Assembly (NCBI GenBank): GCA_000433175.1
Contig: HF986704.1
Coordinates: forward strand, 1 to 54,621
DNA length: 54,621 nucleotides
Direction: 5' to 3'
From: Prevotella sp. CAG:1058
Lineage (GTDB): Bacteria > Bacteroidota > Bacteroidia > Bacteroidales > Bacteroidaceae
Part shown: in pieces, positions 1 through 54,621 of the stretch
Numbering within the stretch: the stretch's first letter is position 1
Layout of the letters: the number at the start of each line of letters is the position of its first letter
Notes under the pieces: model-generated
Told to the model about the DNA's origin: nothing
The model's input: only the letters and a program-made list of their open reading frames with translations
The model's database searches: none
Position numbers and translations under genes: made by a program

Positions 1-1
1 A

Positions 2-817
2 CTTGCCGACGGGCTGTGGCGTATGTATGACAAAATGGGCGAAACCGACTCCGTAATCAAGTATGCCAAGATAAGCAACGGGCTGATGGGCGACATCACG
101 ACAGACCTGATGAAGAAAAGTTGCTCGTCGGTCCAGGCGCAGTATGAACGCGGCAGGCTGCGCACCGAGGTGGCCGGCAAGACCATCGAAGCCGAGCGCG
201 CCAAGACCACCGCACTTGCCGTAGCCCTTGTGCTGTTGGCCGTAGTGTCTGTATCGGTGCTGGTTATAAGGAAAAGGCGTGCCGAGTCACGCCTCCGCGA
301 AGAACGCCACCGCCGCGACCTTGACACGCTGGAGAGGGCGCAGCGCGAGCTGCAACAGCTGCTTACGCTTACCGGCGAGGAGCGCGACGCCCTTGCGGCG
401 GAGAAGCGCGAGGCCATAGAGCGGCTGCAAGCCATGGAGACCATGCAGCGCCACGCTGACGAGGCAACAGTAGAAGAACGCCTGTCGGCAGCCCCGGCGG
501 CGCGCCGCTTCAGGCAGATAGCCACGACTCCTACCGACAGTCCTACCGCCGGCGAGTGGCAGGCGCTGCGCTCGATGATTAACAGCGAGATACCCGGATT
601 TTACTCTACGCTCAACAACGGGCACGTCCTCCGTCCTGACGAGTACGATGTCTGCATACTGCTGCGCCTGCATTTCAAGCCGTTGGAGATAAGTAACCTT
701 ACAGGCATATCGCAGAAAAACGTCTCGGCCATGCGCCGCCGCATGTTGCAGAAGGTTACAGGGCGCGACGGCAAGCCGCATGACTTTGACGACTTCATTT
801 TGAGTATCGTGAAATGA
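2..817 (+). CDS. TPR / transmembrane / HTH regulator, C-terminal part (5' end outside window)
   Basis: The frame is open to the left edge, so only the last 271 residues are visible; the Met codon at 23 is internal. The visible part starts with a TPR-like helix (LADGLWRMYDKMGETD), followed by one membrane helix (TTALAVALVLLAVVSVSVLVI, about residues 68-88) and a long charged coiled coil rich in R, E and Q. The C-terminal domain (LRPDEYDVCILL...GISQKNVSAMRRRM) looks like a LuxR-type helix-turn-helix. Bacteroidetes encode many such membrane regulators: periplasmic TPRs, one helix, cytoplasmic DNA-binding domain. The protein coded at 3374-4975 has the same layout and a related C-terminus. The target is unknown; the adjacent outer-membrane barrel gene is the obvious candidate, by inference only. 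Confidence 0.8.
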   Translation, partial: LADGLWRMYDKMGETDSVIKYAKISNGLMGDITTDLMKKSCSSVQAQYERGRLRTEVAGKTIEAERAKTTALAVALVLLAVVSVSVLVIRKRRAESRLREERHRRDLDTLERAQRELQQLLTLTGEERDALAAEKREAIERLQAMETMQRHADEATVEERLSAAPAARRFRQIATTPTDSPTAGEWQALRSMINSEIPGFYSTLNNGHVLRPDEYDVCILLRLHFKPLEISNLTGISQKNVSAMRRRMLQKVTGRDGKPHDFDDFILSIVK

Positions 818-896
818 CAGTCCGCGCTTAACGCCCTTTGTTTCAGACGTTTGCACCGGCATGTAGATTTTTGTAGAAAATATCGGTGCTGCTTGT

Positions 897-928
897 TTTG
901 CCCGTAAAACGGCAAATCGTTATCTTTG
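897..928 (+). promoter_or_regulatory. Promoter of the frameshifted barrel gene
   Basis: TTTG at 897-900 and TATCTTTG at 921-928 are separated by 20 bp, matching the Bacteroidetes -33/-7 consensus. The ATG follows at 956. Confidence 0.75.
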
Positions 929-955
929 CCGGCGTATCTGAAACACTGTGCAACG

Positions 956-3039
956 ATGAAAAACTTTCTGATAATCCTTTTGTTCCCGTTCTGCGCCCTG
1001 CCCGTGGCAGCGCAGACCGTTGCCGCCGACTCCGCACGCATCGACAGTCTGGTGCGCACCCTGCCCGAAGTGATGGTAAGCGGCGAGCGCCCCGTAGTCA
1101 GGGTGAGGGCAGTGCCTTGGTTTACGACGTCGGCCGCATGCCCGGCAGCGCCACTGCCGACAACGCATACGAGGCGCTGAAGACCCTGCCCGGAGTCATC
1201 GAGACGGGCGGCAGCCTGACGCTGTCAGGCCAGGCGGTAACGCTGATACTCGACGGACGCGCCACAAGCCTGACGCAGGAGCAGCTCGCCCTGCTGTTGA
1301 AGAGCATGCCTAAGGACAGGCTGGAGAATGTAGAGGTGATGTATAACGCACCGGCGCGCTACCAGGTCGGCGGAGCCTGCATCAACATAAACCTGAAGCA
1401 CGAGACCGCCGGGCGGCAGACGCTTACGGGCGAGGCGTTCGCCGCATACGACCAGAGCCGCCGGGCGGCGTTCCAGGAGCGCGCCACCATAGTGTATGCC
1501 GGCAGGAAGCTGACAGCCGACCTTATGTATTCGGTCAACCACGGCCAGTCTTACTCAACCACGGCCATAACCTCGCACCACGGCCTCGCCGACGGTACGG
1601 TGCACTACATATCGTCGCTGCAGCGCACCGTGGCCGACGGCCACAACCACAGCCTGCGCCTCTCGCTCGGCTACAACTTCTCCGACAAGCACCGCCTTGC
1701 CCTTAGCTATTACGCCACATACGCCGATACCGAAAACCGCCAGGCCACCACAGGCTCGATAAACGCCACCAACCGTCTTGACTCGAGCCCGTTGATGCAC
1801 AACCTCTCGCTCGACTACAGCCTGCCTTCCGGGACGAACATTGGGGCTGAATACACCTATTACCGCAATCCGCAGACGCAGACGCTTAGCAGCATACTGG
1901 CCGACCGCACGCTCGACTACGTGTCTGACAGCCGCCAGACGCTCGACATCTGGAAAGTGTATGCCCGCCAGACGCACGCGCTGAAGGCAGGGTGGGGGCT
2001 GAACTACGGTGTGTACTTCACGTGGACGATCGACCACAGCCGCCAGACGTACCGCCCGACAGGCGAAGCCACAGGCACGCTGCCCGGCGACCAGGACACC
2101 CGCAGGCGTGAGAACACGCTCAACGCATACGCCGGATTCAGCAAGAATTTCAATAACAAGGTAATCATCGACGCATCCCTCGCCGCCCAACGTTACGACA
2201 ACAGGGCGTGCCGCGAGTGGAGCCTGCTGCCCACGGTCAACCTTACTTACATCCCCGCGCAGGGGCATATACTCCAGTTCGGGCTCAGCAGCACGGCAGC
2301 CTATCCCGAGTATTGGGCGGTACAGGATTTTACGGCATACAGCAACGGCGGCTACGACGAGATAAAGGGCAACCCCGGGCTTAAGCCCTCGCGCGACTAT
2401 ACGGCAGGGCTTGTCTACGTGCTGCTCAACAAATACGTGTTCAGAGGCTGGTTCTCATATACCGGCGACCTGTTCATGCAGACCCTTTACCAACGCCCTG
2501 ACCACTTGACCGAGACTTTCAGGTATGTCAACTTCGACTTCCAGCAGCAGGCCGGGCTTATGGCTTCAGCCCCACTGAAGGCAGGGCGGTGGTATACGGG
2601 CAACCTTACGGCCGTGGGCGTATGGATGCGCCACAAGGATTCCGATTTTTACGACATACCCTTCGACCGCAGCATTGCTTACGGCATGCTGACACTTAAC
2701 AACGATTTCACCCTCGCCTCTACGCCCGAGATAAAGCTCTCGCTCAACGGCTCGGCACGTACGCGCGCCATCCAGGGCAATTACGACCTGCCGGCGTCAG
2801 GTTCCGTCAGCGCGGCGTTGCAGGTAAGGTTCCTTAAGGACAAGCGCGCCACGCTCAAGCTCTATTGCAGCGACATATTCGAAACTTCACAGATAGACCC
2901 TTACATAGATTTTAAGGGGCAGCGTTTCAGCATGGACATGTCCAGCTTCCGCCACTTCGGACTGTCGTTCAGCTACGCCTTCGGCAACTACAAGGAGAAG
3001 CAGCACAAGGAGGTTGACACGTCGAGGTTCAGGAAATAA
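956..3039 (+). pseudogene. Outer-membrane beta-barrel protein (OMP_b-brl_3 type), frameshifted near 1106
   Basis: From the ATG at 956 the frame encodes a signal peptide (MKNFLIILLFPFCALPVAAQ) and the typical N-terminus LPEVMVSGERPVV, but it leaves the family sequence after about 50 codons. The rest (ALVYDVGRMPGS...AYEALKTLPGV, a plug-like segment, then about 500 residues of barrel) lies in the next frame from about 1108 to the stop at 3039. Adding one base in the GAGGGC run at 1105-1110 restores one 694-codon frame (2084+1 bp is divisible by 3). The family comprises TonB-dependent-receptor-like barrels of roughly 700-800 aa. The promoter is good and the rest of the frame is undamaged, so the lesion is recent or a sequencing error. 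The downstream frame is also open leftward to 886, but that start lies upstream of the promoter and has no signal peptide. Confidence 0.8.
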
Positions 3040-3097
3040 GTATGCCCGACTTTGCATTTTATATCTCTCTTATTTTCAATAGTTTACGTTAGCATTT

Positions 3098-3187
3098 CTA
3101 AAAGGTGGCCTTTTGCGTTCCAAAAGGTCGCCTTTTATGTATCAATAGGTATCCTTTTACGAGCCGAAAGGTTACCTTTCGCAAATG
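3098..3187. repeat. 22-bp-period array A (4 units)
   Basis: Four head-to-tail 22-bp units start at 3098, 3120, 3142 and 3164. Their cores are AAAAGGTGGCCTTTT, AAAAGGTCGCCTTTT, AATAGGTATCCTTTT and CGAAAGGTTACCTTTCG. The fourth keeps perfect dyad symmetry through paired A-to-G and T-to-C changes. The array lies in the 334-bp gap between the barrel gene and the next regulator, upstream of that regulator's promoter. Confidence 0.9.
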
Positions 3188-3336
3188 GGGCGGTACGCAC
3201 TTGCCGTTTCATGTTACAAGTTACATGAGAATGATGATGGTTTTTACTGCCTTCATTGTTGCTTTTTATAGTAATTTGCTATGGGCGTTGACAATCTGAA
3301 AAAGTATTTGATAGTGTATTATTGGTCTTTGAAACG

Positions 3337-3368
3337 TTTGCTGCAAAGGCGGATTTTTATTACTTTTG
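3337..3368 (+). promoter_or_regulatory. Promoter of TPR-HTH regulator
   Basis: TTTG 3337-3340, 20 bp, TACTTTTG 3361-3368. The start codon at 3374 is 5 nt beyond the -7 element, so the mRNA should be leaderless or nearly so. Confidence 0.7.
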
Positions 3369-3373
3369 CAGAT

Positions 3374-4975
3374 ATGAAAAATACAATTTACATTGTTTTA
3401 TTTATAATGCTGATCACCGTTTCGTGTAGTGGCGATGGCGGTGTCGGGGGAGAGCTGGCTGCCATCGATTCACTGGCGGACACACGCGCCGATAGTGCGC
3501 TGTGCCTGCTCGATGCCATGAAGGAACGCATGGCCGGCGAAGACACGCCGGCGCAGATGTATTACAGTCTTGTACGCATCAAGGCAACTGATAAGGCAGG
3601 ACTTCGTCCGGCGTCTGATTCTGTTATCCAGCGTGTTGTCAGCTATTACGAGAATGACGGTGAACAAGGGCTGTTGCCTGTTGCTTATTATTATGCGGGG
3701 CGTGCTTACCGCAGGATGAACGACGCTCCGCGGGCGCTTGGCTATATGCAGAAAGCTGCAGAAGCAGCTGATGGACAGGGCGTTAAGGGACGGCTACGCA
3801 GCAAGATATATTCGCAGACAGGCTATCTTATGTCTTTACAGGGCTTTGCAGCCGAGGCGCTGGAGTGCCATGAAAAAGCTTATGCTGCCAGTCGTGCTGT
3901 TGGTGACACGTTGGGAATGGTGTTTAGCCTGAGAGACATTGGCGAGGAGAGTTGGAGCCTGAACCGGGGAGATTCGGCACTTTCGTATTACAGCCGTGCG
4001 GCAGAGCTTGCACTGGCGTGTGGTGAAATGGAAGCCTATGCCAACGTGAACAGGCAGATGGCTGTAATCTGGCTGATAAAGGGGAATACGGAAATGGCAG
4101 GACGTGCGTTGCGGTGCTCGGAGGTATATGTTGACTCAGCCGATATTAGTTCCACGCTGTCAATCTATGCCGACTATTACGCACAGGCCGGTATGGCCGA
4201 TTCGGCATTGGTTTGTGACCGGCGTCTTGTCTCGGAAGGAAACGTTTATGGACGGCGTGCGGCTTACGGCAGGATGACGGAATATTATCTTGAACGTGGC
4301 GACGTGTCAGCGGCACGTCGATGTTTCGCCATGTACCGCGCTTATGGTGATTCCGTAGCGGCCGTGACGGCGGCAGATGAGATGGCTGACGCTTACGCCA
4401 TGTATGACTATAAGTTGAGGGAGAAGGAGAACATGGAATTGATAGTGAAGCGTAATAATGACCAAGTGAAACTGGTTGTGCTCGGTTCATTGTGTATTGT
4501 TTTAGCTTTGGCGACGGCTTTTCTCGTTGTACGCAACAGGTTGCGAGCCCAGTTGCGACGTTTCAAGAAAGAACGGTTAAGGCACATCGAGGCTGAGGCT
4601 GCCGGAACAGGCGGGCACGACGGACGGTTTGAGCAATTGGTGGCTACCGGCGCATACATGAATGTACAGAAGAGGATAAGCGAGTATCCTGTTAAGCAGG
4701 TGTCGCTGACAGACATCGAGTGGCGCGAATTGGACGAGGAGGTGAACAGGGTGTACTGTGGCTTCGGGCGTAAAGTGCGCGAACTATGTAGCATGAGCAG
4801 GCACGAATACCGTGTTTGCCTGTTGGTAAAGATAGGCGTGGCACCGGTAAACATAGCCCAGATGACCAACCATAGCAAAGAAGCTATAACTTCAGTGCGG
4901 CGAAGACTGTTCTTCAAGGCTTTCGGCGAAAAGGCTTCACCTGCGGAGTGGGATAAGATAATACGCTCATTATAA
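3374..4975 (+). CDS. TPR lipoprotein / transmembrane / HTH regulator
   Basis: 533 aa. I chose the ATG at 3374 because it gives a signal peptide with a lipobox (MKNTIYIVLFIMLITVSC) directly after the promoter; an upstream ATG at 3281 precedes the promoter. TPR-like helical repeats fill residues 30-340 (for example YYYAGRAYRRMNDAPRALGYM). A membrane helix is at about 365-386, then a basic coiled coil, and a C-terminal helix-turn-helix (MSRHEYRVCLLVKIG..NIAQMTNHSKEAITSVRRR, about 473-515). This is a one-component transmembrane regulator of the same type as the gene at the left edge, with which it shares the C-terminal fold pattern. Both a lipidated N-terminus and an internal membrane helix would tether it twice. 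Ligand and targets are unknown. Confidence 0.8.
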   Translation: MKNTIYIVLFIMLITVSCSGDGGVGGELAAIDSLADTRADSALCLLDAMKERMAGEDTPAQMYYSLVRIKATDKAGLRPASDSVIQRVVSYYENDGEQGLLPVAYYYAGRAYRRMNDAPRALGYMQKAAEAADGQGVKGRLRSKIYSQTGYLMSLQGFAAEALECHEKAYAASRAVGDTLGMVFSLRDIGEESWSLNRGDSALSYYSRAAELALACGEMEAYANVNRQMAVIWLIKGNTEMAGRALRCSEVYVDSADISSTLSIYADYYAQAGMADSALVCDRRLVSEGNVYGRRAAYGRMTEYYLERGDVSAARRCFAMYRAYGDSVAAVTAADEMADAYAMYDYKLREKENMELIVKRNNDQVKLVVLGSLCIVLALATAFLVVRNRLRAQLRRFKKERLRHIEAEAAGTGGHDGRFEQLVATGAYMNVQKRISEYPVKQVSLTDIEWRELDEEVNRVYCGFGRKVRELCSMSRHEYRVCLLVKIGVAPVNIAQMTNHSKEAITSVRRRLFFKAFGEKASPAEWDKIIRSL

Positions 4976-5010
4976 GGGAGTTATGGTTGTGTGCGCATGC
5001 GCTTATGCCA

Positions 5011-5030
5011 GTGTGCATGAAGATGCACAC
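5011..5030. other. Perfect 8-bp hairpin, possible terminator
   Basis: GTGTGCAT, GAAG loop, ATGCACAC lies 36 nt after the regulator stop. There is no U-tract, so intrinsic termination is uncertain. Confidence 0.4.
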
Positions 5031-5060
5031 CGCTTGAACACGCTTTGCACACGCGGAAAT

Positions 5061-5091
5061 ATTGATAAGTTGAACCTATAATATAATTTTG
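5061..5091 (+). promoter_or_regulatory. Promoter of 51-aa small protein
   Basis: TAATTTTG 5084-5091 is an exact -7 match; ATTG 5061-5064 is a 3/4 match to the -33 box at 19 bp spacing. The ATG at 5095 follows 3 nt after the -7 box, implying a leaderless mRNA. Confidence 0.6.
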
Positions 5092-5094
5092 CAA

Positions 5095-5250
5095 ATGAAA
5101 AAGACGAAGAAAGTTAAAAACATTTTTTCAGTCGTATCAGTGTTGGTGACTGCCGTCATCGGTTTGTTGGCTGACGGACTGTCGGGTGTGATGAGCCTGA
5201 TAGGTTTCCCGCCCGACAAGAAAAGCGACAAGGGCAACGACATTATATGA
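5095..5250 (+). CDS. Small membrane protein, 51 aa
   Basis: The gene is short but supported by a promoter immediately upstream. The product starts with a lysine-rich stretch (MKKTKKVKN), then one hydrophobic segment (IFSVVSVLVTAVIGLLADG, about 10-28), a second shorter one (LSGVMSLIGF), and a charged tail PPDKKSDKGND. I do not recognise the family. Size and layout recall the tiny membrane peptides Bacteroidetes genomes carry in quantity, but no homology claim is made. It may form a unit with the 39-aa lipoprotein 122 bp downstream. A positively charged N-terminus plus a single helix also fits a type I toxin-like peptide, for which no antisense RNA was seen. Confidence 0.55.
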   Translation: MKKTKKVKNIFSVVSVLVTAVIGLLADGLSGVMSLIGFPPDKKSDKGNDII

Positions 5251-5372
5251 CGACACCGGCGCTCGGCACGGCTGGAAAACAAGACAAAGGCAGACCTGAC
5301 TGCTGATAAGAAAAAAGGACGGTTGCGAAAATCGCCGCCGGTATATGGTTAACATTATAATATTTTATTATT

Positions 5373-5492
5373 ATGAAAAAGTTTTTGTTTTTTGTCTGTG
5401 CCTTGGTGGCTGCCTGTGTAATGAGTTCGTGTTCAGGCAATGAAGACGTGAAGGTCGATTCTGGTTCTTCTTATTATATCAGTTTGGGTTAA
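5373..5492 (+). CDS. Very small lipoprotein, 39 aa
   Basis: MKKFLFFVCALVAACVMSSC is a clear lipoprotein signal with a Cys at position 20, leaving a mature peptide of about 20 residues rich in acidic and polar residues (SGNEDVKVDSG, then SSYYISLG). The start sits after an AT-rich stretch (TATTTTATTATT), the usual translation-initiation context in Bacteroidetes. It stands 15 bp before the next gene's ATG, so co-translation or co-transcription is likely. I do not recognise the family. A mature lipopeptide this short cannot be a fold-bearing enzyme; it may be a membrane anchor or an unprocessed remnant. Confidence 0.55.
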   Translation: MKKFLFFVCALVAACVMSSCSGNEDVKVDSGSSYYISLG

Positions 5493-5507
5493 TTACGATT
5501 TCAATTT

Positions 5508-5948
5508 ATGATAAATGTAAGGTATATGGAAGAACTGTTTTTTAAGATTGTCTCACGCCTTCGCTTTACATGGAGACGTTATTTCTGGGTTGTCGTCGCA
5601 CTTTATGCCATAGGATTGCCACTTGAGTATCTTGTAAAGTCTGATGTTGTAAGTTTGGTAGGTTCTATGTTCGAGTTTGCGGCAGACCTGCTTGTTGTGA
5701 TGCTCGTTATTGTGGTTCCTGATGGCGATGGGTTTAAACCAGAGATAAGTGGAGCCATGTCAACCGGCCCTGGGTCGGTTAAGAATGAGCTGAGAGCTAT
5801 GCCTTATGGATATCGGCTCATATTGGAAGGGATAATGCTTGTATCCATAGGTTTTAGTTTTGGTTTCAATAATTGGTGGTTTCTTCTGTTATTGGGGATT
5901 GATGTCGTCATAGAATTGGCTTTTTGGATAAAGCGGAAATTTTTGTAG
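5508..5948 (+). CDS. Membrane protein of unknown function, 146 aa
   Basis: About four hydrophobic segments are visible: RYFWVVVALYAIGLPLEYL (about 24-42), SLVGSMFEFAADLLVVMLVIVV (48-69), YRLILEGIMLVSIGFSFGF (102-120) and WWFLLLLGIDVVIELAFWI (123-141). The C-terminus is basic (KRKFL), suggesting it faces the cytoplasm. An alternative ATG at 5526 would remove six residues (MINVRY). No conserved motif was recognised. It lies directly after the 39-aa lipoprotein and before a strong hairpin terminator, so the three small genes at 5095-5948 could be one transcript. Confidence 0.65.
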   Translation: MINVRYMEELFFKIVSRLRFTWRRYFWVVVALYAIGLPLEYLVKSDVVSLVGSMFEFAADLLVVMLVIVVPDGDGFKPEISGAMSTGPGSVKNELRAMPYGYRLILEGIMLVSIGFSFGFNNWWFLLLLGIDVVIELAFWIKRKFL

Positions 5949-5999
5949 CCAACCAGTAACATTTATTTTGATTAATACATGCTGTTTGTTTAAACAGTT

Positions 6000-6032
6000 A
6001 AGCCCATGGTGTTGTGCGTCAGCCATGGGCTT
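6000..6032. terminator. Hairpin terminator, 10-bp stem
   Basis: AAGCCCATGG / CCATGGGCTT with a 13-nt loop, about 50 bp after the 146-aa membrane protein. A small second hairpin (CTGTTTGTTTAAACAG) sits just upstream at 5981-5996. Confidence 0.6.
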
Positions 6033-6142
6033 TGCTGTTGTATTGGTGTAAGTCAGCCGTCAAGATGTCGTACGGTAACGTTTCTTTTGTAAACGCTGCG
6101 GTGTAAGGTAACAATAAAAAAGCTTGTTTAACGCCTTATAAT

Positions 6143-6173
6143 TTTGCTTTTAAGGCTAATTGCATTATCTTTG
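6143..6173 (+). promoter_or_regulatory. glyS promoter
   Basis: TTTG 6143-6146, 19 bp, TATCTTTG 6166-6173. The leader to the ATG at 6273 is about 95 nt. Nothing resembling a T-box is visible in it. Confidence 0.75.
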
Positions 6174-6272
6174 CAGGCAAAAGCGGGTGCGTGCGTGGCT
6201 TTTTGTAAGCGGCGCATGGCTTTTATTAATCGGAATATAACAAATAAAGATATAAGGTAAAGGAAACAAAGA

Positions 6273-7814
6273 ATGGCACAAGATGATGTTTTTAAGAAAA
6301 TAGTGTCGCACTGCAAGGAGTATGGCTTCGTATTCCCGAGCAGCGACATCTATGACGGTCTGGCCGCGGTGTACGACTACGGGCAGAACGGTGTTGAACT
6401 GAAGAACAACATAAAGGAGTATTGGTGGAAGAGCATGGTGCTGCTGCACGAGAACATAGTGGGCATAGACTCGGCCATCTTCATGCACCCTACGATATGG
6501 AAGGCGAGCGGACACGTTGACGCCTTCAACGACCCGCTGATAGACAACCGCGACTCTAAGAAGCGCTACCGTGCGGACGTGCTGATAGAGGACCAGATAG
6601 CAAAATATGAGGAGAAGATAAACAAGGAGGTGGAGAAGGCGCGCAAGAAGTTTGGCGAGGCCTTCGACGAGGCGAAGTTCCGCGAGACTAACCCGCGCGT
6701 AATGGCCCACCAGCAGAAGCGCGACGCCCTGCATGAGCGTTACACCAGGGCGATGCAGGGCCCTGACCTGGAGGAGCTGAAGCAGATAATACTGGACGAG
6801 GGCATAGTGGACCCGATAAGCGGCACTAAGAACTGGACTGACGTGCGCCAGTTTAACCTGATGTTCTCTACGGAGATGGGCTCGACTGCCGACGCTGCCA
6901 GCAAGATATACCTGCGCCCGGAGACGGCGCAGGGCATCTTCGTGAACTACCTGAACGTGCAGAAGACGGGGCGCATGAAGATACCGTTCGGCATAGCGCA
7001 GATAGGCAAGGCGTTCCGCAACGAGATAGTGGCGCGCCAGTTTATCTTCCGCATGCGCGAGTTCGAGCAGATGGAGATGCAGTTCTTCGTCAAGCCGGGC
7101 ACGGAGATGGAGTGGTTCAACAAGTGGAAGGAGCTGCGCATGAAGTGGCACCAGGCACTGGGCTTCGGGGAGGAGAACTACCGCTTCCACGACCACGAGA
7201 AGCTGGCGCACTACGCCAACGCGGCTACCGACATAGAGTTCCGCATGCCGTTCGGCTTCAAGGAGGTGGAGGGCATACACAGCCGCACCGACTTCGACCT
7301 GTCGCAGCACGAGAAGTTCTCGGGCAAGTCGATAAAGTACTTCGACCCGCAGACTGGCGAGAGCTACACTCCGTACGACATCGAGACGTCGATCGGCGTA
7401 GACCGCATGTTCCTCTCGATAATGTGCCACGCATACTGCGAGGAGAAGCTGGAGAGCGGCGAGACCCGCGTAGTGTTGAAGCTGCCTGCCGCCCTTGCGC
7501 CTGTGAAGCTGGCCGTGATGCCGCTGTTGAAGAAGGACGGGCTGCCCGAGAAGGCGCGCGGAATAATCGACGGACTGAAGCTGCACTTCAACTGCCAGTA
7601 CGACGAGAAGGACTCGATAGGCAAGCGTTACCGCCGCCAGGACGCAATAGGTACTCCGTATTGTATTACGGTTGACCACGACACGCTCGAGAACGACACG
7701 GTGACGCTGCGTTTCCGCGACACGATGGAGCAGGAGCGCGTCAACATAGCCGACCTGCGCGGCATAATAGAGGACAAGGTGAGCATAGCAAGCCTGTTAA
7801 AAAAATTGCAGTAA
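6273..7814 (+). CDS. glyS: Glycyl-tRNA synthetase (dimeric, class II)
   Basis: Charges tRNA-Gly with glycine in the cytoplasm. 513 aa, the usual size of the single-chain alpha2 enzyme rather than the bacterial alpha2beta2 GlyQ/GlyS pair. N-terminal KIVSHCKEYGFVFPSSDIYDG..AAVYDYGQNG is the family signature. Class II motif 2 is visible in FRNEIVARQFIFRMREFEQMEMQFF (about 248-272, given here only as its family landmark), and motif 3 in SIGVDRMFLSIM (about 370). The C-terminal anticodon-binding domain (LPAALAPVKLAVMPLLKK onward) is complete. Codon use is strongly G/C-ending except that isoleucine is almost always ATA. The next gene starts 2 nt after the stop. Confidence 0.97.
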   Translation: MAQDDVFKKIVSHCKEYGFVFPSSDIYDGLAAVYDYGQNGVELKNNIKEYWWKSMVLLHENIVGIDSAIFMHPTIWKASGHVDAFNDPLIDNRDSKKRYRADVLIEDQIAKYEEKINKEVEKARKKFGEAFDEAKFRETNPRVMAHQQKRDALHERYTRAMQGPDLEELKQIILDEGIVDPISGTKNWTDVRQFNLMFSTEMGSTADAASKIYLRPETAQGIFVNYLNVQKTGRMKIPFGIAQIGKAFRNEIVARQFIFRMREFEQMEMQFFVKPGTEMEWFNKWKELRMKWHQALGFGEENYRFHDHEKLAHYANAATDIEFRMPFGFKEVEGIHSRTDFDLSQHEKFSGKSIKYFDPQTGESYTPYDIETSIGVDRMFLSIMCHAYCEEKLESGETRVVLKLPAALAPVKLAVMPLLKKDGLPEKARGIIDGLKLHFNCQYDEKDSIGKRYRRQDAIGTPYCITVDHDTLENDTVTLRFRDTMEQERVNIADLRGIIEDKVSIASLLKKLQ

Positions 7815-7816
7815 CG

Positions 7817-8449
7817 ATGAAGCTACATAACTTAATGTATCTGTTGCTTGCGCTGCTGCCCGCCACGTTTACGGCATGCAGCGAGAGCGAGGACACGTAT
7901 GATGAGTTTGAGGGATGGCAGGAGCGCAACGACACGTACTTCTCCGACATATACGGGCAGGCGCTCGAGAATGCGGACGGCACGTGGAAGCTGATAAGGA
8001 GCTACTCGCTCGAGGACACCATCCAGGCCGACTACTACGACTATATAGCCGTGCAGGTGATAAAGGAGGGCACGGGCAGCGGATGCCCGATGTTTTCAGA
8101 CTCGGTGATGGTTAACTACCAGGGCCGTCTTATGCCGTCGGCGTCATACCCGTCGGGTTACGTGTTCGACGGCAACTACAAGGGCGATTACAATCCGGCA
8201 ACGGTCAAGCCCGTAACGTTTTACGTGGGAGGCTTGGTAGACGGTTTCACCACAGTCCTGCAATACATGCACATAGGCGACCGTTGGCGCGTGTACATAC
8301 CCTACCAGTTGGGCTACGGTTCGGCTGACAACGGCTCGATACCAGCTTACAGCACGCTGGTGTTCGACGTCGAACTGCTGGCATACTACCGTGCCGGCAC
8401 AACGCCGGTGCCTTGGAGTGTGGCGCCCGGCAGGTGGGTGACAGAGTGA
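7817..8449 (+). CDS. FKBP-type peptidyl-prolyl isomerase lipoprotein
   Basis: 210 aa. The lipoprotein signal MKLHNLMYLLLALLPATFTAC puts the mature protein on the envelope. The C-terminal FKBP domain (about 95-190) shows VNYQGRLMPS, VFDGNYKGD, FYVGGLVDGFTTVLQYMHIGDRWRVYIPYQLGYG and a closing STLVFDVELL. It catalyses prolyl cis-trans isomerisation, presumably on envelope clients. Translationally coupled to glyS (2-nt gap). I recall this pairing from related Bacteroidales genomes, but have not checked it. A strong terminator follows. Confidence 0.88.
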   Translation: MKLHNLMYLLLALLPATFTACSESEDTYDEFEGWQERNDTYFSDIYGQALENADGTWKLIRSYSLEDTIQADYYDYIAVQVIKEGTGSGCPMFSDSVMVNYQGRLMPSASYPSGYVFDGNYKGDYNPATVKPVTFYVGGLVDGFTTVLQYMHIGDRWRVYIPYQLGYGSADNGSIPAYSTLVFDVELLAYYRAGTTPVPWSVAPGRWVTE

Positions 8450-8485
8450 TAGAACGGCGCAAGATACGCGCTTGACGCATACGGT

Positions 8486-8524
8486 GCGGGGGAGAAGCAG
8501 GGTTAAGTCCGGCTTCTCCCCCGC
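8486..8524. terminator. glyS-FKBP operon terminator
   Basis: A perfect 13-bp stem, GCGGGGGAGAAGC / GCTTCTCCCCCGC, with a 13-nt loop, followed by TTCCTGTTTT. Confidence 0.8.
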
Positions 8525-8652
8525 TTCCTGTTTTGCGTGCCGACGGGCAGTAGTCAGGCTGCCGGTCGGGGCAATGAGGATGGATTTGGCGGATTTGTTT
8601 ATTGACTTATATCAAAAATTATGCGTAAAGGTGCAAAAAAACGTCGTATTTC

Positions 8653-8683
8653 TTTGCTGTGTGCGCAAACAGTCGTATCTTTG
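8653..8683 (+). promoter_or_regulatory. Promoter of structured leader / 21-aa ORF unit
   Basis: TTTG 8653-8656, 19 bp, TATCTTTG 8676-8683: a full consensus promoter with no long gene behind it before the terminator at 8960. Confidence 0.75.
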
Positions 8684-8712
8684 CATCGTCAAAACAAAAC
8701 AATAGGTGTTAG

Positions 8713-8839
8713 TTTGATAGGTATTAAGTTATAAGGTAATAAGAAAAGATTGTTTTAGTAAGGGTAACAAAGCGTGCCGTGAGGCACAAGAGAAAGTTTC
8801 ATAGGTATTAAGGTAATAAGGTTAGTGTTTAGGTAACAA
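8713..8839 (+). repeat. Imperfect direct repeat flanking a GUGA hairpin in the leader
   Basis: Two copies share TAGGTATTAAG...GGTAATAAG...GGTAACAA: copy 1 at about 8713-8769, copy 2 at 8797-8839. Between them, 8774-8787 folds as GTGCC-GTGA-GGCAC, a 5-bp stem closed by a GNRA tetraloop. The second copy ends at the ATG of the 21-aa ORF. Confidence 0.6.
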
Positions 8840-8840
8840 G

Positions 8841-8906
8841 ATGTTCAAAATCCTGTTTGCTGTACTAACAGCAACAGGTATCCCGGGGGCGGGGAAAGCA
8901 TTATGA
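8841..8906 (+). CDS. Candidate 21-aa peptide
   Basis: The ATG at 8841 opens a 21-codon frame ending TGA at 8904-8906. The peptide begins MFKILFAVLTATG and ends in a Gly/Ala-rich segment GAGKAL; the first half is hydrophobic. Support is positional: it is the only frame in a unit bounded by a consensus promoter (8653-8683) and a strong intrinsic terminator (8960-8995), and it directly follows the second leader repeat. The unit could equally be a non-coding RNA with a chance ORF. I recognise no family. Confidence 0.4.
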   Translation: MFKILFAVLTATGIPGAGKAL

Positions 8907-8959
8907 CACGGCCTCCGTTGATTTTAGAAAATGTTTCATAATTAAGTTGATAATTACGG

Positions 8960-8995
8960 CTGGAGCCTTCGTTGAAGGCTCCAGTTTTTCTTTTT
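8960..8995 (+). terminator. Strong intrinsic terminator
   Basis: CTGGAGCCTTC-GTT-GAAGGCTCCAG, a perfect 11-bp stem with a 3-nt loop, followed by TTTTTCTTTTT. Confidence 0.9.
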
Positions 8996-9011
8996 ACCCC
9001 GGGCGGTGTCA

Positions 9012-9019
9012 TATCTTTG
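9012..9019 (+). promoter_or_regulatory. Transporter promoter (-7 box)
   Basis: TATCTTTG 25 nt before the ATG at 9044. A second -7-like TAAATTTG at 9032-9039 abuts the start codon but lacks a -33 partner. Confidence 0.6.
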
Positions 9020-9043
9020 CCCGGAAAGTATTAAATTTGCACT

Positions 9044-10502
9044 ATGTTTTCAAGTACAAAGGACAATGCGCTGCTGGCAATGATACGCGACGGCCGCGAG
9101 ATGAGCGGCAGTCAGAAGCTGAACCTGATAGTCCAGCTCAGTGTGCCGTCAATACTGGCCCAGCTTACAACGATAATGATGTTCTACATCGACGCGTCGA
9201 TGGTCGGCTCGCTCGGCGCCGAGGCATCGGCGTCGATAGGCATAGTAGAGTCTACCACGTGGCTTTTCGGCGGACTTACGTCGGCTGCTGCGCTCGGTTT
9301 CTCGGTGCAGGCTGCCCACTTCATTGGTGCCAACGACTTCGACAAGGCGCGCCAGGTGTTCCGTCAGGGACTTATGGCCACGGCCCTTTTCACGATAATA
9401 CTTACGTCGGTATGCGTGGCAATAGCCGGTCCGTTGCCGCGTTGGCTTGGCGGTGATGCCAGCATCCAGGCCGACGCCTCGTCGTATTTCATGATATACT
9501 GCCTTGCTTTGCCAGTCTACCAGATAGGCGTCCTGTCGTCGAGCATGCTGAAATGTTCGGGCAACATGCGCATACCCAGCCTTACGAGCATACTTATGTG
9601 CGTGCTCGACGTGGTGTTCAACTTCTTCCTTATTTATGAGACTCGCCATGTTTCGCTTTTCGGCATCGGCATTACCATGCCCGGGGCAGGCATGGGCGTG
9701 TCCGGTGCTGCGCTCGGTACGGCGCTTGCCTATACAGTGACTGGCGTCTTGCAGACATGGTTCGCTACGGTACGTTCGCCCGAACTGTCGTTGAGGAACG
9801 GTAAGTGGACGTTCGCCCCGCAGTGGAACTACCTGCGCAACGCCGCCAGGATAAGCCTGCCCATGGGCGCGCAGTACATGATGATGAGCGGTGCGCAGAT
9901 TGTAAGCACGATGATTGTTGCTCCGCTCGGCAACATTGCCATAGCAGCCAACACGCTGGCAATCACCGCCGAGAGCCTCTGCTACATGCCGGGCTACGGC
10001 ATTGGCGAGGCGGCCACCACGCTTGTAGGCCAGAGCATAGGCGCAGGCCGGCAAAGGCTGGCGCGCGGTTTTGCCTACCGTACGGTGTTCCTTGGCATGG
10101 GCGTAATGGCTTTCATGGGTGCCGTGATGTATGTCCTGGCCCCCGAGATGATAGCCATAATGACACCTGACGAGCAGGTGCGCCTGCTAGGCTCGCAGTC
10201 GTTGCGCATCGAAGCCTTTGCCGAGCCGATGTTCGCCGCTTCGATAGTCGTATACAGCGTATGCCTCGGCGCAGGCGACACGTTCGTTCCTGCATGCATG
10301 AACTTTGCCTCGATGTGGCTCCTCCGCCTTACGCTGGTCGCATGGCTCGCCCCGGTGTACGGCCTGGCTGGTCGCATGGCTCGCCCCGGTGTACGGCCTG
10401 CCCGGCGTATGGACGGCAATGGCAATAGAGCTGACGTTCCGCGGAACGATATTCCTTGTCCGCCTGTTCAGGGGCAAATGGCTGAACAAGGGGTTCAAGT
10501 AA
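9044..10502 (+). pseudogene. MATE-family multidrug/Na+ antiporter, frameshifted by a 34-bp tandem duplication
   Basis: Inner-membrane exporter of the MATE (DinF/NorM-like) family. Residues 1-429 are intact, with about eleven membrane segments and typical sequence (SVPSILAQLTTIMMFYIDASMVGSLG; GAGMGVSGAALGTALAY). At 10333-10400 a 34-bp segment occurs twice in perfect tandem. Because 34 is not a multiple of 3, the frame shifts, the last helix is lost, and an abnormal Arg/Pro-rich tail runs to a stop at 10622-10624, through the terminator hairpin and into the convergent gene. Deleting one copy restores a 474-aa protein ending in WTAMAIELTFRGTIFLVRLF..KGFK at 10502 (1459-34 = 1425 bp, exactly 475 codons). 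Function of the shifted form is doubtful. Confidence 0.85.
10333..10400. repeat. Perfect 34-bp tandem duplication
   Basis: Copies at 10333-10366 and 10367-10400 are identical, beginning GCTGGTCGCATGG and ending GTACGGCCTG. Located within the MATE gene; see that entry. Confidence 0.97.
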
Positions 10503-10541
10503 GGGTAGGGAATATATTTTGCAAGATATACTATAAACAAA

Positions 10542-10602
10542 GGAGCCGGGGACTGCCGCACGGTCATGGAACATACTCCATGCTGCGGCAGCCCCCGGCT
10601 CC
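10542..10602. terminator. Bidirectional terminator between convergent genes
   Basis: GGAGCCGGGG..CTGCCGCA pairs with TGCGGCAG..CCCCGGCTCC, with an inner ATGGA/TCCAT stem. It serves both the MATE gene and the minus-strand flavoenzyme. Confidence 0.8.
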
Positions 10603-10616
10603 TTCGTTGCGTGTTG

Positions 10617-11555
10617 TTACCTGATGGCTTCTTTCGCCTTGTCGAATCCTTCGACAAGCGTGCGCATAACTTCGGCCACGGGCCTTACGCTGCCTACCGC
10701 CGAGGCTATCTGTCCTATTTCAAGCTCGCCGCCGTCCATGTCGCCCTCGAAGATGCCGCGCTTCGACGCCGCCTTGCCCAGTATCTCGCGCAGCTCGTCT
10801 GCCGACGCACCGTTGTCCTCGGCCTCCTTCACCTTGTCGTACAGCGTGTTCTTAACCAGTCGGGTAGGGGCAATCTTCTTCAGGCAGAGCATGGTGTCGC
10901 CCTCTTGCAGCGATACGCACTTCTGCTTGAATGCATCAGACGCCGAACTCTCCTCTGTCAGTGCGAACAGTGTACCTATCTGTACGCCCTCTGCACCGAG
11001 CACCATCGACGCAAGTATTGCCTCGCCCGACGCTATGCCACCTGCTGCGATGAGCGGCAGGCTTGTGGCGCGGCGCACCTGTGGTATGAGCGTCATCGTA
11101 GTAGTCTCCTCACGGCCGTTGTGTCCGCCGGCCTCGAAGCCCTCTGCCACGATGGCGTCTACCCCGGCTTCCTCGCACTTGCGTGCAAACTTGCTGCTCG
11201 ACACTACGTGTACAACCTTTATCCCCGCCTCGTGCAGCATCGGCGTAAACTTCTTGGGGCTGCCTGCCGACGTGAATACAATCTTCACTCCGCTGTCGAT
11301 GATTAGTTGCATCAGTCGGTCGATTTCCGGATACATCAGCGGCACGTTGACGCCCCACGGCTTGTCGGTCGCCTCCTTCATCTTGGATATGTGTTCGGCA
11401 AGTGTCTCTGGGTGCATCGAGCCTGCGCCTAACAGGCCCAGTCCGCCTGCGTTGCTCACAGCCGACGCCAGCCTCCAGCCGCTGCACCATACCATTCCGC
11501 CTTGTACTATGGGATACTTTATCCCGAAAAGTTCCGTTATTCTGTTCTTTTCCAT
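10617..11555 (-). CDS. FMN-dependent enoyl-ACP reductase II (FabK-like) / nitronate monooxygenase family
   Basis: 312 aa, TIM-barrel flavoprotein. Family landmarks: PIVQGGMVWCSGWRLASAVSNAGGLG (phosphate/FMN loop, about 15-40, FabK-like spacing), EAGGHNG with the catalytic His (about 142-148), AAGGIASGEAI (about 171) and GAEGVQIGTLFAL (about 188). FabK reduces enoyl-ACP in fatty-acid synthesis; nitronate monooxygenases oxidise nitroalkanes. The two share these motifs and cannot be separated safely from sequence alone. Its size and the NRITELFGIKYPI start favour FabK-like. Monocistronic: own promoter upstream, convergent neighbour downstream. Confidence 0.85.
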   Translation of the reverse strand: MEKNRITELFGIKYPIVQGGMVWCSGWRLASAVSNAGGLGLLGAGSMHPETLAEHISKMKEATDKPWGVNVPLMYPEIDRLMQLIIDSGVKIVFTSAGSPKKFTPMLHEAGIKVVHVVSSSKFARKCEEAGVDAIVAEGFEAGGHNGREETTTMTLIPQVRRATSLPLIAAGGIASGEAILASMVLGAEGVQIGTLFALTEESSASDAFKQKCVSLQEGDTMLCLKKIAPTRLVKNTLYDKVKEAEDNGASADELREILGKAASKRGIFEGDMDGGELEIGQIASAVGSVRPVAEVMRTLVEGFDKAKEAIR

Positions 11556-11634
11556 AATATTTTTAATTGTTCAGTCTAATCAGGTCAATACTTTATGCCA
11601 GGCCTCTGCCTGTCATTACAGGATAAGGGCCGGA

Positions 11635-11642
11635 CAAAGATA
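11635..11642 (-). promoter_or_regulatory. -7 box of the FabK-like gene
   Basis: TATCTTTG on the minus strand, 79 nt before the start codon. No good TTTG at the expected -33 distance. Confidence 0.5.
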
Positions 11643-11807
11643 ATGGAAAAAAACGAGATTGCCGGCAAATAGCATAAAAATGATTTAAAGAGGCTGCGCA
11701 TTGCAGGTCCAGCCGTCATGGACGGTGAGCTTACGGTAGGAGTTATATTCAGTAAAATGTTTTGATTTGCCGATGAAACAGATACATTACATTTCATCCG
11801 GATTTGC

Positions 11808-11815
11808 TATCTTTG
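11808..11815 (+). promoter_or_regulatory. -7 box ahead of the CMD-ABM gene
   Basis: TATCTTTG on the plus strand. If used, it gives a leader of about 220 nt that contains repeat array B. No exact TTTG at -33. Confidence 0.5.
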
Positions 11816-11893
11816 CACTGTTGTGAAAAGTCTGGAGATATACTGAAATCCAATACTTTAGCAGCAGGGAAACAGTTCGCAGCAAACGGCGTT

Positions 11894-11981
11894 GCAAAAG
11901 ATGGCTTCTTACCGTGCAAAAGATGGCCTCTCAGCCTGCAAAAGGTATCCTTTTATGAGACGAAAAGCCATGTATTGCAAT
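11894..11981. repeat. 22-bp-period array B (4 units)
   Basis: Units start at 11894, 11916, 11938 and 11960. The first three begin GCAAAAG, with cores AAAAGATGGCTTCTT, AAAAGATGGCCTCTC and AAAAGGTATCCTTTT; the fourth is strongly degenerate (ACGAAAAGCCATG). The array lies between the -7 box at 11808 and the start at 12041, so it is probably transcribed as a 5' UTR. Confidence 0.85.
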
Positions 11982-12040
11982 ATGGTTGGGAAACGCATGC
12001 CGTTAAAGTCGCTGCGCACACATGGACAACTATATTAGGA

Positions 12041-13207
12041 ATGGAAAATATTTTACAGATGAGGAAGATTTTAGGAATAATGGCTTTCATCGTTGTAGGC
12101 TGCTTGCCGGTGATAGCGCAAACAACAGAAAAGATGAATAGGATAGATGCTTGCAAACTGAATTACCGCCAGCTGTTCGGTGCCGAGGCGCTGACAGGGC
12201 AGGGCACAGACCCGGAAATGATGGATATACTGCAGAAATTCATCTTCGGCGAAGTGTTCCAGACTGGCGACCTTACCATGAAACAGCGTGAAATGATTAC
12301 CTGCATCACTCTTGCCGTACAGCAGGCCATACCCCAACTTGAAGCCCACGCCGGTGCCGCACTCAATGTTGGAGTTTCTCCTGAAGAACTGCGTGAGGTG
12401 ATTTATCTTACGGCTCCGTTCATAGGGTTCCCAAAGATGCTTAACGCCACGGTGGCTGTCAATGCAGTTTTTGAGGAACACGGCATAGAGTTGCCTCTTG
12501 AAAGGCAGGGATGTGTGACTGACGGCAGCCGCCATGACACGGGCAAGGCCATCCAGGACAGGCTTTATCCGGGCGGCATATCTTCTGCGATGGAGGGTGT
12601 GCCTGGTGGTATGGGCAATGACGTTGAGCGTTTCCTTACAGACTATTTCTTCGGAGAGATATACAGCCGTGGCGCTCTTGACCTTAAGACGCGCGAGCTG
12701 CTGGGCTACTGCGTGCTGGCTACTGTTGGAGCTGAAAGCCAGCTACGCTCCCATTATCATGGAAACGTGAACGTAGGCAACACACCTGAAATTATGACTG
12801 CGGCAATAATACAGTGCCTGCCTTATATAGGTTTTCCGGCAGCAATAAAGGCTCTTGGCATAATAAAGCAGGAATATGCCCGGACGATAAAGGCCGGTGT
12901 TAATCTTGTACGCCTGTCAAGGATAACGGTAAAGCCGGACATGCTCGATGCCTACAACGGTTTACTGAAGGAGGAGATTGAAGCATCGATGAGGCTTGAA
13001 CCAGGCGTTCTGACTCTGTATGCCACTGCTGAAAAGGACAGGCCAAACAAGATAACCATCCTTGAAATTTACTCGGATACTACGGCTTACAGGAAACATC
13101 TGTCCACACCGCATTTTAACAAATACAAAAAAGGAACGTCGGCCATGGTCGAAGAACTGGAACTTGTTGACGTTGAACCTCTTATTCCCGGATTGAAAAT
13201 CAAGTAA
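12041..13207 (+). CDS. Secreted fusion: two carboxymuconolactone decarboxylase (CMD) domains + ABM monooxygenase-like domain
   Basis: 388 aa from the ATG at 12041, or 382 from 12059, which gives a cleaner signal peptide (MRKILGIMAFIVVGCLPVIAQ). The open frame extends upstream to 11804, but that part only covers promoter and repeat DNA. The first CMD domain (about 30-125) has TMKQREMITCITLAVQQA and LEAHAGAALNVGVSPEELREV; the second (about 170-270) has LKTRELLGYCVLATVGAESQLRSHYHGNVNVG. The C-terminal third (LVRLSRITVKPDMLDAYNGLL...LEPGVLTLYA) is an antibiotic-biosynthesis-monooxygenase-type ferredoxin-like domain. CMD proteins include AhpD-like thiol reductants. The substrate is unknown. A flavodoxin gene follows 22 bp later, so a redox role is likely by inference. 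Confidence 0.82.
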   Translation: MENILQMRKILGIMAFIVVGCLPVIAQTTEKMNRIDACKLNYRQLFGAEALTGQGTDPEMMDILQKFIFGEVFQTGDLTMKQREMITCITLAVQQAIPQLEAHAGAALNVGVSPEELREVIYLTAPFIGFPKMLNATVAVNAVFEEHGIELPLERQGCVTDGSRHDTGKAIQDRLYPGGISSAMEGVPGGMGNDVERFLTDYFFGEIYSRGALDLKTRELLGYCVLATVGAESQLRSHYHGNVNVGNTPEIMTAAIIQCLPYIGFPAAIKALGIIKQEYARTIKAGVNLVRLSRITVKPDMLDAYNGLLKEEIEASMRLEPGVLTLYATAEKDRPNKITILEIYSDTTAYRKHLSTPHFNKYKKGTSAMVEELELVDVEPLIPGLKIK

Positions 13208-13229
13208 AACAACAGATAACCTAATAATT

Positions 13230-13802
13230 ATGAACAAGATCTTAATCACAATTGCGGCGGTTGCAGCCGTATGCTTTACCGCTTGCGCACAAAAAACGGA
13301 GAAAAAGAACATGGAAAACAATCCTAAGACACTGGTAGCCTACTTCTCTGCCACCGGAAACACGGCAGAAGTGGCGCGCAGCATTGCCGGAGCCACGGGC
13401 GGCACGCTGTATGAGATTGTCCCGAAGGAGGCGTATTCGTCTGCCGACCTTGACTGGAACGACAAGAAGTCGCGCAGTTCGGTAGAGATGAACGACCCTA
13501 AAGCCCGTCCCGCACTGAAGGAACAGGGCGTCGACATTGCCGGTTACGACGTCGTATTCATAGGCTTCCCTATCTGGTGGGACGAGGCTCCGAGGGTTGT
13601 CAACACTTTTATCGAGAGTAATGATTTGAAAGGTAAAATGATTGTTCCGTTTGCTACGTCGGGCGGAAGCGGGATAAGCAACAGCGTGCGAACGCTTGAA
13701 AAGACGTATCCCGCCCTTGATTGGAACGAGGGCAAGCTGTTGAACGGCACAAGCGAGGACGCCATAAGAGAGTGGACAAGGAGCGTCATGCTTGAAAAGT
13801 AA
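13230..13802 (+). CDS. Flavodoxin-like lipoprotein
   Basis: 190 aa. The signal peptide ends in a lipobox (MNKILITIAAVAAVCFTAC), so the protein is exported and lipidated, unlike classical cytoplasmic flavodoxins. The FMN phosphate loop is FSATGNTAEVAR (about 39-50); YDVVFIGFPIWWDEAPR (about 102-118) and FATSGGSGISNS (about 137-148) are the other flavin loops of the family. It probably shuttles electrons or reduces quinone-type substrates at the periplasmic face, with FMN. Co-transcribed with the CMD-ABM gene (22-bp gap). A terminator follows. Confidence 0.87.
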   Translation: MNKILITIAAVAAVCFTACAQKTEKKNMENNPKTLVAYFSATGNTAEVARSIAGATGGTLYEIVPKEAYSSADLDWNDKKSRSSVEMNDPKARPALKEQGVDIAGYDVVFIGFPIWWDEAPRVVNTFIESNDLKGKMIVPFATSGGSGISNSVRTLEKTYPALDWNEGKLLNGTSEDAIREWTRSVMLEK

Positions 13803-13841
13803 ATGGCGCAGGCTCCTTGCTTGCCTGCCGGCATTCTGTAA

Positions 13842-13883
13842 CCCCGGCCGTCTTTTGGTGGTAATCATCATTGACGGCCGGGG
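13842..13883. terminator. Bidirectional terminator
   Basis: CCCCGGCCGTC / GACGGCCGGGG, an 11-bp perfect stem between the flavodoxin gene and the convergent MBL gene. Confidence 0.75.
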
Positions 13884-13898
13884 TGTGTCATTGTTGTT

Positions 13899-14759
13899 TT
13901 ACAAGTTTTCCTTGACGCCGTTGCCTGGGAAGTGCATGCCTGCCACCGTCAGCTTGTTGCGCCTTGCGTAGTCCACATACTTTTTCCTCGACTCTATTGC
14001 CTGCTTCCTGTCCATGTCGTAGGACGGGCAGATGTCAAGGTCCTGTATCTGCAAGTCGTATCCGTGCATCAGGTCGCCCACAATGAGCAGCCTGCCTGTT
14101 TGGTATACCGTGTGCCCCGGCGTATGTCCGGGTGCAGGCAGGGCCTTCACTCCCAGTGGCAGGGTGTCCTGGTAAGTGAATCTGTGCAGGCGGTCATTGT
14201 ATGCCGCCAACACGTTCATGGCTTCCTTGGCGTTGTTGCCGCTCATCGCCATCCATGCGGCGTATTCCTTTTCGGGTACGTAGACGTCGGCGTTGGCAAA
14301 TACCTTCTTGCCCTCTTGCACCATGCCGCCAAGGTGGTCCATGTGGAAATGCGTCAGCATCAGCACGTCTATGTCGCCCGGCTCGATGCCGGCGTTCTTC
14401 ATGCTCTCCACGAGTTTGCCGCCGCGCGCGGTTCCGTTGCCAGTGTCGAACAATATCTTCTTGCCTCCGGTCTCAACGATGAAGCAGCTTATCGACGACG
14501 GTACGGAGCCTTCGGGCGAGAGGCTGTCTACTTTCGCCGAGTCGTCATCGCCGTAGAACAGCGAGTTGGGCATGCGTTTTTCGCCGTCGTTGTCGTTGAT
14601 GGCCATAAGCGTCAGGTCATTGCCCATCTTCATTACAGTCACTCCTTCCGTATTGTTGTTTACGTTTTCTTGCGCCGGCTGTTTGCTGCCGTTGCACGAG
14701 CAAGGCATTATTACGGCTGCGATGATTGATAATAATTTTGCGGTTTTGATAATTTTCAT
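13899..14759 (-). CDS. Metallo-beta-lactamase-fold hydrolase, lipoprotein
   Basis: 286 aa from the ATG at 14759; an upstream ATG at 14783 adds eight residues before the signal peptide. Lipoprotein signal MKIIKTAKLLSIIAAVIMPCSC. MBL metal motif HFHMDH (about 131-136), a downstream His in APGHTPGHTVY (about 209-219), the metal-bridging Asp in LIVGDLMHG and a terminal His in GMHFPGNG: a complete two-metal site of the lactonase/quorum-quenching type (AttM/AhlD-like). The substrate is unknown. Its N-terminal region is polar and probably disordered (KQPAQENVNNNTEG). Transcribed in the same direction as the DUF554 gene upstream, 48 bp away. Confidence 0.87.
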   Translation of the reverse strand: MKIIKTAKLLSIIAAVIMPCSCNGSKQPAQENVNNNTEGVTVMKMGNDLTLMAINDNDGEKRMPNSLFYGDDDSAKVDSLSPEGSVPSSISCFIVETGGKKILFDTGNGTARGGKLVESMKNAGIEPGDIDVLMLTHFHMDHLGGMVQEGKKVFANADVYVPEKEYAAWMAMSGNNAKEAMNVLAAYNDRLHRFTYQDTLPLGVKALPAPGHTPGHTVYQTGRLLIVGDLMHGYDLQIQDLDICPSYDMDRKQAIESRKKYVDYARRNKLTVAGMHFPGNGVKENL

Positions 14760-14807
14760 ACTTGTTTTTGGAATTAAATTCATGGTTAAACGGTACTTGT
14801 GCGCCGG

Positions 14808-15497
14808 TCAGAACAGTGCCTTGACGGCAAACCACGCCACTGGCACCAGCAGTGAAGGCAGCAGGTTGAGCGTCTTGCAGTCTTTAATGTTGAGCAGCGA
14901 CAGCCCGCTGCCTGTTATCATCAGTCCGCCGACAATCAGCAGTTCGGCCATGAGCGCCTCGCTTACCGCCGAGCTTGATACTTCGGCTACAAGGTAGAAC
15001 AGTCCTTGCCAGCAGAAAAGCACCGGGGCGGCGAGAATCATGCCAATGCCATAAGTCGACGCAAATATGGTTGAAGATACGAAATCGAGCGTGGCGTTGG
15101 TGTACAGGAACGTGTTGTCGCCGTTGAGTGCGCTTATTACCGGGCCGAGCATCGACAGCGGTCCGATGCAGTATAGCAGTATGGCGGTCGACAGCCCGTC
15201 GGCCAGGTTGCGCCCGTTGTTTGTCTTCGAGCGGCGTTCCACGGCGCGCCTGAACCTGCCGTCTATGTCGGCCGCCGTGCCGACCACGCTGCCAATGGCC
15301 AGCGAAAGTATGAACAGCACGGGAAACTTGCTCTTGGGCATGTTGCTTATGGCGGCGTTAAGCCCTATCATGAGGCTGGCAAGTCCGAGGGCGTTGTATA
15401 ATGCGGTCTTGTATCTTTCTTTTATTCCACGGTTGAGAATTGTTCCTGCAATGGTGCCGGCAATTATCGCGCACGTATTGACAATCGTTCCAATCAT
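14808..15497 (-). CDS. DUF554 membrane protein (YqgA/YdfK family)
   Basis: 229 aa, six or seven hydrophobic segments. Family landmarks are the start MIGTIVNTCAIIAGTIAGTILNRG, then GLNAAISNMPKSKFPVLFILSLAIGSVVG and LYCIGPLSMLGPVISALNGDN. Its function is not established; it is thought to be an inner-membrane transporter-like protein. The promoter on the minus strand is 20 nt upstream, and the MBL lipoprotein gene follows in the same direction. Confidence 0.87.
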   Translation of the reverse strand: MIGTIVNTCAIIAGTIAGTILNRGIKERYKTALYNALGLASLMIGLNAAISNMPKSKFPVLFILSLAIGSVVGTAADIDGRFRRAVERRSKTNNGRNLADGLSTAILLYCIGPLSMLGPVISALNGDNTFLYTNATLDFVSSTIFASTYGIGMILAAPVLFCWQGLFYLVAEVSSSAVSEALMAELLIVGGLMITGSGLSLLNIKDCKTLNLLPSLLVPVAWFAVKALF

Positions 15498-15517
15498 AAT
15501 CAGGTTTTTTCAATGTG

Positions 15518-15525
15518 CAAAATTA
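15518..15525 (-). promoter_or_regulatory. -7 box of the DUF554 gene
   Basis: TAATTTTG on the minus strand, about 20 nt before the start codon. Confidence 0.55.
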
Positions 15526-15576
15526 ATCATTATCCGCCATACTTTCATTAATAAAACATATATTTTACACGGGCGT

Positions 15577-15608
15577 TTTGCATAATTAAAATAAAATGCG
15601 TAATTTTG
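15577..15608 (+). promoter_or_regulatory. Promoter of the sigma-54 activator-lptE-secG operon
   Basis: TTTG 15577-15580, 20 bp, TAATTTTG 15601-15608. The ATG at 15617 is 8 nt after the -7 box, so the leader is at most a few nucleotides. Confidence 0.7.
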
Positions 15609-15616
15609 TCAGCTAA

Positions 15617-16846
15617 ATGAACACTACGGAGCTTCAAAAGGTAAAACAGCGGTACAACATTGTCGGCAACTGCGACGCGTTGAACCGGGCTCTCGATGTT
15701 GCCTTGCAGGTGGCACCGACAGACTTGTCCGTGCTTATAATAGGCGAGAGCGGTGTCGGTAAGGAAATAATACCACGTATTATCCATGACAACTCTCCGC
15801 GCCGGCGCGAGAAGTATTTTGCCATCAACTGCGGCTCCATACCCGAAGGTACGATAGACAGCGAGCTGTTCGGCCACGAAAAAGGCTCTTTCACCGGTGC
15901 GATAGGCGAGAGCGAAGGCTATTTCGGCGTGGCTAACAAGGGCACCATCTTCCTTGACGAGGTGGGCGAGCTGCCGCTTGCCACACAGGCAAGGCTGCTG
16001 AGGGTGCTCGAGACGGGCGAGTACATCCGTGTAGGCGGACAGAAGATAATGAAAACCGACGTGCGCATAGTTGCCGCCACCAACGTCAACATGCGCAAGG
16101 CAATAAGCGAGGGACGGTTCAGGGAGGACTTGTATTACCGTCTGAACACCATACCCATACAGATGCCGCCCCTGCGCGACCGTGGCGAAGACATAATACT
16201 GCTGTTCCGCCTGTTTGCCATGCAGATGGCCGACAAGTACCAACTGCCGAAAATAACCCTTACCGACGAGGCAAAAGCCGCGTTGATGAAGTACAAGTGG
16301 CCCGGCAACGTAAGGCAGCTGAAGAACATAACCGAGCAGATGTCTGTGTTGAGCGAGAAGCGTGAGATTGACGGCATGGCGATACGTAAGTTCATACCTG
16401 AAAACGTCGAGAGCACGCAGCTTGCCACGATAAGTTCCGGAGGCGGCAGCCATTCGTTCGAGAGCGAACGCGAAATATTGTACAAGATACTTTACGAACT
16501 GCGCGGCAACGTCAGCGACCTGCGCCGCGAGATGAACAGTCTCAGGAAACAGATAGACATGGCGCAGGTAAACGCCGTAGAGCGTAAGGAGCCAGGTTTC
16601 CCTGCGATAATATCAGACGGCGTGCCCGTGGCGCGTCCGGCGCAAAGGCAGGCGCCCGTGGTGCAGGATGCCGTAGCGGAGGAAATATCTGAGCTCGAGA
16701 GCCTGAACCTTGACGACTTGGGCAGGCAAATGGTAGAAAAGGCGCTCGAGCGCAACGGCGGCAACAGGAAGAAGGCGGCAAAGGAGCTTGGAATATCAGA
16801 CCGCACCCTGTATAGGAGGATTAAGCAATATGGACTTGAAAAATAA
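15617..16846 (+). CDS. Sigma-54-dependent transcriptional activator without receiver domain
   Basis: 409 aa. The AAA+ domain begins close to the N-terminus: Walker A GESGVGKE (about 44-51), the sigma-54 contact loop GSFTGA (about 92-97), Walker B TIFLDEVGE (about 113-121), then ATNVNMRKAISEGRFREDLYYRLN and the R-finger region. A linker (about 270-360) follows, and a Fis-type helix-turn-helix (GNRKKAAKELGISDRTLYRRIKQYG) at the C-terminus. There is no receiver or other sensor domain, so control must come from partner proteins or from its level. First gene of an operon with lptE, a TPR protein and secG; I recall this order from other Bacteroidetes. Overlaps lptE by 17 nt. Confidence 0.93.
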   Translation: MNTTELQKVKQRYNIVGNCDALNRALDVALQVAPTDLSVLIIGESGVGKEIIPRIIHDNSPRRREKYFAINCGSIPEGTIDSELFGHEKGSFTGAIGESEGYFGVANKGTIFLDEVGELPLATQARLLRVLETGEYIRVGGQKIMKTDVRIVAATNVNMRKAISEGRFREDLYYRLNTIPIQMPPLRDRGEDIILLFRLFAMQMADKYQLPKITLTDEAKAALMKYKWPGNVRQLKNITEQMSVLSEKREIDGMAIRKFIPENVESTQLATISSGGGSHSFESEREILYKILYELRGNVSDLRREMNSLRKQIDMAQVNAVERKEPGFPAIISDGVPVARPAQRQAPVVQDAVAEEISELESLNLDDLGRQMVEKALERNGGNRKKAAKELGISDRTLYRRIKQYGLEK

Positions 16847-17399
16847 GGTCAAATCATACACGAAGTGGCGTATTACCGGTACCGGCAGCCCGCGCTTCAG
16901 GCGGTTGTCGATGCTGGTTGCAGTCGTAATATGCCTGGTGTCGTGCAGCGTTTCATACAAGTTCAACGGTGCAAGCATCGACTATACGAAGACAAAGACC
17001 ATCCAGATAGCTGATTTCCCGATCAGGTCCAGCTACGTATGGGCGCCCATGGCAAGCATATTCAACAATGAGCTGAAAGACATCTTCGCCAACAATACGC
17101 GCCTCATACAGGTCAAGAACAACGGCGACCTGAAGATAGAGGGCGAGATAACCCAGTATTCGCAAAGGAACAAGTCTGTGACGGCTGAAGGAACGTCGGC
17201 ACAGGCTGAACTGTCAATGACGGTCAACGTAAGGTTCACAAACAACGCCAATCATAGCGAGGACTTCGAGCGGCAGTTTACTGCTACAGCTTCATTTGAG
17301 ACGACGACATCGTTTACTTCAGTACAGGAAGAGCTTGTAACGCAAATGGTTGAAGACATAACAGACCAGATATTCAATGCGACGGTTGCTAACTGGTAA
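16830..17399 (+). CDS. lptE: LPS-assembly lipoprotein LptE family
   Basis: 189 aa. I chose the ATG at 16830 because a rare strong Shine-Dalgarno (AGGAGGA, 16815-16821) precedes it. It overlaps the activator gene by 17 nt. After a basic N-terminus (residues 1-26) there is a lipobox, MLVAVVICLVSC, with Cys39. The mature part (VSYKFNGASIDYTKTKTIQIADFPIRS; KIEGEITQYS; a C-terminal amphipathic helix EELVTQMVEDITDQIF) fits Bacteroidetes LptE, the lipoprotein that plugs the LptD barrel and helps deliver LPS to the outer leaflet. The assignment rests on overall pattern and gene order, not on a catalytic motif. Confidence 0.85.
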   Translation: MDLKNKVKSYTKWRITGTGSPRFRRLSMLVAVVICLVSCSVSYKFNGASIDYTKTKTIQIADFPIRSSYVWAPMASIFNNELKDIFANNTRLIQVKNNGDLKIEGEITQYSQRNKSVTAEGTSAQAELSMTVNVRFTNNANHSEDFERQFTATASFETTTSFTSVQEELVTQMVEDITDQIFNATVANW

Positions 17400-17414
17400 G
17401 CCTTAAATAAGCCT

Positions 17415-18185
17415 ATGGATTTAGAGCAATTGATAAAACATCCGGAACTGATGGATAAGGAAACGCTGTACGATTTGCGTTCTCTTCTTGCTTTATATCC
17501 GTATTTCCAGACAGCTCGTTTGCTGCTGTTGCAGAACCTGTATCTGCTCCACGACCCTTCTTTCGACGAGGAATTAAGGCGCTCGGCCGTATATGTGACC
17601 GACCGCAAGGTGGTGTTCAACCTTGTCGAGGCCGCACATTACAGGTTGCGCATGGCCGAGAAGGAAAAGCAGAAGCAAGCTGCCGTGAAGGAGAAGGATG
17701 GCAGCGGTGGCAGCCGTACGATATCGCTCATCGACCAGTTCCTTGACTCAATACCAGCCGATACGGAAGAGGTAAAGGACAAGGAAACACGCAAGAAGCG
17801 CAAGCCTACACCGGCAGACGCGGCAATAGACTATGTTGCGTATTTGCTTGAATCAGAGAGTGATGACGAATCCAATGCGTCAGACGAGAGTCCTGCAATG
17901 AAGGGACAAGACCTTATCGACAATTTCATAAACAACGAGAACGGAAAGATAGAGCTCAAGGACGAGCCTGAGTATCTGCCCGAACTTGAAGGCAGTGAGA
18001 AAAAAGAAGGCGATGAGAAATATTTTACAGAGACTTTAGCCCAGATTTACATAAAGCAGGGGCGATATTCAAAGGCTTTGGAAATTATTAAGCGTTTAAA
18101 TTTGAATTATCCAAAAAAAAATGCTTACTTTGCAGACCAAATCCGATTTTTGGAAAAACTGATAATAAATAATAAATATAAATAA
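17415..18185 (+). CDS. Conserved TPR-like protein of the lptE-secG operon
   Basis: 256 aa, no signal peptide or membrane helix. The N-terminal half is helical (MDKETLYDLRSLLALYPYFQTARLL, about 13-37). A charged, Lys/Glu/Asp-rich and probably disordered middle (about 85-185) follows. The C-terminal TPR-like pair (YFTETLAQIYIKQGRYSKALEIIKRLNLNYP, about 202-232) is typical. The name of the family and its function are unknown to me. The gene lies between lptE (15 bp) and secG (5 bp) and is surely co-transcribed. Because both neighbours act in envelope export, an accessory role there is possible but unproven. Confidence 0.8.
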   Translation: MDLEQLIKHPELMDKETLYDLRSLLALYPYFQTARLLLLQNLYLLHDPSFDEELRRSAVYVTDRKVVFNLVEAAHYRLRMAEKEKQKQAAVKEKDGSGGSRTISLIDQFLDSIPADTEEVKDKETRKKRKPTPADAAIDYVAYLLESESDDESNASDESPAMKGQDLIDNFINNENGKIELKDEPEYLPELEGSEKKEGDEKYFTETLAQIYIKQGRYSKALEIIKRLNLNYPKKNAYFADQIRFLEKLIINNKYK

Positions 18186-18190
18186 AGACA

Positions 18191-18610
18191 ATGTACACAT
18201 TATTTGTAATCTTAATCGTACTGGTGGCACTGCTGATGATAGGAATAGTGCTGATACAGGAATCAAAAGGTGGAGGACTTGCATCCAACTTCTCATCTTC
18301 AAACCAAATCATGGGTGTCCGCAAGACTACGGATGTCATTGAAAAGACAACTTGGGGACTTGCCATCGCAATGGTAATTCTGAGCGTAATCTGTGCTTAT
18401 GTTGCTCCGAAGGCAACCACATCGGAGAGCGTTATAGAAAGAAACGCAACCGAACAGCAGCAGACCAATCCTAACAATCTGCCTGGATTTGGCGCCAGCC
18501 AGACAAAGCAGGCTGCTCCGGCTAAGCAGGCCGCTCCTGCTAAGCAGGCCGCTCCTGCTGAAGGAACTGCAAATCAGGCTCCGCAAGCTCCTAAGACACC
18601 TGCAAAATAA
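18191..18610 (+). CDS. secG: Protein translocase subunit SecG
   Basis: 139 aa. Two membrane helices (LFVILIVLVALLMIGIVLI, about 4-22, and WGLAIAMVILSVICAYVAP, about 57-75) flank the conserved cytoplasmic loop QESKGGGLASNFSSSNQIMGVRKTTDVIEK. SecG supports SecA-driven export through SecYE. The C-terminal tail (about 80-139) is Pro/Ala/Gln/Lys-rich and contains three exact-phase copies of KQAAPA encoded by an 18-bp tandem repeat (18506-18559), so tail length may vary between strains. Last gene of the operon. Confidence 0.95.
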   Translation: MYTLFVILIVLVALLMIGIVLIQESKGGGLASNFSSSNQIMGVRKTTDVIEKTTWGLAIAMVILSVICAYVAPKATTSESVIERNATEQQQTNPNNLPGFGASQTKQAAPAKQAAPAKQAAPAEGTANQAPQAPKTPAK

Positions 18611-18628
18611 TTAAAAAACGAAAAAAGT

Positions 18629-18663
18629 ACGGGATTTATTTGGCGGAATCGAATAAATCCCGT
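18629..18663. other. 12-bp perfect inverted repeat overlapping the tRNA-His promoter
   Basis: ACGGGATTTATT (18629-18640) and AATAAATCCCGT (18652-18663), 11-nt spacer. The arms overlap the -33 TTTG (18639-18642) and touch the first base of the -7 box. It could be an operator or the terminator of secG; there is no U-tract. Confidence 0.7.
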
Positions 18664-18670
18664 ATCTTTG
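18639..18670 (+). promoter_or_regulatory. tRNA-His promoter
   Basis: TTTG 18639-18642, 20 bp, TATCTTTG 18663-18670; the tRNA begins about 33 nt downstream. Confidence 0.75.
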
Positions 18671-18703
18671 CACCGCCTTAAGAGATAAGGCATTTATAAC
18701 ACG

Positions 18704-18777
18704 GTGGATGTAGTTCAGTTGGTTAGAGCGTCAGATTGTGGTTCTGAATGTCGTGGGTTCGAGCCCCACCCTCCACC
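18704..18777 (+). tRNA. tRNA-His (GTG)
   Basis: The cloverleaf is complete: D arm TAGTTCAGTTGGTTAGAGC, anticodon stem TCAGA/TCTGA with loop TTGTGGT (anticodon GTG), T arm GTGGG-TTCGAGC-CCCAC. The G at 18703 can act as the G-1 typical of tRNA-His, opposite C73. No CCA is encoded. The acceptor stem has one T6/C67 mismatch (GTGGATG against CCTCCAC). Confidence 0.95.
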
Positions 18778-18790
18778 CTTCAATAAAAAA

Positions 18791-18824
18791 GCGGAAATCC
18801 TTTATAAGGTTTTCCGGTTTTTTT
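18791..18824 (+). terminator. tRNA-His terminator
   Basis: CGGAAA..CCTTATAAGG-like inner stem..TTTCCG followed by a T run (GGTTTTTTT). Confidence 0.7.
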
Positions 18825-19050
18825 ATGCTATCGAATCAAAGATGTATTTTAGAGCGGTAAATATCGGCCTGCTGAAGGTGTGATAAAGGTTGTTTGTTGG
18901 TTGTAGGTATTAGTTCTGCTGCATTGTCCTACTTGTGTAATGCTGTCTCGAATACAGGCTAAAGTTTCGTCTGTTAATGATGTATGTCAATTTTTGGCCC
19001 GAATTGGCAAGTAATGGTATGCGTCAGTGGAAACGATTGAAATATTGCTT
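18825..19050. other. Intergenic stretch, nothing recognised
   Basis: No ORF, repeat or structured RNA could be supported between the tRNA terminator and the kup promoter. No c-di-AMP riboswitch-like element was seen. Confidence 0.5.
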
Positions 19051-19058
19051 TATATTTG
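19051..19058 (+). promoter_or_regulatory. kup -7 box
   Basis: TATATTTG 47 nt before the ATG at 19105; the -33 region is poor. Confidence 0.5.
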
Positions 19059-19104
19059 CAGCGCGTAAAAAGAGATTAATAATATAATAACAAACTAACG
19101 TTTT

Positions 19105-21090
19105 ATGGCAAGAACATTACACGACGGTACATCCCAGACGATGAATAAGGTCGGGTTTGCCGGGTTGCTTGTTACATTGGGTATTGTTTTCGGCGATATA
19201 GGAACGTCGCCGCTTTATGTAATGAAAGCTATTGTAAACACGGGCGAGACGCTTGACACCAATTATGTCTTGGGCGCGCTCTCGTGCATTATTTGGACGC
19301 TGACCATCCAAACTACGATAAAGTATGTGTTGGTAGCCCTTAATGCCGACAACAACGGCGAGGGAGGCATACTTGCGCTCTACGCCCTTCTGCGAAAACA
19401 CAGGAGGAAGTGGATTTACATAATAGCCATAATAGGGGCGGGCACGTTGCTTGCCGATGGCATAATTACCCCTGCCATTACTGTAACCACTGCGATAGAG
19501 GGACTTAGGGGCATCGACCCGGAATTGCCAGTAATCCCAATCACCCTTGGCATTATTACGGTAATATTTTTCGTACAGCGTTTCGGCACGGAGCATATCG
19601 GACGGCCGTTCGGTGTGTTCATGCTGCTTTGGTTCCTATTGCTGGGCATTGTTGGCACAATCGGCCTGGTGGCTTGTCCCCAGGTGTTGAAGGCTTTCAA
19701 CCCTTATTATGCTATATGCTTGCTGATTGAGTCGCCGCATTGGTTTCTCATACTTGGTGCGGTGTTCCTTTGTACTACGGGTGCCGAAGCCTTGTATTCC
19801 GACTTGGGTCACTGCGGCAAGCGCAACATCACGATAAGTTGGATATTTGTAAAGTCAATGCTCATCCTGAATTATCTCGGACAGGGCGCATGGGTGCTGT
19901 CAAATCCGGACATGGCTGTTGGCCATGAAAATCCGTTCTACGCCATTATGCCTCAAGGCATATTGCTCTTTTCAATCGTAATGGCAACCGGGGCGGCCAT
20001 CGTGGCAAGCCAGGCCCTCATAAGCGGCTCGTTCTCGATATTGAGTGAAGCCATGAACTTGAGGTTCTGGCCGCGCATGCGCATCAAGCATCCTACAAAC
20101 GTGAAAGGGCAGCTGTTCATCCCGATGGTGAACCTTGCAATGTACATAGGAGTGGTTTTCACCGTGTTGCTGTTCCGTGACTCAAGCCACATGGAAGCGG
20201 CTTACGGTCTTGCCATTACCATAACCATGCTGATGACGACACAGCTGTTGGGCTTCTATTTGCGCATGCGTGGCGTCTCACGTGCGTTGACCGTGCTTTT
20301 TGTGGGCGGTTATTGTGTGATTGAAGGAATTTTCCTCGCTGCCAATTTGTCGAAGTTCGTAGCCGGCGGTTGGTTTACATTGCTTATCGGAGGATTGATT
20401 TGTTTCATAATGTTCGTGTGGGTGGGGGCGCAGAAGATACGCCGCCGCTACATGTCGACCAGGCGTTTGAGCGATTATTACGGAATTATCTCCGATATTA
20501 AGGCCGACGAGAGCATACCTAAGTACGCTTCAAATCTTGTCTATGTCAACCACGCGCACAAGGACGGGTGTGTGGACGACAAGTTGCTGTATTCAATAAT
20601 CAACAAGCAACCCAAACGCGCCGACCATTACTGGCTGATTAACCTTGAGTTTGTCGATACGCCCGACACGCTCGAGTACACCTGCTCCACATTGATAAAG
20701 GATACATTGTTCAGCGTCAACATGCGCATAGGCTTCCGCATAGAGCCACGTGTAAGCCTTTACCTGAGGCAGGTCGTTGAAGACCTTGTTGCCGACGGCG
20801 AACTGGAACTTACGAGTTCTTATCCTTCTTTACGTAAGAACAAGATACCCGGCGACTTCTGTTTCATCATTATTCATAGGATATATTATCCTGAAGATTC
20901 ACGCGACCGTAAACAAAACCTGCTGATGAGCCTTTATGCCCTTATCCGCAGGATTGGTATTGGAGAGCCTAACGCATTGGGACTTGACACGTCGGTCGTA
21001 GTTGTGGAGCGTGTTCCGCTGATAATTGCAAACAGGGCACGGAACGCACAACGCATAGTCAAGGTTTCTGAAGACGACAGCGAAGAATAA
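19105..21090 (+). CDS. kup: KUP-family potassium uptake protein
   Basis: 661 aa. The first membrane helix carries the KUP signature GIVFGDIGTSPLYV (about 26-39), followed by NADNNGEGGILALYALL (about 79-95) and the GTLLADGIITPAITV region (about 113-127). About twelve membrane helices occupy residues 15-450. The C-terminal 200 residues form the soluble domain typical of the family (NLVYVNHAHKDGCVDDKLLYSI onward). The protein imports K+ with protons across the inner membrane. An internal Met (residue 13) is an alternative start. Monocistronic, with its own promoter and a strong terminator. Confidence 0.95.
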   Translation: MARTLHDGTSQTMNKVGFAGLLVTLGIVFGDIGTSPLYVMKAIVNTGETLDTNYVLGALSCIIWTLTIQTTIKYVLVALNADNNGEGGILALYALLRKHRRKWIYIIAIIGAGTLLADGIITPAITVTTAIEGLRGIDPELPVIPITLGIITVIFFVQRFGTEHIGRPFGVFMLLWFLLLGIVGTIGLVACPQVLKAFNPYYAICLLIESPHWFLILGAVFLCTTGAEALYSDLGHCGKRNITISWIFVKSMLILNYLGQGAWVLSNPDMAVGHENPFYAIMPQGILLFSIVMATGAAIVASQALISGSFSILSEAMNLRFWPRMRIKHPTNVKGQLFIPMVNLAMYIGVVFTVLLFRDSSHMEAAYGLAITITMLMTTQLLGFYLRMRGVSRALTVLFVGGYCVIEGIFLAANLSKFVAGGWFTLLIGGLICFIMFVWVGAQKIRRRYMSTRRLSDYYGIISDIKADESIPKYASNLVYVNHAHKDGCVDDKLLYSIINKQPKRADHYWLINLEFVDTPDTLEYTCSTLIKDTLFSVNMRIGFRIEPRVSLYLRQVVEDLVADGELELTSSYPSLRKNKIPGDFCFIIIHRIYYPEDSRDRKQNLLMSLYALIRRIGIGEPNALGLDTSVVVVERVPLIIANRARNAQRIVKVSEDDSEE

Positions 21091-21113
21091 GCAGAGTTAG
21101 CGGTATTTGTAAA

Positions 21114-21170
21114 GAGGAGATTCAGACTTTCAGCCATTGGTTGTTTCTTTAGGTCTGAGTCTCCTCTTTC
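21114..21170 (+). terminator. kup terminator
   Basis: GAGGAGATTCAGAC pairs with GTCTGAGTCTCCTC (one G-T wobble), followed by TTTCTTTTTTC. Confidence 0.85.
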
Positions 21171-21590
21171 TTTTTTCTTTGTTTAAATACCGGTTGATTT
21201 TTGCTGTAAAACGCTTGTAGCTTTTTTACCATGTCAAAAAATCGTAATTGAAACGCATTATAATATTTGCATACAATCGGTGTGAATGCTTTTCCGTAAT
21301 AAATCGCAAGCAAAATAATGCGTATTGGTCTTAAATCATAAACTTGCTGTTTGCAATGCAAAACTCGGCTGTTTTTCATACGAAAGCAGCCGTTTTGTTG
21401 GTCGTAAACAAGCGGTTTGTTATGGATAACCAGACATTTGTTGTGATGTAAATAATTTACTTGATACTTGTTTCACTTTCCTCTTAATTTCGCAATCTGT
21501 TATTTTTACTAAAAAGCTCTTTTAATGCGCAGATTTCATGCTTTTATCGGATTTATATTGAAAAACTGTCGTCATATTTAAATAAAAATG
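21171..21590. other. AT-rich intergenic region of 420 bp, no gene seen
   Basis: No frame with a plausible start and context. One small hairpin (CGGCTG...CAGCCG, about 21372-21394). No member of the 22-bp repeat family. Confidence 0.5.
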
Positions 21591-21591
21591 C

Positions 21592-21599
21592 TAATTTTG
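21592..21599 (+). promoter_or_regulatory. -7 box of the glycosyltransferase gene
   Basis: TAATTTTG about 28 nt before the start codon; no exact -33 TTTG. Confidence 0.5.
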
Positions 21600-21626
21600 C
21601 AGTATGTAAACCTCTAGTAAGTAAGC

Positions 21627-22376
21627 ATGATGAACAAAAGTGACAGCATCGTAATTATTCCGACATACAACGAGAAAGAGAATATCGAGAAAATAATCCG
21701 TGCGGTATTCAATCTTGAAAAGTGCTTCCATATTCTTGTAATTGACGACGGTTCGCCAGACGGGACGGCGGCCATCGTGCATCGTCTGATTGACAATGAG
21801 TTCGGTGACAGGTTGTTCATCATTGAACGTAGCGGAAAGCTTGGACTTGGAACTGCCTATATAACGGGCTTCAAGTGGTCGTTGGCCCATGGTTACGACT
21901 ATATTTTCGAGATGGATGCTGACTTCAGCCATGACCCGAATGACTTGCCGCGCCTTTATTCGGCTTGCCATGACGAGGGTTACGATGTTGCTATCGGTTC
22001 GAGGTATGTCAGTGGGGTTAATGTCGTGAATTGGCCGATTGGACGTGTCCTGATGAGTTATTTTGCTTCAAAATATGTGAGGTTTGTTACCGGTTTCAAG
22101 GTTCACGATACAACGGCCGGCTTCAAGTGTTATCGCCGTAAGGTGCTTGAGACTATCGAGCTTGACAAGATCAGGTTCAAGGGATATGGCTTCCAGATTG
22201 AGATGAAATACACCGCCTATAAGATAGGTTTCAAGATAAAGGAGGTGCCGGTAATTTTCGTGAACAGGCGCGAAGGCGTGTCGAAGATGAGCGGTGGCAT
22301 ATTCGGCGAGGCGTTCTTCGGTGTCATGCGGTTGCGTTGGGACGGGTGGACCCGTAAATATCCTAAAATCAGCTAA
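21627..22376 (+). CDS. Polyprenol-phosphate mannosyltransferase-like GT2 glycosyltransferase
   Basis: 249 aa, soluble GT-A fold of the DPM1 type. The N-terminus IVIIPTYNEKENIEKII (about 8-24) and ILVIDDGSPDGTAAIV (about 36-51) bind the sugar nucleotide; the DxD-type metal site is EMDADFSHDP (about 95-104). GSRYVSGVNVVNWP and TAGFKCYRRKVLE complete the family pattern. The likely reaction is transfer of a hexose (mannose) from GDP to polyprenyl phosphate at the inner membrane, giving a donor for periplasmic glycosylation; donor specificity is inferred. A second ATG at 21630 is equally possible. An acyltransferase gene follows 31 bp downstream. Confidence 0.9.
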   Translation: MMNKSDSIVIIPTYNEKENIEKIIRAVFNLEKCFHILVIDDGSPDGTAAIVHRLIDNEFGDRLFIIERSGKLGLGTAYITGFKWSLAHGYDYIFEMDADFSHDPNDLPRLYSACHDEGYDVAIGSRYVSGVNVVNWPIGRVLMSYFASKYVRFVTGFKVHDTTAGFKCYRRKVLETIELDKIRFKGYGFQIEMKYTAYKIGFKIKEVPVIFVNRREGVSKMSGGIFGEAFFGVMRLRWDGWTRKYPKIS

Positions 22377-22407
22377 TTGGTTGAATAACGAAAAACGTTT
22401 CATTACA

Positions 22408-23142
22408 ATGAAATACATATATCGAGTTTACCAGATTTTCATTGCTTTACCGATAGTAATATTCCTTACGATATTGACTTCAGTCGTAACGAGTATCGGC
22501 TGTACTCTCGGCAATGGCCACTTTTGGGGTTATTATCCGCCAGTGATATGGTCTACATTGGTGCTGAAGGTGCTTCTGCTGCCGGTTGAGGTCAAAGGAC
22601 GCGAGAATTTAAAACACGGCGAGTCTTACGTTTTTGTTAGCAACCATCAGGGCTCTTTTGATATTTTCCTGATATTCGGACATCTTCGCCGCAACTTCAA
22701 GTGGATGATGAAACGCCAGTTGCGTAAGATTCCGTTTGTAGGCTTTGCATGCGAGAAGTCGCATCAGATATTTGTCGACAAACGCGGACCTAGCAAGGTT
22801 AAGGAGACATACGACAAGGCGCGCATGACCCTGAAAAACGGAATGAGCGTTGTTGTATTCCCGGAAGGCTCGCGTACTTATACGGGACGCATGGGAACAT
22901 TCAAGCGTGGCGCATACATGCTGGCGGACGAACTGCAGTTGCCTGTAGTGCCGCTTACTATCAACGGTTCGTTTGACGTGCTGCCGCGTACAAGCAAATG
23001 GTATTGGGTACGCCGCCGCAAGCTGACGCTAACCATACACGCACCGATTTATCCACAATCGCAAGGAGCCGATAACATAAGCCGTTTAATGGACGAGAGT
23101 TATAAGGCAATACATTCAGGTTTGGTGGAAAAGTACAAGTAA
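22408..23142 (+). CDS. 1-acyl-sn-glycerol-3-phosphate acyltransferase (PlsC family)
   Basis: 244 aa. I chose the start at 22408 (MKYIYRVYQIF); the frame is open further upstream but overlaps the previous gene. An N-terminal membrane helix (LPIVIFLTILTSVVTSIG) is followed by the acyltransferase box NHQGSFD (79-85, NHX4D), KWMMKRQLRKIPFVG (substrate region) and FPEGSRT (151-157), then PVVPLTINGS. The protein adds the sn-2 acyl chain to lysophosphatidate in phospholipid synthesis at the inner membrane, or an analogous acceptor. Co-transcribed with the glycosyltransferase gene. Confidence 0.92.
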   Translation: MKYIYRVYQIFIALPIVIFLTILTSVVTSIGCTLGNGHFWGYYPPVIWSTLVLKVLLLPVEVKGRENLKHGESYVFVSNHQGSFDIFLIFGHLRRNFKWMMKRQLRKIPFVGFACEKSHQIFVDKRGPSKVKETYDKARMTLKNGMSVVVFPEGSRTYTGRMGTFKRGAYMLADELQLPVVPLTINGSFDVLPRTSKWYWVRRRKLTLTIHAPIYPQSQGADNISRLMDESYKAIHSGLVEKYK

Positions 23143-23163
23143 TAATAATTATTATATAATTAT

Positions 23164-23205
23164 AAACGGCTCCCGCAGTTGCCATAAGCCTGCGGGAGCC
23201 GTTTT
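23164..23205. terminator. Bidirectional terminator
   Basis: AAACGGCTCCCGCA / TGCGGGAGCCGTTTT, a 14-bp stem between the convergent PlsC-like and metallophosphoesterase genes, with a T run on both strands. Confidence 0.85.
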
Positions 23206-23224
23206 CGTATCAGTGCCGATGCTG

Positions 23225-24391
23225 CTATTTCCTGTGCAGTGTTATTACGACAATTTCGTTGCTTACGCCGAGCCTGAAAGGAATGAAGCCACCCATGCCG
23301 GCTGTAACGTTTATCGCACGGTTGCCTTCGTGGTACATGCCGAACCATTCCTTATAATTAATTTCAGCCGGCGAATGGCCGAATACGGCCATTTGTCCTG
23401 CATGCGTATGTCCGCTTAACGTAAGTTGTGCGTTGCTTTGAGGCAGTATCTTCTTGCGCCACGATGTCGGGTCGTGCTCGAGCATTATAACGAATGCGTT
23501 GCCTTTGATGCCGGCAATCGTCCTCTTTACGTCTCCTTTTTGAGGGAATCTCTTGCCGCCGTCGTTCTCCATGCCTGCTATTACTATGGAGTCGTTGCCG
23601 CGCCTGATTACGCAATTACTGTTAAGCAGCAAGTCCCAGCCCATCTGGCGTTCAAGGCTTATAAGTTCCCTCTCGTTTGCAATTTTTGTATTCCGGTCAG
23701 CCTTTATGTATCCTGAATAGTCGTGGTTGCCCAAAACGGAGAATACTCCGTCTTTGGCTGTTATACGGCTTAAAGTTGGCATGAAGGGATAAATCTCCTT
23801 TGGCTCCATGTTTTGCAGGTCGCCTGTAAATACCACCATGTCAGCCTGTTGTGCGTTAATGCTGTCGATAGCCTTTTCAAGTACGCTGGCGTACACCGTT
23901 CCGTAAGTTCCTACATGCGCGTCGCTGAAATGTACAATCTTGTATCCGTCAAAAGCGGCAGGCAGGTCGGCCGAGTAGTAGTCCTCGTGCCTGACCTCAA
24001 ATTTCTTGAATCCTATTGTTGCTCCGTATATTACGTACGCATCCACAACAAGGGCCAGAACTAGTCCTACGAGGTTTCCCCAGTTGTTTTTCGTATGGTG
24101 GAAACGACAATGTGCCCACCCGAGGAACGAGCAAAGGGCGAATATGAACTTCGGAGTTATAAGTACTCCCAAGAGCAGCAGATAGATGTGCAGCAACGCG
24201 AGGATTTCTGGTGCGAAGTTCTTGTCGCATGCAAGCACAATGGTGTAAACGAACATGAACGCTCCCGGAAGCCACCACAACACCCTTTGCCACCACAGGT
24301 ATCGTGTGCGACGGCGCAGGAAACGGCGGTCGAGATAAATGTCGGGCAGGGTGATGAACAATAGCAGGTATATGAAGATGCGTGCAATCAT
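23225..24391 (-). CDS. Membrane-anchored metallophosphoesterase (YkuE/YaeI-like)
   Basis: 388 aa. The N-terminal 130 residues hold about four membrane helices. The calcineurin-like phosphoesterase domain follows, with metal motifs SDAHVG (about 162), GDLQN (about 194), GNHDYSG (about 222), and GHTHAGQ (about 330). Such enzymes hydrolyse phosphoesters; YkuE/YaeI/LpxH relatives act on lipid substrates, but the substrate here is unknown. The gene stands 54 bp downstream of dihydroorotase in the same direction; a weak GGCCGG/CCGGCC hairpin (24412-24436) in the gap may reduce read-through. Confidence 0.88.
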   Translation of the reverse strand: MIARIFIYLLLFITLPDIYLDRRFLRRRTRYLWWQRVLWWLPGAFMFVYTIVLACDKNFAPEILALLHIYLLLLGVLITPKFIFALCSFLGWAHCRFHHTKNNWGNLVGLVLALVVDAYVIYGATIGFKKFEVRHEDYYSADLPAAFDGYKIVHFSDAHVGTYGTVYASVLEKAIDSINAQQADMVVFTGDLQNMEPKEIYPFMPTLSRITAKDGVFSVLGNHDYSGYIKADRNTKIANERELISLERQMGWDLLLNSNCVIRRGNDSIVIAGMENDGGKRFPQKGDVKRTIAGIKGNAFVIMLEHDPTSWRKKILPQSNAQLTLSGHTHAGQMAVFGHSPAEINYKEWFGMYHEGNRAINVTAGMGGFIPFRLGVSNEIVVITLHRK

Positions 24392-24445
24392 TTTGTGTCT
24401 TTGGTTATGATGGCCGGTCTTTTGTTAATGCCGGCCTTTCGGGTA

Positions 24446-25786
24446 TTATCTGAATCTTATTTCTTCGCCACGGCATCCGTTGTCAAAGTTGCCGTTGTCG
24501 AGTATGTGGCGGCCGTTGCAGAAGGTATGTTCCACCTTCCACCTGAACGTATGTCCCGTAAGCGGACTCCATCCGCATTTGCTCTGGATAATGTCGTCGG
24601 TGACTGTCCACGGATTGCATTGGCGCACTATTGCGAGGTCGGCCTTATAGCCTTTGCGTATGAATCCGCGTCCGTTGACGTCGAAAAGCAAAGCCGGACG
24701 GTGGCACATCAGTTCGGCAACACGTTCTATGGTGAGCACTCCTTCGTCTACCAATTCGAGCATAGCCAACAGCGAGAACTGTATCATCGGCATGCCTGAT
24801 GCCGCGTGGGCGCATCCGCCCTGTTTGTTGGCAAACTGATGGGGGGCATGGTCTGTGCCTACTACCGCTATGCGTCCGTCTGCCAGTGCCTTGCGTAGTG
24901 CTTCACGGTCGCTCTTGCCTTTAACGGCAGGGTTGCATTTTATCCTTGTACCGAGCGTCTTGTAGTCTTCATCGGTGAACAGCAGGTGCGCTACGACGGC
25001 TTCAGCCGTTATTTGCGGAATAGAGCTTGTCCACGGCTCGAACAGTTCAAGCTCGCGTGCCGTCGTAAGATGTGCCACGTGCAGGCGTGCACCGTGCTTC
25101 CTGGCAAGGCGCACGGCCTGTTCGGTCGACTTGTAGCAAGCCTCCTCGCTGCGTATTTCAGGATGATGTGTAACGTCAGGGTCGTCGCCAAAGGCGGCTT
25201 TTGCCGCTTTCATGTTGTCGTTTATTATGCCCGTGTCTTCGCAATGTGCCATGATTGGCAGCGGGGCAGTGGCGAAAATCCTGTCAAGGGCTTCTTCACG
25301 GTCGACGAGCATGTTGCCCGTAGACGAGCCCATGAACAGCTTGATGCCGGGAATCCTGTGTACGTCGAGACTGCTGAAGAGGGCCGCGTTGGTGTTTGTC
25401 GCTCCGAAGAAGAACGAATAATTTACGTGGCTGCTGCCGGCGGCAATCTTGAATTTTTCGTCAAGGGCTTCAAGCGTCGTAGTCTGCGGGACTGTGTTCG
25501 GCATGTCGAAGAACGATGTCACCCCGCCGTATGCTGCAGCCCGGCTTTCACTCTCCATGTCGGCTTTAGCCGTGAGTCCCGGTTCACGGAAGTGTACATG
25601 GTCGTCTATGACTCCCGGCAATACGAAACACCCCGTGGCGTCGACTATGCTGTCGAAGAGTCCGCGGGGTGTTTCGTTTTCCTTTAGAATGTCTGTTATG
25701 TGGTCGTTTTCAATTACGACTGATCCTTTTGTTGCTTTGCCTTCGTTTACTATTGTGGCGTGTCCTATCAGTGTTCTCATAAACAA
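24446..25786 (-). CDS. pyrC: Dihydroorotase
   Basis: 446 aa, class I type. Metal ligands are visible in HVHFREPG (about 62-69), the Lys of GIKLFMGSSTGN (about 148, carboxylated in the family), AHCED (about 180), HVAHLTT (about 237) and GTDHAPH (about 309). The enzyme cyclises carbamoyl-aspartate to dihydroorotate in pyrimidine synthesis. The intact metal site argues for an active enzyme, not an aspartate-carbamoyltransferase-associated pseudo-DHOase. A Met two codons in (25780) is an alternative start. Likely transcribed from the promoter ahead of the DUF4369 gene. Confidence 0.94.
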   Translation of the reverse strand: MFMRTLIGHATIVNEGKATKGSVVIENDHITDILKENETPRGLFDSIVDATGCFVLPGVIDDHVHFREPGLTAKADMESESRAAAYGGVTSFFDMPNTVPQTTTLEALDEKFKIAAGSSHVNYSFFFGATNTNAALFSSLDVHRIPGIKLFMGSSTGNMLVDREEALDRIFATAPLPIMAHCEDTGIINDNMKAAKAAFGDDPDVTHHPEIRSEEACYKSTEQAVRLARKHGARLHVAHLTTARELELFEPWTSSIPQITAEAVVAHLLFTDEDYKTLGTRIKCNPAVKGKSDREALRKALADGRIAVVGTDHAPHQFANKQGGCAHAASGMPMIQFSLLAMLELVDEGVLTIERVAELMCHRPALLFDVNGRGFIRKGYKADLAIVRQCNPWTVTDDIIQSKCGWSPLTGHTFRWKVEHTFCNGRHILDNGNFDNGCRGEEIRFR

Positions 25787-25817
25787 ACTTATATGCCTGT
25801 GTCTTGCCAGGCTTGCA

Positions 25818-26624
25818 TCATTGGCCCAAAGGCGCTGCCGTCGAGTCGGCTACGCTTCCTGTTGCCGGGGCAGCCATCTCGTTAGGCGTCGGCGCATCAC
25901 CTGCGGGCATTGTTACTTCGTCCGGCACGGCCGTGCCGTTCATTATAGCTTGGTTTTGCTGTGCTTTCCTGTAATAGTCGTTTACGTACGGGTCACTTTT
26001 GAACTTGTCGGTAGCCTTGCTCATTATGTCTTCTATCCACGGTGAAAGTTCAGGATAACGGTGGCCTGCTGTCATCATGAAGAATACACCCGGACCGAGT
26101 ACGTTGTCGAAATTCTCAACAATGAAAGATGTTACCAGCTTGTCTTCGCGTTCGGCTATCTGGCTTGCTTTTTCGGCAAGGTGCATGTTCACGGTGTTGA
26201 GGTCCTTGCCGTCCATTATAGCCTGGCTTTGCAGGTGCCCCAGCTCGTTCACCTCGCTTTCGAGCTGTTTGTATTTCTCGATGAATGCAAACAGTTTCTC
26301 GTTAAGCGGCGTACCGCTAACTTTCTGTTGTGTGTTGTCGATGTTTATTGTTATTTCGCCGCTTTCGAGCACTACGGGCATTATTCCTTCGTCGTCCATG
26401 AAGAGCATCACTATCTTGGTCGAGTCAAGGGTCCCGCTGAAATTGAATTCACCGTGTATTATATCGCATGAATCAATTTTCTTCATGTCGTCGCCCTCGT
26501 AGGACTTGAGGAACAGCATGCGTCCGTCAAGCGTAGGTACGTTTGACGAGCCTTGGATGTTGTACGTGTTCGCGCAGGATACGAACGACAATATTGTGAA
26601 TAGAGCGTAAAGAGTTCTTATCAT
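25818..26624 (-). CDS. DUF4369-type lipoprotein
   Basis: 268 aa. Lipoprotein signal MIRTLYALFTILSFVSC. The N-terminal beta-rich domain (YNIQGSSNVPTLDGRMLFLKS..., DSCDIIHGEFNFSGTLDST) matches the DUF4369 pattern of Bacteroidetes envelope proteins, often found ahead of a thioredoxin/AhpC domain. Here that domain is missing and a helical region plus a Pro/Ala/Thr-rich tail (AAPATGSVADSTAAP) takes its place. Function unknown. It is the first gene of a minus-strand run with pyrC and the phosphoesterase (31-bp gap to pyrC). Confidence 0.8.
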   Translation of the reverse strand: MIRTLYALFTILSFVSCANTYNIQGSSNVPTLDGRMLFLKSYEGDDMKKIDSCDIIHGEFNFSGTLDSTKIVMLFMDDEGIMPVVLESGEITINIDNTQQKVSGTPLNEKLFAFIEKYKQLESEVNELGHLQSQAIMDGKDLNTVNMHLAEKASQIAEREDKLVTSFIVENFDNVLGPGVFFMMTAGHRYPELSPWIEDIMSKATDKFKSDPYVNDYYRKAQQNQAIMNGTAVPDEVTMPAGDAPTPNEMAAPATGSVADSTAAPLGQ

Positions 26625-26647
26625 AGATTCGTGTTATTATGTCGTCA

Positions 26648-26655
26648 CAAAATTA
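26648..26655 (-). promoter_or_regulatory. -7 box of DUF4369-pyrC-phosphoesterase run
   Basis: TAATTTTG on the minus strand, about 24 nt before the start codon at 26624. Confidence 0.55.
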
Positions 26656-26795
26656 CAATGTATTATTGATGTATAAAAATAAATTTATGCTATTTAAAAC
26701 AAATGCGCTGTCTTTTAGTTTTTTTTTAGCAGGCTGTATGCAGTCTGGAGGCACGGTTTGCTGACGCGTCCGTGCCTGTGCCGCATTATTACATC

Positions 26796-27218
26796 TTATT
26801 GATTGTCTTTTTTAAGTTCGTTTGATATGCGGTGGGTGGTGTAAATCTCGATAATTGCCGCAATCAGCAACAGTACCACCCAGTTGTTGTGAATGTAAGT
26901 CACGTAGTGGTAATATCCGTTCTCGAAATATTTAAGGAACAGTGGCAGCAGGAACTGGAACGAGTTTTCAAGCATGAGTACGGCCGAGAGTATGAACATA
27001 ACGTCGCCGATGTCCATTATGCGGCGCAGCCTGCGCACCGTTATGCTGTTGCCCTCGTATGTCTGCATCAGTTGCATGGAGGCGAATGCTATTGCGCCTG
27101 CCGCGAAAACCACCGAAGCGGCAGCCCATGCGCTGAAAACATATACGCCGGCACCTACGACCATAAGCACGGCTCCTGCGAGGAATACTATTGTCTGTAA
27201 CTTATTCAGCTGTTTCAT
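26796..27218 (-). CDS. Small conserved membrane protein
   Basis: 140 aa, four hydrophobic segments: TIVFLAGAVLMVVGAGVYVF (about 9-28), AAASVVFAAGAIAFASM (about 32-48), VMFILSAVLMLENSFQFLLPLF (about 73-94) and WVVLLLIAAIIEIYTT (about 111-126). Charged loop RRLRRIMD between helices 2 and 3. Family name not known to me. It overlaps the divIC-like gene by 17 nt and is surely co-transcribed with it, so a role linked to division or envelope is possible but unproven. Confidence 0.75.
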   Translation of the reverse strand: MKQLNKLQTIVFLAGAVLMVVGAGVYVFSAWAAASVVFAAGAIAFASMQLMQTYEGNSITVRRLRRIMDIGDVMFILSAVLMLENSFQFLLPLFLKYFENGYYHYVTYIHNNWVVLLLIAAIIEIYTTHRISNELKKDNQ

Positions 27219-27546
27219 TTCCGTTTTCTGTATTTTCTTCTGTTTTGTTGTCGTCGCTCAATACGAATATGTCCTCGTCGTCGGCTTTCATGAAATACCG
27301 TTCGCGCGCTATCTTCGTTATCGCCTTCGGGTTGTGCTTCAGTTCCTTAAGCGTTTTCTCGGCTTCTTCGTGCTGTACCTGGTAATTGTTTATTTCTTCT
27401 TTCATCCTGCTTACCTGTATGCGGTTCTGGACATGTTTCAGTATGCTGTTTTCACCGACGAAACCTACGAAAACAATACCAAGCACCGTGACTATCAGGT
27501 ATTTCCTGCGGCAGATGTATCTCCACACTGAATATATACGGCTCAT
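27202..27546 (-). CDS. Septum formation initiator (DivIC/FtsB family)
   Basis: 114 aa. I chose the start at 27546 (MSRIYSVWRYI), about 20 nt below the promoter. One membrane helix (KYLIVTVLGIVFVGFVG, about 15-31) is followed by a coiled coil (VQNRIQVSRMKEEINNYQVQHEEAEKTL) and the family motif ITKIARERYFMKADDEDIFVL. FtsB/DivIC proteins join FtsL and FtsQ/DivIB in the divisome. The short acidic C-terminus (DDNKTEENTENGNETAE) is typical of the Bacteroidetes version. Confidence 0.88.
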   Translation of the reverse strand: MSRIYSVWRYICRRKYLIVTVLGIVFVGFVGENSILKHVQNRIQVSRMKEEINNYQVQHEEAEKTLKELKHNPKAITKIARERYFMKADDEDIFVLSDDNKTEENTENGNETAE

Positions 27547-27568
27547 CTTTGATACTTTTATTGCGGCG

Positions 27569-27576
27569 CAAAGATA
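27569..27576 (-). promoter_or_regulatory. divIC -7 box
   Basis: TATCTTTG on the minus strand, about 22 nt before the start at 27546. Confidence 0.6.
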
Positions 27577-27683
27577 ATGCAATTTTTCGATTGGGCGAAA
27601 TTATCGCGTGTGCATTTTTGTAAAAGGCCCTATTAATTGAGCCCTGTTGGTGCATGTGGTGTTAACGCTTGTTGCCACTGTTT

Positions 27684-27771
27684 GCAAAAGGTTGCCTTTT
27701 ATGATGTAAAAGGTGGCATATTGCCTTGCAAAAGGATGCCTTTGACGGCGCAATATGCCACCTTTTGTTTT
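27684..27771. repeat. 22-bp-period array C (4 units)
   Basis: Units start at 27684, 27706, 27728 and 27750. Cores: AAAAGGTTGCCTTTT, AAAAGGTGGCATATTGC, AAAAGGATGCCTTTG and GCAATATGCCACCTTTT. Unit 4 is the reverse complement of unit 2 over 17 of 18 bp, so the array contains a long inverted repeat. Located between the divergent divIC-like gene and the nuclease gene. Confidence 0.9.
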
Positions 27772-27921
27772 TCATGTGTTTTTCAGCATGCTGTCAGGTC
27801 CTTGCAAGGCTTTTTGCCGCATTGTGTGAATGGTGCGCCCGTGAATGTTGCCTTGGATTATTTTCACGGATTTACAAATGTGTTACAAGGTGCGTGTGTG
27901 TTGAAAAAATAAAACTTTTAT

Positions 27922-27952
27922 TTTGGATTTTATTAAACTTGCGCTATCTTTG
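27922..27952 (+). promoter_or_regulatory. Promoter of the nuclease/phosphatase gene
   Basis: TTTG 27922-27925, 19 bp, TATCTTTG 27945-27952; leader about 85 nt. Confidence 0.7.
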
Positions 27953-28042
27953 CATAAAATTTACATGTGCTCGGTGATTTGAAGTAACTTTGGTCAAATT
28001 CACGTGTTTGCGCTTGCCTTAATGTTAATATATTGCAACGAC

Positions 28043-29095
28043 ATGAAGAATAAGTTATCATTGTTTTTAGTATTGTCACTTCTTTTGGTGGCAGTATGCG
28101 GCAACGCCCAGAAAAAATTTTCTGTTTACGCCGTAGGCTTTTACAATCAGGAGAATCTTTTCGACACCTGTCATGATGCAGGCAAGAACGACCGCGAGTT
28201 CCTGCCTACCGGTTCATACAGGTGGAACGGGTTGAAATACACCCATAAGCTGCGCAACATGGCGCGCGCGCTTGCCGACATGGGCACCGACGTGTTGCCC
28301 GATGTGGGCTGCGCCGTGATAGGACTTTCTGAGGTTGAGAACTCGAAAGTGCTCGACGACCTCACCGCCCAGGAGCCATTGCGCGCGCGTGGATATAAAT
28401 ATGTACACATAGAAGGTCCCGATACACGTGGAATTGACTGTGCAATGCTGTATAACCCGTCGCTCTTCGAAGTAAAGGACGCTAAACTTCTGCCGTACGT
28501 GCCTGACGAGACGATGAAAAGCGACTTAAAGACGCGCGGATTCCTTACCGTAAGCGGCGAGATGGCCGGCGAACCGGTAACGGTCATCGTGTGCCACTGG
28601 CCTAGCCGTTTTTCGGGTCCGGCCTACCGTGAGCGTGCGGCATACCTCGTGAAGGACATCAAGGACTCGCTGCTGCGTGTGGACCCTGCTACCAAGGTGT
28701 TCATAATGGGCGACATGAACGACGACCCTACCAACAAGAGCATGAAAGACATACTTGGTGCCAAACCCGAGGTCAAGGACGTAAAGGATGGCTGTATGTA
28801 TAACCCGTGGTACAACATACTTGTCAAGCAGGGCACCGGAACATTGTCATACCAGGGCTCGTGGAACCTGTTCGACCAGATTGTTATGACTCCCAACCTT
28901 GTCAATACTGACGGCAAGAAAGACTTTTCCACACTGAAATACTGGAAAAACCAGATATTCCGCCGCGACTATCTCATGAATACGGAAGGCCGTTACAAAG
29001 GCACACCTAAGCGTACACATGCCAGCGGAATATGGCTCGACGGGTTTAGCGACCACCTGCCCGTAGTGGTTTATCTTGTAAAGGAGCAGAAATGA
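28043..29095 (+). CDS. Secreted endonuclease/exonuclease/phosphatase family protein
   Basis: 350 aa. The start at 28043 gives a signal peptide (MKNKLSLFLVLSLLLVAVCGNAQ). Catalytic landmarks of the EEP fold: GFYNQENLFD (Asn/Glu start), IGLSEVEN (metal-binding Glu, about 101), VCHWPSRFSG (His, about 185), IMGDMNDDP (Asp/Asn, about 223) and SDHLPVVV (catalytic Asp-His, about 340). It probably cleaves nucleic acid or phosphoesters in the periplasm; the specific substrate cannot be read from the sequence. Its last codon overlaps the next start as ATGA. Confidence 0.9.
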   Translation: MKNKLSLFLVLSLLLVAVCGNAQKKFSVYAVGFYNQENLFDTCHDAGKNDREFLPTGSYRWNGLKYTHKLRNMARALADMGTDVLPDVGCAVIGLSEVENSKVLDDLTAQEPLRARGYKYVHIEGPDTRGIDCAMLYNPSLFEVKDAKLLPYVPDETMKSDLKTRGFLTVSGEMAGEPVTVIVCHWPSRFSGPAYRERAAYLVKDIKDSLLRVDPATKVFIMGDMNDDPTNKSMKDILGAKPEVKDVKDGCMYNPWYNILVKQGTGTLSYQGSWNLFDQIVMTPNLVNTDGKKDFSTLKYWKNQIFRRDYLMNTEGRYKGTPKRTHASGIWLDGFSDHLPVVVYLVKEQK

Positions 29096-29694
29096 GCGAC
29101 GTGGAGCAGCATCCGCTCGAGCCGTTCATGCCAGAAGGGGCGCGCCTGCTTATGCTGGGCAGCTTTCCGCCTGCGCGTAGGCGTTGGTGTATGGACTTCT
29201 TCTATCCCAATTTCATCAATGACATGTGGCGCATCTTCGGCATTGTGTTCTTCAATGATAAGGAGCATTTTGTCGACCGCGCCGGCGGTACATTCCGCCG
29301 TGACGACATTGTAGAATTCCTGACAGGCAAGGGCATAGCGCTTTATGACACAGCCTGCGCAGTGCGGCGTACCAGGAATACGGCGTCGGACAAAGACCTC
29401 GAAATAGTAAGCGAGACCGACCTTGATGCGCTGCTACGACGTCTGCCGGAATGCGTGGCTGTTGTGACAACGGGACAAAAAGCCACTGACGTTTTTACGT
29501 CGCATTTCGGCATAAAGCCGCCCAAGGTCGGCGCGTCGTCAGCTTTTGCCTTCGAAGGCCGCGAGCTCAGGCTCTACCGTATGCCAAGCAGCTCGAGGGC
29601 GTATCCCATGAAGGTGGAGCGCAAGGCTGAGTTTTACGCAGGCATGTTCGCGTCAGTGGGCATGTTGCAAAATCCCCGGCAGTCGGAAGTTTGA
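29092..29694 (+). CDS. Uracil-DNA glycosylase superfamily protein
   Basis: 200 aa, no signal peptide. The glycosylase motif 1 region is LLMLGSFPPARRR (about 19-31), followed by DFFYPNFINDMWRIFG. The second motif region is MPSSSRAYPM (about 170-179), where family 6 and mismatch-type enzymes have S-S/N-P-A variants. It fits the hypoxanthine/deoxyinosine-type (family 6) or mismatch-type glycosylases better than classical Ung, so the base removed is uncertain. Translationally coupled to the upstream nuclease gene (4-bp overlap) and 27 bp upstream of udk. Confidence 0.78.
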   Translation: MSDVEQHPLEPFMPEGARLLMLGSFPPARRRWCMDFFYPNFINDMWRIFGIVFFNDKEHFVDRAGGTFRRDDIVEFLTGKGIALYDTACAVRRTRNTASDKDLEIVSETDLDALLRRLPECVAVVTTGQKATDVFTSHFGIKPPKVGASSAFAFEGRELRLYRMPSSSRAYPMKVERKAEFYAGMFASVGMLQNPRQSEV

Positions 29695-29721
29695 CTGCAT
29701 ATCATGAAAAATTCGTGAAAC

Positions 29722-30330
29722 ATGACAATAATAGGTATAGCCGGCGGCACGGGTTCAGGCAAGACCACCGTCGTAAAGAAAATTGCCGAGGCGCTGCCGC
29801 CTCATTATGTAGTTGTAGTGCCGCTGGATTCTTACTATAACGACACTTCCCACATGACGGAAGAGGAACGCCGCGCCATAAACTTTGACCATCCTGACGC
29901 TTTTGACTGGAAACTGTTGATAAAGCATGTGAACGAATTGCGTAACGGCAGGCCTGTTGAGCAGCCTACTTATTCATACCTGCTGTGCAACAGGTTGAAG
30001 GAGACCGTACACATCGAACCGCGTCCGGTAATTATAATAGAGGGTATAATGACTCTGCTTAACAAGAAGCTGCGCGACATGATGGACCTTAAGCTGTTTG
30101 TCGACACCGATTCTGACGAACGGCTTATCCGCAACATCCAGCGCGACGTACTGGAGCGCGGGCGTACGGTTGAAATGGTAATCGACCGTTATTTAAAGGT
30201 GCTCAAGCCTATGCACGAACAGTTTATCGAGCCTACCAAGAAGTATGCCGACCTGATAATTCCGCAGGGAGGCGAGAACCGTACCGGCATAAACATTCTG
30301 TGCAAGTATATCGAAAGACTGGTTGAATGA
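29722..30330 (+). CDS. udk: Uridine kinase
   Basis: 202 aa. The P-loop GGTGSGKTT (about 8-16), the PLDSYYND segment (about 34-41) and the nucleoside-binding FDHPDAFDW (about 53-61) identify uridine/cytidine kinase. IIIEGIMTL and TDSDERLIRNIQRDVLERGR (lid region) complete the pattern. It phosphorylates uridine and cytidine in pyrimidine salvage. Probably the last gene of the nuclease-glycosylase-udk operon; a hairpin terminator follows 17 bp after the stop. Confidence 0.95.
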   Translation: MTIIGIAGGTGSGKTTVVKKIAEALPPHYVVVVPLDSYYNDTSHMTEEERRAINFDHPDAFDWKLLIKHVNELRNGRPVEQPTYSYLLCNRLKETVHIEPRPVIIIEGIMTLLNKKLRDMMDLKLFVDTDSDERLIRNIQRDVLERGRTVEMVIDRYLKVLKPMHEQFIEPTKKYADLIIPQGGENRTGINILCKYIERLVE

Positions 30331-30346
30331 TTGGTTACGATGATAG

Positions 30347-30390
30347 AAAAAGCGGTAAGGGCCATCGCCCTTACCGCTTTATTTTTTATT
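30347..30390. terminator. Bidirectional terminator after udk
   Basis: AAAAGCGGTAAGGGC / GCCCTTACCGCTTT with a 3-nt loop, followed by ATTTTTTATT; it also serves the convergent DUF308 gene. Confidence 0.85.
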
Positions 30391-30979
30391 GTTGGCTTGT
30401 AATCTCCCTGAATTTCCTTGTTTCCCTGTATATCTTTATCGAATTGACGCATTCTGTTACGCCGTAGAACAGCAGGCACCAGCCAATAATCAAAAGCGGA
30501 ATGGATGCCGAAGCCATAGGCTTTACGATGACGAAGAAGCCTGTGATTAGTACCACCGAAGGGGGTATCCAGAACCATACGGGTATGTGGAACATTCTTT
30601 TAGCGCCGATTAGTGACATGAATTGGCTTACGGCTCCTAATATGAGCAAGGCTCCGAGGACATACATCAGCGATGTTACAAACTTATCGGGAAATAATGT
30701 GAGTATCAGTCCGAACAGTATGCTGCCTATTCCCACTATTGGTAACGGTGGCCTGCTTGACATGATGAGCCTGCCCTGGGCGTCGTAGACTTCGGTGTCC
30801 TTGGCGTTCTTTCTTGTATTAAGGTATGTTGCGCACGAAATAACTCCCGAAATCAGGAACATTACTCCGATGGCGATTGTTATTCCTACGACAGTGCTGT
30901 CGGGATTGTTGACGAGCAGCACGCCTGTTATTATGGCGCAAATGGCGCGGAAAATAGAACTTCTAAGGATTTTTTTCAT
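30386..30979 (-). CDS. DUF308 membrane protein (HdeD-like)
   Basis: 197 aa with six hydrophobic segments in pairs (IFRAICAIITGVLLVNNP; GITIAIGVMFLISGVISCATY; IVGIGSILFGLILTLFPDKF; SLMYVLGALLILGAVSQFM; VVLITGFFVIVKP; PLLIIGWCLLFYGVTECV), the repeat pattern of DUF308/HdeD. HdeD relatives are linked to acid stress in enterobacteria; that role should not be assumed here. The N-terminus is basic (MKKILRSSIFR). Monocistronic on the minus strand. Confidence 0.82.
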   Translation of the reverse strand: MKKILRSSIFRAICAIITGVLLVNNPDSTVVGITIAIGVMFLISGVISCATYLNTRKNAKDTEVYDAQGRLIMSSRPPLPIVGIGSILFGLILTLFPDKFVTSLMYVLGALLILGAVSQFMSLIGAKRMFHIPVWFWIPPSVVLITGFFVIVKPMASASIPLLIIGWCLLFYGVTECVNSIKIYRETRKFREITSQQ

Positions 30980-31176
30980 ATTCTGAAAGTTAGTTGAAAC
31001 ATAATGGTTTACTTTGTCGTCCCTATTGTTTTGTCTGCATTCTTAAGTCTGGTGCAGCTTGTCCGGCAGGCGGTAATTCCACCGGTGGGTGATTGAAGGA
31101 TACGTATTCGGGCCGATTACGGCCTTCATTTACGCAAAATTACTAAAATTATGGATACACGGCAAATTTTTTTTAT
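30980..31176. other. Intergenic stretch between divergent genes, nothing recognised
   Basis: No ORF or repeat array; only an imperfect minus-strand -7-like motif near 31134-31142. Confidence 0.4.
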
Positions 31177-31184
31177 TACTTTTG
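31177..31184 (+). promoter_or_regulatory. -7 box of histidine phosphatase gene
   Basis: TACTTTTG; the leader to 31302 would be about 110 nt. No TTTG at -33. Confidence 0.45.
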
Positions 31185-31301
31185 TAGCGGTCGTGCGGTA
31201 TATGTGTGAAAAACTGTAAGCCGTATGCCTGAGACTGATTAGCCTTGATATATTCAGGCGGCAATAATAAATAACTTTAACTTAAATCTTCTCCAGAATA
31301 A

Positions 31302-31808
31302 ATGACAACGTTGTATTTGGTACGGCACGGTGAGACGGTTGATAATGCCAACCGTATAATGCAAGGTCAGACGCAGGGCGAGCTTAACGAGGAAGGACGC
31401 AAACAGGCGTCCGTGTTGGCTGGCGAAATGGCCGGTACGCATATTGACGCATTTGTTTCGAGCGACTTGAAGCGTGCGTATGACACATGCACGATCATTG
31501 CCGCCCCTCATGGACTTGGTGTGGTTACGACTCCTTTGCTCAGGGAACGCGACTGGGGCAGCTTTACAGGCAAGTTCATTCCCGATCTCAAAGATGCCGT
31601 ATGGCCTGATGACATTGAATCAGTTGAAGCATTGAAAGAAAGAGCCGCCGGTTTCCTGGCATACGTGAAAGATAATTATCCTGGTCTGTCCGTTCTCGCC
31701 GTAGGGCATGGCATAATAAATAAAGCTATACAGTCGGTATTTTACGGCAAGGAGATGAAGGAGATTACGCCCATGCGTAATGCCGAAGTCCGTAAATTGT
31801 TATTGTGA
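31302..31808 (+). CDS. Histidine phosphatase family (phosphoglycerate-mutase-like)
   Basis: 168 aa. The catalytic box is LVRHGETVDN (about 6-15), with the second Arg in SSDLKRAYDTC (about 53-63), a Glu in LLRERDWGSFTG (about 79-90) and the second His in LAVGHGIINKA (about 140-150): the complete catalytic set of the family. Relatives dephosphorylate small metabolites such as alpha-ribazole phosphate or sugar phosphates. The short length without extra domain fits a general phosphatase more than glycolytic mutase. Confidence 0.88.
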   Translation: MTTLYLVRHGETVDNANRIMQGQTQGELNEEGRKQASVLAGEMAGTHIDAFVSSDLKRAYDTCTIIAAPHGLGVVTTPLLRERDWGSFTGKFIPDLKDAVWPDDIESVEALKERAAGFLAYVKDNYPGLSVLAVGHGIINKAIQSVFYGKEMKEITPMRNAEVRKLLL

Positions 31809-31972
31809 CAAATTGTAATCGTGTATTAGGTTTAAAGCTGATAATATCTGCATATAACTTTCATAAATATTAAAAATTACGCTTTTGTAGTTACATTAAT
31901 TGATTTATTATTGTATTTTGGACAACTAAATGACAAGAAAAACGGTGATTTTGTAATTTATTTTTGATAAGA

Positions 31973-32004
31973 TTTGCTTTTTTGGGAAATTGCATGTATT
32001 TTTG
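31973..32004 (+). promoter_or_regulatory. Promoter of the thiol-redox surface cluster
   Basis: TTTG 31973-31976, 20 bp, TATTTTTG 31997-32004; ATG at 32036. Confidence 0.7.
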
Positions 32005-32035
32005 CACGGAATAAACATATTAAAATTAAATAAAA

Positions 32036-32524
32036 ATGAAACATCTTTTTTCTTTAATCGTATTGGTTGTTGGCACATTTTACACTGCCAATGCTCAGCT
32101 TCCGTCAATAACATTGAAAGACATTAATGGTAAAACGGTAAGGACTGACACACTTTCTAACAACGGAAAACCGTTTATTATCGACTTCTTTGCCACATGG
32201 TGCAAGCCCTGCAACCGCGCCCTCTCGGCAATAAGCGAAGTTTATGAGGAATGGCAAGAGGAAACAGGTGTTAAACTTATAGCCGTATCGATAGACCAGG
32301 CCCAGAATATTAATAAGGTAAGACCTTTGGTCGACAACCACGGATGGCCTTATGAAGTGCTGCTCGACCCGAACAGCGACTTCAAGCGTGCTCTCGGCAT
32401 CAACATGATTCCTTATACAATCATTGTTGACGGTAAGGGCAACATTGTTTACAAGCACAATGGCTATACCGAGGGTGCCGAGCAGGAACTTATTGAAAAG
32501 GTCAGGGAGTTGATTGCCCAATAA
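32036..32524 (+). CDS. Exported thioredoxin-fold protein (TlpA/ResA-like)
   Basis: 162 aa. A Sec signal peptide (MKHLFSLIVLVVGTFYTANA) has no lipobox, so the protein is periplasmic. The thioredoxin core has FFATWCKPCNRAL with the CKPC active site (about 57-60) and the cis-Pro segment INMIPYTIIVDGKG (about 122-135). TlpA-like proteins reduce disulphides in the periplasm, for example in cytochrome or copper-site assembly. Followed 50 bp later by a DUF6029 barrel gene and then two Omp28-type genes that also carry CxxC motifs. Confidence 0.92.
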   Translation: MKHLFSLIVLVVGTFYTANAQLPSITLKDINGKTVRTDTLSNNGKPFIIDFFATWCKPCNRALSAISEVYEEWQEETGVKLIAVSIDQAQNINKVRPLVDNHGWPYEVLLDPNSDFKRALGINMIPYTIIVDGKGNIVYKHNGYTEGAEQELIEKVRELIAQ

Positions 32525-32574
32525 TGCAGCGCAGCTAAAGTTTATTGTTGAATTATAGCTAAAAGAAAGTTTCA

Positions 32575-34278
32575 ATGATTGTAACGACAAATAGACTGCT
32601 TTGTCTTTTTGCTGCATCTGCACTGTCATTGTGTTCGTTCGCCCAGGAAGAGGACGGCGGCAACAAGGTGACCGTGAGCGGAAGTGTGCAGAGTGACATC
32701 TTGATCCCGCAGGAGGACAAGACCATCGGAGCTAAAAAATATAAGGAATGGGGCTTGACTAACACTTATGCGGATGTGAGCCTCATGAGCAAGTACATTG
32801 ATGCAGGCGTACGTCTCGAATATCTGGAGCATCCGCTGCCCACGTTCGATCATGAAGACGGGTATAAAGGATGGGGTGTACCTAATATATATGTAAAGGC
32901 ACACTTCAAGAATTTCGAGGTTACTGCCGGTAACTTCTACGAGCAGTTCGGTTCGGGATTCATTCTCCGCACATACGAGGAGCGCACTCTTGGTATCGAC
33001 AACTCGTTGCTGGGAGGTAGGATTGTTGTAAGGCCGGTTAAGGGCGTTACCGTAAAAGCCCTTTCGGGTAAGCAGCGCCGTTTCTGGAAACTAAGCGACG
33101 GACTCATTAGTGGTGCCGACGTAGAACTTAGTCTGGACCAGTGGTTCAAGAAAATGTCTGAAAAGGGCACTTATCTTACGCTCGGTGCGTCTTGGGTAAA
33201 CAAGTACGAGAAGAGCGAAGACATAGACATAATGGTGGGTGCAACCCACAAGCTTAACTTGCCTGAGTTTGTCAACGCATTTGACGTCAGGGCCAATTTG
33301 CAGACCGGCGGACTTAACCTTTTGGCCGAGTACGCATGGAAGGGCGCAGACCCGACAATGGGTGGCGCTGTGTCCGGCAGGGATTATTTTTACATCTACC
33401 GTAAAGGTAATGTTGCCATGCTTTCGGCTTCATATTCAAAGAGTGGTATGAGCTTCCTCGTCCAGGCAAAGCGCAGTGATGCAATGGTGTTCCGCAGCAC
33501 ACGCGGCGAGACCAGCAGCATAGCATCTTCAATCAACCACTTGCCGGCATTTACGATGGACCAGACTTATGCTCTTGCCGCCCTTTATCCATACGGCACA
33601 CAGCCTAACGGCGAATGGGCATACCAGGCCGAGTTCGGTTACAGGTTCAAGAGACACACACTGCTCGGCGGTAAATACGGAATGAGCGTGAAGGTGAACT
33701 ACTCACACGTTCACTCTATCGACCGCAACGACCATGCCGGCAACCAGTATGACGGCACGGCCAAGGGTACGGATGGTTATGGATCTGCATTCTGGAAGTG
33801 GGGCGACCAGATGTATTATCAAGACCTTAACATTCAGGTTGAGAAACAGCTTTCACGTGCGTTCAAACTGAATTTGATGTACATGAACCAGTTCTACAAC
33901 CTGACAATCGTTGAAGGAGAAGGCGGAATGATACATTCAGACATCTACATCGTGGAAGGTAAGTACCGCATTAACAGGAAATTCACCTTGCGTGGAGAGT
34001 TGCAGTATCTGAATACTGACGACGATGATGGCGACTGGATGTACGGTTTGCTCGAACTCTCGTTCCTGCCGAACTGGATGTTCACCATTGCCGACATGTA
34101 TAACAGCGGCAAAACAAATGTGCATTATTACCAAGGCTACGTAACATTCAACCACGGTTCACACCGTCTGCAGCTCGGCTACGGACGTACACGCAAGGGT
34201 ATGAACTGTTCGGGTGGTGTCTGCAGCCGTGTGCCTTCAAGTAAGGGATTCACTTTGTCGTATAACTATAATTTCTAA
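32575..34278 (+). CDS. DUF6029-like outer-membrane protein
   Basis: 567 aa. Signal peptide (LLCLFAASALSLCSFAQ) followed by an all-beta sequence with alternating aromatic strands and a terminal aromatic residue (FTLSYNYNF), typical of an outer-membrane barrel. The start GSVQSDILIPQED and the GNFYEQFGSGFILRTYEER segment match the DUF6029 pattern of Bacteroidetes. Near the C-terminus, NCSGGVCSR carries a Cys pair, which could be disulphide-bonded. Function unknown. It stands 6 bp upstream of the Omp28 lipoprotein gene, so the two are co-translated and probably act together at the outer membrane. Confidence 0.8.
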   Translation: MIVTTNRLLCLFAASALSLCSFAQEEDGGNKVTVSGSVQSDILIPQEDKTIGAKKYKEWGLTNTYADVSLMSKYIDAGVRLEYLEHPLPTFDHEDGYKGWGVPNIYVKAHFKNFEVTAGNFYEQFGSGFILRTYEERTLGIDNSLLGGRIVVRPVKGVTVKALSGKQRRFWKLSDGLISGADVELSLDQWFKKMSEKGTYLTLGASWVNKYEKSEDIDIMVGATHKLNLPEFVNAFDVRANLQTGGLNLLAEYAWKGADPTMGGAVSGRDYFYIYRKGNVAMLSASYSKSGMSFLVQAKRSDAMVFRSTRGETSSIASSINHLPAFTMDQTYALAALYPYGTQPNGEWAYQAEFGYRFKRHTLLGGKYGMSVKVNYSHVHSIDRNDHAGNQYDGTAKGTDGYGSAFWKWGDQMYYQDLNIQVEKQLSRAFKLNLMYMNQFYNLTIVEGEGGMIHSDIYIVEGKYRINRKFTLRGELQYLNTDDDDGDWMYGLLELSFLPNWMFTIADMYNSGKTNVHYYQGYVTFNHGSHRLQLGYGRTRKGMNCSGGVCSRVPSSKGFTLSYNYNF

Positions 34279-34284
34279 AACTGT

Positions 34285-35145
34285 ATGAAACTGAAGAAAC
34301 TTATATACAACGTTTCGTTATTTGCTGTCGGACTTACACTTGCGGCATGTAGTGATATTGCCGAGGACGACAGGTTCGAGTATGTGGAACCGGCAGAAGT
34401 GGCAAAACGCGTCCTGATAGAAGACCTTACTGGCCAGCGTTGTCTCAACTGTCCTCTTGGAACAAAAGTGATAGAGCAAATAATGGCTGATTATGGAGAA
34501 GACAATGTTATTGCTGTAGGCCTTTATGGAGGTGACTGGGGCTATCTGCCTAACGGTAAGCCCATGCCTCTTACTTGTGATGAGTCGCAGTGGTATTATA
34601 CTACATGGGGTGTAGACCAGGCTCCGCAGCCTATGGCGAGAATCGACCGCGGCGATTTCCTTATCGACAGGGCCGTGTGGCCTACAGTAGTGCGTGACAG
34701 GATTCAACAGAAAGCACAACTGATGCTTGAGGCGACTTGCAATTATGACGAAGCATCGCGTAATGTTGAAATTACCGTATCTGCAGATGGTGTTGAGAAT
34801 GTCAACGGCAAACTTCAGGTCTGGCTGACCGAGGATAATATTGTTAGCCCGCAGATGCTTCCCGGTGGTAGTAGCGATCCTAATTATGTCCACAATCACG
34901 TTTTCCGTGCTACTGTCAATGCTCAGGCCGGTGACGACATAAGCATAGCACAAGGCGAGAACGTGACACGCACATTCACTTATACTGTAAGTGAGGATTG
35001 GAAGCCTGAGGACATGTCGGTTGTAACATTCGTATTCAACGACTCAGGCGTATTGCAGGCTGCCAAGGCTCCGCTCATACCGAAAGCCGAAGAACCCGGT
35101 ACAGGTGAAGGCGGCGAACAGGAAGGCGGTGACGAAGCCGAATAA
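34285..35145 (+). CDS. Omp28-related lipoprotein with CxxC thioredoxin-like domain
   Basis: 286 aa. Lipoprotein signal MKLKKLIYNVSLFAVGLTLAAC. The domain begins RVLIEDLTGQRCLNCPLGTKVIEQI (about 43-67), in which RCLNC is the thioredoxin-like CxxC of the Omp28 family. A C-terminal beta-domain (about 145-270) shows the VQVWLTEDN..VHNHVFRA pattern shared with the larger protein downstream (VLTVYLLEDS..VHNHVLRD). The tail is Glu/Gly-rich (EEPGTGEGGEQEGGDEAE). A redox or adhesin-like role at the surface is suggested by the fold. A strong terminator follows 30 bp after the stop. Confidence 0.85.
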   Translation: MKLKKLIYNVSLFAVGLTLAACSDIAEDDRFEYVEPAEVAKRVLIEDLTGQRCLNCPLGTKVIEQIMADYGEDNVIAVGLYGGDWGYLPNGKPMPLTCDESQWYYTTWGVDQAPQPMARIDRGDFLIDRAVWPTVVRDRIQQKAQLMLEATCNYDEASRNVEITVSADGVENVNGKLQVWLTEDNIVSPQMLPGGSSDPNYVHNHVFRATVNAQAGDDISIAQGENVTRTFTYTVSEDWKPEDMSVVTFVFNDSGVLQAAKAPLIPKAEEPGTGEGGEQEGGDEAE

Positions 35146-35174
35146 TTTTGCTTGAAATCAGCTTTTTATAATTT

Positions 35175-35218
35175 AAAGCGGAAATGTGAATTAATCAATT
35201 TGCATTTCCGCTTTTTTT
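35175..35218 (+). terminator. Terminator after Omp28 lipoprotein gene
   Basis: AAAGCGGAAATG / CATTTCCGCTTT with a 16-nt loop and a TTTTTTT run. Confidence 0.85.
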
Positions 35219-35248
35219 GATTTATATGGCTTTTTTTTCTATAAAAGT

Positions 35249-35279
35249 TTTGTTAATACATGATTTTTACATACATTTG
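35249..35279 (+). promoter_or_regulatory. Promoter of the large Omp28 gene
   Basis: TTTG 35249-35252, 19 bp, TACATTTG 35272-35279. The leader to 35485 is about 195 nt, long for this genome; it includes a 6-codon frame (MKMNKV, 35295-35315). Confidence 0.65.
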
Positions 35280-35484
35280 CAAACGTTAGGGTAATGAAAA
35301 TGAATAAAGTGTAATTTAACAATATACTTTTTCGTCGCTAAGTTAAGCAGTTGCCCGCAGGAACATATCTGATTGTTATGGGGTAATAGACCGCATTTTC
35401 AATCTTTTTTGCTTTATAATATGTAAGCAATGATTATGTTGAATTAGAGTGGCAATAGCCAGGTTTATAGTTTAATTAAATTTT

Positions 35485-37467
35485 ATGTTTATGAAAAAGA
35501 CATTACTTTGTTTGTTCGCTTTACTGCTGTCGGCGACAGTGGTCGACGCGCAGAAAGTAGCCGGAGTGCTGAATGCTCCATCCAACGTTTTGAATAAGAA
35601 GGAAGCTCTGCGTAGCATACAGCCTATGAAGGCTCCGTCTGTTCCTAACAGAATCGCTCTTGACGAAGGCGAGCGCCTTTTCGGCTTTTATAATACGGAC
35701 GAACTTGACCTGAGCGGATACAGTAGTTTAGGTCTGACGGGTTATCCTGGCAGTTATTCTGCTGGTGCATTGTTCTATTCTGATGTCGTATCAGGATTTT
35801 CTAATGCAGTAAGCGGCCAGATTACAAAGGTTCGTTTTGCAGTTGCCGAGTCAATCGGATCTACGACAGTTCGCATTTTCCCTGTTGATCTTAATTCAGG
35901 CCAGATTGGCGAAGCTGCAGCCGAGGAAGCGGTTGCAAGTACTCAGAAAGGCTGGAACGATGTTGTCTTAACAACTCCTGTAACGGTAGAGGAAAACACA
36001 GGCTATCTGATTTCTTATGACTATACTCAGACGTCAAGGAACTATCCTCTTCTTTCTGACATGAATGTTAACCCTAATGGCGAGACAGGTGACGGCTTCA
36101 TGATATATGGCAACCTTGGCCAGGGAACAGGCTGGTACGGCATGTCTGATGCCGGAAACCTCTGCATCCAGTTTGTTGTAAAGGGTGGAAACTATATTGA
36201 CAATGACGTAGCATTGACCAAGATGTCTTTGGCTAAGCAGTATTTCAAGGCTGACGGTGAATTGGAATATAGCTTCGGCGTCATGAACATGGGTGACGAC
36301 GTACCTGCATCATACACTTTGGAGCTTTCAGTTGACGGCAACGTTGTTGAAACTCTTGAAAGCCCTATCGCTCTTACCAATACAGCACAGTCTGTTACAG
36401 GCAAGCTCGCTTTGCCTTCAGGCCTGTCTGTTGGCGAGCATAAGGTTGCTGTAGAGGTAACCAAGATTAATGGCGAAACTCCTACTGAGAATGTTGCAGA
36501 CGACAAGGCTGAAACTTCTTTCTATGTATACAGCGAAAGCCTGCCGCGCCAGATGAACCTTATTGAGGAATATACTTCTACCTTGTGTGGATATTGCCCG
36601 CTCGCACATCAACTTTTTGAAAAATGGACTAAAACACGTAACGACTTAATTATAGTTGCCAACCATAACAGCGGCATGGGCAAATCTGATCCAATGATTA
36701 CTACTGAATCTGATATGCTGGCTATGGCGTTCCCTACGAGTGGAATGCCTTCGGCTGCGTTCAACAGATTCTATAATGCTGATGAAGGCGCTGTAAATTT
36801 CCCAGTCGGTTATGACTCTTCTTACCATGAAATGGTAATAGACCAGACGCTTAATCCGTTCATCGAGCAGACTAATTCAATACCTACATTTGCAGCTGTA
36901 GACCTCAAGGCTGATTACAATGAGAATACACGCCAGCTTAACATCAACGTTTCAGGTGAAGCTGTTGCTGACTTCAAGACATTTGTCGGCGAGGATGCTG
37001 TATTGACCGTATACCTGTTGGAAGACAGTATCATTGCAAGCCAAAGTAGTTACGTACCATACTCGCATACGGAAAAGGACTATGTGCACAACCATGTTTT
37101 GCGCGACGTAGTAAGCAAGAACGTATTTGGCGACGCTATCAACTGGACAGACGATACACATTACTCAAACGACTTCACCGTAACTTTGGACGGAAGCTGG
37201 AATGTGAAGAACATGAATGTAGTTGCATTCATTTCACGTCCTGTTAAGGAAGAGAGCGATGTTACAGATATGTGGGTAAACAATGCAAACATTACTCGTG
37301 TATTAAGCGGTGAAACCGGCATCAACGGTGTCGTTAACGGCGGTGAGGATGTTAAGGAAGTAGCACGTTACAGCATTGACGGCACAAGGATTTACGCTCC
37401 TGTCAAGGGCATCAACATTATCAAGATGTCTGACGGCACTACTAAGAAAGTCATGATTGCCGAGTAA
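35485..37467 (+). CDS. Large Omp28-related protein with C-terminal sorting-like domain
   Basis: 660 aa (658 from the second Met at 35491). Signal peptide MKKTLLCLFALLLSATVVDAQ, no lipobox. An N-terminal beta-sandwich (about 60-235) is followed by an Ig-like/CARDB-like segment (about 240-350) and the Omp28 thioredoxin-like domain NLIEEYTSTLCGYCPLAHQLFEKW with CGYC (about 366-369), then the beta-domain with VHNHVLRD. The last 40 residues (VARYSIDGTRIYAPVKGINIIKMSDGTTKKVMIAE) look like a type IX secretion sorting domain. Surface or secreted location is therefore likely. Probably works with the lipoprotein Omp28 just upstream, although it has its own promoter. Confidence 0.85.
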   Translation: MFMKKTLLCLFALLLSATVVDAQKVAGVLNAPSNVLNKKEALRSIQPMKAPSVPNRIALDEGERLFGFYNTDELDLSGYSSLGLTGYPGSYSAGALFYSDVVSGFSNAVSGQITKVRFAVAESIGSTTVRIFPVDLNSGQIGEAAAEEAVASTQKGWNDVVLTTPVTVEENTGYLISYDYTQTSRNYPLLSDMNVNPNGETGDGFMIYGNLGQGTGWYGMSDAGNLCIQFVVKGGNYIDNDVALTKMSLAKQYFKADGELEYSFGVMNMGDDVPASYTLELSVDGNVVETLESPIALTNTAQSVTGKLALPSGLSVGEHKVAVEVTKINGETPTENVADDKAETSFYVYSESLPRQMNLIEEYTSTLCGYCPLAHQLFEKWTKTRNDLIIVANHNSGMGKSDPMITTESDMLAMAFPTSGMPSAAFNRFYNADEGAVNFPVGYDSSYHEMVIDQTLNPFIEQTNSIPTFAAVDLKADYNENTRQLNINVSGEAVADFKTFVGEDAVLTVYLLEDSIIASQSSYVPYSHTEKDYVHNHVLRDVVSKNVFGDAINWTDDTHYSNDFTVTLDGSWNVKNMNVVAFISRPVKEESDVTDMWVNNANITRVLSGETGINGVVNGGEDVKEVARYSIDGTRIYAPVKGINIIKMSDGTTKKVMIAE

Positions 37468-37500
37468 TCTGATAGTGTAGTAAATAATCATACATGAAAT

Positions 37501-37533
37501 AAAGCGGATCAAAAGTAGGTTTTGGTCCGCTTT
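37501..37533 (+). terminator. Terminator after the large Omp28 gene
   Basis: AAAGCGGATCAAAA / TTTTGGTCCGCTTT (one wobble), 5-nt loop, then ATTGTTTTG. Confidence 0.8.
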
Positions 37534-37669
37534 ATTGTTTTGTTACGGCATGTACCGTGCCGTGGCGAAACAATGTTTCCCTTATATATACTATTGCGTG
37601 ATTTTTGGTTATTTCCGTTGATTATTTGTCCGGTAGCCTGCTTTTACAGTCGACAGGCAGTCGCGTTTT

Positions 37670-37757
37670 TCAATAGGTTGCCTTTTGCGTTGCAAGAGGT
37701 AACCTATTGTGATGTAAAAGGTTATCTTTTACAATGCAAAATACGACCTTTTGCAAG
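37670..37757. repeat. 22-bp-period array D (4 units)
   Basis: Units start at 37670, 37692, 37714 and 37736. Cores: AATAGGTTGCCTTTT, AAGAGGTAACCTATT, AAAAGGTTATCTTTT and AAAATACGACCTTTT. CAATAGGTT of unit 1 is the exact reverse complement of AACCTATTG in unit 2; unit 3 is itself GTAAAAGGTTATCTTTTAC. Lies between two convergent genes, outside any leader. Confidence 0.9.
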
Positions 37758-37983
37758 CATTGTGCCACTGTGCGGCATGTTGGTGAAAACACAATGATGG
37801 AAGGATGTACGGCAAGCCGCTCCTTTTCCCGATTGTTACGTGATTGTTGCCGTTATTCTGTTGCGTTGGCGTATGACATGCGGGCAGGTCAGCCATTAGC
37901 CAAGTCCGTGCCTGGCCGGTTGCCGCCCAGGAGTGTCATGCTGTTTCTTTTGAGTGATTGTCGTAGCTGTCCGTATTTATTTA

Positions 37984-38015
37984 AAACGGCCGTCCACTTG
38001 CATGGACGGCCGTTT
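37984..38015. terminator. Hairpin terminator of the minus-strand basic protein gene
   Basis: AAACGGCCGTCCA / TGGACGGCCGTTT, 13-bp perfect stem with 6-nt loop, 66 bp beyond the stop at 38082. Confidence 0.7.
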
Positions 38016-38081
38016 CCATATATGTTTTGATAGGAAAATATGTTGTTACTACACTTGATTCTTATGGCTATTTGTTGCTGT

Positions 38082-39014
38082 TTATCGTTTGCCTCCGAAG
38101 TTGCCTCCATGTCCTCCGCCTTTGTTGCCACCGGACTGTCTGTTGCGTCCTCCGCTGTTCCTGTTACCTCCGCTGAATGATTTTCTCGTTCCTGTATTTC
38201 TATTTATGGTGGTATGTTGATTGCTTCTTTTGGGCGTGAAGATGTTGCTTGGGCGTTTTTGCGCGTTCTTGCCGAAGTTTGCGCCCTTGTTTGGACGCGC
38301 CGTGGTCCGTGTGCTGCTTTCCCTGTGGCTTCTTGTACTGCCGCGGTTTCCCTTGAACTTGTATTTCTGGGTCAGCTTATTGTTGTTGTTCTGCATTTTC
38401 ACGGGCGTGCCTGTGTGCCGGTTGCCGTGCATGTTGTTGACTCTTTTGTTTCTTCCAGTGTGTGTGCCAGGCCTTTTCCTGTCACCATGGTGGAATTCGC
38501 CGCGGTCGAAGCGGTCCTTCATGCCGTTCCATTTTGAGCCATGCCCGTGGTGGAAGGTTCGCCCTTTATACCAGCTGCGCCCGCCGTTGTGCCTCCAACT
38601 GTGTCCTCCGCGGTAAGTCACGTATATGTTGGTGTGGCCGAAATACAGGTAGTGGCGCCGCGGATAGCGCGAGTATACGGCGAAGTGCCATACGCCCGAC
38701 GTCCAGTACAGCGGGCGGTAGAAGTATGCTGCAGCGCAGAAAGCCCTGTATTGCCAGTCTAGAAGTATGTAGCTGAGGTCAAGGTTGCGCTGGCGCCAGT
38801 AAGCCTCGTACAGGTCGTCAGGCGTATTTACGCTCATCAGGTAGTCCAGATTCACTTCGTAAGCAGCGTCATATTGCTCTTCGGTCAGGTTCAGCTCGTA
38901 AGCCATCTTGTCCGTAAGGAACAACGCCTGCTCGCGTGCTTGCTCGTAGCTCATGGCGCTTGTCGTGGCCGTAAGCGTGAAGAGCAGTGCCGTTATTGCT
39001 ATAATCCTTTTCAT
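38082..39014 (-). CDS. Secreted protein: LTxxQ-like helical domain + long basic, low-complexity tail
   Basis: 310 aa from the ATG at 39014 (signal peptide MKRIIAITALLFTLTATTSA); the frame is open 75 nt further upstream without a better start. The N-terminal domain has helices with KMAYELNLTEEQYDAAYEVN, an LTxxQ motif like that of periplasmic Spy/CpxP proteins, followed by aromatic, Trp/Tyr-rich sequence (YFYRPLYWTSGVWHFAVYSRYP). The C-terminal half (about 150-310) is very rich in Arg, Lys, Gly, Asn and His (FHHGHGSKWNG; GGNRNSGGRNRQSGG) and ends in GGKR. Estimated pI is very high. Possible roles are metal or nucleic-acid/polyanion binding; none is shown. Monocistronic. Confidence 0.75.
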   Translation of the reverse strand: MKRIIAITALLFTLTATTSAMSYEQAREQALFLTDKMAYELNLTEEQYDAAYEVNLDYLMSVNTPDDLYEAYWRQRNLDLSYILLDWQYRAFCAAAYFYRPLYWTSGVWHFAVYSRYPRRHYLYFGHTNIYVTYRGGHSWRHNGGRSWYKGRTFHHGHGSKWNGMKDRFDRGEFHHGDRKRPGTHTGRNKRVNNMHGNRHTGTPVKMQNNNNKLTQKYKFKGNRGSTRSHRESSTRTTARPNKGANFGKNAQKRPSNIFTPKRSNQHTTINRNTGTRKSFSGGNRNSGGRNRQSGGNKGGGHGGNFGGKR

Positions 39015-39353
39015 GACTTGATGTTTTTGTATGTTACTTGTATTTCTGCGGAACAGCCTTTCAGGTTTTCCTGTTGCAAAGAAAGTCATTTATTTTGTAT
39101 TGGTAAAAGGTTTTTCCCTAACAACAATCGGGGAAATCCCTATTTTGCATATTGTTTGAAGCAAGGTTTCTTCTATTTCCGGGTTATACTATTGTATTAT
39201 GTTTTGCAGACTGTTGGTATTGTCTGAATAATGTGGCTTTGGGGTGTTCGGAATCCACGGACGGGCTTCTAATGCCTGCTGATTACGGTTTTTCGTCTCC
39301 TTACGGTTGCCGTTTATAATAAATTTATGAAATAGGCGTTATAAATTAAAGTA
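39015..39353. other. Divergent intergenic region, no element recognised
   Basis: 339 bp between two divergent starts. One near-match to the -7 box on the plus strand (TATGTTTTG, about 39199-39207, one base too long); no array, ORF or hairpin of note. Confidence 0.4.
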
Positions 39354-40931
39354 ATGTTCTTAATGAGGAAGTATCTGTTTGCGTTGTCGTTGTTTGTGTC
39401 AGCGGGTGTGTCCGCCCAAGATTCCGATGACGGCGTGGATTGTGTTATTCCGTTGTGTGACGGGCTCGAGTATAATATAGAAATGCAGTCCTCACTGTCA
39501 AGCGGACGTACGCCGTTGTGGTTGAACGCCAACCGCTACGGCCTTAGTTCGTTGGAGAAAAGCAACGGCTACATCATGGCCGGTGTGTCGAAGCCTTTAC
39601 AGTCAGATTCAGCCAGACGTTGGGGGCTGGGTTTTGGTTTGGACATGGCCGTGCCTTATAATTATACCAGTAAAGTGGTTATACAGCAGGCTTATATAGA
39701 GGGTCGCTGGCTTCATGGAGTGCTGACGTTAGGCAGTAAGGAATATCCCATGGAGCTGAAGAACAACACGCTCAGCAGTGGTTCGCAGACACTCGGTATA
39801 AACGCGCGTCCCATACCCCAGGCACGTATAGCCTTGCCTGAGTATTGGGCAGTGCCGTTAACCAAAGGTTGGCTCTCCTTGAAGGGACATGTGGCTTTTG
39901 GTAAAATGACTGACGACAATTGGCAGCATGACTTTACGGAATGCAAAAACAAGTATGTTGACGACGTGCTGTACCATAGCAAGGCCGCTTACCTAAAGAT
40001 AGGCAATGAGGCCCAGCAGTTCCCGTTTTCGATAGAAATGGGTATGGAGATGGCTGCCACGTTCGGCGGAACGACATATATGCCCGACGGCAAGGGCGGA
40101 ATGATGCGTATTGATAACAATTCAGGACTGAAAGCCTTTGTCAACGCCTTTATTCCCGGTGGATACGAAGCAGTTGAGACTACATACCAGAACGTTGAGG
40201 GCAACCACCTCGGCAGCTGGCTGATGCGCCTGAACTGGGATGCCGGCAAGTGGCGTTTAGGCGTATATGCAGACAAATTTTTTGAAGACCATTCAGGCAT
40301 GTTCTTCCTTGATTACGACGGTTACGGGAAGGGTCCCGAGTGGCATGAAAAAAAGGACAACCGCTATTTCCTCTATGCCTTGAAGGACATAATGCTTGGT
40401 GCGGAGCTTAATTTGAAGAACGGCACTTGGCTGAGGAATGTAGTTGTAGAGTATATTTATTCAAAATACCAGAGCGGCCCGATATACCACGACCATACAT
40501 CAGCCGTGCCAGACCATCTTGGCGGCAAGGACAACTTCTACAATCATTACATTTACACGGGCTGGCAGCATTGGGGCCAGGTGATTGGCAATCCGCTATA
40601 CCGTTCGCCCATATATAATGACGACAACAACATCAACGTCCAGGACAACCGTTTCATGGCGTTCCATGTAGGTATCGACGGGCGTCCTGCCAAGCGTTTT
40701 TCCTATCGTGTGCTTGCTTCGTGGCAGGAGGGGCTCGGCACTTACGACGACCCTTACGACAAGGTGCGCTATAACTTCAGCTTCCTTGTCGAGGGCGAGT
40801 ACAGCTTCTCGGGCCGCTTGCTTGACGGATGGAGGCTTAAGGGGGGTTATGCCATGGACTTCGGCAAGATTCTCGGCAACAACAGGGGATTCCAGATAAC
40901 CGTATCAAAGAGCGGATTGTTGAACTTATAA
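39354..40931 (+). CDS. Capsule-assembly Wzi-family outer-membrane protein
   Basis: 525 aa (522 from the Met at 39363). Signal peptide MRKYLFALSLFVSAGVSAQ. The start SSLSSGRTPLWLNANRYGLSSLEKSNGYIMAG (about 47-78) is the typical N-terminus of this barrel family, followed by about 18 amphipathic strands. Family members anchor or assemble surface polysaccharide; which polysaccharide is unknown. It is followed by a small lipoprotein gene (13 bp), and a WecA-type transferase lies convergent to it nearby, so the neighbourhood may serve polysaccharide work, by inference. Confidence 0.87.
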   Translation: MFLMRKYLFALSLFVSAGVSAQDSDDGVDCVIPLCDGLEYNIEMQSSLSSGRTPLWLNANRYGLSSLEKSNGYIMAGVSKPLQSDSARRWGLGFGLDMAVPYNYTSKVVIQQAYIEGRWLHGVLTLGSKEYPMELKNNTLSSGSQTLGINARPIPQARIALPEYWAVPLTKGWLSLKGHVAFGKMTDDNWQHDFTECKNKYVDDVLYHSKAAYLKIGNEAQQFPFSIEMGMEMAATFGGTTYMPDGKGGMMRIDNNSGLKAFVNAFIPGGYEAVETTYQNVEGNHLGSWLMRLNWDAGKWRLGVYADKFFEDHSGMFFLDYDGYGKGPEWHEKKDNRYFLYALKDIMLGAELNLKNGTWLRNVVVEYIYSKYQSGPIYHDHTSAVPDHLGGKDNFYNHYIYTGWQHWGQVIGNPLYRSPIYNDDNNINVQDNRFMAFHVGIDGRPAKRFSYRVLASWQEGLGTYDDPYDKVRYNFSFLVEGEYSFSGRLLDGWRLKGGYAMDFGKILGNNRGFQITVSKSGLLNL

Positions 40932-40944
40932 ATATTTTCCAAGA

Positions 40945-41391
40945 ATGAAATTTTATCGTATCTGCATATTGCCTGCCTTTATTGCGGCAGTAATGTCGTT
41001 GTGTTCGTGTGAGATTGAGACTTCCGGCAACGGCGAGCTTGAGGGCATGTGGCACCTTGTTTCGGTAGACACGTTGGCTACATCAGGCGTTAGGGATATG
41101 ACAAGCGACAGGATATACTGGTCGTTTCAGAACAAACTGCTCGAGCTTGATGACAAGACGGGAGCTAATAACAGTGTGCTTTACCGTTTTGAATTTTCAG
41201 ACGGGACGCTGAAGTTGTATGACCCCTATATTTACGACCGTGAGAACGGCGACAAGCCATTGACCAACATCATAATGCTTTCGCCGTTTGGCGTAAACGA
41301 GCTTGAAGAGGATTTCACGGTTGAAAGCTTCTCAGGCAGCAAGATGATATTGCGCTCCGATGAGCTTCGCCTTAAGTTCAGGAAAATGTGA
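40945..41391 (+). CDS. Lipocalin-like small lipoprotein
   Basis: 148 aa. Lipoprotein signal MKFYRICILPAFIAAVMSLCSC. The start of the mature part (ELEGMWHLVSVD) and the SGSKMILRSDELRLKFRKM end, with beta-strands in between, resemble lipocalin-like lipoproteins of Bacteroidetes, whose first strand has a G-x-W motif. Ligand unknown. Probably co-transcribed with the Wzi-family gene (13-bp gap). It ends 21 bp before the convergent WecA-type gene; no clear terminator lies between them. Confidence 0.75.
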   Translation: MKFYRICILPAFIAAVMSLCSCEIETSGNGELEGMWHLVSVDTLATSGVRDMTSDRIYWSFQNKLLELDDKTGANNSVLYRFEFSDGTLKLYDPYIYDRENGDKPLTNIIMLSPFGVNELEEDFTVESFSGSKMILRSDELRLKFRKM

Positions 41392-41412
41392 TATAGGCTT
41401 TATTTTGCAACA

Positions 41413-42513
41413 TCAGGCTTTTACTGTTTTTCTTTTGTTAATGTAGTAGTTAAGCACAAGGTTCAGACTGATGTAAATTATTACGTCCGCAATGAATACG
41501 TAGGTGTTTTCTATCGATTTAAGCAGATTGTAGTTTAGTGCTATGTATGCAGCGGCCATTGTAATTATGAACGCCAACGCCTGATGTTGGCTTAGTCCGG
41601 CGTGGATTAGTTTATGGTGAATATGGCTTTTGTCTGCCATGAACGGTGATTTGCCGTGGTATATGCGTACCATGGATACCCTTACAACGTCGAACATGGG
41701 CACTATCAGCAGTGTGAACGCCATGAAGAAGTCGAACTTGTGTTCGGTTATTACGGCCGTGTTGCTCATTGAGTATTTCACGCACAGGAATCCCAGTATG
41801 AATCCAAGGGTAAGGCTGCCCGCATCGCCCATGAATATCTTTCTGTTTTTGTCGGGGTCGCCAAACATGTTGAAGTACAGGAACGCCACCAACACGCCTA
41901 TCAGTCCGGCTATCAGTATGGCGTAAGCCCATATTTCCTGGGATGCGAACATGTATAGGAATCCTGCCAGTGCCATTATCGACAGGCTTGCGGCCAGTCC
42001 GTCAATACCGTCAATCAGATTGATGGCGTTGTCGATGAAGACAATTGCAAGAACAGTGAGCGGGAATCCTATGAAATAAGGCAGTTCGTGTATGCCCATG
42101 AAGCCGTACAAGTTGTTAATATACAGCCCTGAAAACGGCAGGAAGCACGCTGCTATTATCTGTACAACGAACTTTATGAGCGGCGACAGTCCTACAACGT
42201 CGTCTATTATGCCCATTACGTATATAAGCAGTATGCTGATAAGGAAATAAAGGCTCCAGATGTTTATGGTTATCAGCTTGTCGGTTACGCTTATAGCCGA
42301 CAGGGCTATGGCGAAAGCTATGAACATGCTTGGCATGAAAGAGATGCCGCCGAGACGTGGAATTGCGCTTTTATGTATCTTGCGTGAGTTCGGAATGTCG
42401 TACAGTTTCTTTGCCTTGCAGAAGTTAAGGATTATTGGAATGAAGACGAATCCGCATGCCATGCTTATAATAAAGACGCCGATTATCCAATATATGTATA
42501 TGTTCATAAACAT
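41413..42513 (-). CDS. Undecaprenyl-phosphate sugar-1-phosphate transferase (WecA/MraY family)
   Basis: 366 aa (364 from the Met at 42507), about eleven membrane helices. Catalytic landmarks: GIIDDVVGLSP with the Asp pair (about 101-111), IFIDNAINLIDGIDGLA (about 158-174), the FMGDAGSLTLGF loop (about 226-237) and the C-terminal HIHH (about 293-296) that marks the WecA-type subgroup. It transfers a GlcNAc- or related sugar-1-phosphate from UDP to undecaprenyl phosphate, starting surface polysaccharide synthesis. The other required genes are not in this window. Alone on its strand here. Confidence 0.92.
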   Translation of the reverse strand: MFMNIYIYWIIGVFIISMACGFVFIPIILNFCKAKKLYDIPNSRKIHKSAIPRLGGISFMPSMFIAFAIALSAISVTDKLITINIWSLYFLISILLIYVMGIIDDVVGLSPLIKFVVQIIAACFLPFSGLYINNLYGFMGIHELPYFIGFPLTVLAIVFIDNAINLIDGIDGLAASLSIMALAGFLYMFASQEIWAYAILIAGLIGVLVAFLYFNMFGDPDKNRKIFMGDAGSLTLGFILGFLCVKYSMSNTAVITEHKFDFFMAFTLLIVPMFDVVRVSMVRIYHGKSPFMADKSHIHHKLIHAGLSQHQALAFIITMAAAYIALNYNLLKSIENTYVFIADVIIYISLNLVLNYYINKRKTVKA

Positions 42514-42642
42514 TCATTTGTTATACAGTTACAAAGTATAAACCCCTAAAGTCTTAAAATATTGCACAGTATATTAAAATAATGTTTATTGACATGTAAA
42601 ACGTGTTTCGTCCTTCTACGTATCCGGCCTTAATGCTTCCTG

Positions 42643-44235
42643 TCAGTCAACGTAGTTCAGTCCCTGCATGCATGTCTTTACCTTGTCTCCCTTTCTTATT
42701 ATGATGTTGCCTGCCTTCCTGCCTTTTATCTCAAGGTCGAGTGCGTTGCCGGGCACGTAGAACGTAACGTTGTCGAACGTAACGTTGCGGCTGTCGTCGA
42801 AAACCATCCTGTTGTCGGTTGCCTGTATTTCCAGGTTGCTGAACGTGAAACCGTCTGCGTCGTTCATTGTCCTTATAATACGGTTTGTCCTTATCTTACC
42901 GTTTTCTATCCTGACGTTCGAGCAAGGTATTTCGGGTATTGCGTTTACGGTCAGCAGCCTGTCGGCCGACTCAACCGTGAAGTTGCGTATCGTTATGTCC
43001 TTTACGGTCGGCGTAAGCGGCGTGATGTCGAGTGGGGGATAGCGGCGGGCAAGCTCGCCCATGTACATTTTTGAGCCCAACAGGTCCCATGTGAAAGCTT
43101 CGCGCACGTTTACCAACTTCACGTTCTCGTAGGTTATACCCTCCACGGTGCCTCCGCGGTTGCGTCTTGTCTTGAAGCGGAAGCCCGTGCGAGTGCCGTA
43201 GAACAGGCAATCGTGCAGGTACACGTTGCGTATGCCGCCTGCGGTCTCGCTGCCGCAGGTTATGCCGCCGTGTCCTTCCTTCGCCAGGCAGTAGCGTATC
43301 ACCACGTTTTCCGTCGGCTTGTTCACGCGCAGTCCGTCGTCGCAGCGCCCCGCCTTAAGCGTGAAGCAGTCGTCGCCGCAGTTCAGCGTCGAGTATTCTA
43401 TCAGTACGTTCCTGCACGACGATATGTCAATGCCGTCGCCGCTGGGCACGTCGGTAGAGTTTACCGTTATGCCTCTTATTATCACGTTTTCGCAATATAC
43501 GGGGTTAACGTTCCACAGCACGCTGCGTTCGAACGTCACGCCTTCAACCAAAACATTCTTGCAGTTGATGGGCGAGAACGATTTCGGGCGGTAGAACGTG
43601 CGCCCGTCGTAGCCGTCGCATACACGTTCCTTCACAGGCATATCGTAGGGCACGTCGTTCTCCACCACGCTCTTGCCGTTGGGCAGTGTGCGCATGGCAG
43701 CAGTCATTGGCGGTCCCATTATTTTGCCTTCGCCCGTCAGGGCTATGTTTTTCTCGCCGTTGGCGTAGATGAAGGCTCCTGCGCCCATTATCTCCACGCC
43801 CTCGTGGCGTGTGAACACGGCAGGCTGGTAGTCGTCTATCGAGCCCGAAAACTCTATCACGGCACCTTTGTCAAGCCGCAGGTTCACGTTGCTCTTAAGT
43901 ACGATGCGCCCAGACAGCCAGTGGCCGGCAGGCACTACCACTGTACCACCGCCACGTTTTGACATGTCGGCAATCAGCTTGTTTATGCCTTCGGTTATCT
44001 TTCCGCCGTTGCCTTTTAAGTCATCCGTTACACTCTCGGTCTTGTCAGGGAACTTTGGGCGCTTCAGGTCTTTCATCTTGAATGGCACATTGCCTATTGC
44101 GGCTATGGTTTCGGGCATTGCCGCCGCACCGGTGTTCTTGTCCGTCAGGTTGTTATAGTCTGTGTCTGCGCTGGCTGCCAGTAACGGCAACAACGCAATG
44201 AGCGATAATAGCGATTTAAGTTTGATAGTCGTCAT
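42643..44235 (-). CDS. Glycoside hydrolase family 28 (polygalacturonase-like)
   Basis: 530 aa. Signal peptide MTTIKLKSLLSLIALLPLLAASA. Right-handed beta-helix with family landmarks: TVVVPAGHWLSGRIVLKSNVNL (about 97-118), the catalytic-type segment SGDGIDISSC (about 266-275), NCGDDCFTLKAG (about 286-297), the GHGGITCGSE His/Gly region (about 320-329) and the substrate-binding FRFKTRRNRGG (about 349-359). GH28 enzymes cleave pectic galacturonan or rhamnogalacturonan with retained Asp residues; exact linkage cannot be inferred. Periplasmic or outer-membrane location. No SusCD pair is nearby, so it is an isolated carbohydrate enzyme in this window. Confidence 0.88.
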   Translation of the reverse strand: MTTIKLKSLLSLIALLPLLAASADTDYNNLTDKNTGAAAMPETIAAIGNVPFKMKDLKRPKFPDKTESVTDDLKGNGGKITEGINKLIADMSKRGGGTVVVPAGHWLSGRIVLKSNVNLRLDKGAVIEFSGSIDDYQPAVFTRHEGVEIMGAGAFIYANGEKNIALTGEGKIMGPPMTAAMRTLPNGKSVVENDVPYDMPVKERVCDGYDGRTFYRPKSFSPINCKNVLVEGVTFERSVLWNVNPVYCENVIIRGITVNSTDVPSGDGIDISSCRNVLIEYSTLNCGDDCFTLKAGRCDDGLRVNKPTENVVIRYCLAKEGHGGITCGSETAGGIRNVYLHDCLFYGTRTGFRFKTRRNRGGTVEGITYENVKLVNVREAFTWDLLGSKMYMGELARRYPPLDITPLTPTVKDITIRNFTVESADRLLTVNAIPEIPCSNVRIENGKIRTNRIIRTMNDADGFTFSNLEIQATDNRMVFDDSRNVTFDNVTFYVPGNALDLEIKGRKAGNIIIRKGDKVKTCMQGLNYVD

Positions 44236-44317
44236 GATAGTTGTCTTGTTTGTTATATAAGACGTGCTTGATTTCGATTTGTAATGTTGTTTTTACAGGA
44301 TAATTATCCTGTGTTTT

Positions 44318-44427
44318 GCAAAAGGTCGTGTCTTGGCTTGTAAAAGGCGGCCTTTTGCGAGGTAAAAGGTTACCGTTTACAACGTAAAAGGTGGCCTTTT
44401 GTAATGTAAAAGACGGCTTTTCAGAAT
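44318..44427. repeat. 22-bp-period array E (5 units)
   Basis: Units start at 44318, 44340, 44362, 44384 and 44406. Cores: AAAAGGTCGTGTCTT, AAAAGGCGGCCTTTT, AAAAGGTTACCGTTT, AAAAGGTGGCCTTTT, AAAAGACGGCTTTT. This is the longest array, between the GH28 start and the 3' end of tmRNA, about 83 bp ahead of the GH28 start. Confidence 0.92.
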
Positions 44428-44619
44428 TCGTTGCCGTCCGTATGGGGAAATATCTTTATCTTTGTTTTAATATCACAATGCCGATAATGCTTGTAAGTCA
44501 TTGTTGGTTAGTGGCTTGTGTGTTATTATTGGTTACTTGTTCGTTTGTTTTGAATGCCACAACCATACGTACAAAAAATTCCAAACATCTTGTTATGGAT
44601 GCTTGGAATATTGTTGGTG

Positions 44620-45018
44620 TGGAGCTGGAGGGAATCGAACCCTCGTCCAAACAGGGAAACCATACGCTTTCTACACGCTTATTCCGGCCTTCGGTTTTCG
44701 TGTTGCGGCAAGACCCGGACCACCAACCACAACCTTATCTCCTTAGATTTCATCCCATGTGCGGAGCCGCATGAGACTATTTCCGATTTAACCGCACCGC
44801 TTTACCGGAACGCTTCGGAACAACAGCTTCCGAGCGATGTCTCGTCCTGTCACCTGGTGACGGGATTAAGCCAGTAATCTACTATGCTTCGATTAGGCAG
44901 CGAGAGCGTATTTGTTTTCGCCAGATAAATTTATGACCGCTGAGATTTAGGAGCAAACAGACCACGCTCCGCGTGCTTACGTACCATTCCAACCCGCTGT
45001 CAAATCCAGTCAACCCCG
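44620..45018 (-). ncRNA. ssrA: Transfer-messenger RNA (tmRNA)
   Basis: Minus strand, about 399 nt. The 5' end GGGGTTGACTGGATTTGACAG pairs with the 3' end CAGCTCC; the T arm GGTTCGATTCC is preserved and CCA is not encoded. The tag frame at 44922-44893 reads GGC GAA AAC AAA TAC GCT CTC GCT GCC TAA, giving tag AGENKYALAA with the usual Ala-Leu-Ala-Ala end. tmRNA rescues stalled ribosomes and tags products for ClpXP-type proteolysis. Plus-strand frames over this stretch are not genes. Confidence 0.95.
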
Positions 45019-45054
45019 AATTGTCAACGTTTGTCGTGTACGTTGATTTAGTGC

Positions 45055-45062
45055 AAAAGTAA
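45055..45062 (-). promoter_or_regulatory. tmRNA -7 box
   Basis: TACTTTTG on the minus strand, 37 nt ahead of the mature 5' end, leaving a short precursor leader. Confidence 0.5.
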
Positions 45063-45256
45063 TGCTTTGTCGTGAAGTTTGGCGTAACGTAACGTCAACT
45101 TTAACTTTTATTATTAATTGCTGGCGTGTCCCTGTTGCTTTTTGCAATGTTTGGGCTGTCAGGCGGAATGATTGTCCGTTATTTGTAACAATTTGGCGTG
45201 GAATGTCATTTTTATGCGTAAAATATTCGTGTTAGGCATATAATTGTACTTAAATA

Positions 45257-45287
45257 TTTGCAGTGACAGGAAAAAACTGTAATTTTG
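45257..45287 (+). promoter_or_regulatory. Promoter of the ABC-F gene
   Basis: TTTG 45257-45260, 19 bp, TAATTTTG 45280-45287; short leader of about 20 nt. Confidence 0.7.
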
Positions 45288-45315
45288 CGTACTAATAATA
45301 GGGAAACAAAGGTAA

Positions 45316-47283
45316 ATGATTTCAGTAGAACGACTAAAGGTGGAGTTTGGCGTGAAGCCATTGTTCAGCGATGCCAGTTTTGTCATCAACGAGCGAGACC
45401 GAATAGCCCTTGTGGGTAAGAACGGTGCAGGAAAGTCCACCTTGCTCAAGATATTGTGCGGCATGCAAAAGCCTACCGACGGCACCGTGAGTGTGCCTCA
45501 GGATACGACAATAGGTTATCTGCCGCAGGTGATGAAGCTTGTCGACGACACCACCGTGCGCGAGGAGGCCAGCAAGGCGTTTGCGGGCAATACCGAATTG
45601 AAGGCCCGTGTGGACCGCCTGAACGCGGAACTGGCAGAGCGTACTGATTATGACAGTCAGGAGTATATGGCACTTGTCGACAGGTTTACCCGTGAACACG
45701 ACCGGTACATGATGATGGGTGCCGAGGGATACGAGGCCGACATCGAGCGTACTTTGATTGGTCTTGGTTTCACGCGTAATGATTTTGACCGCCCTACGAG
45801 CGAGTTCAGCGGCGGCTGGCGCATGCGTATCGAGCTTGCCAAGATATTGCTTGAACGTCCTGACGTGTTGTTGCTCGACGAGCCGACAAATCATCTCGAC
45901 ATTGAGAGCATACAGTGGCTTGAGCAGTTTCTTGCTGCCAGCGCCAAGGCTGTGGTCCTTGTGAGCCACGACCGTGCTTTTATAAATAATGTGACAAACC
46001 GTACGCTCGAGATAAGCTGCGGACGTGTGGTGGACTATCGCGTAAAGTACGCCGAGTACGTGAAGCTGCGTGCCGAGAGGCGCGAGCAGCAGCTGCGCGC
46101 ATACGAGAACCAGCAGAAGGAGATTGCGGATATAAAAGAATTTATCGAGCGTTTCCGCTACAAGCCGACAAAGGCGGTGCAAGTGCAGAGCAGGATCAAG
46201 CAGCTTGAGAAGATCGTGCCTATCGAGGTGGACGAAGTTGACAACTCGGCAATGCGCCTGAAGTTTCCACCCTGCCTACGCAGCGGCGACTATCCCGTGA
46301 TATGCGACGGCGTGCGTAAGGATTATGGGCGGCATACGGTGTTCAGCGATGTTACACTGACGATAAAGCGTGGCGAGAAAGTAGCCTTTGTCGGCAAGAA
46401 CGGCGAGGGAAAGTCTACACTCGTAAAGTGTATAATGGGCGAAATTCCTTTCACGGGGACGCTGAAGATAGGGCACAACGTGCAGATAGGCTATTTCGCG
46501 CAAAACCAGGCGCAACTGCTTGATGAGGGCCTGACGGTGTTCCAGACGATAGACAATGTAGCCACGGGCGACATACGACTGAAGATTAACGACATACTCG
46601 GTGCGTTCATGTTCGGCGGTGAAGCTTCGGAGAAGAAGGTGAAAGTGTTGAGCGGAGGCGAGCGGAGCCGACTGGCAATGATACGCCTGCTGCTCGAGCC
46701 TGTCAACCTGCTGATACTTGACGAGCCGACCAACCATCTTGACATGCCGTCGAAGGATGTGTTGAAAGAAGCGATAAGGGCTTTTGACGGCACGGCAATC
46801 ATAGTAAGCCACGACCGTGAGTTCCTTGACGGCCTGGTTACCAAGGTGTACGAGTTTGGCGGTGGCAAGGTGAGGGAGCATCTGGGTGGCATATACGACT
46901 TCCTGCAAAGCCGAAATATAGAAAGTCTTGACGCCCTCGGTGCGGCACATTCAGGCCAGCAGCCTTTGCCTTCAAACAGGCAGGAAACCGGTGGAAAGAA
47001 AGAACCATCGGAGCAGGACGAAGGAAAGATGTCGTATATGGAGCGCAAGGAACGGCAAAAGAAGCTGCGCAAGGCAGAGAAGGCCGTTGAAGACGCCGAG
47101 ATGGAGATAAGCCGTAAGGAGCAGCGCATAAAGGAGCTCGACAGTAAACTCCTGCTGCCGGAGAATGCAAGCAACATGGATCTGGTAAACGAGTATGCCG
47201 ACCTGCAACGCCAGCTTGACGAACTTGTTGAGCGTTGGGAACAACTGTCGGAAGAGCTCGAAGACCTCGAGAAGACAGTGTGA
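45316..47283 (+). CDS. ABC-F family ATPase (Uup/YdiF-like)
   Basis: 655 aa, no membrane helices. Two ATPase domains: Walker A GKNGAGKST (34-42) and GKNGEGKST (about 360), signature SGGWRMRIELAK and SGGERSRLAMIRL, Walker B LLLDEPTNHLD and LILDEPTNHLD. A basic/helical linker between them (about 245-315, the P-site interaction motif region, RRxxQ-rich) and a C-terminal coiled coil (about 570-655, with RKERQKKLRKAEKAVEDAE) are present. ABC-F proteins act on ribosomes as translation factors; some confer antibiotic protection, but the housekeeping type is more likely here. Not an exporter. Confidence 0.93.
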   Translation: MISVERLKVEFGVKPLFSDASFVINERDRIALVGKNGAGKSTLLKILCGMQKPTDGTVSVPQDTTIGYLPQVMKLVDDTTVREEASKAFAGNTELKARVDRLNAELAERTDYDSQEYMALVDRFTREHDRYMMMGAEGYEADIERTLIGLGFTRNDFDRPTSEFSGGWRMRIELAKILLERPDVLLLDEPTNHLDIESIQWLEQFLAASAKAVVLVSHDRAFINNVTNRTLEISCGRVVDYRVKYAEYVKLRAERREQQLRAYENQQKEIADIKEFIERFRYKPTKAVQVQSRIKQLEKIVPIEVDEVDNSAMRLKFPPCLRSGDYPVICDGVRKDYGRHTVFSDVTLTIKRGEKVAFVGKNGEGKSTLVKCIMGEIPFTGTLKIGHNVQIGYFAQNQAQLLDEGLTVFQTIDNVATGDIRLKINDILGAFMFGGEASEKKVKVLSGGERSRLAMIRLLLEPVNLLILDEPTNHLDMPSKDVLKEAIRAFDGTAIIVSHDREFLDGLVTKVYEFGGGKVREHLGGIYDFLQSRNIESLDALGAAHSGQQPLPSNRQETGGKKEPSEQDEGKMSYMERKERQKKLRKAEKAVEDAEMEISRKEQRIKELDSKLLLPENASNMDLVNEYADLQRQLDELVERWEQLSEELEDLEKTV

Positions 47284-47298
47284 TAATGAAAAACATGT

Positions 47299-47327
47299 AC
47301 ACATGCGGATAGTATGACCGCATGTGT
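47299..47327. other. 10-bp perfect hairpin upstream of the M13 peptidase
   Basis: ACACATGCGG / CCGCATGTGT with a 9-nt loop, 16 bp after the ABC-F stop. No U-tract, so it may be a terminator of uncertain strength or a regulatory site for the next gene. Confidence 0.45.
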
Positions 47328-47401
47328 GGAGTTAACCTGAAGTATGGCAGATGATGTTTTTGACCGTATAAAATGGAAATAACCATAAAAAGTTATATAA
47401 A

Positions 47402-49441
47402 ATGAAAGTAAAACACATTATTCCTATCGTATTGTTCGCTTCGGCCCCAATGGTCGCTAGCGCACAGACGCAGTTGAAGTCAGGCATAGACTTGGCAAAT
47501 CTCGACAACAGCGTCAGACCGGCAGATAACTTCTACCAATATGCTTGTGGCGGTTGGATGAAGAACAATCCTCTTCCGGCTGCTTATTCACGTTTCGGAA
47601 GTTTTGACCAGCTTGGCCAGAACAACAACAAGCGCGTAAACGACATTCTGACCGACTTGTTGAAGAATACTTATCCTGCCGGTTCCACGGAGCAGAAGTT
47701 GAGCGACTTCTATAAGCTGGCGATGGACTCCGTGCGTCGCAATAAGGAAGGGGTGAAGCCTGTAATGCCGCTCATCAATGAGATTGAGAGTGCAAAAACG
47801 GTTGCTGACCTGCATTCAATCCAGCTGAAATACGCCTTGTTCAACTACGGCGTGCCTATGGGCATAGGTTTTGGCGCAGACGAGAAGAATGCCAAGATGA
47901 ACATCCTCAATATCTACCAGGGCGGTCTTGTACTTGGCCAAAAGGAATATTACCTTGACACTGATCCGTCAACAACTGCAATCCGTGATGCTTATAAGAA
48001 GCATATTGTACGTATGTTCAAGCTGTTCGGATTCTCTGAGGCCCAGGCTCAGAAAAAGATGGAGAACATACTGAAGGTGGAAACTGCACTCGCCAAGGTT
48101 TCAAAGTCGAGGACCGAGCTTCGTGACGTTGAGGCAAATTACAATAAGATGACGCTCGAACAGTTTGAGTCGGCTTATCCCAATGTAAATCTTACCAAAA
48201 TGCTCAACGCCCAGGGTGTTAAGACAGAATATTTCAAGGAAATGGTTGTAGGCCAGCCTGATTTCGTTAAGGGTGCCAATGCCGTATTGGCAGGTATTAC
48301 AGCCGACGAACTCCGTGCGTATATGGAGTGGGACGTAATAATTTCTTCTGTCAACTATCTTAGCGACGACGTGATAGAGGCTAACTTCGACTTCTTCGGC
48401 CGTACACTCACCGGACGCAAGGAGAACCATCCGCGTTGGAAGCGTGCCACTAGCCAGGTTGAAGGCCAGATGGGTGAAGCGCTCGGCAAGATGTATGTAG
48501 AGCGTTATTTCCCTGCTTCGTCAAAGGCCCGTATGGAGGCTCTCGTTAAGAACTTGCAGATTTCACTGGCTGAACGCATCAAGGCTCAGGACTGGATGAG
48601 CGACGCTACAAAGCAGGCCGCACTCGACAAGCTTAACTCTTTCTATGTTAAGATTGGGTATCCTGACAAGTGGAAGGATATGTCAGGCTTGACAATCGAC
48701 CCGAAACTTTCTTATTACGAGAATGTGCAGAATTGCCGTAAGTTCTGGGCCAAGTGGGATATTGACTACCGTGCTGGCAAGCCCGTAGACCGTGACGAGT
48801 GGTTCATGACTCCGCAGACAGTCAACGCATATTATAATCCGACAACAAACGAGATTTGTTTCCCGGCAGGTATTCTCCAGGCTCCTTTCTTTGATCCGGA
48901 GGCTGACGATGCGTTCAATTATGGTGCTATCGGCGTTGTGATAGGCCATGAGATGACCCACGGATTCGACGATCAGGGCCGTCATTATGACAAGAACGGA
49001 AACATGACAGACTGGTGGACTGAGAGCGATGCCGAAGGCTTCAACAAGCGTGCCGATGTCTGCGTTAAGTTCTTCTCTGCAATAAAGGTTTTGCCTGACC
49101 TGAATGCAAACGGACAGCTTACTTTGGGCGAGAACCTTGCAGACCACGGAGGTCTTGAAGTTTCGTTCAACGCATTCAAGAATGCGACCAAGAACGCTCC
49201 ATTGAAGACTATCGACGGACTTACGCCCGAACAGCGCTTCTTCCTGGCATACGCAGGCGTATGGGCTGCAAATATCACAGATGAGGAGATTCGCAACCTT
49301 ACCAAGATGGATCCGCACTCACTCGGAAAGTGGCGCGTAAACGGAGCTTTACCGCACATTAACGCATGGTATGATGCCTTCAATGTTAAGCCAAGCGACA
49401 AACTCTACTTGCCGGAGGCAGACAGGATTAACCTGTGGTAA
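47402..49441 (+). CDS. M13-family zinc endopeptidase (PepO/neprilysin-like)
   Basis: 679 aa. Signal peptide MKVKHIIPIVLFASAPMVASAQ, so periplasmic. N-terminal M13 domain (DNSVRPADNFYQYACGGWMKNNP, about 35-57) and C-terminal catalytic domain: zinc-binding HEMTH (516-520), a NAYYNPTTNEICFPAGILQ region, and the third ligand in ENLADHGG (Glu577). The C-terminal FLAYAGVWA and DPHSLGKWRVNGAL complete the family. It cleaves short peptides in the periplasm. Confidence 0.95.
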   Translation: MKVKHIIPIVLFASAPMVASAQTQLKSGIDLANLDNSVRPADNFYQYACGGWMKNNPLPAAYSRFGSFDQLGQNNNKRVNDILTDLLKNTYPAGSTEQKLSDFYKLAMDSVRRNKEGVKPVMPLINEIESAKTVADLHSIQLKYALFNYGVPMGIGFGADEKNAKMNILNIYQGGLVLGQKEYYLDTDPSTTAIRDAYKKHIVRMFKLFGFSEAQAQKKMENILKVETALAKVSKSRTELRDVEANYNKMTLEQFESAYPNVNLTKMLNAQGVKTEYFKEMVVGQPDFVKGANAVLAGITADELRAYMEWDVIISSVNYLSDDVIEANFDFFGRTLTGRKENHPRWKRATSQVEGQMGEALGKMYVERYFPASSKARMEALVKNLQISLAERIKAQDWMSDATKQAALDKLNSFYVKIGYPDKWKDMSGLTIDPKLSYYENVQNCRKFWAKWDIDYRAGKPVDRDEWFMTPQTVNAYYNPTTNEICFPAGILQAPFFDPEADDAFNYGAIGVVIGHEMTHGFDDQGRHYDKNGNMTDWWTESDAEGFNKRADVCVKFFSAIKVLPDLNANGQLTLGENLADHGGLEVSFNAFKNATKNAPLKTIDGLTPEQRFFLAYAGVWAANITDEEIRNLTKMDPHSLGKWRVNGALPHINAWYDAFNVKPSDKLYLPEADRINLW

Positions 49442-49531
49442 GATTATAAGCTCGGGCTTGCGTCGCTTCGGTTATATGTAAAGTGGCGCAAGTCCAAGTT
49501 GGATTATTTAAATTATTGGTATGTTATTAAA

Positions 49532-49563
49532 AACGGGGACACCTTTGCTGAGGTGTCCCCGTT
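49532..49563. terminator. Bidirectional terminator
   Basis: AACGGGGACACCT / AGGTGTCCCCGTT, 13-bp stem with 6-nt loop between convergent M13 and TonB receptor genes. Confidence 0.85.
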
Positions 49564-49597
49564 GTCGTATAGATTATTGTGCTCCGGTCTTGTGCGT

Positions 49598-52060
49598 TTA
49601 CAGTATTATGTTGATGTCGAAGCCTGCTTGTATGGGAGTGCCGCGTTGGGCAAACCATTGTTTCTTGCCTGAAGCCTCGCTGCTGAAAGCAAAGGTTGCA
49701 TAGCGCGTGTTTGTGGTGTTACGGCTCCATATGTTCAGCGAGATTTTGTCCCATTGAATGCCGGCGTGCAAGCCAAGCAAGGCATAAAACGGCTGGGAAG
49801 CCGAGTTTGCCTCGTCCCAGTATATGCGTCCTTGCGCGGCTATGTCTGCTCCCAACAGCAGGGCGTGGGTTGCGTTGGTGTTAAGCGGCAGTCTTAAATC
49901 GGCGCGTGCCCCGAGGGTATGGCTTGGCACGAAAGGAATATGCTTGCCCTCATAGCTGATGGTTTGGCCTTCACTGTCGGTTTCTGTGTAGTGTGTGAAC
50001 TCTGCGTTAGTGAACGAATAGGTAGCCGACCAGGACAAACGGTCGTCCCATGCACTTCCACGCAAAGCCGCTTCCACGCCAAGACTGCGGCTGCGGCCGG
50101 CGTTGACCATCATTCGACCGAAGCCGTAAGTGCCTGCCATTACAGACAGTTGCTGGTTGCGTATGAGCATGCAATATGTAGACAAGTCGGCGTGCATCAT
50201 TCCGTCGAACAGGTTGAGGTGGGCGCCCACTTCGTAGTTCCAGCTTACCTCCGGCTTGTATGTTATGGTGCTGTTTACACGCTTGTAGTCGTCGGCGGTG
50301 TGTGATATTTCGTAACTTCCCGTCATGGCCTTGTCAGCGTTTGCCATAAGTTCTGACTGGAGTATGTCGGAAAACATCTGTATGTTGTATCCTCCGGCCC
50401 TGTAGCCTTTGCTTACAACGGCGTAAACGTTGCTTCCTGCATCGTCGACGGTAAGGTTTAATCCTATCTTAGGCAGCAGTTGGCTGTATCCGTTGTTGGT
50501 GTTGCGTGCAAGGGCGGAACTGAGCGTGTTTGCCGCCTGCTGTCCCATGACGCCGGCATTTACTGTCATTGCCGCGCTCGTTTCATAGTCTACGCTTACG
50601 CGGCTGTAGTCATATCGCAAGCCTATGGTTGCCTGTAATGACGGTGTAAGTGTCAGGCTGGTTTCATGGAATATTCCTATGTTGGCTTGAGGTGTGTGGA
50701 ACAAGGCTGGTACCGCCATATTAACGCCCACATTTATACCGCCGGCTTTTTCTATTGCGGCTGCAGCTGCGCTTTCTGCCATTGCCGGAGGCATTCCTGC
50801 GGCTATCATCTTGTCTGCCATTGCTTTAAGTATTGATGAATACATGGCTGACTGTATGCCTGAGGATATGCGGCCGGTAAAGTCATTGTCAAAGTAGACA
50901 GGTGCTTCGGTCTTAAGCCATTGGTAAGAGCCGTATAATCCGGAGGTGTGTTGCCATGCGCTGCCAGTCTTTCCTTTTATGGTAAATTCCTGCGTAATAA
51001 CATTCAACAACTGGCGTTGGCATAGGTGCATGAAGTCTTCTGGCAGGTAGTCCTGGTCCATGTTCATGCAATCGTCAAGGAACTGGTAACTTGTTTGCGA
51101 ACTTATGCTGGCGTTGTCGAGTTTGTAAGTCAGGTTCAGACCGGTGTTGAGCATGTTGCGCTTATATGTGTTTGAGCGGTTTGCCGCAGGTGCCGATATG
51201 TGACGGCTGTCAGGATTGTATATGCCATAGGCAAATGCGTTTTGCAGCGCGTATTGGTAGTCTGCTGTAAAATCGGTGGTCAGTCGTGTGCCTGGTTTGT
51301 ATATTATTCTGGCTTTTGCACCAGCCTCATTGCTCTTGTCGGCTCTTTCGCCGGTCGTGGCATTGCGCATGAAACCGTTTTGCCCATTGTAGAATGCGGC
51401 TACAGAGAATGCTGTTTTGTCGTTAAACTTATGGTAGTGTGCGGCTTCAATGTTGCGATAGAATTTTGTACCAAGGCCGAGGCTTACTTCCGTGCCTTGA
51501 TGATTCATGGGATTCTTAGAGTGCAGTCGTATCAGTCCGCCTTCGGTGTTCATTCCGTATAGCGTGCCTTGCGGTCCGCGCAACACGTCGGCGCGGTCTA
51601 TCTGGTAGAGATGCATGTTATACGAGTTCTTGCTTACGAGCGGAATGCCGTCAAGGTAGATGCCTACGGCAGGGTTGTTGACGCGCGAGCCTATGCCGCG
51701 CACGTATATTGCAGACGTAAGGCGCGAGCCGTAAGCAGGCATGGCAAACGACGGCACGTATGCGCTCAGGCCGTTGAGATCGCGTATGCCGGTGCTTGCA
51801 AGGTCTTCGCCTGTGAGTATTGTTGAACTTAGGGGTTGTCTGCGCAGGCGCAGGATGTCTTTGGGATGCGACACAATTACCACCTCGTCAAGGTCGTACA
51901 CCCGTGAAGAGTCTGATGCCGCTGCACTTGTGGCTGTACCGCCGGTAATTGCCACCGTAGGATTGCCGGCATTAATGCCGCTGGCTGGTGTGAGGGCATG
52001 GAGTTGCGCTCCCGTGGCCATGGCCACGCATAATACTGTTGCTGCTTTTTTGATTGTCAT
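49598..52060 (-). CDS. TonB-dependent outer-membrane receptor with an unusual helical insert
   Basis: 820 aa. Signal peptide about 1-22, then a low-complexity Ala/Thr/Gly linker, a possible TonB-box-like YDLDEVVIVSH (about 55-65), the plug (SSTILTGEDLASTGIRDLNGLSAYVPS, IYVRGIGSRVNNPAVGIYLDGIPL, DVLRGPQGTLYGMNTEGGLIRL) and about 22 barrel strands with the terminal aromatic-rich end. Transports an unknown ligand such as siderophore, cobalamin or oligosaccharide. There is no SusD partner next to it. Between about residues 393 and 455 the strands are interrupted by an Ala/Met-rich segment that should be alpha-helical. Confidence 0.9.
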   Translation of the reverse strand: MTIKKAATVLCVAMATGAQLHALTPASGINAGNPTVAITGGTATSAAASDSSRVYDLDEVVIVSHPKDILRLRRQPLSSTILTGEDLASTGIRDLNGLSAYVPSFAMPAYGSRLTSAIYVRGIGSRVNNPAVGIYLDGIPLVSKNSYNMHLYQIDRADVLRGPQGTLYGMNTEGGLIRLHSKNPMNHQGTEVSLGLGTKFYRNIEAAHYHKFNDKTAFSVAAFYNGQNGFMRNATTGERADKSNEAGAKARIIYKPGTRLTTDFTADYQYALQNAFAYGIYNPDSRHISAPAANRSNTYKRNMLNTGLNLTYKLDNASISSQTSYQFLDDCMNMDQDYLPEDFMHLCQRQLLNVITQEFTIKGKTGSAWQHTSGLYGSYQWLKTEAPVYFDNDFTGRISSGIQSAMYSSILKAMADKMIAAGMPPAMAESAAAAAIEKAGGINVGVNMAVPALFHTPQANIGIFHETSLTLTPSLQATIGLRYDYSRVSVDYETSAAMTVNAGVMGQQAANTLSSALARNTNNGYSQLLPKIGLNLTVDDAGSNVYAVVSKGYRAGGYNIQMFSDILQSELMANADKAMTGSYEISHTADDYKRVNSTITYKPEVSWNYEVGAHLNLFDGMMHADLSTYCMLIRNQQLSVMAGTYGFGRMMVNAGRSRSLGVEAALRGSAWDDRLSWSATYSFTNAEFTHYTETDSEGQTISYEGKHIPFVPSHTLGARADLRLPLNTNATHALLLGADIAAQGRIYWDEANSASQPFYALLGLHAGIQWDKISLNIWSRNTTNTRYATFAFSSEASGKKQWFAQRGTPIQAGFDINIIL

Positions 52061-52095
52061 TGCGAGCTTTTTACCTTAGTTGTTGTTACAGAGCG

Positions 52096-52103
52096 CAAAG
52101 GTA
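52096..52103 (-). promoter_or_regulatory. -7 box of TonB receptor
   Basis: TACCTTTG on the minus strand, about 35 nt before the start codon; partial TTG at the -33 distance. Confidence 0.5.
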
Positions 52104-52166
52104 GTTATAATAGCTTTAATGCACAATCATTATTTATGTGGATTTTTTGTTGTGGAAAGTTCTGGT

Positions 52167-53189
52167 TTACAAGTTCTCCCTGCCGCATGAAGGACAACGG
52201 CCTTTGCCACTCATAGGCGCGCCGCAGTTGCCGCATACGTATGTCTGGCGGAACTTGGTAAAATAGCGTTTCAAGGCGACATACAAGTAGGCTGCGTAGA
52301 GGAAATACCCGACGAAGTAAAGGGTGGTAAGGCTGAAAACTATGTAATTCACCGCACATACTGCTGCCAGTCCGCACAGGTAAAGTAACGCCTGGCCGGT
52401 TGGTAGGATGTTTCGTACAACGTCGACGGCTGCCAATCCGACAATCAACATAGCCCAAACAGACGCAATGAATATGCCGAGAGTAGGCGGTACGTTGAAC
52501 GGGTTGAGGGTAGGATGGAAATAGAAGTGGCGCCACATGTCGGGGGCAAACATCTGTATGCTTGAATAGAGTGTTGCGCTTGATGCGACGATGAGGGCAA
52601 GCAGGGTGGGATAGAACGAGTTTATGTCGTTGAAGTGTACTATCTTGGCGTTGCGCCTGAGTATGGTGCGTGTAAGGTAGGCCGACGAGATGACGCTTAT
52701 TATAATAAGGAATATAAGAAGGTGGGTGTCGGAAAACGTGGAAATGAACTGCGATATTGGGTCGCTCGGCACTACGCAGGGCAATAGGCTTGACTCGTGT
52801 ATCCAGCCGAACGTTTCCTGGTCTCTTGCCACTTGTATCCATACCGTGTCGATAGAGTCTGCCGGTATAATCCTTATGTCGGCCACGGCAATGTGGTCGT
52901 GGCGGTATATGGCCACGGTGTCGGTAGGCAGACGGCTTATAACTTCTTCGGGCTGTTGCCTGACGAGGTTTACCGAGTCGGTCTTTACAACGAAGTTGTA
53001 GTTTATGGAGTAGTGGTGTGTGGCGGCGAATTTGGCCGAGTCTGCCTGCTCCTGTGTCATCGGGGCGGATGCGTTGTTGGGCTTTCCGCTTCGGTAACAG
53101 CTTGACAGCATCATGAGCGACGCTATGGCAAGCATTGTTATTATTGCTTGTACGTAGCGCAGGCGTCTTTTTGTTGTTTGTCTACTCAT
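52167..53189 (-). CDS. Membrane protein with extracytoplasmic domain and C-terminal zinc ribbon
   Basis: 340 aa from the ATG at 53189; the frame is open 66 nt further upstream into the U32 gene, without a better start. A lipobox-like N-terminus (LAIASLMMLSSC, Cys about 30) is followed by a soluble domain (about 31-140, possibly SH3-like, VWIQVARDQETFGWIHESSLLP). Four or more membrane helices come next (about 150-300). The C-terminus (YVCGNCGAPMSGKGRCPSCGREN, last 23 residues approximately) is a four-Cys zinc ribbon. Function unknown. It starts 4 bp after the U32 stop on the same strand, so the two are co-transcribed. Confidence 0.8.
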   Translation of the reverse strand: MSRQTTKRRLRYVQAIITMLAIASLMMLSSCYRSGKPNNASAPMTQEQADSAKFAATHHYSINYNFVVKTDSVNLVRQQPEEVISRLPTDTVAIYRHDHIAVADIRIIPADSIDTVWIQVARDQETFGWIHESSLLPCVVPSDPISQFISTFSDTHLLIFLIIISVISSAYLTRTILRRNAKIVHFNDINSFYPTLLALIVASSATLYSSIQMFAPDMWRHFYFHPTLNPFNVPPTLGIFIASVWAMLIVGLAAVDVVRNILPTGQALLYLCGLAAVCAVNYIVFSLTTLYFVGYFLYAAYLYVALKRYFTKFRQTYVCGNCGAPMSGKGRCPSCGRENL

Positions 53190-53193
53190 TGTT

Positions 53194-54621
53194 TTATCTG
53201 CTGTTTGGGCCTTTGGTCTGATTGTTCGTATCTTTGTCATGCCGGGTGTCGACAAATATTTTCATCTCGCATTTCTTACAGTCAAACTGCAGTCTGAAGC
53301 TCCTGCCGTCAGCCATGCGTAGATATAACGGTTCGCGCCATGCAGCAGGTTTTCCGCCGTGCTTGGTGCAGTGGCCAAGCGAATACCTTATGCAGTGGCG
53401 GCATTGCATTATCTGCAAGTCGTCAGGCTTTTCCCTTTCGACGGCAGGACGTATGCCGGTAAGCCCTTCCTTGTCGTAAAATCTTCTGGCTAGTTTGTTA
53501 GATACGTTGTATTGGTAAGACAGTTCCTTAGGATAAGTGGCTGCTTCCAATCGTTCTGTTTGCGACTGTGCGCCTGCCGTTCCCACACGCATCGCGGAGC
53601 GCAGTCTTTCGGCAAGCAGGTCCGTTGCGGCGCGGCGCATGTCGGCGAGCGTACTTGAGGGAATGAAGAAGTTGAATGTGTCGGGCGAGAATGCCACTCC
53701 GGCACACTTGAACGGGGTGTTGCCTAGTTTTGACAACTGCTTTATTATGTTGTCGCGCTGCGGCTTTATTGCCTCCTGCTTTTCTGTTTCCGTATCGACA
53801 GTGGCGCATACGCCGTCTACGGTGCTTATTGTAAGGCTGAATCCTGCCCCTTTGTCTTCGAGCGTCATGTTTACGTCAATCTTGCGTTCCGCGCTCTTGT
53901 GCGACAATTCTTTCTCGAAAGCCTGGTCGTTGTTACGGTAAAGCTCGGTGCCGCGCTTCAGTCCCTGTGGCATTTTAAGAGGGAAAATCTTGTTGCCTTC
54001 GGCTCTGTTCACACGGAAACCGGTCAGCTCGCCGTCGCTGCCTATGAAGCACAGGCCGTCGCCATTGGCAAACGATGCGGTCCCGGCCACAGTGAACCAG
54101 TTGGCGTGCGTTTCCTTGACGTGGCCTACGTGTTCACCCATTGCCTTGGGAGTCAGGAACGACGCTATGTCGTCCCGCCGTCCGTTAATGAAATAGTCGG
54201 TAAAGCCACGGTTGAAAGTCTTGTCCAGACATGGAGTGAACGTGTAGCTGCATTTGCCCCGCGACGCCCTGCGGTAACGTTCGGGGTTGCGGGCCACCAG
54301 CTCGTCGAGCCTTTGGCTGTAAGCGGCTGTGACGTTCTTGACGTATGTGATGTCCTTAAGTCGTCCTTCAATCTTGAACGACGTAACTCCGGCCTCAGCC
54401 AACTGGCCTATATAGTCGGCGCGGCACATGTCCTTTAGCGACAGCAGATGGCGTCCGCGTACTATCGTCCGCCCGTCGGCGTCCTCAAGGTCGAACTTCA
54501 GGCGGCAGAACTGTGCGCACTCGCCACGGTTAGCGCTGCGGTTGAAACAGTATTGTGAGGCGTAGCAAAGTCCTGAATAGCTGACGCACAAGGCTCCGTG
54601 TACGAATGCCTCAAGCTCTAC
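53194..54621 (-). CDS. U32-family peptidase/RNA hydroxylase (RlhA/TrhP-like), C-terminal 475 residues
   Basis: Open to the right edge, so the gene begins outside the window; a TTG codon at 54591 is internal. The segment EAFVHGALCVSYSGLCYASQ and the Cys-rich RSANRGECAQFCR contain the family's Cys cluster, and DUF3656-type sequence follows (FINGRRDDIASFLTPKAMGEHVGHV). In E. coli, relatives of this class (RlhA, TrhP) hydroxylate rRNA or tRNA bases rather than degrade protein; the length suggests the longer RlhA-like type. Further Cys motifs at the C-terminus (CRHCIRYSLGHC, CKKCEM) are complete. Substrate is inferred only. Confidence 0.88.
   Translation of the reverse strand, partial: VELEAFVHGALCVSYSGLCYASQYCFNRSANRGECAQFCRLKFDLEDADGRTIVRGRHLLSLKDMCRADYIGQLAEAGVTSFKIEGRLKDITYVKNVTAAYSQRLDELVARNPERYRRASRGKCSYTFTPCLDKTFNRGFTDYFINGRRDDIASFLTPKAMGEHVGHVKETHANWFTVAGTASFANGDGLCFIGSDGELTGFRVNRAEGNKIFPLKMPQGLKRGTELYRNNDQAFEKELSHKSAERKIDVNMTLEDKGAGFSLTISTVDGVCATVDTETEKQEAIKPQRDNIIKQLSKLGNTPFKCAGVAFSPDTFNFFIPSSTLADMRRAATDLLAERLRSAMRVGTAGAQSQTERLEAATYPKELSYQYNVSNKLARRFYDKEGLTGIRPAVEREKPDDLQIMQCRHCIRYSLGHCTKHGGKPAAWREPLYLRMADGRSFRLQFDCKKCEMKIFVDTRHDKDTNNQTKGPNSR

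What the first reader, a model, noticed from the sequence alone, without database searches (positions are those of the whole stretch)
3098..44427. A family of five intergenic arrays with an exact 22-bp period and palindromic cores
Arrays at 3098-3187, 11894-11981, 27684-27771, 37670-37757 and 44318-44427 hold 4, 4, 4, 4 and 5 units, all at a 22-bp step without indels. The consensus core is G[C/T]AAAAGGTNNCCTTTT, about 17-19 bp of dyad symmetry with 3-5 bp between cores. Sequence drifts strongly within the core while the period and symmetry hold. All copies are intergenic, in every kind of position: leader, divergent gap, convergent gap, upstream of a promoter. Two helical turns per unit would place cores on one face of DNA, suggesting cooperative protein binding, a nucleoid/chromosome-organising site, or an RNA made of repeated hairpins. 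I know no named element matching this; Prevotella-type genomes may carry many.
Basis: seen in the sequence. Interest (0 to 1): 0.85.

Follow-up and report, generated by a model that had tools for sequence, protein, structure and literature searches.

The report
Prevotella four-site 22-bp palindrome arrays
Some Prevotella bacteria seem to carry a hundred or more short DNA stations between their genes, most often four degenerate mirror-image sites spaced two turns of the helix apart; they look like landing pads for a still unknown multi-unit DNA-binding protein rather than RNA hairpins or ordinary jumping repeats.

Summary
All five arrays are at the stated places with a 22-bp step, and all 16 strong cores of the window lie in them. 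The window's own genome is not held, so relatives were used. The same arrays occur at 4.6-7.8 per 100 kb in its nearest array-bearing relatives. In 21 of 200 genomes of one Prevotella genus there are five or more paired matches; order and phylum samples show almost none. Four units is the commonest size (77 of 145). Of arrays with three or more units, 115 of 125 lie outside ORFs. At one locus an array recurs in 5 of 6 genomes, with letters no more alike than unrelated arrays. Mismatches show no RNA-strand bias, halves of a unit do not covary, and RAYT-type transposases do not track the arrays. Best reading: a double-stranded DNA platform for several protein dimers on one helix face. The protein is unknown; Lrp/AsnC octamers fit the geometry but occur in all 34 genomes tested. 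Unexplained: outer halves of units 1/2 and 3/4 resemble each other (z 4.3).

The parts
3098..3185 (.). Array 1: four 22-bp dyad units, gap between two + strand genes (886-3039 OMP_b-brl_3; 3281-4975 TPR protein)
11894..11981 (.). Array 2: four units, gap between two + strand ORFs (10624-11643, no Pfam match; 12041-13207, carboxymuconolactone decarboxylase-like)
27684..27771 (.). Array 3: four units upstream of the Exo_endo_phos_3 gene (28004-29095 +); units 2 and 4 are reverse complements of each other apart from two end positions. An array lies upstream of the same gene in 4 of 5 relatives
37670..37757 (.). Array 4: four units in the convergent gap between 35485-37467 (+, Omp28 domain) and 38082-39089 (-, no Pfam match); units 1 and 2 form an 18-bp inverted pair (16 of 18) around a 3-nt spacer
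   Evidence: pairing read from the sequence
44318..44427 (.). Array 5: five units between the GH28 gene (42643-44235 -) and the tmRNA gene (44617-45017 -)

Best explanation
The arrays are double-stranded DNA stations: most often four degenerate dyad sites, unit form GYRAAAGRY-N-RYCTTTYRC plus a 3-bp linker, stepping 22 bp (two helical turns). A sequence-specific protein acting as several dimers (ideally four) would bind all sites from one face. A/T tracts every 11 bp with G+C-richer steps between them would help the DNA bend or wrap round the complex. Shown here: the architecture, the period, the preference for four units in most genomes sampled, intergenic placement, strand symmetry, and recurrence of an array at one orthologous locus. 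Inferred: that a protein binds, that it bends or wraps DNA, and what this serves (local gene control, nucleoid architecture, or both). The binding protein is not identified.
For: Strongly preferred 22-bp period. Commonest unit number 4: 77 of 145 arrays. Column profile of the 59 four-unit arrays from the window and five near relatives is dyad-symmetric: position 2 is C or T in 97%, position 18 A or G in 97%, and A4, A6, T14, T16 reach 0.93-0.97. AA/TT phasing at 11 bp is 0.597 in 77 arrays against 0.233 in 77 other intergenic stretches; at 10.5 bp 0.470 against 0.246. Strand-neutral mismatches. Half-sites within a unit vary independently, as expected for protein half-site contacts and not for a helix of paired bases. 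Of arrays with three or more units, 115 of 125 lie outside ORFs of 90 aa or more, although such ORFs cover 86.5% of the stretches. An array lies upstream of the same gene in 5 of 6 genomes; the three in-register pairs among window, G219 and G456 share 49-53 of 88 positions, against 50.0 (sd 5.6, 1299 pairs) for non-orthologous arrays of different genomes.
Against: Outer halves of units 1/2 and 3/4 resemble each other as inverted copies beyond chance (z 4.3, 0 of 2000 shuffles), and adjacent units also show a weaker direct similarity (z 2.3, 24 of 2000); simple protein binding predicts neither. Four is not universal: G310 has mostly five (7 of 15) and G456 as many arrays of two or three as of four (6 each of 18). 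Only 3 of 15 orthologous gaps with both neighbours found hold an array in the other genome, so positions turn over. In the array-3 orthologs of G219 and G456 one of the four unit places scores below the detection limit. No binding protein was found; Lrp/AsnC genes are in all 34 genomes tested, rich or poor. No expression or binding data exist here.
Confidence: 0.55

Rival explanations
1. A REP/BIME-like structural element: adjacent units 1/2 and 3/4 form long imperfect hairpins or cruciforms (19-bp stems, 3-nt loops) recognised as folded DNA, or as RNA in either orientation.
For: Inverted similarity of u1:u2 (12.31 of 19 against 11.53 in shuffles, 0 of 1000) and u3:u4 (12.02 against 11.63, 33 of 1000) but not u2:u3 (11.97 against 11.94) in 59 arrays; pooled half-site test over 77 arrays z 4.3 for outer halves, 1.9 for inner. 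Arrays in tandem gaps lie nearer the upstream stop in 51 of 70 cases.
Against: Only 9 of 59 arrays have u1:u2 at 16 of 19 or better (2.4 expected), so most doublets pair only partly. No significant G-U excess on the sense strand. The orthologous arrays at the array-3 locus keep the units but, by eye, no common pairing scheme.
Confidence: 0.22
2. A selfish mobile repeat (MITE- or PINSR-like) whose old copies have drifted.
For: Patchy occurrence, needing 10 changes on an ABC-F tree of 45 rows; array present in one genome and not found in another in 12 of 15 gap comparisons, with one apparent empty site about 150 bp shorter, read by eye; closely similar longer elements with the same phased units in G072 and G530.
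Against: Almost no conserved columns outside the units in the near relatives (TT just before unit 1 and one further column); within-genome four-unit arrays share on average 52.4 of 88 positions, at most 72 (412 pairs), too little for recent copying, yet the 22-bp step is intact; Y1_Tnp transposases are not associated. Other transposase families were not tested.
Confidence: 0.15
3. Bidirectional transcription terminators or mRNA 3'-end stabilisers.
For: Closer to upstream stops than to downstream starts in tandem gaps (median 78 against 172 bp; 51 of 70, Wilcoxon P 2e-5).
Against: No significant enrichment in convergent gaps (29 of 125, tandem 70 of 338, divergent 17 of 113; chi-square P 0.27); no sense-strand wobble signature; no conserved T-run longer than two beside the units.
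Confidence: 0.08

Closest known systems
Lrp/AsnC-family target regions (octamers of four dimers)
   Same: Clusters of imperfect (semi)palindromic sites with centre-to-centre spacing of two or three helical turns on one face, and DNA wrapped by higher oligomers (PMC2995911, passages seen; PMC10201364, passages seen). Four sites would match four dimers.
   Different: The passages I saw describe control regions of genes; genome-wide intergenic four-site arrays are not described in them. No protein was shown here; Lrp/AsnC genes occur equally in genomes without arrays.
REP elements / BIMEs
   Same: High-copy intergenic palindromes in regular spacing, with proposed protein-binding and chromosome-organising roles (PMC2817692, abstract seen).
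   Different: No link to Y1_Tnp (RAYT-type) transposases, 22-bp phase, four units as the commonest size, little shared sequence between copies beyond a degenerate half-site in the near relatives.
PINSR, the 188-bp intergenic repeat of Prevotella intermedia/nigrescens
   Same: Intergenic, 177 and 184 copies in two strains, found by PCR only in some Prevotella species, no terminal inverted repeats (PMC4755523, section 3.4 read).
   Different: Described as one alignable 188-bp consensus; its sequence is in a figure that is not held, so whether it contains phased 22-bp units could not be checked.
BrickBuilt of Porphyromonas gingivalis
   Same: Intergenic tandem repeats of a similar unit length.
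   Different: 23-nt unit AGAYCATARTATCCTCTCRTRTG, different in sequence; 1 to 22.8 copies; leader, tail and terminal repeats (PMC4596501, passages seen).
SlmA / Noc nucleoid-occlusion sites
   Same: Sites scattered round the chromosome and read by a sequence-specific DNA-binding protein (PMC4331003 and PMC4726725, starts of abstracts seen in the listing).
   Different: No phased four-site arrays are known to me for them (recalled); no such protein was sought here.

Membership tests
REP/BIME with RAYT | Cognate REP-associated tyrosine transposase (Y1_Tnp) in the genome | tested here: not met
   PF01797, which also covers IS200/IS605 transposases, in 4 of 18 array-rich and 13 of 16 array-poor genomes
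REP/BIME with RAYT | High-copy intergenic palindromic units | tested here: met
MITE | Terminal inverted repeats and target-site duplications | tested here: not met
   Near relatives: almost no conserved columns outside the units in 59 aligned four-unit arrays. Target-site duplications were not tested systematically, and the ends of the longer G072/G530 elements were not analysed
BrickBuilt | 23-nt repeat of the published consensus with leader and tail | tested here: not met
   Period 22 and a different unit, compared by eye with the consensus printed in PMC4596501
PINSR | 188-bp consensus sequence | not testable with these tools
   Consensus is in a figure only
Lrp/AsnC multi-dimer target | Several imperfect palindromes at two or three helical turns | tested here: met
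   criterion from PMC2995911
Lrp/AsnC multi-dimer target | Presence of an Lrp/AsnC protein that tracks the arrays | tested here: not met
   PF01037 in 18 of 18 rich and 16 of 16 poor genomes, 1-4 copies each; subfamilies were not separated
Lrp/AsnC multi-dimer target | Direct binding | not testable with these tools
   needs the protein
Structured RNA | Compensatory or wobble-preserving changes on the transcribed strand | tested here: not met
   Within-unit compensation z 0.0 and no significant wobble bias; but inverted similarity between units 1/2 and 3/4 is present. Rfam at gathering scores finds only tmRNA and a tRNA in the window

The most novel reading that the evidence does not exclude
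The arrays are a bacterial DNA-wrapping code: about 88 bp with A/T tracts every 11 bp and four dyads, one for each dimer of an octameric architectural protein (Lrp/AsnC-type or an unknown one). It would be repeated every 10-20 kb, giving some Prevotella chromosomes sequence-programmed nucleosome-like stations whose phase is conserved while the letters drift to saturation.
Probability: 0.2. Interest if true: 0.9.

Novelty: new variant of a known kind. Interest (0 to 1): 0.72.

Why it matters
How the Bacteroidales chromosome is organised is, to my knowledge, largely unknown. A dispersed, phase-locked, mostly four-site array found in part of one group offers a concrete handle: one pull-down could identify the protein, and array-rich and array-poor related species provide natural comparisons. 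It also suggests selection on helical phase and dyad symmetry more than on sequence, which alignment-based repeat finders would miss.

Tried and rejected
RNA hairpin model: rejected as the main reading because mismatches between units are strand-neutral. Doublets of 53 tandem-gap arrays have GU 217 and AC 226. Adjacent unit pairs with at least 12, 13, 14 and 15 Watson-Crick pairs have GU 151, 99, 70, 33 and AC 134, 92, 64, 30 (95, 71, 56, 31 pairs): a slight GU lead at every cut, far from significant by my estimate. Sense and antisense MFE means are -32.3 and -31.4, sense lower in 28 of 53. Per-array GU:AC splits are close to binomial (chi2 79.3, df 70).

RAYT/REP: rejected. Intrinsic terminator: weak. 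MITE: almost no conserved flanks in the near relatives. BrickBuilt: consensus differs. Phage origin: exact two-unit pattern in 1 stretch of the viral collection, an exact three-unit pattern in 0.

A test of whether arrays end sharply was dropped: the absence of a further unit at step 22 follows from how arrays were extended. The same call shows 7 off-step units (score 10 or more, steps 17-33) beside array ends, 290 ends looked at.

Ori/ter polarity: the 18 arrays with an exact two-unit match on the 1.98-Mb contig of G310 fall 6, 4, 4, 4 by quarter (hand count); GC skew of sampled stretches changes sign several times, so ori and ter could not be placed. Regular spacing of arrays: pooled CV 0.83 over 68 gaps, near random.

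Lrp/AsnC as a discriminating gene: not discriminating. Of 30 Lrp/AsnC loci scanned at a slightly laxer cut, 2 have an array of three or more units in the fetched stretch.

Papers: ten searches listed nothing that I recognised as a description of these arrays; the library lacks most subscription papers. Text was opened for nine papers: PMC4755523 (section 3.4 and passages), PMC2817692 (abstract and outline), and passages of PMC4596501, PMC5608340, PMC12306157, PMC10201364, PMC2995911 and PMC8481266; the term search in PMC2267715 returned no passage.

Limits: ORF calls are a simple longest-ORF heuristic. Unit counts depend on a cut of 8 of 12. The search pattern AAAAGG..CCTTTT misses species whose half-sites differ, so counts are lower bounds. 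In the family search 171 of 399 genomes have at least one match and the reversed-pattern control reaches 9 in one genome, so only high counts mean anything there; those genomes' arrays were looked at only in part (G302, G310, G219, G318, G007 and G072). The tool shows no group names; the genus is taken as Prevotella because the centre genome G007 holds a contig titled Prevotella sp.. Whether all rich genomes of the family search belong to that genus is not known; G068 falls outside the main Prevotella branch of the ABC-F tree and its matches were not inspected. Five of the fifteen G007 stretches were chosen because hits were known there.
Full report
Observation. All 16 window cores scoring at least 10 of 12 against AAAAGGNNNCCTTTT lie in the arrays; ten shuffles gave 2.6 on average. 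A two-unit 22-bp pattern finds all five and nothing in 1.5 Mb of shuffled sequence.

Relatives. No whole genome is held for the window. Among 29 array-bearing genomes compared, the nearest five by ABC-F identity are G219, G478, G456, G465 and G302 (83-85%). In sampled stretches I counted 20 arrays in 400 kb (G219), 18 in 390 kb (G456), 25 in 345 kb (G465), 30 in 384 kb (G478), 2 in 37 kb (G302) and 15 in 400 kb (G310), plus 27 in 300 kb (G007, five of fifteen stretches chosen for known hits) and 3 in 100 kb (G318). With the window's five this makes 145.

Distribution. With AAAAGGNNNCCTTTT twice at 22 bp and up to 3 mismatches, 36 of 200 genomes of the genus of G007 have a match and 21 have at least five, up to 432. 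In the order sample 9 of 393 match: G007 with 23, G724 with 5 (its places lie at irregular distances and look different), the rest with 1. In the phylum sample 7 of 296 match, none but G007 above two. A second, laxer pattern in 399 genomes of the family matches at least once in 171, mostly 1-5 times, and 14 to 330 times in twelve; the reversed-pattern control gives 0 to 9. On an ABC-F tree of 45 rows the array-rich label needs 10 changes, at least 8 forced by supported branches, with 29 of 500 shuffles as low; that sample was chosen for array-rich genomes.

Anatomy. Step 22 is strongly preferred, with a few 23-bp steps. Unit numbers over 145 arrays: 20 with two, 21 with three, 77 with four, 17 with five, 10 with more. 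Four leads in G219 (10 of 20), G465 (17 of 25), G478 (21 of 30) and G007 (13 of 27), ties in G456 (6 of 18), and does not lead in G310 (3 of 15; five units in 7). The pooled profile of 59 four-unit arrays (window and the five near relatives) is dyad-symmetric: G, Y, R, A, A, A, G, R, Y, N, R, Y, C, T, T, T, Y, R, C, then a 3-bp linker. Position 2 is C or T in 97% and position 18 A or G in 97%; A4, A6, T14 and T16 reach 93-97%. AA/TT steps are phased at 11 bp (0.597 against 0.233 in other intergenic stretches). Outside the four units almost nothing is conserved (TT just before unit 1 and one further column). Other species use other half-sites or centres (GGCTG or CTATC centres; AAACAAC halves in G007) with the same step.

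DNA or RNA. If the units were RNA hairpins, mismatches on the transcribed strand should favour G-U over A-C. They do not clearly do so: 217 and 226 over doublets of 53 tandem-gap arrays; 33 and 30 in the 31 best-paired adjacent units, 151 and 134 in 95 at the loosest cut. The two halves of a unit do not covary at all (77 arrays, z 0.0), so the dyad of a unit is not kept by compensation; each half is kept separately near its consensus. This fits protein half-site recognition.

One structured signal remains. The outer halves of units 1 and 2, and of units 3 and 4, resemble each other as inverted copies (z 4.3, 0 of 2000 shuffles; inner halves z 1.9; across the middle z 0.0). Adjacent units of a doublet also show weaker direct similarity (z 2.3, 24 of 2000). 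The signal is carried partly by a minority of arrays with nearly perfect inverted pairs (9 of 59 with u1:u2 at 16 of 19 or better against 2.4 expected). Inverted duplication, template switching or a real doublet hairpin could cause it. I do not explain it.

Place in the genome. 115 of 125 arrays with three or more units lie outside ORFs; ORFs cover 86.5% of the stretches. Gap types do not differ significantly (chi-square P 0.27), but in tandem gaps arrays lie closer to the upstream stop in 51 of 70 cases. That may be no more than avoidance of promoters.

Evolution. Where orthologs of both flanking genes were found within 2.5 kb of each other in a sampled relative, 3 of 15 comparisons hold an array there; one of the three is a loose match over a 2.3-kb interval of the window, and the query set includes arrays of two and three units. 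At the gene downstream of array 3 (Exo_endo_phos_3, 82-85% identical) an array lies upstream in the window, G219, G456, G302 and G478; upstream of the G465 gene no unit scores above 9 of 12 and the neighbouring sequence is different. In G219 and G456 the automatic count was two and three units; laid in the 22-bp register there are four places, one of them weak in each. Window, G219 and G456 share 49-53 of 88 positions, the same as non-orthologous arrays (50.0, sd 5.6); the G302 comparisons (32-37) are out of register by one base after its first unit and not informative. So either array form is kept while letters saturate, or arrays are regained at the same place. I favour the first.

A sequence-conserved form. 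In G072 and G530 (G072 has replicons of 1,796,408 and 1,371,874 bp, which I recall as those of P. melaninogenica) elements of roughly 110-180 bp recur with closely similar sequence (11 aligned copies, mean column identity 71%). In the seven copies laid out, units fall at steps -22, 0, 22 and 44 in all seven and at -44 in five. Eleven of the twelve fetched stretches hold the element; the twelfth (L319) was a mistyped position. These resemble PINSR of P. intermedia in length and habit, but that sequence could not be compared.

Mechanism. I commit to a double-stranded DNA platform for several dimers, most often four, bound on one face and probably bending the DNA. A known precedent for imperfect palindromes at two-turn spacing bound by oligomers of dimers is the Lrp/AsnC family. 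The family is present in all 34 genomes tested, rich and poor, so it is available but does not explain the patchiness. RemA, an octameric ring that wraps poorly conserved repetitive DNA (PMC8481266, passages), shows that other proteins work in a comparable way.

Verdict. Real, found only in part of the Prevotella group as far as sampled, phase-locked, and not matched by anything in the papers searched; function unproven.

Noticed in passing
L297:7286 (G007): Nine-unit array containing four identical or nearly identical copies of GTAAAACAAATTGTTTTGGTAT: a recent tandem expansion inside an otherwise diverged array.
   Followed up: no
G310:C1:43297-43377 and C3:394507-394587: Two arrays with identical stretches in inverted orientation: a recent duplication or an assembly duplicate.
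   Followed up: no
L335:1158 (IMG/VR contig): A four-unit array on a 4.2-kb contig of the viral collection; may be host DNA.
   Followed up: partly
L200:4629 against L266:263-419: Apparent empty site: the occupied gap is longer by about 150 bp, more than the 88-bp array, read by eye.
   Followed up: partly
L358:1247 (G530): A five-unit array close to an Lrp/AsnC gene; 2 of 30 such loci have an array in the fetched stretch.
   Followed up: no
window 10333-10400: Perfect 34-bp direct repeat (2.0 copies) inside a long ORF.
   Followed up: no
window 18506-18559: Three copies of an 18-bp unit inside an ORF (18191-18610).
   Followed up: no
L265 and L327 intergenic regions: Another inverted repeat, GTCATCCCGGACTTGATCCGGGATCC-like, in intergenic gaps of G465 and G478, seen by eye.
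   Followed up: no
window 44617-45017: tmRNA gene with tag GENKYALAA next to array 5.
   Followed up: no
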